From IMG/VR virus record IMGVR_UViG_3300031552_000005, positions 1-56,656 of that record: 56,656 nucleotides of DNA; one strand, written 5' to 3'. The position numbers and the translations under genes were made by a program. The notes under the pieces are model-generated. The model had not been told where the DNA came from. It made no database searches and worked only from the letters and a program-made list of their open reading frames with translations. This stretch comes from a virus. Below, one piece after another: positions 1-56,656 of the stretch (positions are counted from its first letter, which is position 1; every line of letters begins with the position of its first letter).

Positions 1-864
1 ACAAAATTAACAAAAGGGATGTATAATGCAACTCAAGAAATTTGGGACATTAAAAAAAGTAAAAAAGAAGAATTCTTAAAATATTTTGATTATAAAGAAT
101 ATTTTAAGAATCTTAATGAAACAAAAGATTTTTTATTAATTGAAAAATCAGAAATTAATGAAAAAAGAAAAGAACGAAGAGAAAGAAACTACCAATTTGA
201 AAAAATTGATTATTCAAAAAAACTTATTGAAAAAAAAGAAACACTTTTTACAGAACTTTTTGAAACTTATAACTGTTATAATAATGGACAAAAAATTTCT
301 CATGCAGAAATTGAAGGAATCACAAAAAACGTCCATGAAAATTATGATTATAATTATTATTCAAAATCATATGGACATCCAAAAAAATGGACATCTTCAA
401 CTATCATATTTGATGTTACAAAAATAAAATTATCAGAAAGAGAATTGATAAAAATTGATAATATTATTAATATCGAAATATTATCAAAAAAGAAATTTAG
501 TAACATTACATTTCTTCATACACGATCCGCGAAATTAAACAAACATAAAAAATTTGATATTGTAAATTATTATATAGTTTATGATGGTTCTTATGCATAT
601 CATTCAGAAAAATCTATAAAACATGCTTTTGCAGGATATCAAAGAAAAATAAAAACTCTTGTAATTAAAGAAACGGGATTAACACTTGATACTGAAATAA
701 CAAGAACATTATATGCAAAACTTACAGGCGCATGTAAAGCTGGTATAAAAGAATTTTGTAGAAAAAATGATTTAGAAAATAAAAAGAAAATGAAACTTTC
801 TGAATTATTACCTTTAATAAAAAATGAATACGGTTACGAAAAAATAATAGCTTTATTAAATTAA
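1..864 (+). CDS. Unknown phage protein, 5' end possibly outside window
   Basis: The frame is open from the first base, so the true start may lie to the left. The first ATG (19) has AAAAGGG touching it with no spacer, a poor ribosome site. From that ATG the protein has 281 residues. It is rich in Lys, Asn and Tyr; the first third is highly charged and probably helical, and the end (KMKLSELLPLIKNEYGYEK) looks like an amphipathic helix. No signal peptide, membrane segment or catalytic motif is visible and I do not recognise the family. It is followed by two hairpins before the next gene, so it probably ends its own transcript. Confidence 0.6.
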   Translation, partial: TKLTKGMYNATQEIWDIKKSKKEEFLKYFDYKEYFKNLNETKDFLLIEKSEINEKRKERRERNYQFEKIDYSKKLIEKKETLFTELFETYNCYNNGQKISHAEIEGITKNVHENYDYNYYSKSYGHPKKWTSSTIIFDVTKIKLSERELIKIDNIINIEILSKKKFSNITFLHTRSAKLNKHKKFDIVNYYIVYDGSYAYHSEKSIKHAFAGYQRKIKTLVIKETGLTLDTEITRTLYAKLTGACKAGIKEFCRKNDLENKKKMKLSELLPLIKNEYGYEKIIALLN

Positions 865-869
865 TTTAT

Positions 870-904
870 AGGAGTTCAGATATAACGTTGTTTGTCTGAT
901 CTCC
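870..904 (+). other. 10-bp hairpin with 14-base loop
   Basis: GGAGTTCAGA pairs with TCTGATCTCC (one T-T mismatch) around the loop TATAACGTTGTTTG. It lies directly after the stop of the left-edge gene and is not followed by a T run, so it is not a simple terminator. It could protect the mRNA end or act with the terminator hairpin just downstream. Confidence 0.5.
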
Positions 905-910
905 TTAATA

Positions 911-938
911 AGCGAGGTTGAAACATACCTCGTTTTTA
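911..938 (+). terminator. Intrinsic terminator before the sigma-like gene
   Basis: CGAGGT and ACCTCG form a 6-bp stem around TGAAACAT and are followed by GTTTTTAT. It lies 19 bases before the start of the next gene, so that gene needs its own promoter or read-through of this signal. Confidence 0.65.
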
Positions 939-956
939 TATAAAAGGAGCTTATAT

Positions 957-1598
957 ATGTATAATAAATCTAATATTTTTAAAAATGCATGGTTTATTTA
1001 TAATTATAAATTAAAAAAATCTTATACTTATTCTTTTAGTAGTGCTTTAAAATTAGCATGGAGAAAAGAAAAAGAAAAAATATATAATAATGCATATAAA
1101 ATAATAAATAAAGTTAGTTGGTATTATAGTATTAAATATAAATTAGATTATGACGACATATATTCTTATTGTAATGAATTATTATTACAGATAATAAAAA
1201 AATATAAATCTTCTATTGGTACTTTTGAAGGATTTTTATTTAAACAATTAAATTTTTATGTTTCTAATTATTGTAAAAAGGAAAAATTAAGAAAAGAGCA
1301 TGATTTTATTTTACAATTTAATTTACCTATTATTTATGAAAATATATATAAAGAAAAAGAAAATATCAGCAAGTTAACTGAACAAATTATAAATTATTGT
1401 ATAAATAAAAATATTAATTCTAAAATGATTTATCAAAAAATTAAATATAAAAATAAAATTTATAATTATGCTTTAAATTTAGAAAAAATAACTCAAAAAA
1501 ATATTAAAGAATATTTTAAAAATTTAGGATATTCTTTAAATGATATTTTAAATGCTTTTAGAGAAATTAAATTTTTATTAAAGGAGGGAATGATATGA
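957..1598 (+). CDS. Sigma-factor-like protein (region 2 similarity)
   Basis: I place the start at the ATG at 957 because TAAAAGGAGC sits 8 bases upstream; the ATG at 918 lies inside the terminator hairpin. The product is 213 residues. SFSSALKLAWRKEK matches the N-terminal signature of phage-borne sigma-like proteins. LDYDDIYSYCNELLLQ followed by KYKSSIGTFEGFLFKQL and a basic stretch resembles sigma-70 region 2 (DDLxQE...YDxxxGxFxxYL). The C-terminal part is long, helical and lysine-rich, without a clear region 4. It may direct host RNA polymerase to the repeated phage promoters seen in the window. The family assignment is moderately sure; the promoter link is inference. It overlaps the next gene by four bases (ATGA). 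Confidence 0.6.
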   Translation: MYNKSNIFKNAWFIYNYKLKKSYTYSFSSALKLAWRKEKEKIYNNAYKIINKVSWYYSIKYKLDYDDIYSYCNELLLQIIKKYKSSIGTFEGFLFKQLNFYVSNYCKKEKLRKEHDFILQFNLPIIYENIYKEKENISKLTEQIINYCINKNINSKMIYQKIKYKNKIYNYALNLEKITQKNIKEYFKNLGYSLNDILNAFREIKFLLKEGMI

Positions 1599-1744
1599 CG
1601 GAAAAAATAAATGATAGTAAAATTATAGATGAAGAAATTTATGGAGAATTTAATCATTTAAAAAAACGTCTATTAAAAATAAATAAAGAAACAGAAAAAG
1701 CATTAAAAGAAATCGATTTTATTTGTAAAAATAATTTTAAATAA
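1595..1744 (+). CDS. Small helical protein (49 aa), unknown
   Basis: The gene starts in an ATGA overlap with the sigma-like gene and has a strong AAAGGAGGGA ribosome site, so translation is probably coupled. The product is charged and predicted fully helical (HLKKRLLKINKETEKALKEI), which suggests a coiled-coil partner, possibly of the preceding sigma-like protein. No known family is recognised. Confidence 0.6.
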   Translation: MTEKINDSKIIDEEIYGEFNHLKKRLLKINKETEKALKEIDFICKNNFK

Positions 1745-1749
1745 ATTTA

Positions 1750-1777
1750 TTTATTTTTATATAAAAAATATTATAAT
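1750..1777 (+). promoter_or_regulatory. Promoter upstream of tRNA-like RNA 1
   Basis: TTTATT (1750-1755), a 16-base spacer and TATAAT (1772-1777). The block TATAAAAAATATTATAATA recurs upstream of three - strand genes (near 30,716, 34,530 and 48,372), so it looks like a phage promoter family. The start point would lie about 20 bases before the RNA. Confidence 0.5.
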
Positions 1778-1800
1778 ATAGTATATTATGATTAATTATA

Positions 1801-1914
1801 ATAGTTGCTATGTGGCGGAATAGAGACGTTGTCGAAAAACAATAATAGTAATTAGCTTGTTAAGAGATCAAGAATAAAAAATCTGTAAGAATCGAATCTT
1901 ACCATAGCAACTAT
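1801..1914 (+). ncRNA. tRNA-like structured RNA, copy 1
   Basis: An 11-bp terminal stem closes the element (ATAGTTGCTAT with ATAGCAACTAT; core 1804-1911, 108 nt). Inside it, TGTGGCGGAAT..AGACG resembles the D-arm side of bacterial tRNA-Leu, and GTAAG..CTTAC around AATCGAAT resembles a T-arm. The GG of the D-loop and the normal TTC of the T-loop are missing. A small hairpin (GTTGT/ACAAT, loop CGAAAA, 1828-1843) sits where an anticodon arm would be, followed by an over-long variable region of about 40 nt. No proper anticodon loop is seen. Copy 2 at 45,943-46,077 has the same first 21 and last 23 bases but a different centre. It is not a standard tRNA; function unknown. Confidence 0.6.
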
Positions 1915-1964
1915 ATATTTATATGATGGATTTTTTCTACAAGCGGAAATTAAGGGGTGAAATA

Positions 1965-2570
1965 ATGAAACTAAACGTAAGCTATCTTAAAAAAATAGGG
2001 GCATGTTCTGAGGCTATTGAATATTATAGTGAGAAATACGGCGACAATGAAGTCGATGTATTAACTGCATTCAATGAAGCTGAAATTGACTGGCAAGTAT
2101 GGTTCATGGGTAATGCCGATATTGATATTGTCAAATTATTAATTGACAATGGAGCTGATGTGAATGCTAAGGATGATTTCGGCTGGACAGCATTGATGTG
2201 GGCGAGCCGTTGTGGCAATTATAATATTGTCAAATTATTAATTGACAATGGAGCTGATGTGAATGCTAAGAATTATTTCGGCAGTACAGCATTGATGGAG
2301 GCTAGTAGCTTTGGTCGTATTGATATTGTCAAATTATTAATTAATAATGGAGCTGATGTGAATGCTAGTGCTAATAATGGCTGGACTGCATTGATGTTGG
2401 CTAGTCGTTGTGGCCATTATAATATTGTTAGATTGCTACTCGAAGCGGGTGCTGATGTAAATGCTAAAGATGATGATGGCAGTACGGCATTGATGTTGGC
2501 GAGTCGTAATGGTTATATTGATATTGTTAGATTATTGAAAAGCAAGGAGTTAAATAATGAAGATAGGTGA
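1965..2570 (+). CDS. Ankyrin-repeat protein
   Basis: The preferred start is the ATG at 1965, with AAGGGGTGA upstream. The 201-residue product has a short N-terminal cap and four ankyrin repeats with the consensus GADVNAKDxxGxTALMxA and DIVKLLIDN, ending in a half repeat. Ankyrin arrays bind other proteins; here the partner is unknown. There is no signal peptide. The gene is clearly richer in G and C than its neighbours, and its repeats are almost identical at the DNA level, which points to recent acquisition from a bacterial host and recent repeat expansion. It could act on host proteins during infection (inference). Confidence 0.9.
   Translation: MKLNVSYLKKIGACSEAIEYYSEKYGDNEVDVLTAFNEAEIDWQVWFMGNADIDIVKLLIDNGADVNAKDDFGWTALMWASRCGNYNIVKLLIDNGADVNAKNYFGSTALMEASSFGRIDIVKLLINNGADVNASANNGWTALMLASRCGHYNIVRLLLEAGADVNAKDDDGSTALMLASRNGYIDIVRLLKSKELNNEDR
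2125..2369 (+). repeat. Tandem 99-bp ankyrin DNA repeats
   Basis: A 47-base block beginning ATATTGTCAAATTATTAATT occurs at 2125-2171 and again without change at 2224-2270, and a third copy with a few changes lies at 2323-2369, each 99 bp apart (33 codons). Repeat number can change without breaking the frame. Confidence 0.9.
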
Positions 2571-2883
2571 TAAAGTAATAATTAAACAATTATCAAGAAA
2601 AAAATTTTCAACAATGCAGAATAAATTATGGTTTTGTTCTTATGAAGATTATTTAGAACGTAGAAAAAAGTTTTTTAATAAAATTGGAAAAATAATTTAT
2701 ATTTCTAGATTAGAACCAAATTTTAAGGTTAAAGTAAAAAGAGTAAAAGAATGCAAACATTTTTATAAAAAAGAATTGGTATTATTAAAAAATAAAATTA
2801 CAGAAAAACAATTAAAAAAATATGGGAAATATGAGATTTATGTTTTTCAAAATAAGGAATGTTTTTTTATAAAAAAGATTTGA
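2557..2883 (+). CDS. Unknown basic protein (108 aa)
   Basis: Starts inside the end of the ankyrin gene (14-bp overlap) after AAGGAG. The product is basic, beginning MKIGDKVIIKQL, which resembles a small beta-barrel (KOW or SH3-like) start found in phage proteins that control translation or bind RNA, but I cannot assign a family. AT content returns to the phage average here, unlike the ankyrin gene. Confidence 0.6.
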   Translation: MKIGDKVIIKQLSRKKFSTMQNKLWFCSYEDYLERRKKFFNKIGKIIYISRLEPNFKVKVKRVKECKHFYKKELVLLKNKITEKQLKKYGKYEIYVFQNKECFFIKKI

Positions 2884-2950
2884 TTATACAAATAGAAATA
2901 ATTTCAAAAAATAATAAAATTAGTATAGCTTATTTTTATGGTGAGTAATA

Positions 2951-4030
2951 ATGATAAATTCAAAATTTGAAGTATCTGATAGACAAAAAACAGTAGAACA
3001 GCAAAGGGATGATATTCAAAAAGTTTATAATTTTTGTAAACATTATTTTAAACAATATCATAAATTTCCTAAATTAATAAAAATATCTAATGCTACTGAA
3101 TTAAATAACGAGCAAATAAAACTTATTTTGAAATTTCTTATAAGTAAAAATTATTTAAAAATATATGGTAATAATTATTATTTTCCTGAACAAAAAATAA
3201 GTAGAAAAAAGAAAATAATAAAAAAAGAAGAATCTAAAAAAGAAATAAAAAAAATACATATAACTTTTGATAGATTTATTGAAATAATTCAAACTATATT
3301 TACAGGTATTATTTCTACTATTGGTAATTTGTTTACTGTAATTACAGGAGTTTTTTTATCTACTTATTTTACTTATATTTGGTTTATTGATTATTTTGAT
3401 GGTTTAATTCCGATTATTTTAAGTATGTTTATTGTATTTGGTAGTTTAATTTCTTATCAAAATTATAAAAAACAAAATAAAAAACGGTATTTTGTATTTT
3501 GGATAATAATAATTTCCTTTAGTATTGTTACTGGAATTTCAGGACAACTAAATAAAGGGATAGAAAAAAAAATAATATTAGAGGAAACTAATGTTAATGC
3601 TAATAATAAAACTTTATTATTTAATGATTATAGTAATAGAATAAAAGATATTAAGATAGAAATAGAAAGTGTAAGAAAAGAAAGAGAAAAATTACAAGAA
3701 TTTTTATCTAATACTTCTTTTGATAATACTGATGATAAAAAAGAATATAAAGATATTAATTATAGAATTTATTTAAAAAATAATGATTTGAATAAATTAA
3801 GAGATGAATTAACTAAATTAGAAAAAGAAAAAGAAAATTTATTAAAAGAAGATGTTAAATTAAATATAACTGAAAAAATAGATTTTTTTACATGGTTAAA
3901 TTCTTTTACTAATATAAATGCAGATTGGTTTAAATTACTTTTATATACTTTATTGGCTATATTTGCAGATATTTTACCGCCAGTAAATTTAAGTAATTTA
4001 TTAGTTTATTATAAAAGGAGTAAAAAATGA
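2951..4030 (+). CDS. Membrane protein with N-terminal winged-helix-like part and coiled coil
   Basis: The 359-residue product has three parts. Residues 20-80 look like a winged helix (KFPKLIKISNATELNNEQIK then LISKNYLKIYGNNYYF). Residues about 105-200 hold three to four membrane segments (FTGIISTIGNLFTVITGVFL, IPIILSMFIVFGSLI, FVFWIIIISFSIVTGI). Residues 215-315 are a long charged coiled coil, and a last hydrophobic segment (LLLYTLLAIFADI) ends the protein. It overlaps the next gene by four bases. No known family is recognised; a membrane-tethered regulator or an exclusion protein are both possible (inference). Confidence 0.65.
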   Translation: MINSKFEVSDRQKTVEQQRDDIQKVYNFCKHYFKQYHKFPKLIKISNATELNNEQIKLILKFLISKNYLKIYGNNYYFPEQKISRKKKIIKKEESKKEIKKIHITFDRFIEIIQTIFTGIISTIGNLFTVITGVFLSTYFTYIWFIDYFDGLIPIILSMFIVFGSLISYQNYKKQNKKRYFVFWIIIISFSIVTGISGQLNKGIEKKIILEETNVNANNKTLLFNDYSNRIKDIKIEIESVRKEREKLQEFLSNTSFDNTDDKKEYKDINYRIYLKNNDLNKLRDELTKLEKEKENLLKEDVKLNITEKIDFFTWLNSFTNINADWFKLLLYTLLAIFADILPPVNLSNLLVYYKRSKK

Positions 4031-4224
4031 AAATATTATTTTTTATAATTTTATACTTTATTTTTTCTATATTATTTATTATAATATTATGTAAAACTAT
4101 TTTTAATAAAAAAAATGAAATACATTCTTGTAAAGATTGTGATTTTTTAAAAAATAATTATTGTTTATATCTAAATAAAAAAATTAAAAATATAAATAAA
4201 TTAAATTGTATAAAGGAGGAATAA
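4027..4224 (+). CDS. Small membrane protein with cysteine cluster
   Basis: 65 residues: an N-terminal membrane segment (FFIILYFIFSILFIIILC) and a soluble tail with CKDCDF, NNYC and LNC, a possible metal site. It starts in an ATGA overlap with the previous membrane protein and is followed directly by the lipoprotein gene, so the three form one operon with probably related roles at the host membrane. No family recognised. Confidence 0.6.
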   Translation: MKILFFIILYFIFSILFIIILCKTIFNKKNEIHSCKDCDFLKNNYCLYLNKKIKNINKLNCIKEE

Positions 4225-4914
4225 ATGAAAAAATTATTACTTTTTATTTTATTTTTTATTTTATGTTGTTGTCAAAATCCTATTATTAACAAAACAGAAA
4301 AAGAAATTTTAATTAAAGAAATTACGAAAAAAGACAATATGACTATTGTTGATAAAAAATTTTATCCAATAGAAGAACCTTTAGTAATTAAATTTAAAAA
4401 ATTTCTACCTAAAGGAAGCTTATACGCAGGTCAAGGTAATGGTTATAAAGATGTACCTTTAGAGCAAGTACAAACTGATAAGCAAAATGGTAAAAGATAT
4501 TGGGAAAATTCTTATACTCTAACTTCTGATATAGAAACTTTTGATTTAAGTTCTATTTTAGGGGGCAATCATAAAGCTTATAAAATTAGAGTATATTGTG
4601 TAATTACTGATTATGGATTAGTAGAAAATTATTCTAATGCTATTGGGGGGATTGATACTCCTGCCGTAATACATTTTTCAACACCAGGAAGTAATCTAAC
4701 ACCAAGTACATTAACACAAAGATATAATGACACTTATTATAATTGGGTAGATATAATAACAAATGAAGATCAAGAAATTAATGCCTGTATAGATATTACA
4801 GAGCCTTATGATGCTATTACCGATAATGCTAATCCTGGAGTTCATGTATATAAATGGATAGAAATTGAATTAAGAGTATATGCAAAAGGTGAAGAAGTTA
4901 CTTTTATAGAATAA
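4225..4914 (+). CDS. Phage-borne lipoprotein
   Basis: MKKLLLFILFFILCCCQN is a lipoprotein signal peptide with lipobox-like FILC; cleavage would leave a lipid-modified cysteine. The mature part is about 210 residues, mainly beta-type, with no cysteine motif or enzyme site seen. Ribosome site AAAGGAGG precedes the start. Lipoproteins encoded next to phage tail genes often block superinfection or alter the cell surface, but nothing in the sequence proves this here. The gene ends at the bidirectional terminator facing the tail and lysis genes. Confidence 0.8.
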   Translation: MKKLLLFILFFILCCCQNPIINKTEKEILIKEITKKDNMTIVDKKFYPIEEPLVIKFKKFLPKGSLYAGQGNGYKDVPLEQVQTDKQNGKRYWENSYTLTSDIETFDLSSILGGNHKAYKIRVYCVITDYGLVENYSNAIGGIDTPAVIHFSTPGSNLTPSTLTQRYNDTYYNWVDIITNEDQEINACIDITEPYDAITDNANPGVHVYKWIEIELRVYAKGEEVTFIE

Positions 4915-4920
4915 AATAAT

Positions 4921-4950
4921 AATAGAGTAGATATATATATCTACTCTATT
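4921..4950. terminator. Bidirectional terminator (perfect palindrome)
   Basis: AATAGAGTAGATATA is followed immediately by its exact complement, giving a perfect 30-base palindrome between the two convergent transcription units. An A/T run follows on each side, so it can stop transcription from both directions. Confidence 0.8.
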
Positions 4951-5185
4951 TAAAAAAAGCTAAAAATACAGCTAATAAACCGTTGCCAATTGCAATTATT
5001 ATAGTTATTATATGTGCTAATGATGTTCTTTTTTTATCTTTCTTATCTTTCTTATCTTGTTTACAATTATTAATAAATATTTCATGAGGTACTATATATT
5101 TTTCCATTGCTTTATCAAATTTTTCATCTAATTTATCTATTTTTGTTTCCACTCTTTGTAATATTTCTGATTCTATTTTTGTCAT
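4946..5185 (-). CDS. XhlA-like holin accessory protein
   Basis: 79 residues: a charged N-terminal helix (ILQRVETKIDKLDEKFDKAM), a Lys/Asp stretch, and one C-terminal membrane segment (IITIIIAIGNGLLAVFLAFF). This order matches the XhlA/haemolysin family, membrane-associated proteins that work with holins in host lysis. The stop codon lies inside the shared terminator palindrome, so this is the last gene of the leftward transcript. Family assignment is from layout and length. Confidence 0.65.
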   Translation of the reverse strand: MTKIESEILQRVETKIDKLDEKFDKAMEKYIVPHEIFINNCKQDKKDKKDKKRTSLAHIITIIIAIGNGLLAVFLAFFK

Positions 5186-5188
5186 AAT

Positions 5189-5563
5189 TTATACCTCTAT
5201 TAGATCAAGTTCTTCTTGTGTCATTGTTTTTTCAATATCATCAAATATTTTTTTATAGTTATCTTTTGCTTCTTCTTTACTAAATACAAAATCCGGATCA
5301 TTTTTAGATTTTAATAATAATTCATTTTTAAATTTTTCTTTATTTTCTTTAAATATTATTTCTGTTGTTTTTTTAATTATTATTTTATTTTCAATATCAT
5401 AAACTGCATTATGTTTAATATTATCAATAATTTCTGGATAATTTTTTTTTGTTAAAATAAATGTATTATCATTTAATTCTAATTCTTCTCCTGAAATAGA
5501 TAATATTTTTCTTAAATTAATATTATCTAAATATGGCTTATTATCAATTTTTATATATGTCAT
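5189..5563 (-). CDS. Unknown protein next to tail fibre
   Basis: 124 residues, soluble and acidic. MTYIKIDNKPYLDNI with a charged helical C-terminus (KNDPDFVFSKEEAKDNYKKI) lies directly after the fibre-type gene. Its size and place fit a tail fibre assembly or capping protein, but no family motif is visible and I leave the role open. Confidence 0.5.
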   Translation of the reverse strand: MTYIKIDNKPYLDNINLRKILSISGEELELNDNTFILTKKNYPEIIDNIKHNAVYDIENKIIIKKTTEIIFKENKEKFKNELLLKSKNDPDFVFSKEEAKDNYKKIFDDIEKTMTQEELDLIEV

Positions 5564-5575
5564 TTTTTCTCTCCT

Positions 5576-7006
5576 TTATGCTTTAAATTGTAATTGCTGA
5601 TTAATATACCAATCCTGTGTGGTAATATCTATTGCAATTGCATTATCTTGCGTATATGTAATACCCCCGCCATTTGTTTGTCTTTTTATTGAATTTAAAT
5701 CCACCTGAAATATGGTTTCTCCTCTTGACGCAGCTGTTGCTGACCCACAAAGCGGAATAAAAGAATTATTGCCTGTGCCGTCTGTAGAAATAGAATATTT
5801 ATATTCTATATCAATAATATTTATTCCAAAATTATGATAAAAATTATAATCAACATTTTTTGATGCTCCTGTTCCTTCATCTACATCTGCTGTATCAGAA
5901 TTTGCAGCCGTTAATGTTGCCCCATCTGTGAAAACACCTGTTCCACCCGTAATATTATAAAAATATAATGTTCCTGCAGCACCTGTGCCACCTGAATCAT
6001 AAATACAAGTTACAGTAGTTGTACCATCAGAAAAGGTCATGCCCGACCAATCTACTGCTGCTGATTTATTATCATATGTTACACCATTTCCCATTTCTAC
6101 ACCTGTATAATCATTTCTGTTTTGATATCCTATTGTTAATATTGTCATCCCCGACATTTTCCAATCAATCCCATTATTGAAATATCTGAATCCGTCACCT
6201 TTTGAATAAATTGGATTTCCAGATATTTGCCGTCCTTTATATCTTACTTTTTCACTACCTTCGGCATCAACCCAAACAAGACCTTCATTTGTGGCTTCAT
6301 GTTCTATATCATACCACTTCCCAATATTATCGGCTATTGTTGGAAGTGTAATTGTAATAACTCCATATTGTGCCGCTGTATTACATTTAACTAATATTTT
6401 TGTACCTGATATTATTGTATCTGCAATAACATAATCAGCAGTAACTTCAATAATTCCTTGTGCTGGTTTTGCTAATCCAGTCCAATCTGCACTAGAAGCA
6501 GTTCCAGTAGCAATATAAATATTATTATTTGAACTATCTATAAAAGTTTGTCCTAAAAATGTTGGGGTGATTGTAGGTGCTGCTGTTCCCGTTAATGTAT
6601 AAGTAGAAAAAGTTCGTTTCACCCATGAAGCACCATTCCAAATAAATGTAATTTCTGATCCAGGATATAATATTTCTAAATTTGGTAATCCTATTACATT
6701 TGCACTTGATCCAGATTCATTTCTGATTATAATTTCTTTTGCATCTCCAAAACTTCCAGGAAATGTCATTGTACAATTTCCAGCAATTGTACAAATTAAT
6801 AATTGTTTTCTAATAGTTGTACTAATTACATGAGTTGCCCCTGTTATTGCTACTACAAGCGGAGAATAATCAGATAATGTTTGTACATATTCTGCAATTT
6901 TTGCTTGTGAAACTGATTTATCTGTTGTAGATTGTCTACAATGTATAATATCTGCCGGTGCAACTACTGTGGTTATTGGTAGATCGGTAATTGTGCGGTT
7001 AGCCAT
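5576..7006 (-). CDS. Tail fibre / receptor-binding type protein
   Basis: 476 residues. The start MANRTITDLPITT is typical of phage tail fibre attachment ends. The body is Gly, Thr and Ser rich with beta-type sequence (TLTGTAAPTITPTFLGQTFI) and no membrane segment. It lies just after the DUF2612 baseplate gene, where the distal fibre is normally encoded. It probably contacts the host surface. The C-terminal region has low similarity to anything I know, as expected for host-range proteins. Confidence 0.7.
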   Translation of the reverse strand: MANRTITDLPITTVVAPADIIHCRQSTTDKSVSQAKIAEYVQTLSDYSPLVVAITGATHVISTTIRKQLLICTIAGNCTMTFPGSFGDAKEIIIRNESGSSANVIGLPNLEILYPGSEITFIWNGASWVKRTFSTYTLTGTAAPTITPTFLGQTFIDSSNNNIYIATGTASSADWTGLAKPAQGIIEVTADYVIADTIISGTKILVKCNTAAQYGVITITLPTIADNIGKWYDIEHEATNEGLVWVDAEGSEKVRYKGRQISGNPIYSKGDGFRYFNNGIDWKMSGMTILTIGYQNRNDYTGVEMGNGVTYDNKSAAVDWSGMTFSDGTTTVTCIYDSGGTGAAGTLYFYNITGGTGVFTDGATLTAANSDTADVDEGTGASKNVDYNFYHNFGINIIDIEYKYSISTDGTGNNSFIPLCGSATAASRGETIFQVDLNSIKRQTNGGGITYTQDNAIAIDITTQDWYINQQLQFKA

Positions 7007-7024
7007 TTTGTCCTCCTAAATTTT

Positions 7025-7639
7025 TTAAGTTACTATCATAAATTCGCCATCATCTAATTCTACAAATCCGCCATCATCAAGAATTAAATTATAAGCGATT
7101 AAAAGCCCTACTCCTGCTGGCAATACTTGATATAATAAATCTTCTGCAATATCATCAGGTAGCCATAATATCATTGTACCACCATCATCAAGTTCCATTA
7201 AAAATCCATCATCAAGTTCTAAATCATATTCAAGATATAATCCGATATCTCCATCTTGCCATAATTGTATTTTTGCAGGGTATACTCCAACTAATTGTAC
7301 ATCCGTAGCATTATAAAGACTTATTGCAGTTTTTATAATAGCTTCTGGAGTTCCAGAACTGAAATTAATTTCTGCTTTTATTTTTAATAATGTTCTGTAC
7401 GCTTCATCCATCCTGCCCTGTCTTTCTAATCCTAATATTTTACCAATTATATCAAGAGTTATTCCTTCTCCGTTTTCAATATCAAATTCTGTTATAAGTT
7501 CAAATATGGCCTGTTCTATTTTATTACATTCATTTGCAAAAGCTTCTTGCCATAGTACAAAATTTGGCTTTTCTTTATATTGCTGTAAGAGTAAAGTATT
7601 AAAATCTTTATAATCAGTATTTTGTACTATTTCAATCAT
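7025..7639 (-). CDS. DUF2612-like baseplate protein
   Basis: 204 residues. Residues 45-105 (ENGEGITLDIIGKILGLERQ, then YRTLLKIKAEINFSSGTPE) match the DUF2612 / Mu gp48-like baseplate family, which sits between gpJ and the fibre in myoviruses. The C-terminal third carries two versions of an LDDG-rich beta repeat (LELDDGFLMELDDGGTMI and LILDDGGFVELDDG), an unusual extension likely to link to the fibre. Gene order (gpJ, this protein, fibre) supports the call. Confidence 0.8.
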   Translation of the reverse strand: MIEIVQNTDYKDFNTLLLQQYKEKPNFVLWQEAFANECNKIEQAIFELITEFDIENGEGITLDIIGKILGLERQGRMDEAYRTLLKIKAEINFSSGTPEAIIKTAISLYNATDVQLVGVYPAKIQLWQDGDIGLYLEYDLELDDGFLMELDDGGTMILWLPDDIAEDLLYQVLPAGVGLLIAYNLILDDGGFVELDDGEFMIVT

Positions 7640-7651
7640 TTATATTTCTCC

Positions 7652-9112
7652 TTATGGTTTTAATGTTACATCAATTCTGTCAGTAGAAAAAATTGCAATT
7701 TGCCTGTCTGATATTGTTACATTTGTTGCTGATGGAGTATACGGAGTAAATGGTAACGCGGTATCACTATCTAATAATATTTCAACTTCATCTATTCCAG
7801 GAATTTCATATACTGGTACTATTAATCTTTGTCTAATTACATCTACTCCTACTGTTATATTAGTTGTGAGTAGACTCCAAGCAATTATTGCTTCTTTAAT
7901 TAATTCATCACCATTTGCAGGATAATTTTCTTCCATATTAAAATTTCTTTGAACTTCTACATAAATATATACATCTTCAGGTCTCGAAAATTCAATAACT
8001 TGGTCATGTCCTAAACTATCTTGGATTGTAATTCCTGCTCCCCCATTTACATTACCAAAAGTTTCAATTCCTGCTGGCATTCTAGTCCATATCTCTTGTG
8101 CTACATCTGCATCAGTGCCACCAGAAACTACTACTTCAAAACTATGTTCTGGTCTACCCTCTCCATCAATTGCATCTGTTCTATTTGAAAAGACATTACA
8201 AGTTATTACACTAGCAACGTTATTAAGTATTGCTGATCTAATACTTTCATCTGTTGCATTACCCGAAATGATTGCTTGCTCTCTTCTAATTCTAAATTCT
8301 TCATCCGTTTCAACTTCACGTCCGGTAGTACCAGCTGATAAATTTTCTACACTATCCCAACCACTTACAGGAGTTACTATTTCAGTTAATGAATTTGCAG
8401 GAAGTATTTGAGTTCCGATAGTATCACAAGTAAAATTTCCACCTGAAGCTAATGTTACAATTTCCAAATCTCCTGTAACATCAAAATTAAAATCCAAATC
8501 AGCATCTAATAATGTTAATTGTTCGGAAGCTACTGAGGCAGTTCCTAACCAAGTACCTGCTGTTATAAGAGTTTCAATTTCATCTAATACATCTGTTATA
8601 GAATCTCCACCATTTGCAACATAATCATAATTAGTAGAATCTATTGTTACTCTATAAGTATTTCCAGGAGTTAATGTAGTGATTTCTATTACTCCTTTTC
8701 TTGCAGCAACTTTCGAGATTGTTATAGTTTCATTGAGTTCAAAATTAACAATAGCAGAAGATTTTTTAGCTTTTTTGCTCGCTAAAATTATAGTTCCTTC
8801 ATCTCCATATAATAGAACATTAGTAACTGCTGTATATGTGGCAGGAAGTCTAGTAATAGCATTTTCAATAGCAATATTATCTAAACTAACACCGGTTGCT
8901 TGATCTGGATTTCTACAATTATATGCTTCTTCCAATGCATCCCAAAGTTCAGAAAGCATTTTGGATTTTAATCCAATATCTTGTCCAAATGCTCCAGATT
9001 CATCAAGATCAATATCATTACCCCAAATTTGTTTATAAGAAGTTTCTAAATTAGTTTTTATTTCTACTAATGTTGGTTTTACAAAACCTGCATTGGTTAT
9101 ATATGTCCCCAT
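7652..9112 (-). CDS. Baseplate J-like protein
   Basis: 486 residues. YITNAGFVKPTLVEIKTNLE and DQATGVSLDNIAIENAITR are typical of the baseplate J family, and GTTGREVETDEEFRIRREQA is the central signature. It forms the baseplate wedge that connects hub to fibres. Residues about 125-215 hold an inserted beta domain (TYRVTIDSTNYDYVANGGDS) of a type often found in decorated virion proteins. It stands between the gpW/gp25-like and DUF2612 genes, the standard order. Confidence 0.9.
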   Translation of the reverse strand: MGTYITNAGFVKPTLVEIKTNLETSYKQIWGNDIDLDESGAFGQDIGLKSKMLSELWDALEEAYNCRNPDQATGVSLDNIAIENAITRLPATYTAVTNVLLYGDEGTIILASKKAKKSSAIVNFELNETITISKVAARKGVIEITTLTPGNTYRVTIDSTNYDYVANGGDSITDVLDEIETLITAGTWLGTASVASEQLTLLDADLDFNFDVTGDLEIVTLASGGNFTCDTIGTQILPANSLTEIVTPVSGWDSVENLSAGTTGREVETDEEFRIRREQAIISGNATDESIRSAILNNVASVITCNVFSNRTDAIDGEGRPEHSFEVVVSGGTDADVAQEIWTRMPAGIETFGNVNGGAGITIQDSLGHDQVIEFSRPEDVYIYVEVQRNFNMEENYPANGDELIKEAIIAWSLLTTNITVGVDVIRQRLIVPVYEIPGIDEVEILLDSDTALPFTPYTPSATNVTISDRQIAIFSTDRIDVTLKP

Positions 9113-9124
9113 AATATCTCCTTA

Positions 9125-9493
9125 TTATATTGAATAAGTTCCTTCTACTGTTTTTCCATCATTTGCTTTTACATTAAATTCTACAGAAAAAGTTCTTAAT
9201 GCAGAATCATAAACAGTTTCAAATTTTATAATTTCTATAATTTCATCTATCAATTTTATTTGCCTTAATAATATTGTATTTATTAAATTTAAATCTGGAT
9301 TTTTAGTAAATATTTTTTCAAAATATGGAATACCACCTTCAAAATTTAAAAACCATTCTCCATAAAAATAAGACAATAAGTTTTCTATTTTCTGACTTAC
9401 AAATTCAGTTAATGTACTTGTAAGTCTTAAATTTTTATCTGCTGTAAGAGTTAAATCTTTAGTTGTTTCATCTAAATATAAATTTTTACTCAT
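9125..9493 (-). CDS. Baseplate wedge protein, gpW/gp25-like
   Basis: 122 residues. NLYLDETTKDLTLTADKNLR followed by EFVSQKIENLLSYFYGEWFL and PYFEKIF matches the gp25/gpW wedge pattern (a helix followed by GEWxxxxxxGxPY). It is a small structural piece at the sheath-baseplate junction. It lies between the PAAR-like tip protein and gpJ, as in many Mu- or P2-like tails. Confidence 0.85.
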   Translation of the reverse strand: MSKNLYLDETTKDLTLTADKNLRLTSTLTEFVSQKIENLLSYFYGEWFLNFEGGIPYFEKIFTKNPDLNLINTILLRQIKLIDEIIEIIKFETVYDSALRTFSVEFNVKANDGKTVEGTYSI

Positions 9494-9862
9494 TTAATTG
9501 CCTTTTACCTTAGTTTGTCCCGCAGAGGTAATTTGTACAGATGCAGTAAAAGATGTGCTATCAAATGGAAATACACTATTCTGCATAGGTATTGAAATTC
9601 CTGTTGCTAAATCATTTTCTAATAATACTAATTCATTTTCTGCTTTTACTTTTGTTGCTGTATTTGTGAATGACCCTGATGCAGTACTTGATTGTTGATA
9701 TGTACCAGAACTACATCCTGTTAATTGCACATTAACTGTTCCCTTATATACATAACTTCCACCTGCTTTTACTTTTGTGCTAGGAGAAGATGTTATAATC
9801 GCAGTTCCGGGAGTTACTCCAGAAATTGTTAATGTGCAACCTTGTACAGCAATATATTGCAT
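9494..9862 (-). CDS. PAAR-like spike tip protein
   Basis: 122 residues. MQYIAVQGCTLTISG, then SPSTKVKAGGSYVYKGTVNV and KVKAENELVLLENDLATGI, resembles the PAAR-like proteins that sharpen the tip of contractile tail spikes. It overlaps the end of the spike gene by one base. The call rests on motif memory and gene order; no full HxH metal site is seen. Confidence 0.6.
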   Translation of the reverse strand: MQYIAVQGCTLTISGVTPGTAIITSSPSTKVKAGGSYVYKGTVNVQLTGCSSGTYQQSSTASGSFTNTATKVKAENELVLLENDLATGISIPMQNSVFPFDSTSFTASVQITSAGQTKVKGN

Positions 9863-10539
9863 TATTGACTAACCTCCAAATTACTATTAATTGTCACTAC
9901 GGTAGTAGACATATCTATTTCATTATTATTAGCATCTGTTATATTTATTCCAGTAGCTGTCATTTCTACTATATTTCCATTAGCATCTTCAATAGTAATT
10001 CCGTTTGTACCATCTAAACTTATTTTATTTCCTGATTTATCTTCTATATATATTTCATTTGTATCTTTTACTATATTAATTTTTGAATCTTGAAAAATTA
10101 ACCAAAAATCGTCATCATTATCTGGTGCATCGGGCAAATTTTTAAAACTCCAAAGTCCAGGAATACAAATACAATCAGATAAATCAAATTTATTCAAATC
10201 ATCTGCATCTTTTGCATTATTAGTATCATTTAATAAAAAGTTACCAATAGAACTTTCTGCAAATAATAATAAGCATCCATCATTTTTATTTAATGGAAAT
10301 AAAAAATTAAAATTTTTTGTGCTAGGAAATATTACAGGTACATTTTTAATTGGATCAATTTCTATAATTTGATTATGTACATTTCTTAATTTTATCATCG
10401 GCTTTACTTCTGCTTTTCGAGTATCATGTCCATCATAACTTACAAATTGTCCTGGAAGTATAGTATGAACACCATCCATTTTATTTGAAAAAAATAAATT
10501 TAAAACTTCTGATAAATCAAGTTTTTCGTCTATATTCAT
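9862..10539 (-). CDS. Gp138/gpV-like membrane-puncturing spike
   Basis: 225 residues. The N-terminal part (GVHTILPGQFVSYDGHDTRK) matches the Gp138 family of phage spikes: an OB-fold followed by a beta-helix. The C-terminal part repeats Gly/Asn-rich strands (IYIEDKSGNKISLDGTNGIT), typical of a trimeric beta-helical needle. It pierces the host envelope after sheath contraction. It sits between the hub gene and the PAAR-like tip gene. Confidence 0.85.
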   Translation of the reverse strand: MNIDEKLDLSEVLNLFFSNKMDGVHTILPGQFVSYDGHDTRKAEVKPMIKLRNVHNQIIEIDPIKNVPVIFPSTKNFNFLFPLNKNDGCLLLFAESSIGNFLLNDTNNAKDADDLNKFDLSDCICIPGLWSFKNLPDAPDNDDDFWLIFQDSKINIVKDTNEIYIEDKSGNKISLDGTNGITIEDANGNIVEMTATGINITDANNNEIDMSTTVVTINSNLEVSQ

Positions 10540-11411
10540 TCTATTACCTCTATTCTACAACCAAAATCAGAACCGCCAAAATTATCACCAATAAAATTAA
10601 CTTTTTCTACTATAAATAATCCATTAACATTTGAACTTTTTAATTTTATTAACGTATTAGGTTTAATTTTAGCATTCATTAAACTCACGGCAGCATATCT
10701 TTTTTTTACTTTATCATTATTACTACTATTTGTAGTATCCTCTTTACTATTATCTGTTATTTCTTCTACTTCTCCAATTAATCCATTTTGAGGAGTTAGA
10801 TTAACTATTCCAAAAGTAGAAGTTTGCACTCCTAATTTATAGATAACCATTTCATTACTGTCAAAATAAATTCCTACTCCATTCACTTTTAATATATTAC
10901 TTATATTTTTCATTACATCTTTTATTAAACCACTAAAAACTTTTGCATTATTCATATAAATATCAGAACAATTTTGTAATCCATTTACAGTAATCCCTAA
11001 TATTCCTATAATGTCATTAATTACCATACTAATCGGAATGCCTTCTTTATAAGCATTATTAATAGTTAATTTATATATATTTTTTTTATTTGTTCCATAA
11101 TCATTTGCTATTATTTCAGTTACCCATTCTGTTTTAGTTTTTTTACTATGCACATCAAAAATAACCCCATTAAAAATTATCCCCGTTTCTTCATCTTCAT
11201 AACCAGCTTTTAATATTATATTATTATCAACTTTTAATATTTTATCCCTAGTTTCTTTACTTGTATTATAAATTTTAAAATGTGCAGTATTACTTTCTAT
11301 TTTATAACTTCTATCAATATCAAATTCTACATTTAGATTTGATATTTCTAATCCGAGTCCATTATTTTTACCTACTATTAAATTTACTATTCTACCTGAT
11401 GCCATTCGCAA
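10536..11411 (-). CDS. Baseplate hub protein (gp27/gpD-like)
   Basis: 291 residues, or 289 from the second Met. NLNVEFDIDRSYKIESNTAH, FNGVIFDVHSKK and FSGLIKDVMKNISNIL fit the phage hub family that forms the ring holding the spike. It overlaps the upstream gene by 20 bases and the spike gene by four. Its place between the Dit-like and spike genes is standard. Confidence 0.75.
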   Translation of the reverse strand: MRMASGRIVNLIVGKNNGLGLEISNLNVEFDIDRSYKIESNTAHFKIYNTSKETRDKILKVDNNIILKAGYEDEETGIIFNGVIFDVHSKKTKTEWVTEIIANDYGTNKKNIYKLTINNAYKEGIPISMVINDIIGILGITVNGLQNCSDIYMNNAKVFSGLIKDVMKNISNILKVNGVGIYFDSNEMVIYKLGVQTSTFGIVNLTPQNGLIGEVEEITDNSKEDTTNSSNNDKVKKRYAAVSLMNAKIKPNTLIKLKSSNVNGLFIVEKVNFIGDNFGGSDFGCRIEVIE

Positions 11412-11754
11412 CCCACCATTCTAAAAGTTCAGCTTGTGTAATATAAAATAAGTCATAGTATACACCTAAATTATCATAATTTAATTCATTTATATTTATA
11501 TCATCACTAATTTTTAATATTATTAAATCTCCTAATACTTCTGGAAATAATGCTTTATGTCTCCATAATAACGGATAATTTTTTATTAATTTTATTCCAT
11601 TTAATTCATAATTTGCAGTTTTTAATCTTAACATCCAACTTTCAACACGTGTATTATATACTAATCTTATTTCTGTGTTTACATTTTCAAGGTCAATATT
11701 CATAGTAAAATCTGCGGATAAATCTTTGAAATTAGAAGGTATTTGTATTGCCAT
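11392..11754 (-). CDS. Tail hub-associated protein (DUF6983-like)
   Basis: 120 residues. NTEIRLVYNTRVESWMLRL followed by GIKLIKNYPLLWRHK is the pattern of small tail proteins found between Dit-like and hub genes in myoviruses. A conserved bend (PEVLGDLIILK) follows. It is probably a baseplate component; enzyme motifs are absent. The family name is given with moderate confidence. Confidence 0.6.
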   Translation of the reverse strand: MAIQIPSNFKDLSADFTMNIDLENVNTEIRLVYNTRVESWMLRLKTANYELNGIKLIKNYPLLWRHKALFPEVLGDLIILKISDDININELNYDNLGVYYDLFYITQAELLEWWVANGIR

Positions 11755-12329
11755 TAAAATTGACCTCCATAAGTAAATGATGATATATTTGCATTATTCC
11801 CTTGTTGTTTTCCTACATTTTTATTTGGTGAAGATTGTTTATTTTGTGTTGTTTTTGTATTTTGTAAATTAACAGTAGCTCCAATACTAACTTCAGACAA
11901 TTTTACCTTATTAAATTCTTGAAATGCAATATCACAAACCAAACTTTCTCCAGAGCTCGCATCTCTATTTATATTTATGCTTGTAATTGCAACACCTTCG
12001 TACACTTTTAATATTGTATATATATCAACAAGTTCTTTTTTTTTCCATAAATCTCTTAAAGTATCATAAGCAAGTTGTGCTTTATTTTCAAAGATTACGC
12101 CATCAAAAATATTAAAATTAGTAATAAATCCTGTAACCGTACCTGATTCTAATTCGTTTTGTATATGATCTGAAACATCAGCACCATCTTCTACATTATA
12201 TTTAGTTACTGAATTTTGCATAGAATGTCCTTCTGCTAATTCAAGATCAAAAGTTAATATCCCTACTCCAGTTTCATTATTATTAATTCCATAAGTTCTA
12301 TTTTTATAAAATAAAAAACTATTACCCAT
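11754..12329 (-). CDS. Dit-like tail protein
   Basis: 191 residues. DVSDHIQNELESGTVTGFIT and AYDTLRDLWKKKELVDIYTI match the N-terminal domain of Dit-like (distal tail) proteins of contractile phages. The last 40 residues are Asn/Gln-rich and disordered (QNTKTTQNKQSSPNK). It probably forms the ring between tail tube and hub. It overlaps the tape measure gene by one base. Confidence 0.75.
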   Translation of the reverse strand: MGNSFLFYKNRTYGINNNETGVGILTFDLELAEGHSMQNSVTKYNVEDGADVSDHIQNELESGTVTGFITNFNIFDGVIFENKAQLAYDTLRDLWKKKELVDIYTILKVYEGVAITSININRDASSGESLVCDIAFQEFNKVKLSEVSIGATVNLQNTKTTQNKQSSPNKNVGKQQGNNANISSFTYGGQF

Positions 12330-13918
12330 TATAAGCCCCCATTTTCAATTAGAACTTTTTTTAATTGAAGATTAAATAATGTTCCGGCTGCGTTTGCTAT
12401 TTGTCTATTACTATTTTGACTTCCTGGAGTTCCACCTTGTAGATTTATATTAGTGTCCATATTTATATTTTGTGTTTTTTGATTATTATTTATTTCATTT
12501 ATAGTTTTATCTACTCCTACAATTCTTTCTATTAGTTCAATTTTTGTTTTTGCAATTTTATTAGTTTTTTCTATCAACCAATTTAAACCATCAATTACAG
12601 AGTTTATAATTTTTGTAAAGAATTCACCTATTCCAGAAAAAATATCCATAAATCCTGTTTTAATTCCAAATAATTTTTCACTTATCCAACTAATCGCTTT
12701 ATCTAAAATATCATAAAATAATAACATTACTGCATCTATTAATTTATTTATAACTTCTAATATTTTATTTAATGCAGTAAAAAATGGATTTAAAACAGTA
12801 TTTAAAATAAAAAATAATGGTTTTAATATTGTTAAAATTAATTTTAATTGAATTATAAATGGGTACATATATTGTTTAATTAGAATTATCATTAAATTTA
12901 AAATTGTACCTATAATAGGTTCTAACGTGATAAATAATTCATTTAAAATATCTGATAAATCATTAAGAACTGGAGTTAACATATTAGCCAATGATTCCAC
13001 AAATGGTATAACTGTTGTTGCTAATATTTTGCCTACAAATCCCAAAGTATCTGATAATATTTTTACTATCGGAATTAATAAATTAAATAAAGGTTTTAAT
13101 AATCCTACTAATGCCGATAATATAGGCATTAAACTATCTACAATTCCTGTAGTTAATTCTACAAAAGGTTTTTGTAATAAAGGAATAATTTGTAACATTA
13201 ATTCTTTTAATTTTGGTAATGCTTTATTTGCAGCTTGTCCTAATGCTAATACAAAATTATCTGACATTGTACTCCAAACACCTTGAACTGTTTTACTAGC
13301 TTTTAACATATTTTGATAAAACATACCACCTTCTGAAGTAGCAACTTTTAGAGTTTCTGCAAACATATCAAAAGTAATAAGACCTTTTGACATTTCTTCT
13401 TGTAATTGCCCCATTGATTTTCCAGTTTTATCTGCCATAATTTGAAGCGGATTAAAACCTACATTTATTAATTGTCTCCAATCCTGTCCCTGTAATTTTC
13501 CAAGTCCTTTTATTTGTCCAAATACTAATGCTAATGTTTGTAATTTTTCAGAACTTCCTCCTGCAATATCTCCTAAATTTTGTAATATTGGCAATACTTC
13601 CTCTGAACCTACTCCAAAATTTAAAAGTGTTTTTGTACCTTTTGATAAATCCTCTAATCTGAAAGGAGTAGCTGCTGCAAAATCAATTAATTCTTTCACA
13701 AGTTTATTTGCTCTTTCTGCACTTCCTGTTAATACTTCAAATTGTGCATTCATCGCTTCCATATCAGCAGCAGTTTTTAATGCTAATGTTCCAATAGAAG
13801 CCACAGCAGCAAGTGCAATAGTTCCAACGGTTTTTAAACCTGCTTTGAGTTTATCAAATTTATTATTAGCATCTTTAATTTGTTTATCATTAACTTTAAA
13901 GCCAATTAAATTAATCAA
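12329..13918 (-). CDS. Tape measure protein
   Basis: 529 residues. TLALKTAADMEAMNAQFEVL and FAAATPFRLEDLSKGTKTLL are the classic tape measure N-terminal signature; AKTPxxL-type and QGQDWRQLINVGFNPLQIMA motifs follow. The middle (residues 240-420) is a long run of hydrophobic helices (IPLLQKPFVELTTGIVDSLM) that can span the membrane during DNA entry. At about 0.15 nm per residue it predicts a tail near 80 nm. The listed start is a TTG at 13,918; no ATG lies upstream in frame. It follows the frameshifted chaperone genes, as usual. Confidence 0.95.
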   Translation of the reverse strand: MINLIGFKVNDKQIKDANNKFDKLKAGLKTVGTIALAAVASIGTLALKTAADMEAMNAQFEVLTGSAERANKLVKELIDFAAATPFRLEDLSKGTKTLLNFGVGSEEVLPILQNLGDIAGGSSEKLQTLALVFGQIKGLGKLQGQDWRQLINVGFNPLQIMADKTGKSMGQLQEEMSKGLITFDMFAETLKVATSEGGMFYQNMLKASKTVQGVWSTMSDNFVLALGQAANKALPKLKELMLQIIPLLQKPFVELTTGIVDSLMPILSALVGLLKPLFNLLIPIVKILSDTLGFVGKILATTVIPFVESLANMLTPVLNDLSDILNELFITLEPIIGTILNLMIILIKQYMYPFIIQLKLILTILKPLFFILNTVLNPFFTALNKILEVINKLIDAVMLLFYDILDKAISWISEKLFGIKTGFMDIFSGIGEFFTKIINSVIDGLNWLIEKTNKIAKTKIELIERIVGVDKTINEINNNQKTQNINMDTNINLQGGTPGSQNSNRQIANAAGTLFNLQLKKVLIENGGL

Positions 13919-13934
13919 TTCTCTTATAACTATT

Positions 13935-14641
13935 TTATTTTCCTCCCACCTTTGCTAACATTCTTTCTCTTTCTGCTTCTTCCCTAAAATATTCATTTAT
14001 TGCTTTTTCATAATCTTCATTTTGATCTAATACTGCATTTAATTTCTGTAAATCACCAAAACTTAATTTATCTTCAAATATAAGAAAATTGGAATTGTGA
14101 TTAATAACTTTCCAAAATTCCCATTCATCTATTATTTCTTGATTTAATTCTCCTACTTTACCTATTCTTTTTCTGATTTCTGAGTTTTTTGACTCATTTT
14201 GGTAAAGATATCTATTAGATTCCCGCCTCCACCCATTAACTCGAAAAAAAAGAAATTATTAGCTTTCATCACTTCTATTAGTAGTTTATATACTACTAAT
14301 GTTTTCCCCCTAAAAACAAAGTCAAAGTCGTCATTTTTGTTTAAAATAAAATTAGTTAATTTTCCACTTAAATTTATTTCACATGAAACTAATTCAAACA
14401 TTTCTGAAATAAAAGACTCCAATGCTGATTCGTCAATATTCGATAACGTTTCCTGCACCCCTTTGATGATCTTACTAAAATCAATTTCACTATCTAAACT
14501 TTTTAATCCTTCTAGTATAGACAGCATTGGAGCTAAGTATGTAATTGTTCTTTTTTCTAATCTTAATGCTTTACGTGCTGGGAATTGATTTATAAAAAAC
14601 TTAATTCCATCAATTTCTTTTGTTATAGTTTTTAATTCCAC
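13935..14641 (-). CDS. Tail assembly chaperone, -1 frameshift product
   Basis: Reading the chaperone frame to the slippery site T TTT TTC (14,249-14,243) and then shifting one base back opens a second frame down to the stop at 13,937-13,935. The fusion is about 235 residues: 133 from the first frame and 102 from the second. The extension (GELNQEIIDEWEFWKVINHN, then LQKLNAVLDQNEDYEKAINE) is protein-like and has no start codon or ribosome site of its own. This is the same arrangement as lambda G/GT: the long form binds the tape measure, the short form is made in excess. Confidence 0.85.
14162..14641 (-). CDS. Tail assembly chaperone, short form
   Basis: 159 residues. IKFFINQFPARKALRLEKRT is the typical start of the phage tail assembly chaperone family (the xQFPAxxAL motif). 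Phe130-133 are encoded by the slippery run, so the last 26 residues are present only in the unshifted product. It lies between tail tube and tape measure genes, the universal place for this function. Confidence 0.9.
   Translation of the reverse strand: MELKTITKEIDGIKFFINQFPARKALRLEKRTITYLAPMLSILEGLKSLDSEIDFSKIIKGVQETLSNIDESALESFISEMFELVSCEINLSGKLTNFILNKNDDFDFVFRGKTLVVYKLLIEVMKANNFFFFELMGGGGNLIDIFTKMSQKTQKSEKE
14243..14249 (-). other. Programmed -1 ribosomal slippery site
   Basis: Heptamer T TTT TTC read as codons TTT TTC of Phe132-Phe133 in the chaperone gene. It is preceded by more T residues (eight T in a row on the - strand) and followed by the G-rich GTTAATGGGTGGAGGCGGG, unusual in this AT-rich genome, which may form the stimulating structure. 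Confidence 0.8.
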
Positions 14642-14695
14642 TATAATCCTCCTATGTTAAAATATATCTCCTAAAAAATATTAGAAGATTTTAAT

Positions 14696-15133
14696 TTATA
14701 AATTACCACCTACATTAATATCTGCTTGTGGACATCTAATTTTCCAAGTTCTTGTACCTAAAGAATTTCCATCATTCATATCTGCATAACCTACAATGTA
14801 TGCTTGCCCACTCCCTACTCTGGAAGTTCCATTAATATCTTTAAACAAAAATGCCCCTTTTCCGGCATTTGTTAATTTATCTATTGCATGTTTTACCGAA
14901 AATAAATTATTTGTAGATGAAGTTTGACTTATTATAATATTAACATCGCAACCTGTTATATTTTTATTACTTCTATTTTCCGAACCGTCTGCACCTTGTA
15001 CAAATTCAAAATTATCTGACATTCCAGAAACTTGAATAAATTCACCATCTGCAAAATCCATTACTATAATACCGTCTAATGTGATAGCACATCCTTTTGC
15101 ATCATAGGTTTTTAATATTCCATCACTAGCCAT
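14696..15133 (-). CDS. Tail tube protein (DUF3277-like)
   Basis: 145 residues. TYDAKGCAITLDGIIVMDFA and FIQVSGMSDNFEFVQGADGS fit the DUF3277 tail tube family, where GxDG and a conserved RxxNxxT (NRSNKNITG) are typical. It builds the inner tube through which DNA passes. It stands between the sheath and chaperone genes, exactly as in other DUF3383/DUF3277 myoviruses. Confidence 0.9.
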   Translation of the reverse strand: MASDGILKTYDAKGCAITLDGIIVMDFADGEFIQVSGMSDNFEFVQGADGSENRSNKNITGCDVNIIISQTSSTNNLFSVKHAIDKLTNAGKGAFLFKDINGTSRVGSGQAYIVGYADMNDGNSLGTRTWKIRCPQADINVGGNL

Positions 15134-15152
15134 AATTATTTCCTCCTTTTAT

Positions 15153-16496
15153 TTATACTGTTACTGTTCCAGCTATTTCTATTTTATGAATTGCACCTGC
15201 AAGAATTCCAGTAAATTCTATATCAGGTAAAATCCTATCAATTTTATCCTGATCTGAAATATCTGCTATTAACGGGACAGTTACTACATAACTTGCTAAT
15301 ACCCCTGCTCTTACTGCTTCATCTAATGCTTTTTTTAATAAACCTTCTACTATTCCTATACCTTCATTCGTATAAGGAATTTTATCTGTATTTATTAGTT
15401 CTGAATATATGGTTTCTTGTATAGTTGCTTCTAACCAATCTATACCTCTTATAATATCAATATATTCCCCTGAAACGACTTGACCTCTTTCAGTTATATT
15501 TACTCCTGCTGTTGTTGTATAAATATTACAATTTTTATTTAAAGCGTATGTTCTTTGCGCAGAAGTCATTCCAACTGCTGTAATTCCTGAAAGATTTTTA
15601 AACATCCAAGTTGCTGAACCTGGGTCTTTTGGTAACATTTTTCCCATCCATGCTTCCATTAAAAATTGATCTGCACTTACTAATCCAGAATGATAAGCAA
15701 TTGCCGTTCTATCATAATTTAATGCTTTTAGTTGATAAGCTAAATCAGAAGTCCCAGAAGTTGGTATAACTGCATCATTATCAGTATGAAAAAATATCTT
15801 CTTTTGTGTTTCTGCCCATGCAGCTATCTCTAAAATATCATCTTGTTCTGTATAACTTATAGTTGCAATAGGTTGACTAATACCTCCAGTTGTTACAACA
15901 CTTACAAAAGTTACATCTCCTGATTCTAATTCAATTGTCATTGTTAAGAATGGGGTTGCACCAATTGTTACTATTGTATCCGTTAATCCCACTTGTCCTT
16001 CTATTTCTGTTTTTAATAATCCCATTGTAGTCTCTTGATCGCCAGAAAATACTACTGCATCACAAGCCACTTCATTCACTGTTACTACTATACTATTACT
16101 TCCTACAAATGCTTCATTTAAAGTTATTGTTGCTTTTCCTGTTGGATTAATAGTAAATGCATACCAATCCTGAGTTGCTACTTGAATTGCTGTTAATGCT
16201 TCTGTCCAAGTTTCTGAAGTTTCTGTTTCTGGTTTTTTTCTACCTATTACAACTTTATCTGGTTTTGGATTTTGACTGAAAATTTTACCTGCTCTTAAAT
16301 ATTCCTTATCTGTACTCGACCAACCTTCTGCTAACATTTCCGCTAAACTTGCATATTCTACATACCTATCAAAAACAGGCGAAGTTTTATCAGTTGCAAA
16401 TTCTGAAATTATTGCAGGAGTTCCAAAACTTGCTCTTGCAATAGATTGTGTTTCTCTACTAATTGTTAATTGTATAATATCTGATAATGCTGACAT
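15153..16496 (-). CDS. Contractile tail sheath (DUF3383)
   Basis: 447 residues. The start SALSDIIQLTISRETQSIAR, then FGTPAIISEF and EYLRAGKIFSQNPKPDKVVI, is the DUF3383 sheath signature; the C-terminal PLIADISDQDKIDRILPDIE is also conserved. It proves a contractile tail. Residues about 110-205 are an inserted beta domain (SIVVTVNEVACDAVVF) that resembles a domain in the cement protein at 23,633-24,424. Confidence 0.95.
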   Translation of the reverse strand: MSALSDIIQLTISRETQSIARASFGTPAIISEFATDKTSPVFDRYVEYASLAEMLAEGWSSTDKEYLRAGKIFSQNPKPDKVVIGRKKPETETSETWTEALTAIQVATQDWYAFTINPTGKATITLNEAFVGSNSIVVTVNEVACDAVVFSGDQETTMGLLKTEIEGQVGLTDTIVTIGATPFLTMTIELESGDVTFVSVVTTGGISQPIATISYTEQDDILEIAAWAETQKKIFFHTDNDAVIPTSGTSDLAYQLKALNYDRTAIAYHSGLVSADQFLMEAWMGKMLPKDPGSATWMFKNLSGITAVGMTSAQRTYALNKNCNIYTTTAGVNITERGQVVSGEYIDIIRGIDWLEATIQETIYSELINTDKIPYTNEGIGIVEGLLKKALDEAVRAGVLASYVVTVPLIADISDQDKIDRILPDIEFTGILAGAIHKIEIAGTVTV

Positions 16497-16517
16497 AATT
16501 TATTCCTCCTATTATTT

Positions 16518-17066
16518 TTAATTATTATAAACTCCTTCAAATTCCACAGTTTCAATAAATCCTGGATCATAAGTACCTTCATCTGGAAATAGTATTATTA
16601 AATCCATTGTACTTCTTAATTCCCATATATTTTCTATTATTTGTGGAATTGGAGTTATGGTTTCCGTTCTTAATATACTAACTTTTGAACTTCTAAAATA
16701 ATCTTTTATATCTTGCATCCTTAAACTATTTTTTAAAGTTCTTAAATTATCCCCATTATCTGTAAAACCTACTTCTTCCAAACTAATAGTAGCTTGGTAA
16801 TGTTTTGCAAAATCTATATAACCATGAATTACTTCATCTTCTGTACCTTCATCATCTATTACTTTTCTTGCTTTACTTTCATTACCGCTTGCATATTCTT
16901 GTACTGTCATTGGTTGATGAATAACTATATATTCTTTTTTAGGTTTTGGGGCTGATTGTTCTCCTCTTATAATTGGAATAGTGGGAGTATCATCTATTCC
17001 CAAAGAAGGCTCTAATACATTACGAATCCATGTTAATAATATTGTATAAATTTGTGTAGTTGTCAT
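16518..17066 (-). CDS. Neck terminator protein (gp12-like)
   Basis: 182 residues. IYTILLTWIRNVLEPSLGID followed by PKPKKEYIVIHQPM and a C-terminal SILRTETITPIPQIIENIWE matches the phage neck terminator domain (LIC_12616 type). It caps the tail before joining the head. Its place directly upstream of the sheath gene on the same strand is standard. It overlaps the preceding gene by four bases. Confidence 0.8.
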   Translation of the reverse strand: MTTTQIYTILLTWIRNVLEPSLGIDDTPTIPIIRGEQSAPKPKKEYIVIHQPMTVQEYASGNESKARKVIDDEGTEDEVIHGYIDFAKHYQATISLEEVGFTDNGDNLRTLKNSLRMQDIKDYFRSSKVSILRTETITPIPQIIENIWELRSTMDLIILFPDEGTYDPGFIETVEFEGVYNN

Positions 17067-17419
17067 GCTTCCCTTCTTTCAGCTATATATTCATAGTGAG
17101 GTATCAAATTACCAAATTTTAATCTTTGTATAATTTCATATTCCTCTGTTAAATAAACTATTCTATCACCGTTTTGTAATTCAATTCCATCCGTTCCTGG
17201 AATTGCTACTATTAATTCAGTATCACAAAATATTTTAATTTTTCCTAAATTATCTCTCCCTATATTTAAACTTTCTAATTCTTTTGCGGTTAATGCTTGA
17301 CAATCTGCTGTTACTATAAAATCATCAGCTAAACTTCCAGTAACATAATTTCCAGAATTATCATAATAACCTTCTGCTACTCGTCTTTTAATAGTATGTG
17401 CACTTCCAAACAATACCAT
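17063..17419 (-). CDS. Head-tail joining protein
   Basis: 118 residues, beta-rich: TIKRRVAEGYYDNSGNYV, then VTADCQALTAKELESLNIGR and GIELQNGDRIVYLTEEYEII. This is the pattern of head closure proteins (stopper) encoded between DUF4054 and gp10-like genes. It overlaps both neighbours by one to four bases. Family by pattern and place; no exact domain name claimed. Confidence 0.65.
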   Translation of the reverse strand: MVLFGSAHTIKRRVAEGYYDNSGNYVTGSLADDFIVTADCQALTAKELESLNIGRDNLGKIKIFCDTELIVAIPGTDGIELQNGDRIVYLTEEYEIIQRLKFGNLIPHYEYIAERREA

Positions 17420-17874
17420 TATTTACTTACCACCTTATATTTAATACTATTTCTCATTACTGCACTTGCAATTAAAGGTCTTGAACTTCCCTTCTTTTGT
17501 ATTGTTGCATCTTTATTTGCAATATAATCAAACTGTGTAAAAGATTTTTTCATATCACCTTCGTGTTTTACTCCAATCCTATCAATCATTTTTTTTAAAT
17601 TTTGCTTATTATCAATTACTTTTCTATATTCATTATCAATAAAACCTTTTATATTAGATTCATTCTTATCAAATGCATTACTCATAAAAGGTCTTCGGGG
17701 CATTTTTGAACTAGATGAAGGTTCTTGATGTATTAATCCCCTATAAGCAACATTATTTTCTGGACTATCTCCTTCACCAAATAAACCTACTTTTATATTT
17801 AATTTTTTTATATTTTTATGATTTTCTACTATTTTTTTCCAACCTCTATCAATATCTTTTTGTGTTAAGCTCAT
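17419..17874 (-). CDS. Virion morphogenesis protein (HK97 gp10 / Mu gpG type)
   Basis: 151 residues. NVAYRGLIHQEPSSSSKMPR, then PRRPFM and SRPLIASAVMRNSIKYKV are diagnostic of the gp10/Mu gpG family, which completes the tail at the head interface. The (M)PxRPFM motif and the C-terminal LIxSGxLxxSIxY-like motif are both present in a variant form. Confidence 0.8.
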   Translation of the reverse strand: MSLTQKDIDRGWKKIVENHKNIKKLNIKVGLFGEGDSPENNVAYRGLIHQEPSSSSKMPRRPFMSNAFDKNESNIKGFIDNEYRKVIDNKQNLKKMIDRIGVKHEGDMKKSFTQFDYIANKDATIQKKGSSRPLIASAVMRNSIKYKVVSK

Positions 17875-18416
17875 ACTAATTCCAAATTACTGCCGTTTAA
17901 TAATTTATATTCTAAAAATAATTTTAATGTCAAATCCAAAGTAGTATTTGTCGTAAAGTTTAATCGTAAATAATTAGTAACGCCGTTTTTTGCTGTAATC
18001 AGAACAGTTTGTGCACTCTTTTTTGCAGTAGGCTCTGTTACTCTATTTTCTGAGGCAATATGTAATAATAATTCATTATCTATTGTTTCAGATTTTATAA
18101 AAAAACTACCTAATATCATTCCTGAAAAATCAGCACCTGTTTTAGATAATACTTTTGAATTAGTACCATCCCAAACATCAAAATAAACATTCGTCATATT
18201 AGTACAATCAATCAATGCCGTAACTTCTGCCCAAAGATTTAATAATTCAATAGTCCCTTCAAATGTAAATAAATTCAGTGCTATGGTTTCTGTATCTGCC
18301 GTAATATGTATATCACTTTCAGAATTTAATCCTGATACTCTTTGAGTCATACCAAATAAGGAATTTTTATTTATTAATTTTGTGTATATTCTATCAATTT
18401 CACCGATTAAAATCAT
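17871..18416 (-). CDS. Unknown virion-cluster protein (181 aa)
   Basis: Beta-rich sequence with no membrane segment (LNLFTFEGTIELLNLWAEVT, then VYFDVWDGTNSKVLSKTG). It lies between head-tail genes and overlaps the gp10-like gene by four bases. A decoration or short fibre role is likely from the context and the Thr/Asn-rich strands, but the family is not known to me. Confidence 0.55.
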   Translation of the reverse strand: MILIGEIDRIYTKLINKNSLFGMTQRVSGLNSESDIHITADTETIALNLFTFEGTIELLNLWAEVTALIDCTNMTNVYFDVWDGTNSKVLSKTGADFSGMILGSFFIKSETIDNELLLHIASENRVTEPTAKKSAQTVLITAKNGVTNYLRLNFTTNTTLDLTLKLFLEYKLLNGSNLELV

Positions 18417-18767
18417 TTAGTCCTCCAGTACATAATTATAAGAAATTATTCTATCATCACCTTCATCACTATCTTCTGCATAAGTTATTTTAAAATCATT
18501 ATTGATTGGAATTTTTAAACTAACTAAAAGTCCTTTACTGTCAGTCAAGAATGTAAACCCGTAAATTGCAACTTCTCTATAGTTAGTTCCGTCAATTTTA
18601 GAATACAATTTTATTTCCCCGTCTTTTGTAATATTATTCATATCTAACATAATTTGACTGATATATGTTTTATTGGAATTTGTTATCTCAAAAATAGTTT
18701 GTTCACTACCAGCATCTAAATAAGTAAATGAACTTCTAATACTTGAATTATTTTCTTGCCATGCCAT
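18417..18767 (-). CDS. Unknown virion-cluster protein (116 aa)
   Basis: Starts MAWQENNSSIRSSF; the rest alternates polar and hydrophobic residues as in a small beta sandwich (QIMLDMNNITKDGEIKLY). No known domain. First of several short beta-type genes (18,417-20,066) that probably encode surface decorations or fibre parts of the virion. Confidence 0.5.
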   Translation of the reverse strand: MAWQENNSSIRSSFTYLDAGSEQTIFEITNSNKTYISQIMLDMNNITKDGEIKLYSKIDGTNYREVAIYGFTFLTDSKGLLVSLKIPINNDFKITYAEDSDEGDDRIISYNYVLED

Positions 18768-18776
18768 ATATTACTC

Positions 18777-19250
18777 CTATATATTTGACTCTTGAATTCC
18801 AAAATAAAAACTTATATTTTTCGCACTTTGATCTATACAACAAGCCCTTGCCCATACTTTTGTGCCTGATACGATTTTAGGTCTTTTTAATTCTACTACC
18901 CCGCCATCATTTCCAACAGAAGTTGAAATAAAAACAAATTCATCAAAAGTTTCTGCTTGAAGTTTTGCTTCTATTCCAGCCGATTCTCCTGTAACTATTT
19001 GTATAACATAAGGACTTGTACTATCTACTACTGTTATCAAAAACTGATTTAAATCAAATAATGTTTTATCCGCAATTAAAGGAGTATCTGTACTTCCTAT
19101 TATTTGAACCCAATTACCAAATTCTTTACTTCCTGTTACTAATGCAAAAGGGGCAATTTCATCTGCCATTCGATCTGCTCTATGAATTTCTGCATCTGGA
19201 GTTGCTGCTAATCCATACCATTTATTATTTGTAATTCTAAAATTTCGCAT
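18777..19250 (-). CDS. Unknown virion-cluster protein (157 aa)
   Basis: FRITNNKWYGLAATPDAEIH and a C-terminal SAKNISFYFGIQES suggest a compact beta domain. It contains GTKVWARACCIDQ with adjacent cysteines. No known family is recognised; gene context is structural. Confidence 0.5.
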   Translation of the reverse strand: MRNFRITNNKWYGLAATPDAEIHRADRMADEIAPFALVTGSKEFGNWVQIIGSTDTPLIADKTLFDLNQFLITVVDSTSPYVIQIVTGESAGIEAKLQAETFDEFVFISTSVGNDGGVVELKRPKIVSGTKVWARACCIDQSAKNISFYFGIQESNI

Positions 19251-19502
19251 TTATACCGCCTTATATTTTAATGCAATATCCAAACTATAATAACCATCAC
19301 TACATGCTATTTTCGCATATACCGGATATTCTTTTGGAATTTTCAATGTATCTATTGGTACAGTAATTCCACCAACAAAACCTCCAACCATAGGATTAAT
19401 ATTTAATGAAGTTCTTGTTCTTCCTAATTCTATTGTACATCCTGCATCGCCATATAATACTATTTCAAACGCTAAACCATAAAAATCTTCAGGTAATATC
19501 AT
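19251..19502 (-). CDS. Unknown virion-cluster protein (83 aa)
   Basis: GLAFEIVLYGDAGCTIELGR, PIDTLKIPKEYPVYAKIACS: a small beta protein. It starts one base inside the previous gene, so the two are translationally coupled. No family recognised. Confidence 0.5.
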   Translation of the reverse strand: MILPEDFYGLAFEIVLYGDAGCTIELGRTRTSLNINPMVGGFVGGITVPIDTLKIPKEYPVYAKIACSDGYYSLDIALKYKAV

Positions 19503-19708
19503 TAAAAATCTCCAATAAATCCATCAAAAATATCGCAATATTCTATTGATATAGAATTAATTATAAAATCTTTATCAGAAGTATTCGCATCCATTATTTT
19601 TACTGCATTTCCTAATACCCATGAACCATCCGCTGCAGTAATTCTTTTCGCATTATCTAATGTTGGAGCAATTTTACTAGGCGATTTTATTTCTTCTTGC
19701 CAACTCAT
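19502..19708 (-). CDS. Unknown virion-cluster protein (68 aa)
   Basis: MSWQEEIKSPSKIAPTLDNA, then GNAVKIMDANTSDKDFIINS. The MxWQE start resembles that of the gene at 18,417-18,767 (MAWQEN), a hint that both carry the same attachment end. No family recognised. Confidence 0.5.
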   Translation of the reverse strand: MSWQEEIKSPSKIAPTLDNAKRITAADGSWVLGNAVKIMDANTSDKDFIINSISIEYCDIFDGFIGDF

Positions 19709-19718
19709 ATTTTATTCC

Positions 19719-20066
19719 TTATGCATTTAATAACATTCTTGTAGTTCCACTTATATTTACCATTCTAATTGCTGTTACTCTTCCTGTATGTTCATCTTCT
19801 GCTGTTGCTATAACAGAACCTAATTTCCAATCAATCGCTACAATATCAGTACCTGCAATTACATCAGCTATTTTATTTTTAGTAGTTTGTAGTTTACCTT
19901 CTCCTGCTGTTATTTTTAATACAGCATTTACTGATCTAATGTTATCGGGAATTATTATCCAATTTCCATTACCTGCGGCTGCTACATCTCCAGAATCATA
20001 TTCATACCCTATTATATCTTTTTGAGTATTATAAGGATCAACCGCTGTCATATATTCTACTGCCAT
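19719..20066 (-). CDS. Unknown virion-cluster protein (115 aa)
   Basis: MAVEYMTAVDPYNTQKDIIG, then GNWIIIPDNIRSVNAVLKIT and a last strand TRMLLNA. The sequence has the look of an Ig-like or decoration domain. An intrinsic terminator lies just upstream (20,093-20,122), so this gene may start a separate late transcript. Confidence 0.5.
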   Translation of the reverse strand: MAVEYMTAVDPYNTQKDIIGYEYDSGDVAAAGNGNWIIIPDNIRSVNAVLKITAGEGKLQTTKNKIADVIAGTDIVAIDWKLGSVIATAEDEHTGRVTAIRMVNISGTTRMLLNA

Positions 20067-20092
20067 TTTATATTCTCCTTTTTAATTAACTT

Positions 20093-20122
20093 AATAAAAG
20101 GCTCTTAACTTAATAAGAGCCT
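20093..20122 (-). terminator. Intrinsic terminator inside the virion operon
   Basis: On the - strand AGGCTCTTA and TAAGAGCCT form a 9-bp stem with a short loop followed by TTTATTAAG. It follows the gene at 20,132-20,452 and may reduce expression of the downstream virion genes. Confidence 0.7.
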
Positions 20123-20131
20123 AAAATAAAA

Positions 20132-20452
20132 TTAACTTTCTTTTTTTATTTCAAAATTTTCTGCTTCTGTTATTCTCTTAACAAACTCATAATCATTTTC
20201 TGTATAACCTTTAAAAGCATCAATACTTTTTCTTATAATTTTATATTCTGCTTCTTCTAAAATAACTATTTCTTTTTCATCTTTAATTTTCTTCCAAATA
20301 TCCATTACTTCAAATAATTGAACAGCAGATAATTGTTGTCTTACATCAAATAAGATATTCTTAATTGAGCCTTTTACATCATAGTCAACAGAAACTTGAC
20401 CATCTTTTGTGTTTACATTAACTCTGTAATTATCTAAGTTAATTTTTTTCAT
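20132..20452 (-). CDS. Unknown helical protein, chaperone-sized (106 aa)
   Basis: INLDNYRVNVNTKDGQVSVD then helices (QQLSAVQLFEVMDIWKKIKD, KSIDAFKGYTENDYEFVKR). A beta hairpin followed by helices resembles small assembly chaperones in phage structural operons. It sits directly after the fibre-like gene, so it may help that protein assemble. No proven family. Confidence 0.5.
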   Translation of the reverse strand: MKKINLDNYRVNVNTKDGQVSVDYDVKGSIKNILFDVRQQLSAVQLFEVMDIWKKIKDEKEIVILEEAEYKIIRKSIDAFKGYTENDYEFVKRITEAENFEIKKES

Positions 20453-20472
20453 TTTTTATTTCTCCTTTAATT

Positions 20473-21339
20473 TTATGAAATTGTTACTGCATTATATAAA
20501 GGAATTAAAAGTGTTTTTGCTCCAATTATTACTACTAAACTACCATCACATGTTGCTGTTTGATTAGGAGTTGCTCTGGTTGCTCCTACACAACCTCCTT
20601 CGACGTCTGCATCAATCAAATTAGTATGATTGTCATCTGCTAATTGAATTATATTTGTCCAACTTCCAGCAGTAGAACTTACATGTAATACACTTGTTCT
20701 TGTGATTGCATAATTTCCAGTAGTTACCTTAATTCCATATAAAGCACTTGCAGTAGAACTTTGAGTAATATCATTTATATTCAATGCTACTACCTCACAA
20801 GTACCGGTTGCATTATGGTTAGTTTCTGCTCTTAATGCAGTCATACTACCGCTATCATTCATTGTCGTGCCACTTCTATTTTTTACTGCAAAAACTCCAC
20901 CTTCAAGATAAAAACTTCCTGCTCCCGTATCCCTACATTCAGCAGTAACTTCAATACCTCTTGTTCTACAATAATCTTCACTTGCCGATCTATTATATAT
21001 TTGTACTTTTATAGCACAATCAGGATTCCCGTCTGATGTTGTCATTATTGAAGTTGCAGGACGATTTCTATTTATGTAAATAGCTCCCTGTCTTGCTCCT
21101 TTTGTCAAATCTGTTACTGTTTCATTAATATCTATTGCTTTTACATTTTCAGTTGTAGTATCACTTCCTACTAAAATTGATTCAAATACATCAGAAGTTT
21201 CTGATTCATCTGAAATATGAGCTGTTCCATGAAAACTTAATACTCCAGCATTACTTATTTCAATATAATCATCTCCGTATATATCACCAATTTTTGCACC
21301 ATTTAAATATGCAACTTTATTTTCTATTCCATCTGGCAT
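20473..21339 (-). CDS. Head fibre or decoration-type protein
   Basis: 288 residues, Thr/Gly/Asn-rich: EISNAGVLSFHGTAHISDES, INRNRPATSIMTTSDGN, GIKVTTGNYAITRTSVLHV. The repeated short beta strands and a compact C-terminal hydrophobic part (GSLVVIIGAKTLLIPLYNAV) suggest a trimeric fibre-like or capsid surface protein. It is encoded between head completion genes rather than near the baseplate. Assigned from composition and place. Confidence 0.5.
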   Translation of the reverse strand: MPDGIENKVAYLNGAKIGDIYGDDYIEISNAGVLSFHGTAHISDESETSDVFESILVGSDTTTENVKAIDINETVTDLTKGARQGAIYINRNRPATSIMTTSDGNPDCAIKVQIYNRSASEDYCRTRGIEVTAECRDTGAGSFYLEGGVFAVKNRSGTTMNDSGSMTALRAETNHNATGTCEVVALNINDITQSSTASALYGIKVTTGNYAITRTSVLHVSSTAGSWTNIIQLADDNHTNLIDADVEGGCVGATRATPNQTATCDGSLVVIIGAKTLLIPLYNAVTIS

Positions 21340-21357
21340 TTTTATTCCTCCTTTATT

Positions 21358-21723
21358 TTAATTTATATTAATCATAATTTTAATTTGAATTGTTACTGTT
21401 TTTATGGCTGCTGGCCAACCATAATCAGAATACCATTGTAAAACACCATCATCATCAGTCCAACATTCTACAACGCCTATTTCTTCACCATAACTAAAAC
21501 CAACTTGTTGTGGTTTTACATTTTCGCCTTTTGGACGAAATTTTAAATTAACTATTTCAGATGGTTCTGCTTCATCTCCACTTAATATTTCGCAATATAA
21601 TAAACATTTTCCTAATTTATTACTTGTATATGCTGATAAATCTAAATCTTGCCATGTTTGATAATTTGTATCTGCATCAAGCTCAAATGTACCAATAATA
21701 GCGTTATTTTTATTAATTCCCAT
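21358..21723 (-). CDS. Unknown virion-cluster protein (121 aa)
   Basis: NNAIIGTFELDADTNYQTWQ, then LSAYTSNKLGKCLLYCEILS and EEIGVVECWTDDDGVLQWYS. It is a beta-sandwich type sequence, probably another surface decoration. No known family is recognised. Confidence 0.5.
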   Translation of the reverse strand: MGINKNNAIIGTFELDADTNYQTWQDLDLSAYTSNKLGKCLLYCEILSGDEAEPSEIVNLKFRPKGENVKPQQVGFSYGEEIGVVECWTDDDGVLQWYSDYGWPAAIKTVTIQIKIMININ

Positions 21724-22152
21724 TTATTCCTCCTCTTCATTATTTATATTTATTTCTACATTATTGTAATTAGCCACGCTAAACCCGACAATGTTTCCTG
21801 TTATTAATCCTAATAATTCTAAACCGTATCTTGTCAATGCTAAATCTCCAGCTTTTTTCCCTGTAGTACCTGTTAAGGAGGATAAATTCCCAAAACTTAT
21901 AGAAGTGTTACCCTCACTTTTTTGTGTTATTGCTCCTACTGCTCCACCTAATCCAGAAGTTACACCACCGGAGTTCATATCTGCTAAAGTTAACATGTGT
22001 GCAGTTCTTAATGCCACAGCATATGAAAAATTTACTCCAAATGCACTTTCAGAAGTTCTTTGAGTAGCAATTGTTATCATATTTGTTAATCTGCTATCTG
22101 CTGAAAACTGGGACGCAATAGTATCGATAATTTGAGCAACGCTTAAACTCAT
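21724..22152 (-). CDS. Head completion protein (DUF4054-like)
   Basis: 142 residues. FSADSRLTNMITIATQRTSE, then NFSYAVALRTAHMLTLADMN and ALTRYGLELLGL fit the DUF4054 family of head-tail adaptors (helical, with a conserved A..AHxL motif). Acidic tail NNEEEE. It binds the portal and starts the connector. It follows the capsid gene in the usual order. Confidence 0.8.
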   Translation of the reverse strand: MSLSVAQIIDTIASQFSADSRLTNMITIATQRTSESAFGVNFSYAVALRTAHMLTLADMNSGGVTSGLGGAVGAITQKSEGNTSISFGNLSSLTGTTGKKAGDLALTRYGLELLGLITGNIVGFSVANYNNVEININNEEEE

Positions 22153-22162
22153 TTATTTTTCC

Positions 22163-22570
22163 TTATACATGACCATTAGGTTTGCCGTATGTTTTAACAT
22201 CCGTTATTTCGTTTTTCTTTATTCCGTCAATTCTTTTTTCCATAATATACTTCAAAGAATTTTCCGGCTCTTCCATTATCCATTTTTCTAAAGTTTTAAT
22301 ATTATAAGTATTATCTATAATATTTCTTCTTTCTTTTTCAGGAAGTTCTGCAAATTCAAAAAGTTCCTTATCATCTTTTTTAATTGATATTACTTGAATA
22401 CCTTTTGGTAATTTATCAATATCATATAATTTAACTTTTACTTCACTATCATTCACTTTTCTCAATTTGAATAAATTCTCCCATTCTTTTTGATCTACAT
22501 CATTACACCCTGGTAATAATCGAAAGCCTTCTATTACTATTAATCTTTCATCGTTGTTTTTAATAATCAT
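22163..22570 (-). CDS. Unknown head-region protein (135 aa)
   Basis: IIKNNDERLIVIEGFRLLPG then helices (ELPEKERRNIIDNTYNIK). The N-terminal part resembles short head-region proteins that follow the major capsid gene in Mu-like phages. Assignment beyond that is not possible. Confidence 0.5.
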   Translation of the reverse strand: MIIKNNDERLIVIEGFRLLPGCNDVDQKEWENLFKLRKVNDSEVKVKLYDIDKLPKGIQVISIKKDDKELFEFAELPEKERRNIIDNTYNIKTLEKWIMEEPENSLKYIMEKRIDGIKKNEITDVKTYGKPNGHV

Positions 22571-22596
22571 TACGCTTCTCCTATTTTTTATTTAAT

Positions 22597-22622
22597 AGCG
22601 GATAAATAAATTATTACCCGCT
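22597..22622 (-). other. Stem-loop after the major capsid gene
   Basis: On the - strand AGCGGGTAA and TTATCCGCT pair to a 9-bp stem (one G-U). There is no U run after it, so it is more likely an mRNA-end stabiliser for the strongly expressed capsid gene than a terminator. Confidence 0.5.
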
Positions 22623-22638
22623 TATTATTTATTTTAAA

Positions 22639-23619
22639 TTAAATTCCGTAACCGTAGGATATAGAAAGTGGATAATATACAATTATTCCACCAATTCTTG
22701 CTTCGGTCATTATATCAAATCCCAATCCTTTTATTTGAGGTGGTAATTGAGTATACATCATAGGAATTTCTAATGTTAATGAATCTGGATTTTTAGAATA
22801 CATTATCATTTTTGCTGTTGCGCCTACGCCTGCTGTATTTAACTCTGTTAACCACTCAACAATTTTAATCATTGGGAAATTATCTTTGATATAAGATAAA
22901 ACTGTTTTAGAATCTCCATCAGTTACACGTCTAGTTGCTATATCCATATACTGTACATAAGGAAGCAATAATGTATCCGGCTCTTCAATTCCATTAGTAG
23001 TATCTGTTACTGCTAACAACATACCTTTTACATCTTTGATTATTTCATCTGGAGTTTTTGTTACCCATGTTTGGCTTCCTGCTGCTCCATTTGGTACTAC
23101 ATATTGTGTAGTTCCAGGATAATCTATAAAACCATCAATGCTATGTGCTGCATCTCCAGATAAAGCTATACTATTAACTTCTTTTTCATAACCACGTTTT
23201 GCTGAATTTGCTTTTCTAACTTCTAAATTTTTACCTGACATTCTTGATCTTCTAATTTCCTGTCTTGAATAACCAAAAGAATTAGAAACAGTATAAATCT
23301 TTGAAGTAAACTCTTCTCCATACACATCTGCTCTTGGAGAGTTCTGCGCATAGTCTGAAACTATTGCAGCAGTACCAACCTGTGTATATCTTCTATAAGT
23401 TATTGTTTCTGCACCTGGATCAACTTCAGAACTTATAGGAAACAAAGTAGCATATTTTAATGTTCTTTGTTTTGTATCATAACTTTTAGCTTTAATATAT
23501 TCCAACTCTCTTACAAAAAATGCAGATTCACCAGCATCTTGTAATATACCAGAATTATTAACTCTATCAAAAGTCATTTTATCGACTTCTATTCCATCTA
23601 TAATTATTTTATCACTCAT
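22639..23619 (-). CDS. Major capsid protein (DUF2184-like)
   Basis: 326 residues. RQEIRRSRMSGKNLEVRKAN then GDAAHSIDGFIDYPG and LLPYVQYMDIATRRV match the DUF2184 HK97-fold capsid family. The C-terminal FDIMTEARIGGIIVYYPLSI is the last strand of the P domain. There is no N-terminal scaffold extension; scaffold is supplied by the nested product of the protease gene. Position after cement and protease genes is standard. Confidence 0.9.
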   Translation of the reverse strand: MSDKIIIDGIEVDKMTFDRVNNSGILQDAGESAFFVRELEYIKAKSYDTKQRTLKYATLFPISSEVDPGAETITYRRYTQVGTAAIVSDYAQNSPRADVYGEEFTSKIYTVSNSFGYSRQEIRRSRMSGKNLEVRKANSAKRGYEKEVNSIALSGDAAHSIDGFIDYPGTTQYVVPNGAAGSQTWVTKTPDEIIKDVKGMLLAVTDTTNGIEEPDTLLLPYVQYMDIATRRVTDGDSKTVLSYIKDNFPMIKIVEWLTELNTAGVGATAKMIMYSKNPDSLTLEIPMMYTQLPPQIKGLGFDIMTEARIGGIIVYYPLSISYGYGI

Positions 23620-23632
23620 CTATTTTTCCTCC

Positions 23633-24424
23633 TTATGCCCAAGTCTTTTCTGAATATGGTTTGTATCTACCATTAACTTCAATCTTTGTAATAGTAGTAG
23701 AAGTTTGTACAGTAGTATTATTACTTCTTGCTTTTGTTGCTACTGTTTTTCCTGCTGTTGCAGTTTGTCTTCCAAGAGTAGCTCCAGAAGTAACAGACAT
23801 ATACAATGCCTGTAAGTCTGAAATTGTACCTGTACTTAATGCCCAAATAACACCCTTACTTACTATATTCGGATTTTCGTATTGTTCGTATTTTGCCGAA
23901 CCTGCTGTACTTAGATTTTTCTGACTAAAAGCAGCTATTCCCAAAAATACTTGATCTGTTTCATAAGTAATAGCAGCATTTGGAATTGTAGCAACTTTTT
24001 CAGTTACGCTTACTGTAATAGTAGAAGCTTTTGTTCTAATATATAGCGTTCTATTATCAGAATCTTCTGTCGCATCTGCTTCATATACATCTACATCTGT
24101 TAATGCTCCAATTGCTGCAATTAACAAATTCATTGTATTTGCATGACTTGAAGCATATGTAACTGTTGCTGTTTCTACCTCGTTAACTGTTACTGATAAT
24201 GCATCAGTGCCATCAAAATCTGCATCAAATACTATTTTTGCAGTATCTAATATAATTGGATAACACTCTTCATCATCTCCTATATAACCCATTACTGGAT
24301 CCCCAAATGCTATACCGTTAGAATCTTGACAAGCTCTATCACCGTCAATTTTCAAATCTTCCTGTATACCTTCTGCAATAAGACCTGCTACTGCAGCTTC
24401 AATTGTATCATATTGTCCTGCCAT
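23633..24424 (-). CDS. Capsid cement / decoration protein
   Basis: 263 residues. The N-terminal AAVAGLIAEGIQEDLKIDGD and GDPVMGYIGDDEECY match structural cement proteins encoded just before the capsid gene. Residues about 60-150 hold an inserted beta domain (LSVTVNEVETATVTY) similar to the one in the tail sheath. The C-terminal GATLGRQTATAGKTVATKAR is extended and basic. It likely stabilises the capsid lattice. Confidence 0.75.
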   Translation of the reverse strand: MAGQYDTIEAAVAGLIAEGIQEDLKIDGDRACQDSNGIAFGDPVMGYIGDDEECYPIILDTAKIVFDADFDGTDALSVTVNEVETATVTYASSHANTMNLLIAAIGALTDVDVYEADATEDSDNRTLYIRTKASTITVSVTEKVATIPNAAITYETDQVFLGIAAFSQKNLSTAGSAKYEQYENPNIVSKGVIWALSTGTISDLQALYMSVTSGATLGRQTATAGKTVATKARSNNTTVQTSTTITKIEVNGRYKPYSEKTWA

Positions 24425-24425
24425 A

Positions 24426-25037
24426 TTATTTTACCTCCTCATCTAAAATTTTTTTCATATCTTCATCAATTATACCTTCACGATATTTTTTTCCTTGTTC
24501 TGAATCAAGTTTCCAAGCGTTCTTTATACGTCTATTTCTTAATTCATCTGCATCAACTTTATCTGTTTTAGAAGGTTGAATATTTAATATTTTTTCTTTA
24601 TTATCTGCAACTACACTTTTATTTAAAGTGATTATTGCCGCATCAAATACAGAACTAATATAATTTTCATCTTTATCTTCTAAATTCATATCTGCGTATG
24701 CTTTTTTAATAACTTCTTTTTTAATATCTAAGTTATTCATATCTTCTTTGATTTCAAGTCCGAATTTTACTGCCGTATCTACAATAGTAATTCTATCTTT
24801 TACAGCGTTGTCAATTTTTATAGGAATTTCTTTTTCAAGTTTTTCTTTGTCTTCTTTTAGTTTTGCATTATCAGCAACCAAAGAATCATATTTGCCTTGA
24901 AGTGTAGATAATTCGTCATTTTTGACTTTTAATGATTTATCTAAATCTTCATTTGTCTTTTTGATAGTATTAAATTCGTCTTCAACTCTTTTGTCTACTT
25001 CAAATTCAACATTATCATTCAATCTAATTTTTGCCAT
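24426..25037 (-). CDS. Nested capsid scaffold protein
   Basis: An internal in-frame ATG at 25,037 (protein start MAKIRLNDNVEFEVD) has a perfect AAAAGGAG ribosome site eight bases upstream, although it lies in the middle of the protease gene. The 203-residue product is a coiled coil (NEDLDKSLKVKNDELSTLQG) with a basic C-terminal helix, like known scaffolds. This reproduces the lambda C/Nu3 design: fused scaffold for anchoring the protease, free scaffold in excess. Confidence 0.85.
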   Translation of the reverse strand: MAKIRLNDNVEFEVDKRVEDEFNTIKKTNEDLDKSLKVKNDELSTLQGKYDSLVADNAKLKEDKEKLEKEIPIKIDNAVKDRITIVDTAVKFGLEIKEDMNNLDIKKEVIKKAYADMNLEDKDENYISSVFDAAIITLNKSVVADNKEKILNIQPSKTDKVDADELRNRRIKNAWKLDSEQGKKYREGIIDEDMKKILDEEVK

Positions 25038-26201
25038 TGTTTTATTCTCCTTTTTAGGCTGAGTATTATTATCTCCGAATACATCGGAATTTATATAAAC
25101 AGCATCATTGCTATCCATTCTTAATTTAAGTTTTGCTAAATCTCCTGCTCTACCCCTATCAACTATTGCTATATGATTATATTTTATATTTTTTTGAACT
25201 GCATCATATTGATTATTACCATAAGCAAAACCTGATCGCATTTCAAGATCAGCAACATAACCACAACTTAATGCAATTTTGCCTTCTTTCTCAATTTTCT
25301 CTATTGTCTTTCCATCGGTAATAGTAATTGGAATAGAAGTTGTCATACCATCAAATCTTACATTCTCCCCTGTAAAACCTACCTGTAATTCTTTAGCATT
25401 ATCTGCATTTACAGAACCATTTGGAGCAATATCTCCTTTTGGATGATTATCTGTCATTACTTGCATTATAAGACTATCTAAAGTTTCTTGATTCCCTATA
25501 TCTTCTGGAGTTCTTAATTCTCTTAATATAGAACCATCTGATTGGATATAATTAAAAATACCTGTATTAGTTACTATTGCTCTACCTCTAAGATATCCTT
25601 CTGGAGTTTTTCTAAAAGGCTCTACCATATTGTCTTCTGTTAATTCAAATACATCAAATCTATTAACAGAATCTATTTTATCAACTTTATTTTTTATAAT
25701 AGCTTCATATTCCCAATTAGAATCAATTTTTATTGAATCTTTACTCCATTTACCTTCTTTATTTTTTTTATATCCTGCTTCTTTTACTGCATTCCAAGCA
25801 ATGGAAGCAGCTTTAATTTTATTTTCTTTATTTTCCGGATCATTAGGATGTTCTTTTACCCATTGTTTTCTAATATTTGCGTATGTATGTATTAATATTG
25901 TGACTGCTTCTTTTGGCATATTGGCAGGATAAGGAGGAGGGATAAACCCTATTACTTTTTTTTCTGAATCATAAATTATATCAGATTCATCTTTTTTATT
26001 TTTACAAACATCTTCATATTCTTTTTCTAATTCTTCTACCATATCTTTTATACTATCATCTATATCTTCTGGGAATTTACCTTTACCAATTGCTATTGCT
26101 TGTTTAATTGCTTCTTTTTTTGCATTCTTACCAATAAAGCATTTACCATTTCCCCAAGACCATCCCTCTTGACCATTTTCTGTACATTTTTTAATAGGCA
26201 T
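24426..26201 (-). CDS. Prohead protease (DUF2213) fused to ChaB-like and scaffold parts
   Basis: 591 residues in four parts. Residues 1-45: PIKKCTENGQEGWSWGNGKC, a small Cys-containing domain common at the start of phage proteases. Residues 85-155: ChaB-like domain (PYPANMPKEAVTILIHTYAN, AASIAWNAVKEAGYKK). Residues 175-375: DUF2213 protease (TPEGYLRGRAIVTNTGIFNY, VMTDNHPKG, YNHIAIVDRGRAGD). Residues 389-591: a charged coiled coil that is the scaffold and is also made separately from an internal start. The protease cuts scaffold and itself during head maturation. Confidence 0.85.
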   Translation of the reverse strand: MPIKKCTENGQEGWSWGNGKCFIGKNAKKEAIKQAIAIGKGKFPEDIDDSIKDMVEELEKEYEDVCKNKKDESDIIYDSEKKVIGFIPPPYPANMPKEAVTILIHTYANIRKQWVKEHPNDPENKENKIKAASIAWNAVKEAGYKKNKEGKWSKDSIKIDSNWEYEAIIKNKVDKIDSVNRFDVFELTEDNMVEPFRKTPEGYLRGRAIVTNTGIFNYIQSDGSILRELRTPEDIGNQETLDSLIMQVMTDNHPKGDIAPNGSVNADNAKELQVGFTGENVRFDGMTTSIPITITDGKTIEKIEKEGKIALSCGYVADLEMRSGFAYGNNQYDAVQKNIKYNHIAIVDRGRAGDLAKLKLRMDSNDAVYINSDVFGDNNTQPKKENKTMAKIRLNDNVEFEVDKRVEDEFNTIKKTNEDLDKSLKVKNDELSTLQGKYDSLVADNAKLKEDKEKLEKEIPIKIDNAVKDRITIVDTAVKFGLEIKEDMNNLDIKKEVIKKAYADMNLEDKDENYISSVFDAAIITLNKSVVADNKEKILNIQPSKTDKVDADELRNRRIKNAWKLDSEQGKKYREGIIDEDMKKILDEEVK

Positions 26202-26203
26202 AA

Positions 26204-26416
26204 TTATTTACTCCATGTATAAGTTTTAAATTTTTGAGGATAATAAGAAAACCACCAACCAGTCAATGGTAAAACAAAATATAAAATTCCTATTATTTGA
26301 TATTTTTCATTTCTTAAAAAACGAATAAAAAACCATTGTATTAAAAAGAAATTTAAAAATCCTATCCATGTTTTAACTGGTATAATTTTATATAAAATAT
26401 TTTTTATAATTTCCAA
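26204..26416 (-). CDS. Small membrane protein (70 aa)
   Basis: Two membrane segments (WIGFLNFFLIQWFFIRFL and IIGILYFVLPLTGWWFSY) with a basic end. It is the first gene after the leader terminator at 26,438-26,489 and stands directly before the protease gene. It could be a holin-type or exclusion protein; nothing decides this. Confidence 0.6.
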   Translation of the reverse strand: MEIIKNILYKIIPVKTWIGFLNFFLIQWFFIRFLRNEKYQIIGILYFVLPLTGWWFSYYPQKFKTYTWSK

Positions 26417-26437
26417 TTTTCTACTTCCTTAAACAAA

Positions 26438-26489
26438 TAAAAAAGCCGGCATCAAACCTACAATTTTTTATGTAGATTCAATGTCGGCT
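26438..26489 (-). terminator. Strong intrinsic terminator
   Basis: On the - strand a 19-bp stem (AGCCGACATTGAATCTACA with its partner ending GATGCCGGCT; one mismatch, three G-U pairs) is followed by TTTTTTATTT. It lies between a promoter (26,583-26,611) and the next gene, so it can attenuate that transcript. Confidence 0.85.
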
Positions 26490-26514
26490 CATAAATTATG
26501 AAACACCTGACATC

Positions 26515-26545
26515 ATTATTAACAATCTTATTTGTTGTTAATAAT
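26515..26545. other. 11-bp hairpin in leader
   Basis: ATTATTAACAA and TTGTTAATAAT form a perfect stem with a 9-base loop. On the + strand it is followed by TTTTTA, so it could stop rightward transcription; on the - strand it is an internal hairpin of the leader RNA. Confidence 0.6.
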
Positions 26546-26582
26546 TTTTAAAAAAATATATATTAAAAGGAGCTTATTATTT

Positions 26583-26611
26583 ATTATAATATATATTTTA
26601 AAATAAATAAA
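26583..26611 (-). promoter_or_regulatory. Phage promoter, class A
   Basis: TTTATT (26,611-26,606), 17-base spacer, TATAAT (26,588-26,583), preceded by TTTTAC. The same extended motif ACTTTATT with identical spacing is found at 33,757-33,785 and 38,688-38,716 and in a variant at 42,677-42,705. Confidence 0.65.
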
Positions 26612-26619
26612 GTAAAATA

Positions 26620-26736
26620 TTAATTTTCTTTTAATAAATTTATATAATTTTCTATATTTGTTCTTTTCATTTCTCTTAATATTTCTATATCTATTCCCAT
26701 TTCATAAGCAACAATTTCTTCTAATAATCTATTCAT
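26620..26736 (-). CDS. Small protein (38 aa)
   Basis: A 38-residue reading frame with a good AAGGAGG ribosome site: MNRLLEEIVAYEMGID then a helix IEILREMKRTNIENYI. It directly follows the spanin-like gene. It is helical and probably a partner of a neighbouring protein; no known family. Confidence 0.55.
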   Translation of the reverse strand: MNRLLEEIVAYEMGIDIEILREMKRTNIENYINLLKEN

Positions 26737-26755
26737 TTTTACCTCCTTATTATTT

Positions 26756-27334
26756 TTAAAATAAAAACTTTATTTGTAAAATAATACCTCCGCCATCAAA
26801 CATAATTGAGTTATTATTTCTAATAGTCATTATTTTAGTATATCCACCAATACCTAATCCTAAAGTTAATAATTTTAAATTAAAATATTTATTTATAGTA
26901 GCACCTGCATATATTTCTGGACAAAATTCAGAATTTATTCCTCCGAATGCTAATAAATCTATTCCCCATTTAATTTCATTGCTTGCTAATTTAATTGCTT
27001 CTTCATACTGCTTTTTATATTTTTCAGATTGATCTTTATATTTTTCTGCTAATTTAATTGCATCATCTTTTTGTTTTAATACTTTTTCATATTCTTTTAT
27101 TTTTTTATTATCTTTTAAATATATAAATTCTTTTACTGTTTTTGATTTTATTTTTTTTAATTCTTCTAATTCTTTATTTAATTCTATTTGTTTATCATTT
27201 AATATTTTTTGTTTACTATTTAATTCTTGTATTTTTTTATTTTTATATATTCTATAACAAAAAATAAAAGCTATTGAACATAATATTAAAATAATTAATG
27301 CTATTATGCTTATATTCTTAATCTTTTGTATCAT
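26756..27334 (-). CDS. Spanin-like membrane/coiled-coil protein
   Basis: 192 residues: N-terminal membrane segment (IIALIILILCSIAFIFCY), a long charged coiled coil (residues 33-115, KQKILNDKQIELNKELEEL), then a beta-rich C-terminal part with alternating residues ending in phenylalanine (GGGIILQIKFLF), like the closing strand of outer-membrane proteins. Inner-membrane anchor, periplasmic rod and outer-membrane-like end suggest a one-piece spanin that fuses the two membranes at lysis of a diderm host. This is an inference from layout; the gene lies beside a holin-like gene, with which it overlaps. Confidence 0.5.
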   Translation of the reverse strand: MIQKIKNISIIALIILILCSIAFIFCYRIYKNKKIQELNSKQKILNDKQIELNKELEELKKIKSKTVKEFIYLKDNKKIKEYEKVLKQKDDAIKLAEKYKDQSEKYKKQYEEAIKLASNEIKWGIDLLAFGGINSEFCPEIYAGATINKYFNLKLLTLGLGIGGYTKIMTIRNNNSIMFDGGGIILQIKFLF

Positions 27335-27551
27335 TTATTCCTCCTTTATATTTTTTTATTGCTCCTGATCCAAATACAGCACCCCATACAATACTAAACA
27401 CTCCAAATATAATCAAATCTAATTTATACAAAAATTCAATGTTTATTTCAGGTTTAAAAATAATTATAAATCTATCAATAGAAAGAGAAATTAATAAATA
27501 AAATAATATAATTAATCCTAACCATTTTCCCAGAGTATTTTTTTTCTTCAT
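27318..27551 (-). CDS. Holin-like membrane protein
   Basis: 77 residues with two membrane segments (WLGLIILFYLLISLSI and LDLIIFGVFSIVWGAVFGSG) and charged ends, the layout of class II holins. It overlaps the spanin-like gene by 17 bases. Alternative: a simple membrane accessory protein. Confidence 0.5.
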   Translation of the reverse strand: MKKKNTLGKWLGLIILFYLLISLSIDRFIIIFKPEINIEFLYKLDLIIFGVFSIVWGAVFGSGAIKKYKGGINDTKD

Positions 27552-27561
27552 TTTTTATTCC

Positions 27562-27843
27562 TTATACCAATTTAGAATTCTTATCATTATCAGTAGCAAT
27601 AAAATCCCCTATCATTTCTTTAAATTCAAACATTAAAAAATTTGCTGCATCAACTAAATATTCTGCATTACCTGTTTTTTTATATAAACTAATTCTATAT
27701 TCTGCATTTTTTAATTCATCACGACTATTAGTTAATACGTTGCTTTTAGTCTTTTTTAAATCCCCATATTTACTATTAGAAGTCATTATCCTGTTTTTCA
27801 TTTTTTGAATAAAATCCCAACTCCAAGCATTCTCCCATGCCAT
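27562..27843 (-). CDS. MazG-like phage protein (93 aa)
   Basis: LKNAEYRISLYKKTGNAEYL followed by VDAANFLMFEF is a motif I know from small phage proteins related to MazG-type nucleotide pyrophosphohydrolases (YxxTGNxEYLxDxANFxMxEF). The N-terminal catalytic ExxE pattern is not obvious. It likely acts in nucleotide metabolism; a second MazG-like gene is at 29,434-29,676. Confidence 0.6.
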   Translation of the reverse strand: MAWENAWSWDFIQKMKNRIMTSNSKYGDLKKTKSNVLTNSRDELKNAEYRISLYKKTGNAEYLVDAANFLMFEFKEMIGDFIATDNDKNSKLV

Positions 27844-27846
27844 ATT

Positions 27847-28200
27847 TTACTCCTTTATTTCCTCTATATTTAAATAAACTGGTATATCTAATTCCCATGC
27901 TAAATTTTTTTCTTTTATTGCACCACGTGAATCTCTCCAATTCTCCATCATTAAAATACCATCACATCTTTTTAACATTTCTGCAGTACCTTCTAACCAA
28001 TAATTATAATTAATTCCATCTAAACAAGCCTCATAAATTTCAAAATGAGCTGTGTTTAAATGCGGCGTTACTGGATAAAATCCTTGTTTGCCTCTCTTTG
28101 CTACTAATTCAATTGCAACTGCTTCTGCTTTTTTAATATTATCATCAATTTCACTAAAAGTTTTGCCAGTATATTTACCGGCAATATAAATTAATTTCAT
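27847..28200 (-). CDS. DUF4406 / nucleoside deoxyribosyltransferase-like protein
   Basis: 117 residues. MKLIYIAGKYTGKTFSEID, PVTPHLNTAHFE and WRDSRGAIKEKNLAWELDIP follow the DUF4406 pattern: an initial YIAGPYxG-like strand, PxxPH and SxGAxxExxxA. Proteins of this fold split or transfer nucleoside sugar bonds; phages carry them for nucleotide recycling. Exact substrate unknown. Confidence 0.8.
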   Translation of the reverse strand: MKLIYIAGKYTGKTFSEIDDNIKKAEAVAIELVAKRGKQGFYPVTPHLNTAHFEIYEACLDGINYNYWLEGTAEMLKRCDGILMMENWRDSRGAIKEKNLAWELDIPVYLNIEEIKE

Positions 28201-28210
28201 AAATTTTTCC

Positions 28211-28351
28211 TTATATAAAATCTATTAAAAAAATACCACATTTTGGACATCTAAAATTATTTGTATATTCAATTATACGTACTAATTGTAAACAATCACA
28301 ATTTGAACATTGAAATAATACATAATCATCATCCCCTGCTGTATTTTTCAT
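28211..28351 (-). CDS. Zinc-ribbon mini-protein (46 aa)
   Basis: MKNTAGDDDYVLFQCSNCDC then FRCPKCGIFLIDFI: two CxxC pairs spaced as in a zinc ribbon. The start at 28,351 has AAAAGGA upstream; a start at 28,375 is also possible (8 residues longer). Probably binds nucleic acid or a protein partner. Confidence 0.6.
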   Translation of the reverse strand: MKNTAGDDDYVLFQCSNCDCLQLVRIIEYTNNFRCPKCGIFLIDFI

Positions 28352-28378
28352 GCTGCATTTCCTTTTATTATTCATATT

Positions 28379-28570
28379 TTATCCTTCATGATTTATATTT
28401 AATTTATCATGTTCAAATTTTATAAAAGGCCTTTCTGTTATAATTCTTTTATTTTTTTCTGTTTTAATATCTACATAAGATTTTTTTCTATTAATCTTAA
28501 TAGTAATTTCTCCAAAACTAACTTTTCTAATTTCTTTTAGTATTTCTTCTTCTGTATTTTTATCAATCAT
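28379..28570 (-). CDS. DUF2292-like small protein
   Basis: 63 residues. EEEILKEIRKVSFGEITIKI followed by KKSYVDIKTEKNKRI matches the YezD/DUF2292 pattern (xxLxxIxYGxVxIxIxxGxVxxIxxxEK). Its function is not known in any family member I can name. It overlaps the lytic transglycosylase gene by four bases. Confidence 0.7.
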   Translation of the reverse strand: MIDKNTEEEILKEIRKVSFGEITIKINRKKSYVDIKTEKNKRIITERPFIKFEHDKLNINHEG

Positions 28571-29316
28571 TTAATACTCTCCTTATAGTTATTTATTATA
28601 GTATCTGAATAAATTTTTCTATTATTATCTAAATAAACCACTTTTTTTAGATACTCTATATTATTATTAAAAGCTTCTATAATAGATTCCCCACAATTAT
28701 AACAAAGTAATGCTTTATCCATATCACCTTTGTAAAATTCTAAATAAGTAGTCATTAAATAAAAATAATAATCAGTTTGAAATTCTAAACTTTTAGTAAA
28801 TTGATCTTCTGTTAATTTATATAACCTACATGCTTCTTTTACTTTTAACGGATGAAATTGATATAATCCTTTTTCTCCTACTTTTCCTAATGCTTCTTCA
28901 TCAAAATTACTTTCTTGTTTTATATGATATAAAGTAAAATCCGGTTTTAAATAAAATTTATCTCTATACTCTAAACTTTTTGAAAATATTAAACCTAAAA
29001 ATTGTATTTTTCTTTCGTCTGTCATTTTAGAATTTTTTAACATTTTTATATTATTAGATATAAAATCTCTAATTTCTACTTGCAATAAGTTAGATTTTTT
29101 TAATATTTGTATTTGCTTTTCTAAATTATTATAATTATTTAAATTTATTTTAATAAATATTAAAACAAATATTAAAATGCATAAAATAATAAAAGCACTA
29201 ATACCAAAAGGTATTAAATAATTTAATTTTAATTTAAATTTTCTTTTTTTATAATTTCTTTTAGATATAACTTTATTTTTTGTATTTAATATTTTTGATA
29301 TTTCTTTTTTTTGCAA
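28567..29316 (-). CDS. Membrane-anchored lytic transglycosylase (SLT-like)
   Basis: 249 residues. An N-terminal basic stretch and a membrane segment (LIPFGISAFIILCILIFVLI) anchor a soluble part. Residues 125-230 carry the SLT motifs: a catalytic Glu in YHIKQESNFDEEALGKVG, then EKGLYQFHP (GLMQ position reads GLYQ) and DKALLCYNCG (AxxAYNxG position). It cleaves peptidoglycan between sugars. The N-terminal anchor suggests release or activation at lysis (signal-anchor type) or a virion role at entry; the first is favoured by the lysis-type neighbours. Confidence 0.8.
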   Translation of the reverse strand: MQKKEISKILNTKNKVISKRNYKKRKFKLKLNYLIPFGISAFIILCILIFVLIFIKINLNNYNNLEKQIQILKKSNLLQVEIRDFISNNIKMLKNSKMTDERKIQFLGLIFSKSLEYRDKFYLKPDFTLYHIKQESNFDEEALGKVGEKGLYQFHPLKVKEACRLYKLTEDQFTKSLEFQTDYYFYLMTTYLEFYKGDMDKALLCYNCGESIIEAFNNNIEYLKKVVYLDNNRKIYSDTIINNYKESIK

Positions 29317-29430
29317 TTAATACCTCCAATTATCAAAATTTGTTAATATATCAATTATTTCTTTTATTTTTTTTATTTCTATCCATATCATTTTAAAAAA
29401 TTTTTTTATTATTTTAATTAAATTTTTCAT
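29317..29430 (-). CDS. Basic amphipathic peptide (37 aa)
   Basis: MKNLIKIIKKFFKMIWIEIK followed by a second short helix. It has a good TAAGGAG ribosome site and its stop is adjacent to the start of the lytic transglycosylase gene. The strongly basic amphipathic helix resembles membrane-active peptides; a lysis role is possible but not shown. Confidence 0.5.
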   Translation of the reverse strand: MKNLIKIIKKFFKMIWIEIKKIKEIIDILTNFDNWRY

Positions 29431-29433
29431 TTT

Positions 29434-29676
29434 TTACTCCTTAATTAAATCATAAATTAATCTTATTGCCATAGCAGCAACTTGAATTGCTTCTATCCGA
29501 ATTTTATTTTTACTTTGTTTTTTATTTTTTATTTCCTCCCATAATTCATCAACTTCTTCTTTTAATATTGCATAACCTTCATGAAAACTATTAAAAGTAT
29601 CAAACTTTACTATAGCTTCAGTTAATTCAATGTGAACGTCTGATAATATGCTTAATGCTTTATCCGTTATTTTCAT
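29434..29676 (-). CDS. MazG-like nucleotide pyrophosphohydrolase
   Basis: 80 residues. FHEGYAILKEEVDELWEEIK is the EExxE-type metal-binding helix of MazG-like enzymes, and IRIEAIQVAAMAIRLIYDL is the second helix with the conserved E and A. These enzymes hydrolyse NTPs to NMPs and clear unwanted nucleotides or alarmone. Short, like other phage versions. Confidence 0.75.
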   Translation of the reverse strand: MKITDKALSILSDVHIELTEAIVKFDTFNSFHEGYAILKEEVDELWEEIKNKKQSKNKIRIEAIQVAAMAIRLIYDLIKE

Positions 29677-29679
29677 CTA

Positions 29680-29946
29680 TTACTCCTTTATTTTCTTAAA
29701 TAAATTTTTAAAATCTTTTTTAGGATAAACCATTTTAAAAACTCTTTTTTCATTTTCTTTTGTAACTATCATATCATTTTTATTTACTTGAATCCAATCT
29801 AAAATAGGGTAAGTAATTAATACTATATATTTTTTAAGTTTAAAACCTAAAAATTTTCTAACTTCTATCCTATCTTCCATTCCTTTTTTAAACTTTTCTG
29901 CTGATACTATTAAATCACATTTTTTATGTTTATATTTTTTTATCAT
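29680..29946 (-). CDS. Unknown basic protein (88 aa)
   Basis: Basic, mixed alpha/beta (IEVRKFLGFKLKKYIVLITY). No membrane segment or known motif. It lies in a run of short accessory genes with four-base spacings. Confidence 0.45.
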   Translation of the reverse strand: MIKKYKHKKCDLIVSAEKFKKGMEDRIEVRKFLGFKLKKYIVLITYPILDWIQVNKNDMIVTKENEKRVFKMVYPKKDFKNLFKKIKE

Positions 29947-30192
29947 TTAACTTTCCAATTTTTGAAAACTAAGTAATAATAAAGCAGTAACTTTTTGAGT
30001 TTCTATTACTTCTTTATTTAATAAATCATACAAATATTTTTCTGCTCTTTGAACATCTTCTAAACTTTTAATTTCAAAATCTAAATTTAAAGCATCTGAA
30101 CTATAACTATCCCATTGCTTTACAACCTTTTCATTTTTCTCATTAAATGTTTCTTCTATTCTGTGGTATTTATAAGCTATAAAATATTTCAT
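29947..30192 (-). CDS. Unknown acidic protein (81 aa)
   Basis: MKYFIAYKYHRIEETFNEKN then SLEDVQRAEKYLYDLLN. It resembles short phage accessory proteins with a beta hairpin followed by two helices; not identified further. Its start overlaps the stop of the zinc-ribbon gene upstream (ATGA). Confidence 0.5.
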   Translation of the reverse strand: MKYFIAYKYHRIEETFNEKNEKVVKQWDSYSSDALNLDFEIKSLEDVQRAEKYLYDLLNKEVIETQKVTALLLLSFQKLES

Positions 30193-30368
30193 TTTATTAT
30201 TTTCCTCAAACTTCCATCTTCCATTCTTTTATATCCAGAAGCCATTTTAAATACTTCATATTTCATATTACATTTAGGACATCTAATAAATCTTTTTCTT
30301 TTTTTATATTCTACTTTTTGCTCTTCTAAAATAATTTTTATTTTGCATTTAGAACAATTAAATTTCAT
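30189..30368 (-). CDS. Zinc-ribbon protein, Com-like size (59 aa)
   Basis: MKFNCSKCKIKIILEEQKVE then RFIRCPKCNMKYEVFKMASG: two CxxC knuckles in a basic protein of 59 residues, the size and cysteine pattern of the Mu Com translation activator and other phage zinc ribbons. RNA or DNA binding is likely; the target is unknown. Confidence 0.65.
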   Translation of the reverse strand: MKFNCSKCKIKIILEEQKVEYKKRKRFIRCPKCNMKYEVFKMASGYKRMEDGSLRKIIK

Positions 30369-30378
30369 ATTATATTCC

Positions 30379-30696
30379 TTATATTAATTTTAAATTTATT
30401 TCACTTCTAAAATTTATTATTCTTTTTTTCCAATCAAAAATTGCTCCATACCATTCTAATTCAGGATAACGCATCCGAAAAATAACTTTAAAAATATGTA
30501 TAAATTCAGAAAAACAAATTGAAGTTTTATCATAATAAAATAAACTTAAAACATATAATAAAAATAAATCTTTAATAAATAGTTTTTCTAATTCTTTTCT
30601 TTGTATTCCAACAATGCAATTTTTTCTACATATTTTATAAATTTTTTTTATTTTCTCATAAGCTATAAAAATATCTTTATCAATTTTCATTTTCAT
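30379..30696 (-). CDS. Unknown protein (105 aa)
   Basis: Basic and hydrophobic, with a likely buried helix LEKLFIKDLFLLYVLSLFYY. Ribosome site TAAGGAG is part of a promoter/leader cassette that recurs elsewhere. No family recognised. Confidence 0.5.
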   Translation of the reverse strand: MKMKIDKDIFIAYEKIKKIYKICRKNCIVGIQRKELEKLFIKDLFLLYVLSLFYYDKTSICFSEFIHIFKVIFRMRYPELEWYGAIFDWKKRIINFRSEINLKLI

Positions 30697-30703
30697 TTTT
30701 TTA

Positions 30704-30735
30704 ACTCCTTACTTTATTATAATACTTTTTTATCC
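30704..30735 (-). promoter_or_regulatory. Promoter-ribosome-site cassette, class B
   Basis: AAAAAAGTATTATAATAAAG directly followed by TAAGGAG and the start. TATAAT (30,721-30,716) is only about ten bases before the ribosome site, so the mRNA leader is nearly absent. The same cassette occurs near 34,530 and 48,372, and its -10 part near 1,772. Confidence 0.55.
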
Positions 30736-31740
30736 TAAAATATTTTCAGAAGTTTTATTTATTTCATTTACTAATGATTCAAAATTAGCATAAGAAGTAC
30801 ACCTACAATTAATATCTTCTCCAGGAGGTAATTGAACTCCACCTATCGAACTTCTACTTTTCCAAGTTCTACCATTATCATCTGAATATAAAGAAGGATC
30901 ATCTAATCTACATAATTTATTTTCCATAACTGCATGAGAAGGCCGTACTCTTTCATCTTTACTTGTAATCCATATATAAGTTTCTATGCCGGCATCTCTC
31001 ATTCTTTGTTCTGCTAATTGATTATTTATTTTATTTATCTGATCTTTTGCAATTAGATTTGTTCTATAATCTGAAAATGTTTTATTTATACTTTTTAATT
31101 TAGTCTGTAATTCTGATACTGATAAACCTTTTGCATTTTCTGATAATATAGTATCAACTATTTTTTTTCTATATTCATCCGTTAATCCTTTAATCAGATT
31201 AACATTTCTATTTACCCAAAAATTTAAAATAGAATTTTCCCATTTTTCATAAATAAAAGGTTCAAAATTAAATTGCTGATTTACTATTTTTGTCCATTGA
31301 TTTCTATTAAATAGAGAAATTAAAACTCCCATACTCAATAAAGTTCTTTTTAAACTATCTTTTTCTTCTTCAAATACTTTTTCATATTCATTTACATTTA
31401 TATTTTCTAATTCTTCTTCCCAAGCATCATTTTGTAAATATTTCCAAGCCTCATCCTCTTCTTTTGTATTCCAGATTCTATCCAAACTTGACATAGGCAT
31501 CATATAAACATCATTCTTTATACTTTTAACTTCTTTATTCCAATTTTCTAACAATGGAAATATACTTTCTGTAATTGCTATATATTTATTAAGAATAATT
31601 AATATTATTTTTCGATATTGTCTATAATAAGCAGTAGGAATTATCCAATTAGATAATTTTTTAACTTTTAATTTTCTTTTTGATTTTAATTTTTCATTTA
31701 AAATTTGCTGTTTAAAAATCTCTTTTGTTTCTAAACTCAA
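30730..31740 (-). CDS. Mu F / SPP1 gp7-like head morphogenesis protein
   Basis: 336 residues. The C-terminal half has the family signature: TNLIAKDQINKINNQLAEQR, ETYIWITSKDERVRPSHAV (Mu F motif), and PPGEDINCRCTSYA with the last Cys pair. The protein binds the portal inside the head and is a minor capsid component. It follows the portal gene after one short gene, as expected. Confidence 0.9.
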   Translation of the reverse strand: MSLETKEIFKQQILNEKLKSKRKLKVKKLSNWIIPTAYYRQYRKIILIILNKYIAITESIFPLLENWNKEVKSIKNDVYMMPMSSLDRIWNTKEEDEAWKYLQNDAWEEELENINVNEYEKVFEEEKDSLKRTLLSMGVLISLFNRNQWTKIVNQQFNFEPFIYEKWENSILNFWVNRNVNLIKGLTDEYRKKIVDTILSENAKGLSVSELQTKLKSINKTFSDYRTNLIAKDQINKINNQLAEQRMRDAGIETYIWITSKDERVRPSHAVMENKLCRLDDPSLYSDDNGRTWKSRSSIGGVQLPPGEDINCRCTSYANFESLVNEINKTSENILG

Positions 31741-31753
31741 TTAGATTTCCTTT

Positions 31754-32053
31754 TTATTCATTCCAATATTTTTTAGCAAAACTTTTTGCAAATTTTTCAA
31801 CCCATTCTTGACAGCAAGCATTTCCTAAATCATATCCAGCTTCTTCACTTTTACACCATTTATATTTTTCAATTTCATCAATTTGTAAACGCATAAATCT
31901 TTTAAAATTTATTTCATCGTTTTTTATAATTTTATTTTCTAAATATTTTATATAATTTTGGGATTGTCTATCTCCACATAAATTATCATATTTATCAATA
32001 TTATTTAAATTACAATTATAATCTTCCCTTAATTTCTCTATTTTCGATCGCAT
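31754..32053 (-). CDS. Unknown protein between portal and Mu F-like genes (99 aa)
   Basis: I choose the ATG at 32,053 (MRSKIEKLREDYNCNL), which has AGCAGGA upstream; a longer frame from 32,107 would overlap the zinc-ribbon gene heavily. The C-terminal part has DLGNACCQEWVEKFAKSFAK with paired cysteines. No family recognised. Confidence 0.5.
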   Translation of the reverse strand: MRSKIEKLREDYNCNLNNIDKYDNLCGDRQSQNYIKYLENKIIKNDEINFKRFMRLQIDEIEKYKWCKSEEAGYDLGNACCQEWVEKFAKSFAKKYWNE

Positions 32054-32159
32054 TTTTATCATCCTGCTTATCGTATAGCTTATAGATTTCATCTTCACAT
32101 TGTTCACATATCATTTTATTTTTTTGTGCTATTCTTATATTGCAAATTACACAATTCAT
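32016..32159 (-). CDS. Zinc-knuckle mini-protein (47 aa)
   Basis: MNCVICNIRIAQKNKMICEQ with CVIC and CEQC pairs, then a charged helix (EIYKLYDKQDDKNAIENR). It starts in an ATGA overlap with the portal gene and runs into the next gene in another frame by 38 bases. Its compact arrangement suggests a real gene. Confidence 0.5.
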   Translation of the reverse strand: MNCVICNIRIAQKNKMICEQCEDEIYKLYDKQDDKNAIENREIKGRL

Positions 32160-33667
32160 TTTTTTATTTCTTCTAAATTATTATTTTGATTATTATTTAA
32201 TTGTTGCATTTTTAACTCTTCCATTTGTCTTTTTAATTCTTCATTTTCCATTTGCATTTCTGATTCCCTATTTAATAAATCAATAGTAGTATCATAGCTG
32301 TAACTATCACCACCAAACCTATTTTCTGCAACTTCATCAGGAGTTAATACCCCAGTATTAATATATATTTGATCTTGTTCTGCCTGTAATTTTTTACATT
32401 CCAATTCTTCTTTTTGAGTTAATTGAAATAACGAATTATAAATTATATTAGGTTCTTGTATTTTATTTTTTAATGCTATATTAACATAATTTATTAATTT
32501 CATTAAATTTTTAGACATCAAATTTTCTTGATAACTTTTTACACTATCATAGTAATTTTTTAAATCACCTTCACCTGTAGCATTTTCACCTGCGGCTGAT
32601 CTTCCGAATAGTTTTGTTACCGGATAGTCATAAACGCCCGCTAACATTATCATATATCTATCTAATAAATCTGATAATCCTGATACATTTGCAGAATCCC
32701 TTTGATAATCATCTTGAGAATCTAATAGAACGCCTTGAATTGTGCTTTTTGCTAATTCTATAATACCTAATATTTCGTCTACTTGTTGTTTTTTCCCTTC
32801 TGAAATTAAAGTTTGTAAACCATCTATTTTATATTTTCCAATAATAAACTCATAAAGTATTTTTACTATATGATTAAAACTAGCACATAAATTTTTTAAT
32901 TCATTCCAACCATGTTGTAATTCAGACATCCCCCAAAAATAGAAATTGCCTGATTCTATTCTTTTTGGTACTGGTATTCCTTTCCAAATTAAACATCTTG
33001 AAACATGAGCATTAAAAGGGGTTCCATAAGGTGGTTGGATTGTTATATATTCTAGCTCCCCAAAATTAGCAGAGCCTTTATCTTTATTATAATGAAATTC
33101 TGTAATTGAACAATCTGTTCTATCATAAGTTTCTAGCCAGTCTATACTTTTTATTTTATTTATATTTACTTCTTCTTCTAATTTTCCACCATCATTTATT
33201 CCTAATACATTTATACCACCACCAAAATGACTCCTCCATTTTAAACCTAAATTAATATGATATTTTGTATCAATATTTTTCATATAATTTATAATGTCAT
33301 TATCAGGATCATTTTCTATTTTGATCCATTGTCTAGTCATATCATCACATCTTACTGCTGTAATTTTATGAGCAAAACCTCCAGAAACCCATAATTCTGA
33401 TAGCATTTGATCGTCTAGTATTTCATAACCTGAAAAAGTGGTATATCTGGATTTATCAAATCTTTGGCCTAGTCCAGTCATTATATTAGACCAGTTATCT
33501 GCTCGATTGCTTTTATTTTCTGGTTTTGGATTTTCTCTAAAAGGAGTTAAATTTATAATATCTTTTTTTTCTATTGCTTTTATAACTTTTGTTGCATCAT
33601 TTTTTAATTGGTTATATTTTTTCATATCCTGAGGAATGTTAGGATCAAACTTTGTGTAATTTGGCAT
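32156..33667 (-). CDS. Portal protein (DUF1073 type)
   Basis: 503 residues. TTFSGYEILDDQMLSELWVS, then HKITAVRCDDMTRQWIKIEN and LAGVYDYPVTKLFGRSAAGE with GEGDLKNYYDSVKSYQE are the DUF1073 portal signatures. The C-terminal helix is Gln/Asn-rich. It forms the ring for DNA packaging and exit. Databases sometimes mislabel this family as anti-CBASS protein; sequence and gene order here indicate a portal. Confidence 0.92.
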   Translation of the reverse strand: MPNYTKFDPNIPQDMKKYNQLKNDATKVIKAIEKKDIINLTPFRENPKPENKSNRADNWSNIMTGLGQRFDKSRYTTFSGYEILDDQMLSELWVSGGFAHKITAVRCDDMTRQWIKIENDPDNDIINYMKNIDTKYHINLGLKWRSHFGGGINVLGINDGGKLEEEVNINKIKSIDWLETYDRTDCSITEFHYNKDKGSANFGELEYITIQPPYGTPFNAHVSRCLIWKGIPVPKRIESGNFYFWGMSELQHGWNELKNLCASFNHIVKILYEFIIGKYKIDGLQTLISEGKKQQVDEILGIIELAKSTIQGVLLDSQDDYQRDSANVSGLSDLLDRYMIMLAGVYDYPVTKLFGRSAAGENATGEGDLKNYYDSVKSYQENLMSKNLMKLINYVNIALKNKIQEPNIIYNSLFQLTQKEELECKKLQAEQDQIYINTGVLTPDEVAENRFGGDSYSYDTTIDLLNRESEMQMENEELKRQMEELKMQQLNNNQNNNLEEIKK

Positions 33668-33690
33668 TTGTACTCCAAAATAAATTATCT

Positions 33691-33722
33691 AAATAAAATC
33701 CCGAATACCGAAATATTCGGGG
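33691..33722 (-). terminator. Terminator between promoter and portal gene
   Basis: On the - strand CCCGAATA and TATTCGGG pair (8 bp) around TTTCGG, followed by ATTTTATTT. It stands about 30 nt after the predicted start point of promoter 33,757-33,785 and before the portal gene, so it may act as an attenuator. Confidence 0.8.
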
Positions 33723-33756
33723 ATATATCCATATAGAATATACGATAATATTTATT

Positions 33757-33785
33757 ATTATAATAAATTTTTCAAAATAAATAAA
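33757..33785 (-). promoter_or_regulatory. Phage promoter, class A
   Basis: TTTATT (33,785-33,780), 17 bases, TATAAT (33,762-33,757), with upstream ATTTTAC. Same motif and spacing as at 26,583-26,611. Confidence 0.65.
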
Positions 33786-33797
33786 GTAAAATAATTT

Positions 33798-34232
33798 TTA
33801 TTTTAAAGGATCAAGCCATTTCTTTACATCATCTTCTTTTTTAACATAACCCCATTTTGTTTTTGGTAATCCTTCACCTTCATATTTTCCAAAATGTAAA
33901 TGAGGCAATAAAAAATTCTGATTTCTAAACTCTGCAACCTCCCCTATTTTATCACCTTTTTTAACTTTGCTATCTTTTTTTAAATCTCTCTTTATATGTC
34001 CATATAAAGTACAATAATTTTCATGTTGTATTATTATTACGCCTCCAGGACTATGCGGATTCATAGAACCAAAACCATTTACTTGCCCTGAAAATATTAT
34101 TATTCCATCATCAACTGCAAATACTTCTGTTCCTATAGGACAATCAAAATCATGCCCTACATGCCAACCTGCATCTTTATAATATCTTCCAAACTTTCTG
34201 AACCTTCCTTTATCAATGTTTACTGGATTCAT
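33798..34232 (-). CDS. M23-family peptidase (endolysin-type)
   Basis: 144 residues from the ATG at 34,232, which has AAAGGAG upstream; a longer TTG start at 34,280 is less likely. Zinc ligands are visible: first H and D in GWHVGHDFDCP, and HxH in LPHLHFG; YGHIKR is the catalytic His region. These enzymes cut peptide cross-links in peptidoglycan. No signal peptide or anchor is seen, so it needs a holin or works inside the virion. Location before the portal gene is unusual for a lysis enzyme. Confidence 0.85.
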   Translation of the reverse strand: MNPVNIDKGRFRKFGRYYKDAGWHVGHDFDCPIGTEVFAVDDGIIIFSGQVNGFGSMNPHSPGGVIIIQHENYCTLYGHIKRDLKKDSKVKKGDKIGEVAEFRNQNFLLPHLHFGKYEGEGLPKTKWGYVKKEDDVKKWLDPLK

Positions 34233-34276
34233 CTTTTTTCTCCTTTCTATAATTAAAAAAATATTATTAATATTTA

Positions 34277-34510
34277 TCAAATATCTAATGAAAAAAATAC
34301 TTCCATTAAATCTGCATCAATTTGATCGCGACTATTAATTTGTAAAGATTCAGAATATCCACAGCATTTAAATTTATTATTATTTTTTGACCAAAATCCA
34401 GCAGCTATTATTTCACCCATCTTTTTAAAAGAATTATGTTTTATAGCATTGGGAAATAATATAGGTTGTTCCCCATATTCAAATTTAACAACTATATATT
34501 TACCTTTCAT
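34277..34510 (-). CDS. Unknown protein (77 aa)
   Basis: MKGKYIVVKFEYGEQPILFP, then EIIAAGFWSKNNNKFKCCG. Compact alpha/beta protein, Cys pair near the middle, no known family. Preceded by a class B promoter cassette and TAAGGAG ribosome site, so it is made from its own short transcript. Confidence 0.5.
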   Translation of the reverse strand: MKGKYIVVKFEYGEQPILFPNAIKHNSFKKMGEIIAAGFWSKNNNKFKCCGYSESLQINSRDQIDADLMEVFFSLDI

Positions 34511-34518
34511 TTTTTTAA

Positions 34519-34556
34519 CTCCTTACTATATTATAATACTTTTTTATATAAAAAAT
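34519..34556 (-). promoter_or_regulatory. Promoter-ribosome-site cassette, class B
   Basis: TATAAAAAAGTATTATAATA followed by TAGTAAGGAG; TATAAT at 34,535-34,530. It is nearly identical to the cassettes at 30,704-30,735 and 48,361-48,395. It follows the end of the large terminase gene. Confidence 0.6.
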
Positions 34557-34567
34557 ATAATACTTTT

Positions 34568-37021
34568 TTACCACGCCCATCTACTCATATCTACATGAAG
34601 TTTATCAAATTTCTGTCGTATTAAAGAAGCAGCAGAATCACAACAATCATCAGGTTCTTCCCCTTGTTGATAATCTAATATTTGACTTATATATTCAGGA
34701 TCAGTATCTATATCCCAATCTATATTATTCCATTTAGGATATAAATAATTTTCAATCTTTACATGCTTATTCATAGATTCATGATAAGTTTCTACTTTTA
34801 CACCTTTTTTTGCTAACTCTTTTGCTAGATAGCCTTTATCGGCATTATCTTCAAGATATAAAGTTCCACAAAAATATTTTAACCATTTATCATATACAAA
34901 ATCTAATTTATCATCTATATGCTCATGAAAACAAAACCCTATACCTTGAATTCTACCATCTTTTTTCTTTGCAAAAAAAGTTAACCCATTTGTATGATCC
35001 CCTGAATACTTTGCATCTAAATGTCCATATACTCCTGTTTTTATAAATATATCCCATCTTGCAAAATTTGCCTCTTGAAACATTTGACTATCTGATGCTA
35101 TATGTCTTAATTCATGATTAGCTGCATAACTTACTGACGTTAATTCTCTTTTTTTTTCTTCTTTTTCTTTTTCTGTTAATATATCTAACATATTAATATC
35201 AAATTTTAAAGTAGATGGACATATTATCCATGCATCTTCTCTATGCCAAGGCGTTCCAGATAATCCAATTTGTTTCCCTGGATCTAAAATATTATTCATT
35301 ATATCTTCTAATCTTAATTTAGTTTTTTCTCTCTCTGCTTTTGATACCTTATCATCCAAAGTTACAAAATCATCAGCTTGTATAAAATCAAAGTGCTTAC
35401 CTGTCATATCTTGTATAACCCCATAAGCATTTATATTGCCTTCTGGGGTATAAGTTTTTTTAAAATTAAATGTTAATATATTATCTCTTTTTGTAACTGG
35501 TTTAGGATAAAATCCATGTGCTATTTTAAATAATTCTTGTACTTCCGGTACTAACATTGCCTGTCTAATAGTTTGTAATAGTAAGCTAGCCTTTGTAAAG
35601 TTTTTTTGTACTAAACAAATTCTAATATTAGGTTCAAATAATAATCTCTCTATTGACCCTATCGGAGATAAAGCGGTTGTATTGTGTGTTACTGTCAATT
35701 CATTCCCAACTAAATAAAGGCCATCTTCACTATTTACTTTTATACAATTTGTTGGTATAGTGAGGGTTTTATCTACAGATATAATATATTTATCTTTAAA
35801 TGTTCGAGAACCATCTAAACATTTATCTAATTTTCTTTTTAATCTAAAAGGTTTATCTTTTTTATAAGCCCTAAATGCTACATTATAATATGTATAATCT
35901 CTTCCCAACGATTTATAAAAATATGTGTATTTATTAAATCTAGGGGCTAATCCCAAACTATAAGATAAACGTAAAACATCTTTTGCTAATTTTTCATATT
36001 TTGTATTAAATATAGCATTTCCACATTTATTACAAGACCCATCTGTATCCATTAATCCTTGTAATAATAAAGAACGTTGATCGATACTTGATATATGATA
36101 TAATTCAGGAATATGTTTATTTTTAAGTAAATTCAATTTATGTAATTCTGTTGTTAAATTTTTTATTCTATATGTAGCAACATTTTTATTTCTTTTATCA
36201 TAAAACATAGAACTAACCACATTTCCATCTTTTTCTATATCTTGTATAATTTGGTAATCTTCCCTATGTCCAGTAAGCCTCCCTCCTTCGGAATGCCCGT
36301 CACCTAACCATACACCTAATAAATAAGGATTTATAGGTAAATCTTTATTAGAAAATTCTACAGCTTTATTTAATTTAACAGATAATCTATTATCTGGCTT
36401 ATGAATATGTCCACTAAGTTCTTTAGTAGATGTAATTATATATTTTCTTTTTCTAGTTCTTATTTCTTTTCCATTTTCCTTTCTTGATGTCCATTTTAAT
36501 ACACCAACTTCCCATAAATGCCCTTCACCACATATAATACTATGACTATCACTAAAAACAATATTATAACAATTATTATAAAATATTTCAGAAACACCAA
36601 CTATTTCTATAGGCTTACCAGTAGGAGAAAAAACTTTATCTCCAACTTTTAAATCACCATGTTTTTTAAATCCAGTGGTCGTTAATACAGGCTCATTAAT
36701 ATCTATATCTTTATAAGAACCTCTATGAGCTTGTAATGATCTTTTTGGATTTTTTAATAATTCTAATAATATTTCTTCTGTTAAATAATGTCTTTCTAGT
36801 TTATTCCTATCATTTTTTATTTCATAACATTTACCTAAACTATTAAAAAAGTTTAGCATATCTTTTAGATTTTCATTATCATTTTTAGTAAAGTATTCTA
36901 CCGGATACCATAAATATTTTATCCAATAACTATGAATTTTAGTTAATTTATTTTTATTTATTAATCTTCCCAACTTATGAGGATTGTCTATTATATCATT
37001 TAATACTTCTTCATTATTCAT
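34568..37021 (-). CDS. terL: Terminase large subunit with class 3 intein
   Basis: 817 residues as encoded; 474 after splicing. Extein ATPase: AHRGSYK and TTALSPIG join to a P-loop; Walker B is HFDFIQADDF. The nuclease domain has GHLDAKYSGD, LYLEDNADKGYLA and DDCCDSAASLI as acidic motifs. It packages DNA into the head with the small subunit. Residues 105-447 are an intein (separate entry) that breaks the ATP-binding loop, so the enzyme works only after splicing. It overlaps the next gene upstream by eight bases. Confidence 0.92.
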   Translation of the reverse strand: MNNEEVLNDIIDNPHKLGRLINKNKLTKIHSYWIKYLWYPVEYFTKNDNENLKDMLNFFNSLGKCYEIKNDRNKLERHYLTEEILLELLKNPKRSLQAHRGSYKDIDINEPVLTTTGFKKHGDLKVGDKVFSPTGKPIEIVGVSEIFYNNCYNIVFSDSHSIICGEGHLWEVGVLKWTSRKENGKEIRTRKRKYIITSTKELSGHIHKPDNRLSVKLNKAVEFSNKDLPINPYLLGVWLGDGHSEGGRLTGHREDYQIIQDIEKDGNVVSSMFYDKRNKNVATYRIKNLTTELHKLNLLKNKHIPELYHISSIDQRSLLLQGLMDTDGSCNKCGNAIFNTKYEKLAKDVLRLSYSLGLAPRFNKYTYFYKSLGRDYTYYNVAFRAYKKDKPFRLKRKLDKCLDGSRTFKDKYIISVDKTLTIPTNCIKVNSEDGLYLVGNELTVTHNTTALSPIGSIERLLFEPNIRICLVQKNFTKASLLLQTIRQAMLVPEVQELFKIAHGFYPKPVTKRDNILTFNFKKTYTPEGNINAYGVIQDMTGKHFDFIQADDFVTLDDKVSKAEREKTKLRLEDIMNNILDPGKQIGLSGTPWHREDAWIICPSTLKFDINMLDILTEKEKEEKKRELTSVSYAANHELRHIASDSQMFQEANFARWDIFIKTGVYGHLDAKYSGDHTNGLTFFAKKKDGRIQGIGFCFHEHIDDKLDFVYDKWLKYFCGTLYLEDNADKGYLAKELAKKGVKVETYHESMNKHVKIENYLYPKWNNIDWDIDTDPEYISQILDYQQGEEPDDCCDSAASLIRQKFDKLHVDMSRWAW
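35681..36709 (-). mobile_element. Class 3 LAGLIDADG intein in terminase
   Basis: 343 residues inserted between Lys104 and the Thr of the P-loop. Block A lacks the usual Cys: it begins DIDINEPVLTTTG. The class 3 triplet is present: Trp in block B (GEGHLWEV, intein residue 66), Cys in block F (PTNCIKV, residue 322) and Thr in block G (TVTHN, residue 341), so splicing should start from the internal Cys. The last residues are His-Asn and the next extein residue is Thr. Two LAGLIDADG helices (PYLLGVWLGDGH and LLLQGLMDTDG) make it a homing element. Confidence 0.88.
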
Positions 37022-37313
37022 TTAAATCTTTTTCTAATATTTCAAAAGCTTCATATATTGCCTGTTCTCTAAGTGTTTCTTTTATATTAATTGCATCTTC
37101 ATCACCAGGATTCATAAACCTTCTTTGTAAACTACCAAACTCAAAATTTAATTTATTTATTCCTATATTGATATCAAAAAACTTTTCTATATCACAATAG
37201 CAAAGGACTTTTAAATCCCAACAACTAATTTTTAACAATATATGTTTTGTATTTATAAACTTTTTATATCCTTTCGGACATTCTTTTTTTATTTTATCCC
37301 AGTCTATATTCAT
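37014..37313 (-). CDS. Unknown protein next to terminase (99 aa)
   Basis: IDWDKIKKECPKGYKKFI, then LLKISCWDLKVLCYCDIEKF and EDAINIKETLREQAIYEAFE. The pattern resembles short phage proteins found before terminase genes, without a proven role. It overlaps terL by eight bases and the small gene upstream by four (ATGA). Confidence 0.55.
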   Translation of the reverse strand: MNIDWDKIKKECPKGYKKFINTKHILLKISCWDLKVLCYCDIEKFFDINIGINKLNFEFGSLQRRFMNPGDEDAINIKETLREQAIYEAFEILEKDLNE

Positions 37314-37441
37314 TTTATTTTTCTCTCTTTTGAATCTTTTGCATTAAATCCTTCTGGGTATCTTTTTAATAATTTTTCTATTAAATCATTATCTAAACTA
37401 GAAATACTTTCATTATATCTTTTTATTTTAAATCTATTCAT
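37310..37441 (-). CDS. Small protein (43 aa)
   Basis: MNRFKIKRYNESISSLDNDL then IEKLLKRYPEGFNAKD. Good ribosome site GAAGGAG and an ATGA overlap with the next gene. Part of a run of three short genes between the terminase subunits. No family recognised. Confidence 0.5.
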   Translation of the reverse strand: MNRFKIKRYNESISSLDNDLIEKLLKRYPEGFNAKDSKERKIK

Positions 37442-37444
37442 ATA

Positions 37445-37609
37445 CTAATCTCCTTCTATAATATTATACATCTTTTCAAACATAACTAAATTATACCAAG
37501 TATTATCAACTCTAATATTTTGAATTCCGTCTCTTTTAGTTCCTTCTATTCCGGTTATAAAAAATACTGCTCCATCTTCTTTTAATTGTACTTTATCAAA
37601 TATACGCAT
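37445..37609 (-). CDS. Small protein (54 aa)
   Basis: MRIFDKVQLKEDGAVFFITG, then RDGIQNIRVDNTWYNL: a small beta-type domain. Ribosome site GGAGAG; the end carries GAAGGAG for the next gene. No family recognised. Confidence 0.5.
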   Translation of the reverse strand: MRIFDKVQLKEDGAVFFITGIEGTKRDGIQNIRVDNTWYNLVMFEKMYNIIEGD

Positions 37610-37610
37610 A

Positions 37611-37790
37611 TCACTCTCCTTTTAATTTATTCAAAATTTCATCTGTCAAAATATTCTCATTAAGAATTTTAGGAAATACTTCAATAAATATATCTAACGC
37701 TTTTTGATATTTTTTTTGACTTTTAATCTGTTCTTCTAATAATTTAATATTTTCTTTTTTTATTATTTCTTTATATTCCTGATCTGTCAT
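37611..37790 (-). CDS. Small helical protein (59 aa) with terminase-like tail
   Basis: MTDQEYKEIIKKENIKLLEE, then a C-terminus NENILTDEILNKLKGE that closely resembles the end of the small terminase encoded just upstream (NENTLTDDVMNNLMNKLKGE). This suggests a partial duplication of the terminase small subunit end. It may modulate packaging (inference). Confidence 0.5.
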   Translation of the reverse strand: MTDQEYKEIIKKENIKLLEEQIKSQKKYQKALDIFIEVFPKILNENILTDEILNKLKGE

Positions 37791-37792
37791 TA

Positions 37793-38401
37793 TTATTCCC
37801 CTTTTAATTTATTCATTAAATTATTCATAACGTCATCTGTTAAAGTATTCTCATTATTCTTTTCTTCTCTTATCATATTTATATATTTTATTAATGTATT
37901 CATTGCAAATTCCTTACCCATTAACTCTACTGTTAATACTCTTATATTTCCATCCCTACCGTAATGTTTAGGTTCTATCTTTTTTATACATTGTCTCAAA
38001 TATTTTGGAATATCTGATAATCTCTTTTTTAAATTTCCCTGCTCATCTACATAATCTAAAATATCAGATTCAAGTATTGCTTTTAACTTTTTAAATATAT
38101 TATATTCTAATTTTTCTTTTTCTTTTCCTAACTCATTTTCTATCACAATTTTAATTGCTTCTCTAATTTTAATACTCGATAATAATAAACTACACCTTAC
38201 ATCTATGCCCTTTTCCGAATATCCCGCCATTTTAGCTGCTTTTGTATGATTTTCATTAGTCATTATATAATAAAATGCAAATTTTCTTTGTTTTAAAGTT
38301 AATTCTAAATCTTTTTTATCTAAATAGTAAGTCCTTTCTTTAAATTTAGTATTATTAAATTCTACTGTATTTTCTAACTCTTTTTCTATATTATTTTTCA
38401 T
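37793..38401 (-). CDS. terS: Terminase small subunit
   Basis: 202 residues. LTLKQRKFAFYYIMTNENHT, then KAAKMAGYSEKGIDVRCSLL is the helix-turn-helix signature of the terminase small subunit family. The middle (EYNIFKKLKAILESDILDYV) is the usual oligomerisation part. It binds the packaging site and guides the large subunit. It overlaps the gene upstream by 11 bases. Confidence 0.88.
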   Translation of the reverse strand: MKNNIEKELENTVEFNNTKFKERTYYLDKKDLELTLKQRKFAFYYIMTNENHTKAAKMAGYSEKGIDVRCSLLLSSIKIREAIKIVIENELGKEKEKLEYNIFKKLKAILESDILDYVDEQGNLKKRLSDIPKYLRQCIKKIEPKHYGRDGNIRVLTVELMGKEFAMNTLIKYINMIREEKNNENTLTDDVMNNLMNKLKGE

Positions 38402-38669
38402 ATATCTTATCCTTATTATCTAACATTTCTATTAATTCTTTTAATTGAGTTATATAATTTAAAATATGTCCTGAATAATTTTGATATGGTTTAGAACATT
38501 CTATATTTTTTATATTTTCCCTTATTTCTTCTTCTCTTGATTGTTTTATATAACCTTTTTCTTTCCATTCTTTAATAATTTCACGTTTTGCCCAAGTTTC
38601 TATTAAATTATATACTGACGTATTATCTAATAATAGATAAGCAAAATTTTCAGTGATTTGTTCTTTCAT
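38391..38669 (-). CDS. Unknown helical protein (92 aa)
   Basis: NFAYLLLDNTSVYNLIETWA then basic helices (KREIIKEWKEKGYIKQSREE). First gene after promoter 38,688-38,716, in the packaging operon. No family recognised. Confidence 0.5.
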   Translation of the reverse strand: MKEQITENFAYLLLDNTSVYNLIETWAKREIIKEWKEKGYIKQSREEEIRENIKNIECSKPYQNYSGHILNYITQLKELIEMLDNKDKIYEK

Positions 38670-38687
38670 ATTAACCTCATAATTTTA

Positions 38688-38716
38688 ATTATATTATTTT
38701 TATTTAAAAAAATAAA
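38688..38716 (-). promoter_or_regulatory. Phage promoter, class A
   Basis: TTTATT (38,716-38,711), 17 bases, TATAAT (38,693-38,688), with ACAC upstream. It follows a terminator and drives the packaging operon; the start point lies next to the ribosome site of the first gene. Confidence 0.65.
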
Positions 38717-38725
38717 GTGTTTTCT

Positions 38726-38758
38726 TAAATAAAAAGACAGAGCTTTTATACTCTGTCT
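38726..38758 (-). terminator. Intrinsic terminator after 38,768 gene
   Basis: AGACAGAG and CTCTGTCT pair (8 bp) around TATAAAAG, followed by TTTTATTTAAG on the - strand. It closes the replication/recombination transcript. Confidence 0.85.
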
Positions 38759-38767
38759 AATTTCCTC

Positions 38768-39211
38768 TTAATTTAATTTTATTTCTTTTTCTTCTTTTTC
38801 AATAAATGGGATAATAGCTTTTTGAGCATTCCCCTGCATCCTATTATCTAACCATTCTTCTTTAATTTCCCATCCTTCAATTTCAATTTCTTCTTTTAAA
38901 TAATTTTCTTTTTCTTCTGTTAATAATTTTATTTCTTTTTCAAATTCTTCATTACCTTTTAATCCTTCATAAGAATTATTTTTAATAATAGGTTTATTAT
39001 TCTCATCTTTTTCACAATACTTTTCACAAACAGCAATTCTTTTTTTATCTAATACTTCTAATTCTGTTTGAAATTCTTTTGCTAAATTAGAATATACTTC
39101 TTCAATTTTAATTACTGCATAATTCAATTTAACAATATTTTCTTTTTGCAATAAACTTCTAATACCTCCTAAATTATTAATAATTTTTTCTCTTGATAAT
39201 TTTACTTTCAT
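38768..39211 (-). CDS. Unknown helical protein (147 aa)
   Basis: VKLSREKIINNLGGIRSLLQ and LKGNEEFEKEIKLLTEEKEN: an all-helical, acidic protein ending KEEKEIKLN. The pattern is near that of DUF1617-like phage proteins, without certainty. Last gene before the terminator at 38,726-38,758. Confidence 0.55.
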   Translation of the reverse strand: MKVKLSREKIINNLGGIRSLLQKENIVKLNYAVIKIEEVYSNLAKEFQTELEVLDKKRIAVCEKYCEKDENNKPIIKNNSYEGLKGNEEFEKEIKLLTEEKENYLKEEIEIEGWEIKEEWLDNRMQGNAQKAIIPFIEKEEKEIKLN

Positions 39212-39221
39212 TTAACCTCCT

Positions 39222-39290
39222 TTAAATTTTTATTTTATTTATAACAAATAAAATTATTATAGTAATACATATAATAATTGTTATTTCCAT
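39222..39290 (-). CDS. Tiny membrane peptide (22 aa)
   Basis: MEITIIICITIIILFVINKI is one membrane segment with a basic end, after a GGAGGAA ribosome site. It overlaps the end of the Lar-like gene by ten bases and carries the AAAGGAGG site of the next gene in its tail. Plausible but short. Confidence 0.4.
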   Translation of the reverse strand: MEITIIICITIIILFVINKIKI

Positions 39291-39649
39291 GATTTTTCCT
39301 CCTCATACTCTTCATTTGTTATTATCTGACAATCAAATAATTCAATATCTAAATTTTTAACATTAAATCTTTCACAAAATATTCTTATAGCTTCATTTTT
39401 ATTTTTTGCTTTTATTACATCTTTTTTTCTTGATATTTCATTATGACTTATTCTATAATTTAACATAGTTATTCTCCAGTTATATATTCTATTATTCCAA
39501 TTTTCTATTAATTTATTATCTGTTTTATAATAACCAAATTTTCTAATAAAACAACATTCTATATAATAAAAACCTTTTCTAATTTTTATTGATGGATATC
39601 TACCACAAAATGGGCATGTTTTTATTATAATATTTTTAGTTATTGGCAT
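39281..39649 (-). CDS. Lar-like zinc-ribbon protein
   Basis: 122 residues. IIIKTCPFCGRYPSIKIRKG, then IECC and LIENWNNRIYNW match the Lar restriction-alleviation family (CPFCG..., final WNxR). The rest (residues 60-122) is a separate charged domain with a repeat-like IKAKNKNEAIRIFCERFNVK. Lar family proteins modulate type I restriction; that role is possible here beside two methyltransferases, but not shown. Confidence 0.65.
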   Translation of the reverse strand: MPITKNIIIKTCPFCGRYPSIKIRKGFYYIECCFIRKFGYYKTDNKLIENWNNRIYNWRITMLNYRISHNEISRKKDVIKAKNKNEAIRIFCERFNVKNLDIELFDCQIITNEEYEEEKSWK

Positions 39650-40263
39650 ATACTTATACCATTTTTAATTTTCATCTTAAATAATTTATCTGCAATTTCA
39701 TCAAAATTATCATTATCGCCTATTATTATCAATTGCAGTTTTAATAATTTTGATACTTTTTTTATCATCTCATTTATATAGAATTTTAAATTTAATTGTT
39801 TCTCAGGATCATTTACATTTTTAAAAGGCTCATCAAATATTATACAATTATTTTTCTTATCTTGTAAACTCCAACAAGATAGCAATAAAGCAAAACTTGT
39901 AACATCCAAAACTCCACCGCCTTGTCCTAATAAAACATTGCTTATTTTATAACCATTCTGTATATAGAATAAATCACACTCGATTTGTGAACGTCTCTGT
40001 ACAAATTCCATCTCAAAACTATCAGGGGGATTTTCAAAAGGTATAGAAGATAATGCTAAATTAACTATATCAGTAATAAAAAACTTAATTTCATTTTGAG
40101 TTTGTTGTGCTACTATTTGTATTATTTCTTGAGCTTTTAATAAATTCTCAAATTGTTTTTTATATTCTAATAATTGAGAATTTTTACTTTTTAAATCTTT
40201 TTTGATTATATCTTTTTCATAAGTTAATTTATTAAATTTTTCTCTGTATTGTTTTATTTGCAT
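39640..40263 (-). CDS. SbcC/Rad50-like ATPase, C-terminal half
   Basis: 207 residues. After a short coiled coil (residues 1-55), the head subdomain has the signature region VLLGQGGGVLDVTSFALLLS, Walker B CIIFDEPFKNVND and a switch-like LIIIGDNDNFDE. It has no Walker A; that is in the separate N-terminal gene at 42,712-43,743. Together they would form one ATPase head. It starts in an overlap with the previous small gene. The gene order and matching motifs make the split-protein call strong; whether both parts assemble is inference. Confidence 0.85.
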   Translation of the reverse strand: MQIKQYREKFNKLTYEKDIIKKDLKSKNSQLLEYKKQFENLLKAQEIIQIVAQQTQNEIKFFITDIVNLALSSIPFENPPDSFEMEFVQRRSQIECDLFYIQNGYKISNVLLGQGGGVLDVTSFALLLSCWSLQDKKNNCIIFDEPFKNVNDPEKQLNLKFYINEMIKKVSKLLKLQLIIIGDNDNFDEIADKLFKMKIKNGISICQ

Positions 40264-40496
40264 TTAATACTCTCAAAAATAAAATTTTTATTTCTTTTTT
40301 TACACCATTTTATAACTTCTTGTTTATGATAACTACAAACCAAAAATTCCTGCGTTTTATTATTCAAATCAAAGATTTTTATTAACCCTATTATTTTTCT
40401 ATTACATGGAACATAATGAGTAATATATGGATTATCTTTATATTTTCTTCGAGTAACTAATCTTTGACATAAGTCAAGACTCATGTTTAACTCCAC
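40254..40496 (-). CDS. Unknown Cys/His-containing protein (80 aa)
   Basis: DLCQRLVTRRKYKDNPYITH then YVPCNRKIIGLIKI and VCSYHKQEVIKWCKK: five cysteines and two histidines suggest a metal site. It overlaps both neighbours by 10 to 23 bases. No family recognised. Confidence 0.5.
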   Translation of the reverse strand: MELNMSLDLCQRLVTRRKYKDNPYITHYVPCNRKIIGLIKIFDLNNKTQEFLVCSYHKQEVIKWCKKRNKNFIFESIKCK

Positions 40497-40668
40497 AATA
40501 AGGACAAAATTTATATTTTTTTAATAATTTTTTGATTTCTCCCCAATATAACCATTTATTACAATTAGAACATTTATAATAATTTGAATCCATAGAAGAA
40601 CATTGCCTTCTTGTTGTTACCCAGCCATCTGAATCATTATTTCTCTTTTCATCAATAACTAAACTCAT
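40474..40668 (-). CDS. Zinc-ribbon protein (64 aa)
   Basis: NYYKCSNCNKWLYWGEIKKL followed by KFCPYCGVKHES, two CxxC pairs 20 residues apart. DEKRNNDSDGWVTTRRQCSS precedes it. Probably a small nucleic-acid or protein-binding zinc ribbon; seen in the recombination cluster. Confidence 0.6.
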   Translation of the reverse strand: MSLVIDEKRNNDSDGWVTTRRQCSSMDSNYYKCSNCNKWLYWGEIKKLLKKYKFCPYCGVKHES

Positions 40669-40671
40669 ATC

Positions 40672-40917
40672 TTACTCCATTTCATAACTTTCTAATTCTG
40701 ATAAATTATCATTTATTTCTGTTTCTAGTTTTTCCAATTTTAATTTATCTTTTTCTATTACTTCATCAATTTCATCTATATTATTTATTTGAAATTCTGT
40801 TTTTAATTTTTCTAATAAACTTTCCTGCTTACCTTCAATTTGATTTTTTCTCTTTTCTGCTTCATTAATCTCATTTTCATAATTTTCAAGTTTACCTTGT
40901 AATTCATTTAGATTCAT
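40672..40917 (-). CDS. Free-standing coiled-coil protein (81 aa)
   Basis: LQGKLENYENEINEAEKRKN, then QIEGKQESLLEKLKTEF and KLKLEKLETEINDNLSELES: heptad pattern over nearly the whole protein. It lies between SbcD and the C-terminal Rad50-like gene, so it may be a third, separated piece of the Rad50 arm. That reading is inference; any coiled-coil partner is possible. Confidence 0.6.
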   Translation of the reverse strand: MNLNELQGKLENYENEINEAEKRKNQIEGKQESLLEKLKTEFQINNIDEIDEVIEKDKLKLEKLETEINDNLSELESYEME

Positions 40918-41098
40918 TATTTAACTCCTTATTTAATTTTTTAATACGATTCCTCAATTCTTTATCTGATTCCTCATAAAAACCTTCAAAACGATCCGAT
41001 AAAGCCCTATTATATTTTTTATTTTGTTTTTTATATAATTTTCTATACACACACCTCATTTCTGTATTTCTTTTTATTATTTCATCTAATACACTCAT
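40904..41098 (-). CDS. Unknown basic helical protein (64 aa)
   Basis: VLDEIIKRNTEMRCVYRKLY, then a basic helix and DKELRNRIKKLNKELNNE. It overlaps SbcD by one base and the coiled-coil gene by 14. No family recognised. Confidence 0.5.
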   Translation of the reverse strand: MSVLDEIIKRNTEMRCVYRKLYKKQNKKYNRALSDRFEGFYEESDKELRNRIKKLNKELNNESK

Positions 41099-41970
41099 TA
41101 TAAAACCTCCTCAATTTCATTTATAATATCTTCACTAATATTATTTTCTTTACAATAATTTTTTAAATTCGATTCAAAACTAAAAGATACTTTTTTACCT
41201 TTACCTACCATATCTATGAAACTATCAATTCTACTTTCCCTTTTAATTTGCTCTGTTAAATTTTCCTCTTTAAAAACGTTTTTATTTTGATCTGGTAATA
41301 ATATTTTTTCATATTTTTTAGTTTCTGTATCAAATAGAATAATGGAAGGTTGATAGTCTTTTTCATTTAAGTTTTGTCTTGCACAACATCCGGTATTAAA
41401 TACAAACCTTCCATCTTTTTCATATATAAAACTTTTGTGATTATCTCCTACTACAAAAACATCATAACCATATTTTTCTAATAATAATTTTGCAGTTATA
41501 CCGTCATTTATATAATCAGGTAAATTATCTTTTTCACAATATTTATGCAATACACAAATTGATAAATATTCTTCATAATCTTTATCAATAATTTCTGCAC
41601 CAAAATCAAAAAATCTAATAAAAGGATCAGATAATTCTTGTATATGTTTCCAATTATCAAATTTATCTAATAATCCAATATTACATTTATCAAAATTTTC
41701 TATTTGCTTATATAATAAATCGTGGTTTCCAGCTATAAAATAAATATCTATATCTTTAAATATTTCATATACTTGATTTATTAAACTCTGCATATTTTCT
41801 TCTTTTGATTTATGGAAGATATCACCTGCATTTATGATAGTTGCATTATTTTCTATTGCTACTTTTGCAATAAATTTTAAAGTATCTATTTGTAATTGTT
41901 GAAAGTCGTCTAATCTTGAAATAGGGTTTGTACTTCTTAAATGAAAATCTGAACAAAACAATAATTTCAT
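41098..41970 (-). CDS. SbcD/Mre11-like nuclease (gp47)
   Basis: 290 residues from the ATG at 41,970 with GGAGG upstream. Phosphoesterase motifs in order: FCSDFHLR, NAGDIFHK, FIAGNHDLLYK, CVLHKYC and VGDNHKSF. It is the two-metal nuclease partner of SbcC/Rad50, active on DNA ends and hairpins, and gp47-like in phage recombination. It sits between the two halves of the Rad50-like protein. It overlaps the HNH gene by four bases. Confidence 0.9.
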   Translation of the reverse strand: MKLLFCSDFHLRSTNPISRLDDFQQLQIDTLKFIAKVAIENNATIINAGDIFHKSKEENMQSLINQVYEIFKDIDIYFIAGNHDLLYKQIENFDKCNIGLLDKFDNWKHIQELSDPFIRFFDFGAEIIDKDYEEYLSICVLHKYCEKDNLPDYINDGITAKLLLEKYGYDVFVVGDNHKSFIYEKDGRFVFNTGCCARQNLNEKDYQPSIILFDTETKKYEKILLPDQNKNVFKEENLTEQIKRESRIDSFIDMVGKGKKVSFSFESNLKNYCKENNISEDIINEIEEVL

Positions 41971-42512
41971 ACATACCTCCAAATAAAACCACCCGCACTT
42001 TTTCGCTTATAATTTAAACATAACCAAATATTTCCTTGACTAATATTCGTTAATTTACTAGCTAAAGATTGACTATTATATTCTTGTATTAAATTTTTGT
42101 TCAAATCAAATTGTAATATTTTAGTTTTTCTTTTATTATTATAATGAGCACAATTCTTAATTGCTTGTTTTATAGAATTACTACTCAATCCCATATAAAT
42201 AGCATGTTTAATATTTTCTGATCTTGTACAATATTCTAAATTCTCTAATCTATTATCAGATTTTATTCCATTAATATGATTAACATCTAAATTAGATGAT
42301 CCTTTAAATGCTAATAATACTAAACGATGAACTAACCAAGATTTACTTTTATTGTCTTTATTTAAATTTAATACTAAATAAGAATTTTTATTTTTTAATA
42401 AAAAAGATTGTTTCATTATTTTTTCTTTATTAAATTTCAAACTCTTTACTCTTCCTAAATTACTAACCTGATATAATCCCCCATATCTAGGAATATCTTT
42501 AAATATTTCCAT
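41967..42512 (-). mobile_element. HNH homing endonuclease (NUMOD4 type)
   Basis: 181 residues. NUMOD4: IFKDIPRYGGLYQVSNLGRV. HNH: LVHRLVLLAFKGSSNLDVNH then NHINGIKSDNRLENLEYCTR. NUMOD1-like end: LNKNLIQEYNSQSLASKLTN with a final GGFIWRYV. A free-standing homing endonuclease; it is inserted between the N-terminal Rad50-like gene and SbcD with no intron motif seen around it. It overlaps SbcD by four bases, so it has become part of the operon. Confidence 0.9.
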
Positions 42513-42516
42513 AATA

Positions 42517-42654
42517 TTACCCCTTTAATAAGGATTGTTTTAAATATCTTTCTACTAACTCATTTAAAGTAATTTTCTCTTTAATAGCTTTAATCTTTAA
42601 TTCTGCTATTAAATCACGATCTTTAATTGCAATAGTAGTATGTTTGTTTTCCAT
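42517..42654 (-). CDS. Ribbon-helix-helix type regulator (45 aa)
   Basis: MENKHTTIAIKDRDLIAELK then IKAIKEKITLNELVERYLKQ: a short strand (TTIAI) followed by two helices, the ribbon-helix-helix layout of Arc/MetJ-type DNA-binding proteins. It is the first gene after promoter 42,677-42,705. It may repress that promoter (inference). Confidence 0.65.
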   Translation of the reverse strand: MENKHTTIAIKDRDLIAELKIKAIKEKITLNELVERYLKQSLLKG

Positions 42655-42676
42655 TTCTTATATCCTTATTATCATT

Positions 42677-42705
42677 ATAATATTATATTTTTATAAATAT
42701 GTAAA
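42677..42705 (-). promoter_or_regulatory. Phage promoter, class A variant
   Basis: TTTACA (42,705-42,700), 17 bases, TATTAT (42,682-42,677), with upstream ATTTTAC as in the other class A promoters. It lies directly after the N-terminal Rad50-like gene and drives the RHH/HNH/SbcD genes. Confidence 0.55.
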
Positions 42706-42711
42706 GTAAAA

Positions 42712-43743
42712 TCATAAAATTCTTTTGCATACTGGACATAAACTGCCTTTTGGTAATAAATTCTTTTTAAGTTGATTTATATTAAATATCTTATTATTCA
42801 ATTCTTTTATCATATTTTTATTATCCTGATAACCTTTCAACAAATCTATTTTGTCTGCTAAAATATTATAATTATTTATGTTACCTTTTAACTTTTTAAT
42901 CAATTCTAATTTTACTTTATTATCTTTATAACTATTTAATTCATGTATATTAATATTATAATTATTTTTTATATCATTTAACTGTATTATTTTATTATTT
43001 ATTCTTTCAAAATCTAACTTTGATACTTTTAATTTTTTTAATAAACCTTTTTGCTTATTTATATTTTTATACTTTCTTAATTTTTCTTTATATTCCTTTA
43101 ATTCAATTTTCCATAATCTTAATATATTGTTTCTCTCTCCAATTATATTTTTTTCATCTTCTAATTTTTCGCATTTAATTATTATATTTTCTATTTCTTC
43201 TAAATTAGTATATTTATTTAGTTTATTTTTTATATTTAAAATATCTGCTTCTAAATAATCAATATCATTTTTCTTTTTATTTACTTTACTTTTTATTTTT
43301 TTAATACTCTCATCAATAATAGAAAGATTTATAATACGATTAAGAATCCTCGCCACTTCTCCTGGACTGTCTTGTAATAGAAAAAATTTATCAAACTGCA
43401 TTTGTAAATTAAGTTCATTAAAATTTAGATTATTTATTTCTTCTGGAATAGATTGTCCTATTGATTTTAATTCTACATTATTTATAATATATTTATTTTC
43501 TTTATCTGATTTTACTTTTTCAATTATATTATCATCTATTTCTAATTTTACTTTACATTCTTTTTCATTATAAGTTATTATATCAGTACCTTTCGGCTCA
43601 TTATTGATAACGAAATTTATTGCCTTAATAATTGAACTTTTACCATTATTGGAACTTCCTGATATTATATTTATTCCATTAGTAAATTCTAATATAGAAT
43701 TTTTATGGCTTTGAAAATTTTTTAACTCAATTTTTCGGATCAT
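42712..43743 (-). CDS. SbcC/Rad50-like ATPase, N-terminal half ending at zinc hook
   Basis: 343 residues from the ATG at 43,743; an upstream TTG is less likely. IRKIELKNFQSHKNSILEFT and Walker A ISGSSNNGKSS begin an SMC-type head; a Q-loop region (MQFDKFFLLQDSPGEVARIL) follows. From residue 150 a coiled coil runs to the very end, where the last residues are SLCPVCKRIL: the CxxC zinc hook of Rad50. The protein stops right after the hook. The other half with signature and Walker B is at 39,640-40,263. Confidence 0.9.
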   Translation of the reverse strand: MIRKIELKNFQSHKNSILEFTNGINIISGSSNNGKSSIIKAINFVINNEPKGTDIITYNEKECKVKLEIDDNIIEKVKSDKENKYIINNVELKSIGQSIPEEINNLNFNELNLQMQFDKFFLLQDSPGEVARILNRIINLSIIDESIKKIKSKVNKKKNDIDYLEADILNIKNKLNKYTNLEEIENIIIKCEKLEDEKNIIGERNNILRLWKIELKEYKEKLRKYKNINKQKGLLKKLKVSKLDFERINNKIIQLNDIKNNYNINIHELNSYKDNKVKLELIKKLKGNINNYNILADKIDLLKGYQDNKNMIKELNNKIFNINQLKKNLLPKGSLCPVCKRIL

Positions 43744-43907
43744 TTGCAAACTCTTTTATATATAAAAAATAAAAATTGAAATTCAATCATAACTACATCA
43801 TTATAGTAATAAAATAATGATTTATTATTTATACTAATAAAATCAATTAAAAAATATTTTCCCTTTATAGTAAAATCAATAGTAAATATTTTTAAAACAA
43901 ACCTCAT
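43740..43907 (-). CDS. Unknown small hydrophobic protein (55 aa)
   Basis: MRFVLKIFTIDFTIKGKYFL, then YYNDVVMIEFQFLFFIYKR. Good AAGGA ribosome site and an ATGA overlap with the Rad50-like gene. Beta-type hydrophobic strands; no family recognised. Confidence 0.5.
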   Translation of the reverse strand: MRFVLKIFTIDFTIKGKYFLIDFISINNKSLFYYYNDVVMIEFQFLFFIYKRVCK

Positions 43908-43909
43908 TT

Positions 43910-44137
43910 TTATCCTTCTCCTTCTAATAAACTAATAAATTCTTCTTTACATAAATTTTCATTAACTAATTCATAAATAAAATTTTCAGCCTCTCTTTCA
44001 TTATCAAACTCAATTTTAATATCTTTACCTAATTTATTATACTTTATATTATTTATTTCTATTTTTTTAAATTCTCTATTTGGGTAATTAAAACATTCAT
44101 AATTTTCTTTTTTAACATTATCAATTGTTATTTTCAT
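43910..44137 (-). CDS. Unknown acidic protein (75 aa)
   Basis: MKITIDNVKKENYECFNYPN then REAENFIYELVNENLCKEEF. Small alpha/beta protein in the recombination operon. No family recognised. Confidence 0.5.
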   Translation of the reverse strand: MKITIDNVKKENYECFNYPNREFKKIEINNIKYNKLGKDIKIEFDNEREAENFIYELVNENLCKEEFISLLEGEG

Positions 44138-44162
44138 TTTTTAACCTCTCACTATATAATAA

Positions 44163-44546
44163 TTATTTTTTATATAACTTTTCTAATAAATTAAAAAAAA
44201 CTTCACTATCTAATACTACAACTGGCTTTTTAAAATCTTTACATTTCCAGAATAATAGAAAGTTACGATTTTCTTTTGTATTACTTTTTGCTTGCTTAAT
44301 CCAATTTTTTATACTTGGTTTTTCTACTGATTTACATTCGCAATCAAAAGGAAATATTTTATAAATTTCGCCTGTTAATATTATATCAGTTCCACTTAAT
44401 CCACAAGTCCTTGATCTTACTTGACAATTATCATCTTGATTATTAAATTCTATATTAAATAAATCACAAATTCTTTTTGCAATCATTTTTTGCAAATACA
44501 TGCCTTTATTTTTTGCAGAACGGATACTTATTTTTTTAGACATCAA
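44163..44546 (-). CDS. PD-(D/E)XK nuclease (resolvase-like)
   Basis: 127 residues. An N-terminal helix (SAKNKGMYLQKMIAKRICDL) is followed by the motif: GLSGTDIILTGE (Asp) and FPFDCECKSVEKPSI (ExK). The core order helix, D, ExK is that of phage resolvases and recombination nucleases. It overlaps the RecA-like gene by four bases, consistent with a role in branched recombination DNA. Exact substrate unknown. Confidence 0.78.
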   Translation of the reverse strand: MMSKKISIRSAKNKGMYLQKMIAKRICDLFNIEFNNQDDNCQVRSRTCGLSGTDIILTGEIYKIFPFDCECKSVEKPSIKNWIKQAKSNTKENRNFLLFWKCKDFKKPVVVLDSEVFFNLLEKLYKK

Positions 44547-45616
44547 TACTTCCTTTTCCTATAAATTTTAACGGACTCTTCAATCGCCTCCCATTTTTCT
44601 ATAACCATTTCTCTTAACGTATCTTCTAAATTTTTATCTTCAATATAAGTAATTAATTCTTTTTTACTTTTAAAAACATTATTATCAAATTCTACATTAA
44701 AATTAGTTTTATCTTTTCCACCATCAGTTAATAAATTAAATAAAAAATCTAAATTACTATCAATATCTGATATTCCATAATCAAAATAAATAGTATTATA
44801 ATGGTTTCTAAAAGGTCTTTCATTTCTAGTTCTAGTAAATTCTGTTTTATTCCTTACTCCTATTGTTCTGGTTTCCCCTTTTTTTGTAATTCTAATTTTT
44901 TCTATTTCTTTTGCCCAACTTTCAATATGACTAAAAAATCTTAATGCTTTACCGCCTGCACGTTCTTTTTTACTACCAAAAGTAATTCCAATTTTTTCAG
45001 TTTGTTGGGATATTATAATTAATAAACAATTAGATTTTTCAATTAAAATTTTTATTTCTGGAAAAAATTCCTGTTTTAAATATTTTTGCTTTCCCATCAT
45101 ATAACTTCCAGAATCATAACTTTTCCCTTTTGCTTCTGCTTTTTCCCTTTCTTTTATTCTATCTTCTACTTCTTTGCTTGTTAAGGCATCTAAACTATCA
45201 ACTACATAAATTCCAATTTCATCTTCTTTTAATGTTTTTAGAAATTTCTTTATATTTATATTTAATTCTTCCACTGTAGAACTTCTTAATGAATTTTCTG
45301 TAATTATATCTATTCCATATAATTTTTTACAATCTACTTCATTCCCACCTTCTGCATTATCGAAATTAAACTTTAATTTATCTTTATATATTCTTTTATT
45401 TATTGCTATTAATTCATCCGCTTCAAAAGTTTTTCCTGCAGACGGCTCTCCAATCATATTCCATACTATTCCGATTTTTACTCCTAATACTCTATTTCCA
45501 CCACCTAAAATAATATCCCTAATAGTATTACCTGTTAATAATCTGATTTCTTTTTTTTCTTTTTTCTTTTTAGGTTCATTTATAGCATCATTTATAACTT
45601 CATCAACTTTGCTCAT
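44543..45616 (-). CDS. RecA-like recombinase
   Basis: 357 residues. Walker A GEPSAGKTFEADEL, Walker B EIGIYVVDSLDALTSKE, then IIISQQTEKIGITFGSKKER with AGGKALRFFSHIESWAKEIE, the typical RecA/UvsX core with loop L2 region. The C-terminal part is helical. It promotes strand exchange with SSB at 46,084 and the SbcCD-like proteins. It is less like bacterial RecA than like phage versions because loop regions are short. Confidence 0.88.
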   Translation of the reverse strand: MSKVDEVINDAINEPKKKKEKKEIRLLTGNTIRDIILGGGNRVLGVKIGIVWNMIGEPSAGKTFEADELIAINKRIYKDKLKFNFDNAEGGNEVDCKKLYGIDIITENSLRSSTVEELNINIKKFLKTLKEDEIGIYVVDSLDALTSKEVEDRIKEREKAEAKGKSYDSGSYMMGKQKYLKQEFFPEIKILIEKSNCLLIIISQQTEKIGITFGSKKERAGGKALRFFSHIESWAKEIEKIRITKKGETRTIGVRNKTEFTRTRNERPFRNHYNTIYFDYGISDIDSNLDFLFNLLTDGGKDKTNFNVEFDNNVFKSKKELITYIEDKNLEDTLREMVIEKWEAIEESVKIYRKRKY

Positions 45617-45922
45617 TTATTTCTCCTTTTCTTTTAATATTTTATATAAAGGAATTAACATCAACTTAAATATATTTTCATAACTTATTTTTAATTTCCA
45701 ATTTTTTTGCTTCTTGTCTTCTTCTATCAACAAATTATATTTTCTTGCATATCTTATAAACTTATCATAAAAAACAAAATCCACTTCAAAAACATCTCTT
45801 ATAAATTGCATAGCTTTTTTAATAGATATTTGTTCATCTTTATTTTTAATTTGGTATTTATCAATTATATCTTCTTTAAAACCTTGTTGATTATAAATAG
45901 CTAATATATCTTTTATTTTCAT
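45617..45922 (-). CDS. Unknown helical protein (101 aa)
   Basis: IKDILAIYNQQGFKEDIIDK, then AMQFIRDVFEVDFVFYDKFI. Basic and helical, directly before recA-like gene, ribosome site CTTAAGGGG. It may assist recombination or replication; no family recognised. Confidence 0.5.
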   Translation of the reverse strand: MKIKDILAIYNQQGFKEDIIDKYQIKNKDEQISIKKAMQFIRDVFEVDFVFYDKFIRYARKYNLLIEEDKKQKNWKLKISYENIFKLMLIPLYKILKEKEK

Positions 45923-45942
45923 TATTTAACCCCTTAAATAAA

Positions 45943-46077
45943 ATAATAGCTGCTATGGTAAGATTCGATTACCTACGTAAACAGCACCAAATCCATGGTG
46001 GGATTCTCTTTACGGACAGGGTCGAACTGCCATTATCCACTATCGGTATATCAATTCTGCCACATAGCAACTATTAT
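45943..46077 (-). ncRNA. tRNA-like structured RNA, copy 2
   Basis: A 15-bp terminal stem (one G-U) closes the element; the core (46,071-45,949) is 123 nt. The 5' end TGTGGCAGAATTGATATACC looks like a tRNA-Leu D-arm with GG changed to GA, and the 3' end GGTAATCGAATCTTACC is a T-arm-like hairpin. The centre has GGCAGTTCGACCCTGTC, a perfect T-arm with standard loop, then CGTAAA pairing with TTTACG around two mutually exclusive hairpins (AATCC/GGATT or CACCA/TGGTG). The centre is much richer in G and C than the genome. Same first 21 and last 23 bases as copy 1. Confidence 0.65.
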
Positions 46078-46083
46078 AATTAA

Positions 46084-47103
46084 TTATTTATTATTTTTAT
46101 ACATAGCTTTACAAGTCTCATAAACTTCTGGATGTTCATTTACACATTTATCACAATGCTCATATTCGTCCCAATCTTTTCCAAATTGAGTTCCGTAAGG
46201 ACATTCATTTTCTACTGATTTTTTCTTCTTTTTAGCAGATTCTTGAATTTCTTCTTTTTCTTCTACTTCTTTTTTTACTACCTCTTCATAATAACCATCT
46301 TCTTTTGCTAATTGTTCCATTTCATCTGGAGTATCATCATTATTTTCTTCATCATAATTAATTCCTAATAATGAATTTCTTATAGTTTCTTCATTTGGTA
46401 TAATTAATAATTTCTCTAATGATACTAAATCTTTTATATTTTCTGGATTATACTTTTCAATAGCAGGAAAATCAAAATTAGAAAATTCAAAAAAATTTTG
46501 TCCAATTGGAATATAAGTAAACTCTAAACTTGTACATCCCTCTTCATTTAAATAAACTGGAAATACGCTTATACCTTTTGTTTCTTTTCTATCCATAGCA
46601 CTCTTCCAACTTTTTTCAAAAGACATACTTATTTTTTTTGAGTTAGTCGATCCATAAGCAGAATCAAATATATATTTTTTACCTTTATATAAAATATAAT
46701 ATAAAATTCTTTGTTTATATGCTAAATCTTTAATATGTTCCCATACTTCATTATTTGCAAAACCTCTATTTTCTAACTCTTCTTTTTTTCTTCTAAACTC
46801 TTCACAAATAGGGCAGGGTTTATTATACATTTTTTCCATACACAAATAACTACCTTTATTCACTCCAATATAAGAATGAACAAAAATCTCTAAATGATAT
46901 GTTTTTTCTTGCTTACCAAAATCAGGATGTCTTTCAGTTTCAATAGTATAAGGCAAAATATCAAATAGATAATCCTTTTCTTCTTTTTCAAATTTAAATT
47001 TCTCTAAATTATACTTTTGCAAATCTAAATAATAATCATAATTTGAATTACTCTTATTATGCAAATTATTTGCTTCTTTTTTAAATTTTGATTTAAAACT
47101 CAT
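46084..47103 (-). CDS. Single-stranded DNA-binding protein (gp32-like)
   Basis: 339 residues. YLCMEKMYNKPCPICEEFRR is the zinc motif of the gp32-like core, flanked by HLEIFVHSYIGVNK and RILYYILYKGKKYIFD strands of an OB-fold. An acidic linker follows (GINYDEENNDDTPDEMEQL), then a C-terminal Cys cluster NECPYGTQFGKDWDEYEHCD common in phage SSBs. It covers ssDNA during replication and recombination and lies near the RecA-like gene. Confidence 0.88.
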   Translation of the reverse strand: MSFKSKFKKEANNLHNKSNSNYDYYLDLQKYNLEKFKFEKEEKDYLFDILPYTIETERHPDFGKQEKTYHLEIFVHSYIGVNKGSYLCMEKMYNKPCPICEEFRRKKEELENRGFANNEVWEHIKDLAYKQRILYYILYKGKKYIFDSAYGSTNSKKISMSFEKSWKSAMDRKETKGISVFPVYLNEEGCTSLEFTYIPIGQNFFEFSNFDFPAIEKYNPENIKDLVSLEKLLIIPNEETIRNSLLGINYDEENNDDTPDEMEQLAKEDGYYEEVVKKEVEEKEEIQESAKKKKKSVENECPYGTQFGKDWDEYEHCDKCVNEHPEVYETCKAMYKNNK

Positions 47104-47258
47104 TTTTTACTCCTTTTATTTAAATCTTTAAATTTTATATTATTAATTTCTTCAAAATATCCTTTATACCATGCTTTACTAATTATCCTAATTAAAGGAT
47201 AAATTAAAGCAAATATTAAAATACTTATAAATGCTATATTTATTATTTTATCTATCAT
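47100..47258 (-). CDS. Small membrane protein (52 aa)
   Basis: MIDKIINIAFISILIFALIY is one membrane segment followed by a basic tail ending NKRSKK. It overlaps the SSB gene by four bases. No family recognised. Confidence 0.5.
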   Translation of the reverse strand: MIDKIINIAFISILIFALIYPLIRIISKAWYKGYFEEINNIKFKDLNKRSKK

Positions 47259-47259
47259 T

Positions 47260-47442
47260 TTATAGTTCCTCTATATCATCAATTTCAATTTCTAAACCTT
47301 GAGTATCAAATGGGTCTTCATTCACATTCATAAAAGGATCATCATCAAAAATTTCTTCTGCTTCCTCTCTGGTTTCTGCTTCTACTATTGTTTCATACCA
47401 TTCTTCAACGGTATGTTTAAAAGTAATTTTAAATTTTTTCAT
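47260..47442 (-). CDS. DpnD/PcfM-like small acidic protein
   Basis: 60 residues. MKKFKITFKHTVEEWYETIV then EAETREEAEEIFDDDPFM, a beta strand-helix pattern like the small DpnD/PcfM family, with a very acidic end. A DNA-mimic or regulatory role is possible; not shown. Confidence 0.55.
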   Translation of the reverse strand: MKKFKITFKHTVEEWYETIVEAETREEAEEIFDDDPFMNVNEDPFDTQGLEIEIDDIEEL

Positions 47443-47443
47443 T

Positions 47444-47920
47444 TTATTCTCCTTTATTTAATTTATTATGTAATTTATCAGATGTTTTATTTTGTTTTAT
47501 ACTAGATAAACCCATTTGAATTAATACTATTTTACTCTCGATCATATTTTTTCTTGCTTGCATATTTTTAACAACGCCTTCCATAACATTATAATCTTTA
47601 TCTAAACTATTTTGTTCTTTAAGTTCTGCAAAATATTTTTCTTGTATTTTTTTATATTCAGGATTAGTCAATATCAAACTTTCATTTTCTTTTTCTGTTA
47701 TTTTTTCCCCTGACTTTTTATTCTGAATATAAATTTTAGCATATTCTTCTTTTAATTCTGCTTCTGTAATTTTCACTTTTCTTTTTTGCTCATTTAATTG
47801 TTCTAATTTTTCAGCATATAATTCGTGATACCTCATACTTGTAACTGCATGAGTATCAACTATATTATCAATATTATTGCCGTCAATTTCTAAATCTTGT
47901 AAATAATTTAAATCATTCAT
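47444..47920 (-). CDS. Possible recombination mediator (UvsY-like) helical protein
   Basis: 158 residues. NYLQDLEIDGNNIDNIVDTH, then KVKITEAELKEEYAKIYIQN and EYKKIQEKYFAELKEQNSLD: helical with a final conserved-looking VVKNMQARKNMIESKIVLIQ. The layout matches phage proteins that load RecA-like enzymes on SSB-coated DNA, and the gene stands close to both. The assignment rests on layout and context only. Confidence 0.45.
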   Translation of the reverse strand: MNDLNYLQDLEIDGNNIDNIVDTHAVTSMRYHELYAEKLEQLNEQKRKVKITEAELKEEYAKIYIQNKKSGEKITEKENESLILTNPEYKKIQEKYFAELKEQNSLDKDYNVMEGVVKNMQARKNMIESKIVLIQMGLSSIKQNKTSDKLHNKLNKGE

Positions 47921-48353
47921 TTATTTCTCCTTTTATAATTTTTGCTTGAATCCAAAAACCACCATAATAACCATTATGTTCATTATGATTAACCATTTGA
48001 AAACTTCCTTTATCCGTAGTTATTTCAAGAAATTGAATTTCATGCTCTCCATAATCATCTTCTTCTTTACTTCCTCCGTCTTTTACTTCTATTTTTATTA
48101 ATTTACAATTACTAAATTCTAATAAATTATCATCAGTAGTCATATATCTTAATTCACAACAAGATTGCCCACCATCCCATAATTGCAATATAGAATTATC
48201 TTCAAATTTAATATTTAAAACATTAATTTCATCTTCATTATCATTTAAATAAACTTTAATAATCTTTTTATTCAATGAAGATTGTATTGCATTAACAATA
48301 TCCCCATTTCCACCTAACATTTTTAACATAACACCTAATCCTAAATTTTCCAT
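47913..48353 (-). CDS. DUF7448-like protein
   Basis: 146 residues. QLWDGGQSCCELRYMTTDDN, a conserved DxGQSCCExRxMxTDD motif, then GEHEIQFLEITTDKGSFQMV and NHNEHNGYYGGFW match the DUF7448 family of unknown function seen in phages. It starts after a class B promoter cassette. Confidence 0.75.
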   Translation of the reverse strand: MENLGLGVMLKMLGGNGDIVNAIQSSLNKKIIKVYLNDNEDEINVLNIKFEDNSILQLWDGGQSCCELRYMTTDDNLLEFSNCKLIKIEVKDGGSKEEDDYGEHEIQFLEITTDKGSFQMVNHNEHNGYYGGFWIQAKIIKGEINE

Positions 48354-48360
48354 TTTATTA

Positions 48361-48395
48361 CTCCTTACTATATTATAATAGTTTTTTATATAATT
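48361..48395 (-). promoter_or_regulatory. Promoter-ribosome-site cassette, class B
   Basis: TATAAAAAACTATTATAATA then TAGTAAGGAG; TATAAT at 48,377-48,372. It lies between the clamp loader gene and the DUF7448-like gene and is nearly identical to the cassettes at 30,704 and 34,519. Confidence 0.6.
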
Positions 48396-50220
48396 AATTC
48401 TTAAAAACTGAAAACAAAGCCATTACCAAAATTGGAAAATCATAAATAGGATTTTGTAAAGCTTCTATTATCATTGCCGATTTTACATCTGCTTTATCCA
48501 ATAATACTTTCCCAAAATAACTTATTACTATTTTCCTGATTGATTCGGGATTCTCTTTTTGTAATTGTTTTAAAATATTACTAATTTCATTCCAACTATT
48601 TGATTTTAATAATAACCTACATAAATCTATTATAGTTTTATCTTCTTCAATACCTTTTCCAATTATTTCTAACTGTTTGCTTTCATCTTTAAATTGCAAA
48701 ACAACTTCTAATAATGATAAACTATCTCTAATATGCCCATCAACAGCATTGCATATATTTCGTGCCACTGTCTTACTAATTTCATTATTTTCTTTTATTG
48801 AAATATCTATTAAATATGGGTAAAGATATCTATTACTTATTTTCTCAAAAATTAACCTTTTACTACGTGAAATTATTGTTTTTACAATTTTGGATTCTTC
48901 AGTTGTAGTAAAAAAAAAGTAAGAATTTTTTGGAGGTTTTTGAAGGCAAGTCAAAAATCCTTCCTGACTTAAAGTTGGCAATTGATGAGCTTCCTCTATT
49001 ATATAACTTTTCGGATTATTATCTAAAGTTCTATATTGACAATTATCTATTATTTTTCTTATATTATCAATCCCCCTATCTGTTATACAATCTAATACTT
49101 GTATATTATCTTGACAGTTTAATTGTTTTGATATTAATTTTGCAGTTAATGACTTTCCACAATTTCCAGTAATAAAAATTCTAAAATTTCTACGTAAAAT
49201 TAAATATGATGACGATACAGTAAAGCAATATTCAAAACCATCTTTTGTATTATATTCTAATATTTTTACATTTTTTGTAATACCCACAAAAGAATTATTA
49301 GAAATAATTAATATATAATTTATATTTTTATTCCTTTTATCTTGCCTAACTGTAGTTCGATAACCACAAACAGCATAAGCATATTGTAAAAAATCTATAT
49401 CTTCTTTATTATTAGAAGAAAATTTTTTACCATTAAATTCAAAATCCCAATATTTTAACTCATCTAAAATAATATCTAATTGTATTTTAGAACATTTAAA
49501 ATATTTTTTATCAAAGATTTTAGTTCTAAAAAACGGCACAAAAAAGAAAGCTGTATAACCATTATATTTTTTTTCATATTTTCTATATTTTAATCCTGAT
49601 TGTTTTAATAATAATTCAGCTCTTTCTATTTTTCTTTTCTTTTTTAAATTTATACAAACTTGCTGCCCTCTTTTTATAAAATATCCATCAGCATTAACCA
49701 TAACTTGTATTCTTAATAAGATATCTGATATTTCTAATTTACTTTTAATTTGATAATCAAAAGTTGTTTGAAATTTTCCAGTAAAACCCATAACTAATGA
49801 TTCATGTTTATTTTTTATATTTTCAAATAAAGAAGTTTCATATCTTTGTGTTTTTTTATTTTTATATAAAACATTATGATTTAATGATAAACATTGATCT
49901 ACTCCATATTTAGATTTTATATAAAATAATTTATTTTGTTTATTTTTAATATAATTTAAAGGATAAACTAATTCAGCTTCTTTTTTTTGTAAATTATATT
50001 GCATTACCAAATCTGCTTTATCATATTCAGATATCTTTTTCCATTCAAAACCATTAAAAAATTCAGTATCACAATCTACACAACCTCTATCTCCTACAAA
50101 TAAATAAGATTGCGGAATTTCTTTTTGATTTAAAAAACCATTTAAAATAATTTTATTATTCTCATTTGCTAAAAGTTCATTTAAATCTTTTGGCTCATAT
50201 TTATTGAATAGTGATGGCAT
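48394..50220 (-). CDS. Clamp loader ATPase (DnaX-like) with intein
   Basis: 608 residues as encoded; about 301 after splicing. Extein: FNKYEPKDLNELLANENNKI, P-loop YLFVGDRG joined to CGKSLTAKL, Walker B SYIIEEAHQLPTLSQEGFLT (DExx position reads EEAH), sensor 1 YFFFTTTEESKIV, and ISRSKRLIFEKIS as the SRC-like motif. It loads the sliding clamp encoded at the right edge. The intein interrupts the P-loop between Gly46 and Cys, so the protein must splice to bind ATP. Confidence 0.9.
   Translation of the reverse strand: MPSLFNKYEPKDLNELLANENNKIILNGFLNQKEIPQSYLFVGDRGCVDCDTEFFNGFEWKKISEYDKADLVMQYNLQKKEAELVYPLNYIKNKQNKLFYIKSKYGVDQCLSLNHNVLYKNKKTQRYETSLFENIKNKHESLVMGFTGKFQTTFDYQIKSKLEISDILLRIQVMVNADGYFIKRGQQVCINLKKKRKIERAELLLKQSGLKYRKYEKKYNGYTAFFFVPFFRTKIFDKKYFKCSKIQLDIILDELKYWDFEFNGKKFSSNNKEDIDFLQYAYAVCGYRTTVRQDKRNKNINYILIISNNSFVGITKNVKILEYNTKDGFEYCFTVSSSYLILRRNFRIFITGNCGKSLTAKLISKQLNCQDNIQVLDCITDRGIDNIRKIIDNCQYRTLDNNPKSYIIEEAHQLPTLSQEGFLTCLQKPPKNSYFFFTTTEESKIVKTIISRSKRLIFEKISNRYLYPYLIDISIKENNEISKTVARNICNAVDGHIRDSLSLLEVVLQFKDESKQLEIIGKGIEEDKTIIDLCRLLLKSNSWNEISNILKQLQKENPESIRKIVISYFGKVLLDKADVKSAMIIEALQNPIYDFPILVMALFSVFKN
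49162..50082 (-). mobile_element. Intein in clamp loader P-loop
   Basis: 307 residues starting with Cys (CVDCDTEFFNGFEWKKI) and followed by extein Cys. A block B-like SLNHNVLYKNKK is present. The C-terminal end reads FRIFITGN, so the penultimate His is replaced by Gly; the final Asn is kept. A LAGLIDADG-like helix (LRIQVMVNADGYF) indicates a homing domain, perhaps reduced. Splicing is expected because the P-loop is otherwise broken, but the weak end could make it slow or conditional (inference). Confidence 0.85.
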
Positions 50221-50230
50221 ATAAACTCCT

Positions 50231-51004
50231 TTAAAATAAAAATTGTTTTAAATTCTTTTTTATATTTTCTAATCTTAGAATTGATTTTTCAAAATATCCT
50301 TCTTTTGTATCATCTTCACAACAAATAAAATTTCTATTTAATTCAGTACATCCACAAGCTATTGTTCCTGATCCTGAATATCCATCAAAAATTAAATCTC
50401 CTTCGTTGGAATATGTGAGAATTAAATATTTTATTAATTCTAATGGTTTTTGAGTAGGATGTAACATATTTTTATTATAAACCCTTTTATACTTTATAAT
50501 TCTTTTTGGATAACTTTCTGTATACATCCTATATTCATTTTTTTTATTTGTATTGACACATGCAAATGTATTTGATTTACTGTTTTTTGTTGGTAATTTA
50601 TGTAGATAAGGTTTATTTAATTTAATTTTTTTTGGTTTATATACACACATATTTTTATAAAAAATACTTATTATTTCATAATTATTTAATGGCTGTTTAT
50701 TCGCATTTGCAAAACCAGTACCCCTTTCTTTTTCCCAAATCCAGTCATATTTATACATTTTTATATTTGACATTCTTAAATAACTACTAAAAGGCTCGCT
50801 TCCAAATAACACAAAACAACCGTTATCTTTTAATTTAGGCAACCTTAAATCCCAATATTCTTTTAAATCTGACATAATATCCCATTTGCACGCCGTAATT
50901 CCATAAGGAGCGTCTTCGAGGAAGACTTGCACAGACTTATCAGGAAGTAAAGGCAATATTTTTTGATTCTTACAATTATGAATTTTATTCAATAAATTTT
51001 CCAT
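50231..51004 (-). CDS. DNA methyltransferase (beta-class, N6/N4)
   Basis: 257 residues. Motif IV reads EDAPYG (usual DPPY), then WDLRLPKLKDNGCFVLFGSE; HPTQKPLELIKYLI and DLIFDGYSGSGTIACGC give motifs X and I. The beta order (catalytic motif before the SAM motif) is clear. It likely modifies phage DNA to avoid restriction. The Ala in DAPY is tolerated in other phage enzymes. Its upstream sequence is the second copy of a 95-bp polymerase-end repeat. Confidence 0.85.
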   Translation of the reverse strand: MENLLNKIHNCKNQKILPLLPDKSVQVFLEDAPYGITACKWDIMSDLKEYWDLRLPKLKDNGCFVLFGSEPFSSYLRMSNIKMYKYDWIWEKERGTGFANANKQPLNNYEIISIFYKNMCVYKPKKIKLNKPYLHKLPTKNSKSNTFACVNTNKKNEYRMYTESYPKRIIKYKRVYNKNMLHPTQKPLELIKYLILTYSNEGDLIFDGYSGSGTIACGCTELNRNFICCEDDTKEGYFEKSILRLENIKKNLKQFLF

Positions 51005-51018
51005 TACTATACTCCCTC

Positions 51019-51113
51019 TTTAAATTCCAACTTTCATCAATTCCAGTAACTGCATATTCAAATTTTAATGGGACTATTATCCAATCCCATTCTTTTTGAA
51101 CTTCTTTAATTTT
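51019..51113 (-). repeat. 95-bp direct repeat, copy A
   Basis: Identical over 95 bases to 51,461-51,555, which is the 3' end of the DNA polymerase gene. Copy A is not in the polymerase frame; it covers the end of the 122-aa gene and the region before the methyltransferase. Confidence 0.95.
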
Positions 51114-51445
51114 AACTCTTTTTCATACCAAAACACTTGTTCAATAGATATACTTATATATTCTGGCATATAAGGAATAATATATTTTTTATAAAATAAT
51201 TCTTTTGCTTCTTCCCTTGAAAATCCTTGTTTTATACAAAAATTAATATATTTCTCTTTTTTTCGTATTCTATATATTTCTTCTTCATCATAGCCATTTA
51301 TTGATAAGTAAGTACCAATTTCATCTGTTAATTTACTTTTTACACAAATACCATAACTATAAACTTTTGAATAATTTATTATAATTTCCATAGTATCTTT
51401 TAATTTATTCTCTTTAATATAATTTTTTAAATCTTTTATATTCAT
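51077..51445 (-). CDS. Inserted small gene between polymerase repeats (122 aa)
   Basis: Starts at the ATG 51,445 (MNIKDLKNYIKENKLKDTME) with AAAGGAG inside the polymerase end and an ATGA overlap. The body is mixed alpha/beta (YINFCIKQGFSREEAKELFY). The final residues KLKKFKKNGIG are encoded by copy A of the polymerase repeat in another frame, so the gene end was made by the duplication. I do not recognise the family; it does not look like an endonuclease. Confidence 0.6.
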   Translation of the reverse strand: MNIKDLKNYIKENKLKDTMEIIINYSKVYSYGICVKSKLTDEIGTYLSINGYDEEEIYRIRKKEKYINFCIKQGFSREEAKELFYKKYIIPYMPEYISISIEQVFWYEKELKLKKFKKNGIG

Positions 51446-54030
51446 ATTTTTAACTCCTTTTTTAAATTCCAACTTTCATCAATTCCAGTAACTGCATATT
51501 CAAATTTTAATGGGACTATTATCCAATCCCATTCTTTTTGAACTTCTTTAATTTTCTCATCTATTACTTTTAATAAATAATTAAATTCTGGCGGATAAAC
51601 ATCTAATAAACCTGAATCATGCACTTCGCCCAAGTCTACTGTTTTAAATTTTTCTTTTCTTAAAAACTTAGAAACTTTATTTAAAACATTTTGTGCTATA
51701 TGATAAGCAGTTCCTTGAATTCTTATATTATTTACTTCATTAAATGTCATACGCTTTGTACACCTAAATCCAGTATAAAGTTCAACATAACCTTTTTCTT
51801 TATATTCTTTCCAATTATCATATTTCCATTGTTGGTATACTTTAAATCTATTTCCCCAGAAATCTTTTTCTATTTCTTCTATATGCTTTTGAAAATCATA
51901 TATATTATATATTCCATTACTTTTTAAATGTTCTTTTATCTCAACATTTAATTGTTCCCATAAACCTAAAGTTACCGAACCATAACCTATTTTTTTTAAT
52001 TCTTCTGTATATAATCTTGCAGTATCTCCATAAAATTCTGCAAATACAAAATTTCCTTTTGCTATATTCCTTTCAAGCTTTGTAAATGTTTTATCATCTT
52101 TAAAAAATATTTGTTTTGCTAAATCTCTATGCATATCACCATCATTTGCTACATAATTTATCATAATAGGATCAAAATGATAACAACATGAAGTACCTAC
52201 TTCCATTTGTTTACCATCCAACTCTAATAAAAAATTACCTTTTCTAGGAAATAAAAGCCCTCTTGTTATATTCTTTGCATATTCATCTTTTCTAGGAATA
52301 TTCTGAAAACTAGGATTATATGCACTAGATCGATATGATACAGGTCTATTTAAATCAAAAGAAGGAAATATATAATATTCATTTTCTATTTTTACACTTT
52401 CTCTTTTAAACTGTTCTAAATAAGTGTCTCTAATTTTCAGTAATTTTTTTCTTGCTAAAATATTATCAGTTAACCTTTTCTCAAATTTAGATAATGCTTC
52501 TTCATCAACTGAGGCTTGTTTATTCTTTGTTTTCTTTATTGACTCCAATTTACAAATATTAAATAATAAATAGCCTAATTGTTGACTTGAATCATAATTA
52601 AAATTATCTTTTGTAATTAAAATTTTGCCTATATAAAAATTATTTTCTTCTTTTTCTAATAATTTAACTTCTTTTGAATTTCTTATTTCTGTATCTAAAT
52701 TATTTATACTTATAGTTAATTCTTTATAATATTTTTCATATAGAGCATTATCAAATCTAATACCGGAATATTGAGCAATTTCTAAATTACTTTCTAAAAA
52801 GAAATTAAAGCCTTTTAATAAATGATCGTCAAATAATCTTATTTGTTTTTGGTATAATAACATAGTAAAATATGCATCATAACCATTATAAGTTAATAAC
52901 TCATTTATGGGGGCTTTTTTTATTTCATTAAATTCATTTCCACCTTTTTCTTTTGCTTCTAAATACTTTTTCATATTTTGACTATAATCAGAAATGCCAA
53001 AATTTATATAAGTTTGAAATTTTAAACCTGTTATCTTTTTTCTATTATCTAATATATGCACTGCTAATTGAGTGTCCCATATAATATTATTTATTTTAAC
53101 ATTTAAAGTATTTTGCCATGCAATCCATTTATACTCAAATTGACAATTTTGTATTATCTTTTTTATATTAGGATTTTGTAATATTTGTTTTAATACCCCT
53201 TTTACTTTATCATTTAATAAAAAACTAAAAGTAAATAAATTACTTTGTGTAATTGCTATTGAATAAATTTCATGCCCTTTTCTGTGAGGTTTTAATCCTG
53301 TAGTTTCTATATCTATTGCGACAGTTTCTTCTTTTAAACTATTTAAATTTGTTAAATTATAAAATGCTTTATTCTCATTACAAATTTCTACTTCTACTTT
53401 ATAGGCTTTAAATTTTCTATTATCATTAATAGCATTATACAAATTATCTCTAAATATCTTTTGTAACACTTGATCTTTTTCATTATGTAAAATATAACTC
53501 GGTGAATAAATAGGATAAATAAAACATTTATATTCTTGATCTGGAATATTAAAACCTATCCATTGTTCATATGTAGTTACTGACTCTTTATGCCCGATTA
53601 AACTTTCTAATGCTATTTTACCAAAAGTTATTATTTTTTTAGGTAATAAAATTTCTATCTCTCTTAATAAATTACCTTTACATAATTTAATATCTGAATT
53701 TGTAGGAATACCCTTACTTTTACATCTTATTGCAGGAATAATATAACAATCTTCAAATAAATTTATATCTAGTTCTTTTAAAGTTTCTTGTAAATATTTA
53801 CCCGCTTTATTATTTAAAAACCCTTGTTCATCTTCTTCTTTTGTTATAAACTCTGTAATTATTAGTATTTGTTTTTTGCCTTTACCTTTTGGTTTTATTT
53901 TTGGAGATAAACAAGTTTTATATTTTTGACATTTTTCACAAAGTTCTTCTTGTGTATATTCCTTTTTTGTTTTTTCTTTTGATTTTATTTCATTACCAAA
54001 TAGATCAGTTTGAAAAAATGGTTTATTCAT
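51442..54030 (-). CDS. Family A DNA polymerase with N-terminal uracil-DNA glycosylase domain
   Basis: 862 residues. Residues 1-210 are a UDG-superfamily domain: Cys ligands in LCEKCQKYKTCLSP and CYIIPAIRCKSKGIPT (iron-sulphur type), and IITFGKIALESLIG. Residues 230-400: 3'-5' exonuclease (VAIDIETTGLKPHRKG, IIQNCQFEYKW, LLTYNGYDAYFTML). Residues 560-850: polymerase with motif A LLELDGKQMEVGTS, motif B RNIAKGNFVFAEFYG and motif C GEVHDSGLLD. Its last 95 bases are duplicated at 51,019-51,113. Confidence 0.92.
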   Translation of the reverse strand: MNKPFFQTDLFGNEIKSKEKTKKEYTQEELCEKCQKYKTCLSPKIKPKGKGKKQILIITEFITKEEDEQGFLNNKAGKYLQETLKELDINLFEDCYIIPAIRCKSKGIPTNSDIKLCKGNLLREIEILLPKKIITFGKIALESLIGHKESVTTYEQWIGFNIPDQEYKCFIYPIYSPSYILHNEKDQVLQKIFRDNLYNAINDNRKFKAYKVEVEICNENKAFYNLTNLNSLKEETVAIDIETTGLKPHRKGHEIYSIAITQSNLFTFSFLLNDKVKGVLKQILQNPNIKKIIQNCQFEYKWIAWQNTLNVKINNIIWDTQLAVHILDNRKKITGLKFQTYINFGISDYSQNMKKYLEAKEKGGNEFNEIKKAPINELLTYNGYDAYFTMLLYQKQIRLFDDHLLKGFNFFLESNLEIAQYSGIRFDNALYEKYYKELTISINNLDTEIRNSKEVKLLEKEENNFYIGKILITKDNFNYDSSQQLGYLLFNICKLESIKKTKNKQASVDEEALSKFEKRLTDNILARKKLLKIRDTYLEQFKRESVKIENEYYIFPSFDLNRPVSYRSSAYNPSFQNIPRKDEYAKNITRGLLFPRKGNFLLELDGKQMEVGTSCCYHFDPIMINYVANDGDMHRDLAKQIFFKDDKTFTKLERNIAKGNFVFAEFYGDTARLYTEELKKIGYGSVTLGLWEQLNVEIKEHLKSNGIYNIYDFQKHIEEIEKDFWGNRFKVYQQWKYDNWKEYKEKGYVELYTGFRCTKRMTFNEVNNIRIQGTAYHIAQNVLNKVSKFLRKEKFKTVDLGEVHDSGLLDVYPPEFNYLLKVIDEKIKEVQKEWDWIIVPLKFEYAVTGIDESWNLKKELKI
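51461..51555 (-). repeat. 95-bp direct repeat, copy B (polymerase gene end)
   Basis: The original copy, in frame at the end of the polymerase gene. The repeat distance is 442 bp, exactly spanning one extra gene. Confidence 0.95.
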
Positions 54031-55663
54031 TATTACAACCTAACAATTTAACTTCACTTCTTAATAACTTTCTATTACTTCCAAAATATTTATGTACTTC
54101 TTTAATATCAATTTCAAGCTCATTCGCACAATTAGTTTCATCCTTAACCCATTTATTTAATCTTGCCATTTCTATATTCAATTTCATCATAAATTCTTGA
54201 TTTATTTTACAATGTATATTTCCATTTTTATACGCACGAATTCTCATGAATTCTTTTCCATTCGTGTAAGTAAATATATTTTCCTTTCCTGCTTGCCAAT
54301 TAAAATTAAAACTACTATCTATATTTTCAAACCCTAAATTATTTGCAATAGTAGAAATATCGTTTATAAAATCATGTATATCTCTATACAATCCTTTTGG
54401 ATATTGATAACTACTATAACCTGTATTATCAAAGCAATTCCATCTTACAAATACTAACCTATAGTCTAATTTAAAATGCGTATGATCTTTTACTGAATAT
54501 CTCCAACCATCTTCAATAAACTTTTTATTTGACTTATAGTTTTTTATATTATCAGGACTTGCCATCTCAAAATAAACTTCTTTTAATTGTTCGTCAATAT
54601 AGATATTAGCATTTTTCAAAACCCATATTACTAATGAATAAGCATTACCAGCCGTAAAATCAATATTTGTTTGTTTATTCAATTTATCTAATATTTTTTT
54701 TCGGCTTTCAGATGTTAATTTATTTGTTATCTTATCTAAATTATCAAATAACTCATTCCAATATAATATTTTTAAATTACTTATTTTTTCTTTTAATGCA
54801 GTTTTTAGATTATCAAAATTAACGCCCATCTCTTTAAATAAATCATAATCAATATTTTCTAATTGTTTATAAGTATTCAATAACTTTTCCATATCTTTTT
54901 GATATAGCTCTTCTAAAGATTCGATTATATTTTTACCTTTTATCAATTCTTTTATTTCTTCACTTTTACTTTTTTTATCATTTGGATTAAAATATTGTTT
55001 TTCTTTTTCTGCATTTATTTTGAAATTTTCTTCAAACCAAATATCAAAAGGATCATTATCACATTTTCCGTATTTAGTAACCCCAAAATCAAAACGTATT
55101 ATATTTATTTTAGCCCTTGCTTGCCTATATTCAGAGTCTAAAAAATCACCTTCAAATATTACTTCATATTTAATTTTACGTTTTTCTATTATTGATTTAA
55201 TTTCTACTTTGTCGTCCCATCTTTCAGGAATTATTAAGTAAGCTATATTACAATTTGATTCTTTTAATATTTTTAAAGTCCATTCTTTAAACCTACTATA
55301 AGGTGGGTTGCAAAATATCATATCTACTTTTTTATCAATTAATGTTTGTTTTTCAAAATCAGTACCAATTATTATAATATCATCGGGCATTGCGGTTATA
55401 AGCATTTCTGATTTTTCAATTGCGAATTTATCAATATGTGTTTTATAACGTTCATCTTTTGGCAATGGTAATAATTCATCGAATACTTTAAATACATTAC
55501 TGTTGCCAGCTCCGATATCTAACATTGAAAAATTTTCAATTTCATTACTATAATTCTTTTTATCTTTTGTATAATTTTCAAATACTGCTTTTATCATTTC
55601 ATTTGTTGAAGGATAAAATTCATAATCCTGGTTATTTTCTTTTAACTTATTTATTAATTGCAT
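54023..55663 (-). CDS. Adenine DNA methyltransferase with DUF4942 domain
   Basis: 546 residues. N-terminal methyltransferase: FSMLDIGAGNSNVFKVFDEL (SAM motif I) and DMIFCNPPYSRFKEWTLKIL (NPPY catalytic motif), then YLIIPERWDD. The rest, from about residue 240, contains helices and the DUF4942 domain (KEFMRIRAYKNGNIHCKINQ, FEMASPDNIKNYKSNKK). It modifies adenine in phage DNA, possibly at hemimethylated or packaged DNA. It overlaps the polymerase gene by eight bases. Confidence 0.88.
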   Translation of the reverse strand: MQLINKLKENNQDYEFYPSTNEMIKAVFENYTKDKKNYSNEIENFSMLDIGAGNSNVFKVFDELLPLPKDERYKTHIDKFAIEKSEMLITAMPDDIIIIGTDFEKQTLIDKKVDMIFCNPPYSRFKEWTLKILKESNCNIAYLIIPERWDDKVEIKSIIEKRKIKYEVIFEGDFLDSEYRQARAKINIIRFDFGVTKYGKCDNDPFDIWFEENFKINAEKEKQYFNPNDKKSKSEEIKELIKGKNIIESLEELYQKDMEKLLNTYKQLENIDYDLFKEMGVNFDNLKTALKEKISNLKILYWNELFDNLDKITNKLTSESRKKILDKLNKQTNIDFTAGNAYSLVIWVLKNANIYIDEQLKEVYFEMASPDNIKNYKSNKKFIEDGWRYSVKDHTHFKLDYRLVFVRWNCFDNTGYSSYQYPKGLYRDIHDFINDISTIANNLGFENIDSSFNFNWQAGKENIFTYTNGKEFMRIRAYKNGNIHCKINQEFMMKLNIEMARLNKWVKDETNCANELEIDIKEVHKYFGSNRKLLRSEVKLLGCNNE

Positions 55664-56656
55664 TTATTCACCCATTAACATAGTTATATATTTAATATCA
55701 TCATTTTGAAAAACTATCATAGTATCTGAAATAAAAGTTTTAAACTCATTACTAAAATCTGATTTTAAAAAATCTAATAAATAAGTATGATTTATTCCGA
55801 ACTTAATATTTTCTACTTCATTTTCTTTATCTAATTTTGTTTTTACATTTATTCCTACATAATTACTACTTGTAATTTTAATATCATTCTTTTCAATTTC
55901 AATTATTAATGTCACATTTTCATTACTATCTAAAATTGAAGTATTAATGTTTATATCTTCAATATTCAACTTATCTAAAAAATGTATCTCTTTTCCATTC
56001 TGTATTTCTATTCGTTGATAATCTGGGAATTTACTTTCAGTTATAAAAGTAAAATAAATAATAGTATTATCTGCTAAGAAATAAATTGTATTTTCTTTTA
56101 TACAATACTTTTGAATATCATATTTTAATAATAAACTTATTTGTAATTGCTTTAAAAAGAACTTTAAAAAATCTTTTTGCAAATTATAAATTATTAAACA
56201 CTCCCCGTCTGTTGATACTATTTTATCATTGTCAATAAAAATAATAGGATTAAAACGTCTATTATTCTTATCTAATATAGCACTTGTAAACTTTATGCCT
56301 TTGATAAAATTATCAGGTAAATCTTGCCATTCAAAAGTATTATTAAAATCAAACTCAGATTTAATCTCTTGTTTAGGTAATTCAATTTCTGTTTTTGCAG
56401 TTATAATTTTTATAGTTTCTTCAATTTGTAATTCAATTTCATTATCTTTTAATTTTGATAATAAAAGAATTAACTCATTTAAAGGTAAACTAAAATTTTC
56501 TTTTAAACTTTTTTCAAAAAATTCTGAATAAATCATTATATCATTATTAGTTTGATAAATGATATTATTCTTAAAATTTACTTGATTAGTTTCAATTTTG
56601 CTTGTATTACTTTGCATACCTTGTAATACTTTTAATAATTCTTTTCTGTCAATTCT
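55664..56656 (-). CDS. dnaN: DNA sliding clamp (beta clamp-like), N-terminus outside window
   Basis: The frame stays open to the window edge, adding at least RIDRKELLKVLQG before the Met at 56,617, typical of clamp starts, so the N-terminus is outside. VSTDGECLIIYN, then TESKFPDYQRIEI (FPxYxR motif of the clamp) and a last strand KYITMLMGE match phage beta-clamp-like proteins. It forms the ring that holds the polymerase on DNA; the loader is at 48,394-50,220. Sequence identity to bacterial clamps looks low. Confidence 0.82.
   Translation of the reverse strand, partial: RIDRKELLKVLQGMQSNTSKIETNQVNFKNNIIYQTNNDIMIYSEFFEKSLKENFSLPLNELILLLSKLKDNEIELQIEETIKIITAKTEIELPKQEIKSEFDFNNTFEWQDLPDNFIKGIKFTSAILDKNNRRFNPIIFIDNDKIVSTDGECLIIYNLQKDFLKFFLKQLQISLLLKYDIQKYCIKENTIYFLADNTIIYFTFITESKFPDYQRIEIQNGKEIHFLDKLNIEDININTSILDSNENVTLIIEIEKNDIKITSSNYVGINVKTKLDKENEVENIKFGINHTYLLDFLKSDFSNEFKTFISDTMIVFQNDDIKYITMLMGE

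Follow-up and report, generated by a model that had tools for sequence, protein, structure and literature searches.

tmRNA combines tRNA-like ends with a long insert in place of the anticodon arm, and Y RNAs set a variable interior on a constant terminal stem, with YrlA carrying a tRNA-like module. Small noncoding RNA genes also occur in phages, where T4 RNA C and RNA D (139 and 119 nt) lie in the phage tRNA cluster. In the portions of the literature cited here, the role of these two RNAs (species 1 and 2 RNAs) is unknown (PMC3014915, PMC9697503, PMC12685909), GOLLD and ROOL are phage and prophage noncoding RNAs of unknown function often near tRNA islands (PMC12286853), and no function is assigned to any of these phage noncoding RNAs near tRNA genes (PMC3014915, PMC9697503, PMC12685909, PMC12286853). 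The window analyzed in the current study, i.e., the whole stretch of 56,656 nucleotides of viral DNA, contains two copies of a phage RNA family on which a literature search by title found no publication, a result that does not thereby show its absence from print.

The tools applied placed neither copy in a described family. In the window, ARAGORN returned neither tRNA genes nor tmRNA (tRNA-like ends with a tag reading frame), and Rfam, searched at E values up to 1, placed nothing in a known family, be it tRNA with an anticodon, tmRNA, GOLLD, ROOL, or YrlA. A tRNA-type acceptor stem of 7 bp with a CCA end is likewise absent from the two elements, which are closed by 12 and 15 contiguous base pairs and encode no CCA. 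The original prediction had placed two RNAs with shared ends and unrelated centers at 1801–1914 (+) and 45943–46077 (−), and these coordinates proved right: counted from 1801 and 46074, the first 21 bases agree at 20 positions and the last 23 at 22, the common end stem (the clamp) is ATAGTTGCTATG/CATAGCAACTAT, and the centers are unrelated in sequence. With up to three mismatches allowed, the 5′-end pattern occurs at just these two sites in the whole window record. A direct attL/attR pair was considered for the two copies and is ruled out by their inverted orientation relative to each other. A covariance model (R1) built from ten elements, neither window copy among them, ranks element 1 first (91.3 bits, E 1.3e-19) and element 2 second (42.4 bits, E 4e-8 for 45946–46074) in the window, with the next match at E 1.3, and both have the combination of clamp, D-like, and T-like segments that defines membership in R1.

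The D-arm-like and T-arm-like segments proposed for both elements are supported by the predicted fold of element 1 but not by that of element 2. Element 1 (+ strand) opens with the 5′ clamp arm (1801–1812), predicted to form 12 bp with the 3′ arm (1903–1914), followed by a D-arm-like segment (1813–1830, TGGCGGAATAGAGACGTT) with a loop lacking GG and with D-stem covariation in relatives, a variable center (1831–1884) that is not unusually structured (core z of +1.1), and a T-arm-like segment (1885–1902, GTAAG-AATCGAAT-CTTAC) found in the sequence and by a scan for the topology of stem plus T-arm. In element 2 (− strand), a predicted 15-bp stem formed by 46063–46077 and 45943–45957 encloses a D-arm-like segment (46045–46062) and a T-arm-like segment (45958–45976), the latter likewise found in the sequence and by the topology scan. 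In the predicted fold these two segments pair with each other to form one long stem, and its D-stem contains non-standard pairs in the R1 alignment; the ends of element 2 are therefore tRNA-like in sequence only. A canonical T-arm (GGCAG TTCGACC CTGTC, 46015–46031) sits in the center, correcting the earlier description of this element, and is followed by a predicted hairpin, CGTAAA...TTTACG (45976–46014). Folding z-scores for the whole elements are −3.10 (element 1) and −4.93 (element 2).

Elements of the same build were found in other phages, confirming that the original observation is real and larger than first stated: the catalog comprises 33 elements in 13 phage records (G005 omitted as a near-duplicate of G002). 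A phage RNA family with constant ends and exchanged centers, many of them in a tRNA-like frame, had been suggested from two copies and is recovered beyond the window, and the earlier interpretation as a whole (RNA family, tRNA-mimic frame, roles) is partly supported. Across 551,116 bases, R1 gave 24 matches at E < 0.01, all of them catalogued and 14 not used in model building; at this threshold it misses seven of the 31 catalogued non-window elements (G010_1203, G012_3736, G011_12849, G001_22997, G012_16698, G009_28078, and G009_40133). The element finder produced 81 raw matches, both strands counted, vs. 14 in reversed sequence. The topology scan matched 23 sites (in 12 phage records, L078, L079, and the T4 stretch) vs. 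none in reversed sequences; these comprise 14 catalogued elements, six ordinary tRNAs, and three chance-like matches. The scan thus places a T-arm immediately next to the acceptor stem, stacked on it and with a D-motif beside the other strand, in 14 catalogued elements including both window copies, although the predicted fold of element 2 prefers another pairing. Many ends have tRNA topology, with roughly 50–180 nt where the anticodon region would be. Of 31 elements compared with mechanical ORFs of at least 60 aa, seven share more than 15 bases with one, and a candidate member in G008/L038 was dropped because a 3′ counterpart to its 5′ match is missing.

Several elements stand in tandem arrays, together with tRNA genes in G009, G011, G012, L078, and L079, and the ends are conserved among unrelated phages. 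Cores of class A are up to 216 nt long. Centers of classes B and C are kept across several phages; that of class B is enclosed by a plain clamp in three of the records and by a tRNA-like frame in G004, which also holds element 1 (at 11460–11573). Among annotated phages and plasmids, no match was obtained to element 2, the L078 element, or the G002 stretch; a further query matched 58 records, and the eight matches listed of these 58 were all on the query's tRNA-Ile. Two exact-pattern scans of genome contigs for the host gave no matches. Terminase and capsid matched annotated phages at <60% identity, the best listed capsid match being a Faecalibacterium phage (39%).

The clamp and part of the frame covary in this family. 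Among 19 distinct stems (out of 31 rows, with G012_16698 outside them for its imperfect stem and G004_11460 because its stem is that of element 1), 10 of 12 clamp pairs change on both sides and 92.5% of 228 cells are paired, a level reached by 0/500 shuffles on four of five measures and by 1/500 on the fifth. In the D-stem, two of four pairs change on both sides in 13 chosen rows. The frame is 98.7% paired, a value valid only for these 13 of 22 rows because several of the rows left out (element 2, G002_33733, G002_34044, G003_50513, G006_27647, G006_32807, G011_13070, G012_3736, and G012_19464) have an aberrant D or T arm. T-stem pairs hardly vary and therefore give no covariation support. The shared ends thus vary with compensating changes, and the original proposal withstands the refuting check set for it on this point; the frame is also served by stems of other sequence (AAAGCAAGG, AAGGCAGGG). 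Functionless, decaying phage tRNA genes kept by their neighborhood would agree with the nearby tRNA arrays, a 5′-half remnant in G004, and a D-arm sequence that we take to resemble tRNA-Leu. However, compensatory changes in clamp and D-stem, ends conserved among unrelated phages, and promoters placed at the stem make decay very improbable.

Comparison of related phages shows, at the sequence level, exchange of the centers in place. In two pairs, the window vs. G004 and G001 vs. G012, the ends at one locus are unchanged and the centers differ; for element 2, homology to G004 ends at 46051 and restarts at 45970, with 45971–46050 replaced by unrelated sequence. The cultured Pseudomonas putida phages Ebordelon and Holyagarpour differ in the same manner at a long-stem RNA whose center is exchanged between flanks of 92–94% identity, and between Zuri and Holyagarpour an adjoining noncoding 165 nt is replaced by 112 nt between flanks of 99.9% and 99.4% identity. 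A literature search on phage Zuri yielded no title concerning this locus. Terminal inverted repeats, clamp-bounded sharing among unrelated phages, and a pair of near-identical G006 copies that cease to resemble each other near the clamp could also be expected of MITE-like mobile units, in which a transposase or recombinase would recognize the repeats in DNA and RNA structure would be a by-product. We regard such units as distinctly unlikely, as the observed cases are replacements of the center in place, the frame is an asymmetric D/T arrangement with D-stem covariation, and stems of other sequence occupy it with compensating changes.

Predicted promoters abut some elements. In 6 of 30, a promoter scoring at least 10/12 has a −10 box ending at most 9 nt from the clamp (vs. 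0.67% of 3000 AT-matched sites), although two pairs among the six have near-identical promoters and hence not all are independent; the remaining 24 have no abutting promoter. Upstream of element 1, a TATAAT box (1772–1777, +) 23 bases away is a weak promoter candidate that scores 9/12, a score reached by 16.7% of controls. Both window elements are co-directional with their adjoining ORFs, as first described. Of the regulatory neighbors then named, the RecA/UvsX-like gene near element 2 (44543–45616) is confirmed. An SSB there is not supported, with no Pfam or PHROG match for 46084–47103 and 45617–45922, and neither is the sigma-like assignment of the gene at element 1 (918–1598), which lacks a Pfam match at E 0.01 and matches only function-unknown PHROGs. 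The location of element 2 between co-directional ORFs and the tandem arrays, some with tRNAs, would suit cis-acting punctuation, i.e., stems cleaved by RNase III, P, or Z so that neighboring transcripts are separated or stabilized, with the centers as filler. Yet filler would be expected to diverge by drift, not by exchange of the whole center between ends, class B and C centers are kept in several phages, and class A cores are long. A role as mRNA processing signals, among those originally suggested, fits less well because a strong promoter ends right by the stem in six of 30 elements and some centers are kept in different phages; punctuation thus appears quite improbable.

The centers were further examined for structure and for partners. 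As a group the cores are not unusually stable (mean z of −0.75; 5/30 below −2), but canonical T-arms occur in two of 30 cores vs. 0.055 expected per shuffled set. Anticodon-stem-like hairpins are not clearly enriched (3 vs. 0.99 expected), and an anticodon-stem decoy is therefore not favored. Antisense action on the phage's own genome was rejected, as the longest complementary stretch exceeded the highest of ten resampled controls in 0/30 elements, with three ties. Same-sense matches exceeded controls in three elements. The 20 bases matched by G004_54768 are accounted for by the second element of G004, which had been left unmasked; the other two are G009_40133 (13 vs. 11) and G012_17144 (14 vs. 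12). No defense gene or RNA partner was identified, and no protein family is present in more than seven of the 12 phage records compared, which argues against a universal partner gene. Y RNAs are likewise laid out as a constant terminal stem around a variable interior, and the canonical T-arms within two centers resemble the YrlA module. A Y-RNA-like or 6S-like scaffold, whose constant stem would hold one host protein while the variable part tunes the RNA or protein held, would let the phage use a host RNP without blocking any defense. With a TROVE/Ro60 gene in 0/13 phage records (1/14 control genomes positive), which rejects Ro60 as a partner encoded in these records, and no YrlA match in the window at E 1, such a scaffold seems unlikely.

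The reading we tentatively prefer, at slightly less than even likelihood, is that the elements are small noncoding RNA genes of phages, exchangeable and set in a stabilizing clamp, which most probably inhibit host RNA-acting factors or serve as decoys for them. From the near-invariant clamp and AU-rich flanks, we infer that an RNA would either be transcribed from a promoter of its own or be excised from a longer transcript, with the clamp protecting its ends. The tRNA-like frame of many members, a D-like arm and a T-arm stacked on the stem, may attract tRNA-binding or tRNA-processing factors, and the over-long stem and absent anticodon arm would stop the element from functioning as a tRNA. The center would be the specific part, swapped between phages by recombination in the conserved ends, generating allelic diversity of the kind expected from an arms race; targets could be tRNA-targeting or RNA-sensing defenses. 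A more specific version, rather doubtful at present, is a standing phage repertoire of exchangeable RNA effectors, in which clamp and tRNA-like chassis would serve as a handle and recombination would load centers, each neutralizing one host RNA-acting defense. If true, such effectors would be the RNA counterpart of swappable anti-CRISPR and anti-defense protein genes. Module exchange between otherwise near-identical phages offers a natural experiment on the role of these RNAs, and if the difference between Zuri and Holyagarpour alters growth on some strains, this role becomes directly testable. Unannotated RNA cartridges should be findable in other phages by the model or by constant-end searches.

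Among known systems, tmRNA resembles the elements in its tRNA-like ends and its insert for the anticodon arm, but its stem has 7 bp, whereas the window copies have stems of 12 and 15 bp and encode no CCA. Y RNAs and YrlA share the constant terminal stem, variable interior, and tRNA-like modules, and differ in the missing Ro60 gene and YrlA match noted above. GOLLD and ROOL are several hundred nt long and have no window match. T4 RNA C and RNA D are likewise small noncoding RNA genes of a phage, and by eye RNA C has a canonical T-arm at its end followed by a weak closing stem; however, they have no common clamp, R1 has no match in the T4 stretch (L083) at E 10, and we know of no center exchange between constant ends in them. 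The unannotated long-stem RNA of the Zuri-type P. putida phages (2366–2487 in L084 and 2353–2487 in L086) combines constant outer ends with an unrelated inner stem and center at one locus, as in the family described here, but its stem is of other sequence and up to 23 bp long, R1 has no match there at E 10, and it is treated as a separate RNA.

Elements 1 (1801-1914, + strand) and 2 (45943-46077, - strand) lie where the original prediction had placed them, and a scan of the 56,656-base virus record that forms the window for their 5'-end pattern, allowing up to three mismatches, matched only at these two sites. ARAGORN detected no tRNA or tmRNA in the window, and Rfam gave no match there up to E 1. 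Folded as a whole, element 1 has a z-score of -3.10 and element 2 one of -4.93. The ends had been described as D-arm-like and T-arm-like in both, which agrees with the predicted fold of element 1 (a 12-bp stem, then a D-like hairpin and an A/T-rich, weakly structured centre, and finally a T-like hairpin that stacks on the stem) but not with that of element 2, where a 15-bp stem is predicted and the D-like segment instead pairs with the T-like one. A canonical T-arm, followed by a hairpin, is located in the centre of element 2 at 46015-46031.

Using pattern scans of viral_contigs for the two ends plus the inner T-like segment, we reached further phage records and catalogued 33 elements in 13 records, window included (30 in the main catalogue, a second element in the related record G004 and a single element in each of L078 and L079). 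At genome level most of the records are unrelated to each other: in a blastn comparison of the records other than L078 and L079, from which G005 was dropped because it nearly duplicates G002, more than 10 kb was common only to the window and G004 and to G001 and G012. Class A, with 22 rows and also the second G004 element, carries the tRNA-like frame or what remains of it; classes B, C and the 68-nt class D share the outer stem, or clamp, around other centres; class B cores occur in four records and class C cores in three. In G004 a class B core is placed inside a class A frame, which shows modular exchange directly and bears out the proposal of a family with constant ends and exchanged centres. 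A possible remnant lies in the same record at 5494-5508 (-): the 5' half of an element that lacks its 3' counterpart.

A covariance-model search of other phages had been suggested as a check, and we built such a model (R1) of clamp and arms from ten elements, excluding both window copies and the G004 ortholog of element 2. Within the window R1 recovered both elements, with E 1.3e-19 for element 1 and E 4e-8 for element 2, and its third-best hit has E 1.3. In a further 551,116 bases it made 24 hits with E<0.01, every one a catalogued element. Of these, 14 are outside the training set, not all of them independent: one is element 1 as it occurs in G004, and another closely duplicates a training row. 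At this threshold R1 misses seven catalogued elements.

Comparison of related phages locates the exchange within the elements. Homology between window and G004 (93.2% upstream of element 2) enters the element, ends at 46051 and restarts at 45970 with 100% identity over 418 bases; in between, 80 nt of the window stand opposite 93 unrelated nt. Between G001 and G012 homology ends at 37751 and restarts at 37854, enclosing 102 versus 196 unrelated nt, and in two near-identical copies in G006 similarity ends near the clamp. An ankyrin-repeat gene adjoins element 1 (ORF 1923-2570, Pfam Ank_2 E 1.8e-60). G004 lacks this gene at the corresponding position (window 1970-2538), where homology ends at 1969 and restarts at 2539.

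Covariation indicates that the clamp stem is an RNA structure. The shared ends vary with compensating changes, on which the original prediction had staked itself: among the 31 stems, 19 are distinct, both sides have changed in 10 of 12 pairs, and 92.5% of 228 cells pair. Shuffles reached the observed values in 0/500 cases on four measures and 1/500 on a fifth, and slid controls fell far below the observed pairing. Whole replacement stems occur in L078 and L079 (AAAGCAAGG/CCTTGCTTT) and in G002 (AAGGCAGGG/CCCTGCCTT). In 13 chosen class A rows, two of four D-stem pairs have changes on both sides; the T-stem is nearly invariant there and, as it hardly varies, gives no covariation support. A tRNA-topology scan, for stems that end next to a D motif and abut a 5-bp T-arm, picked up 14 catalogued elements among its 23 hits, the others being six ordinary tRNAs and three chance-like matches; reversed sequences yielded none. 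Many elements are thus tRNA-like at their ends, with an over-long stem. Cores including the two arms span 85-216 nt, and approximately 50-180 nt stand where the anticodon region would.

The best-supported reading is that these are predicted RNA genes, clamped and partly tRNA-like, with exchanged centres. A sigma-70-like promoter (at least 10/12) with its -10 box ending no more than 9 nt from the clamp precedes 6 of 30 elements, compared with 0.67% of 3000 AT-matched control sites, and would place the transcription start at or near the stem. Promoters are near-identical within two pairs of these six; the other 24 elements lack an abutting promoter, some lying downstream in arrays. In the window, element 1 has a weak candidate only and element 2 none of note. 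Elements lie next to tRNA genes in G009, G011, G012, L078 and L079. From tRNA mimicry and allelic exchange we infer that the RNAs may act as a decoy or inhibitor; against this, the centres as a group show no unusual stability (mean z -0.75, 5/30 below -2) and no clear enrichment of anticodon-like hairpins. No partner for such a role was found in the phage records examined, and complementarity of elements to their own genome was not above controls. Rival readings, each less probable, are a scaffold role, cis-processing, mobile DNA and tRNA decay.

Other RNA matches occur in these phages. Rfam type-P1 twister ribozyme matches, all below gathering score (up to 42.7 bits, E 2.9e-6), lie at L071 2099-2151 (-), L003 5102-5154 and 3279-3331 (+), L011 2772-2826, 3525-3580 and 2065-2120 (-), and L009 1052-1106 (-); three fall in one locus of G007, and the window has none at E 1. 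L079 carries an ARAGORN tRNA at 1282-1356 (-) whose anticodon, TTA, would pair with the stop codon TAA; its tRNA-like stretch at 796-885 (-) has no ARAGORN call and matches tmRNA weakly, below the gathering score (18.4 bits, E 0.0013). A tRNA-Cys with a long variable arm, the same gene at L061 12974-13058 (-) and L042 11750-11834 (-), weakly matches tRNA-Sec (33.3 bits, below gathering). G006 looks tRNA-like by eye at about 27500-27650, without ARAGORN call, and L003 4252-4421 (+) weakly matches the isrG sRNA family (33.3 bits; gathering score 100).

Outside the clamped elements, G012 16982-17094 has 73-75% identical relatives in the cultured Pseudomonas putida phages Ebordelon and Holyagarpour and one directly after tRNA genes in Klebsiella phage FBKp24, none of the three annotated. 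The G012 stretch is noncoding, with two T-arm-like hairpins by eye, and its Ebordelon copy matches phages SA002, SXP01 and D6. The P. putida phages also carry, adjoining this relative, a predicted long-stem RNA whose outer ends, TTGCATTGG/CCAATGCAA, are constant. Its flanks are 92-94% identical between Ebordelon and Holyagarpour, and homology breaks off exactly after the nine constant bases and restarts at the bases that pair with them, with a different inner stem and centre in each phage. Phage Zuri shares this RNA with Holyagarpour and differs in the adjoining stretch, where 112 nt in one phage take the place of 165 nt in the other, with flanks on either side that are 99.9% (1,779 bp) and 99.4% (1,560 bp) identical. 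The locus gave no Rfam family at E 1 and no ARAGORN tRNA. As R1 found no match to these long-stem RNAs, we regard them as a parallel without demonstrated homology.

The closest known counterparts are stable noncoding RNAs from phage tRNA clusters: T4 RNA C and RNA D, whose function or role is called unknown in passages of PMC3014915, PMC9697503 and PMC12685909, and GOLLD and ROOL, which passages of PMC12286853 describe as phage and prophage noncoding RNAs without known function that often lie near tRNA islands. Our literature search found no account of phage RNAs with constant ends and exchanged centres, which does not imply absence from print. The clamped RNAs differ from T4 RNA C and D, GOLLD and ROOL, none of which, to our knowledge, combines constant ends with exchanged centres.
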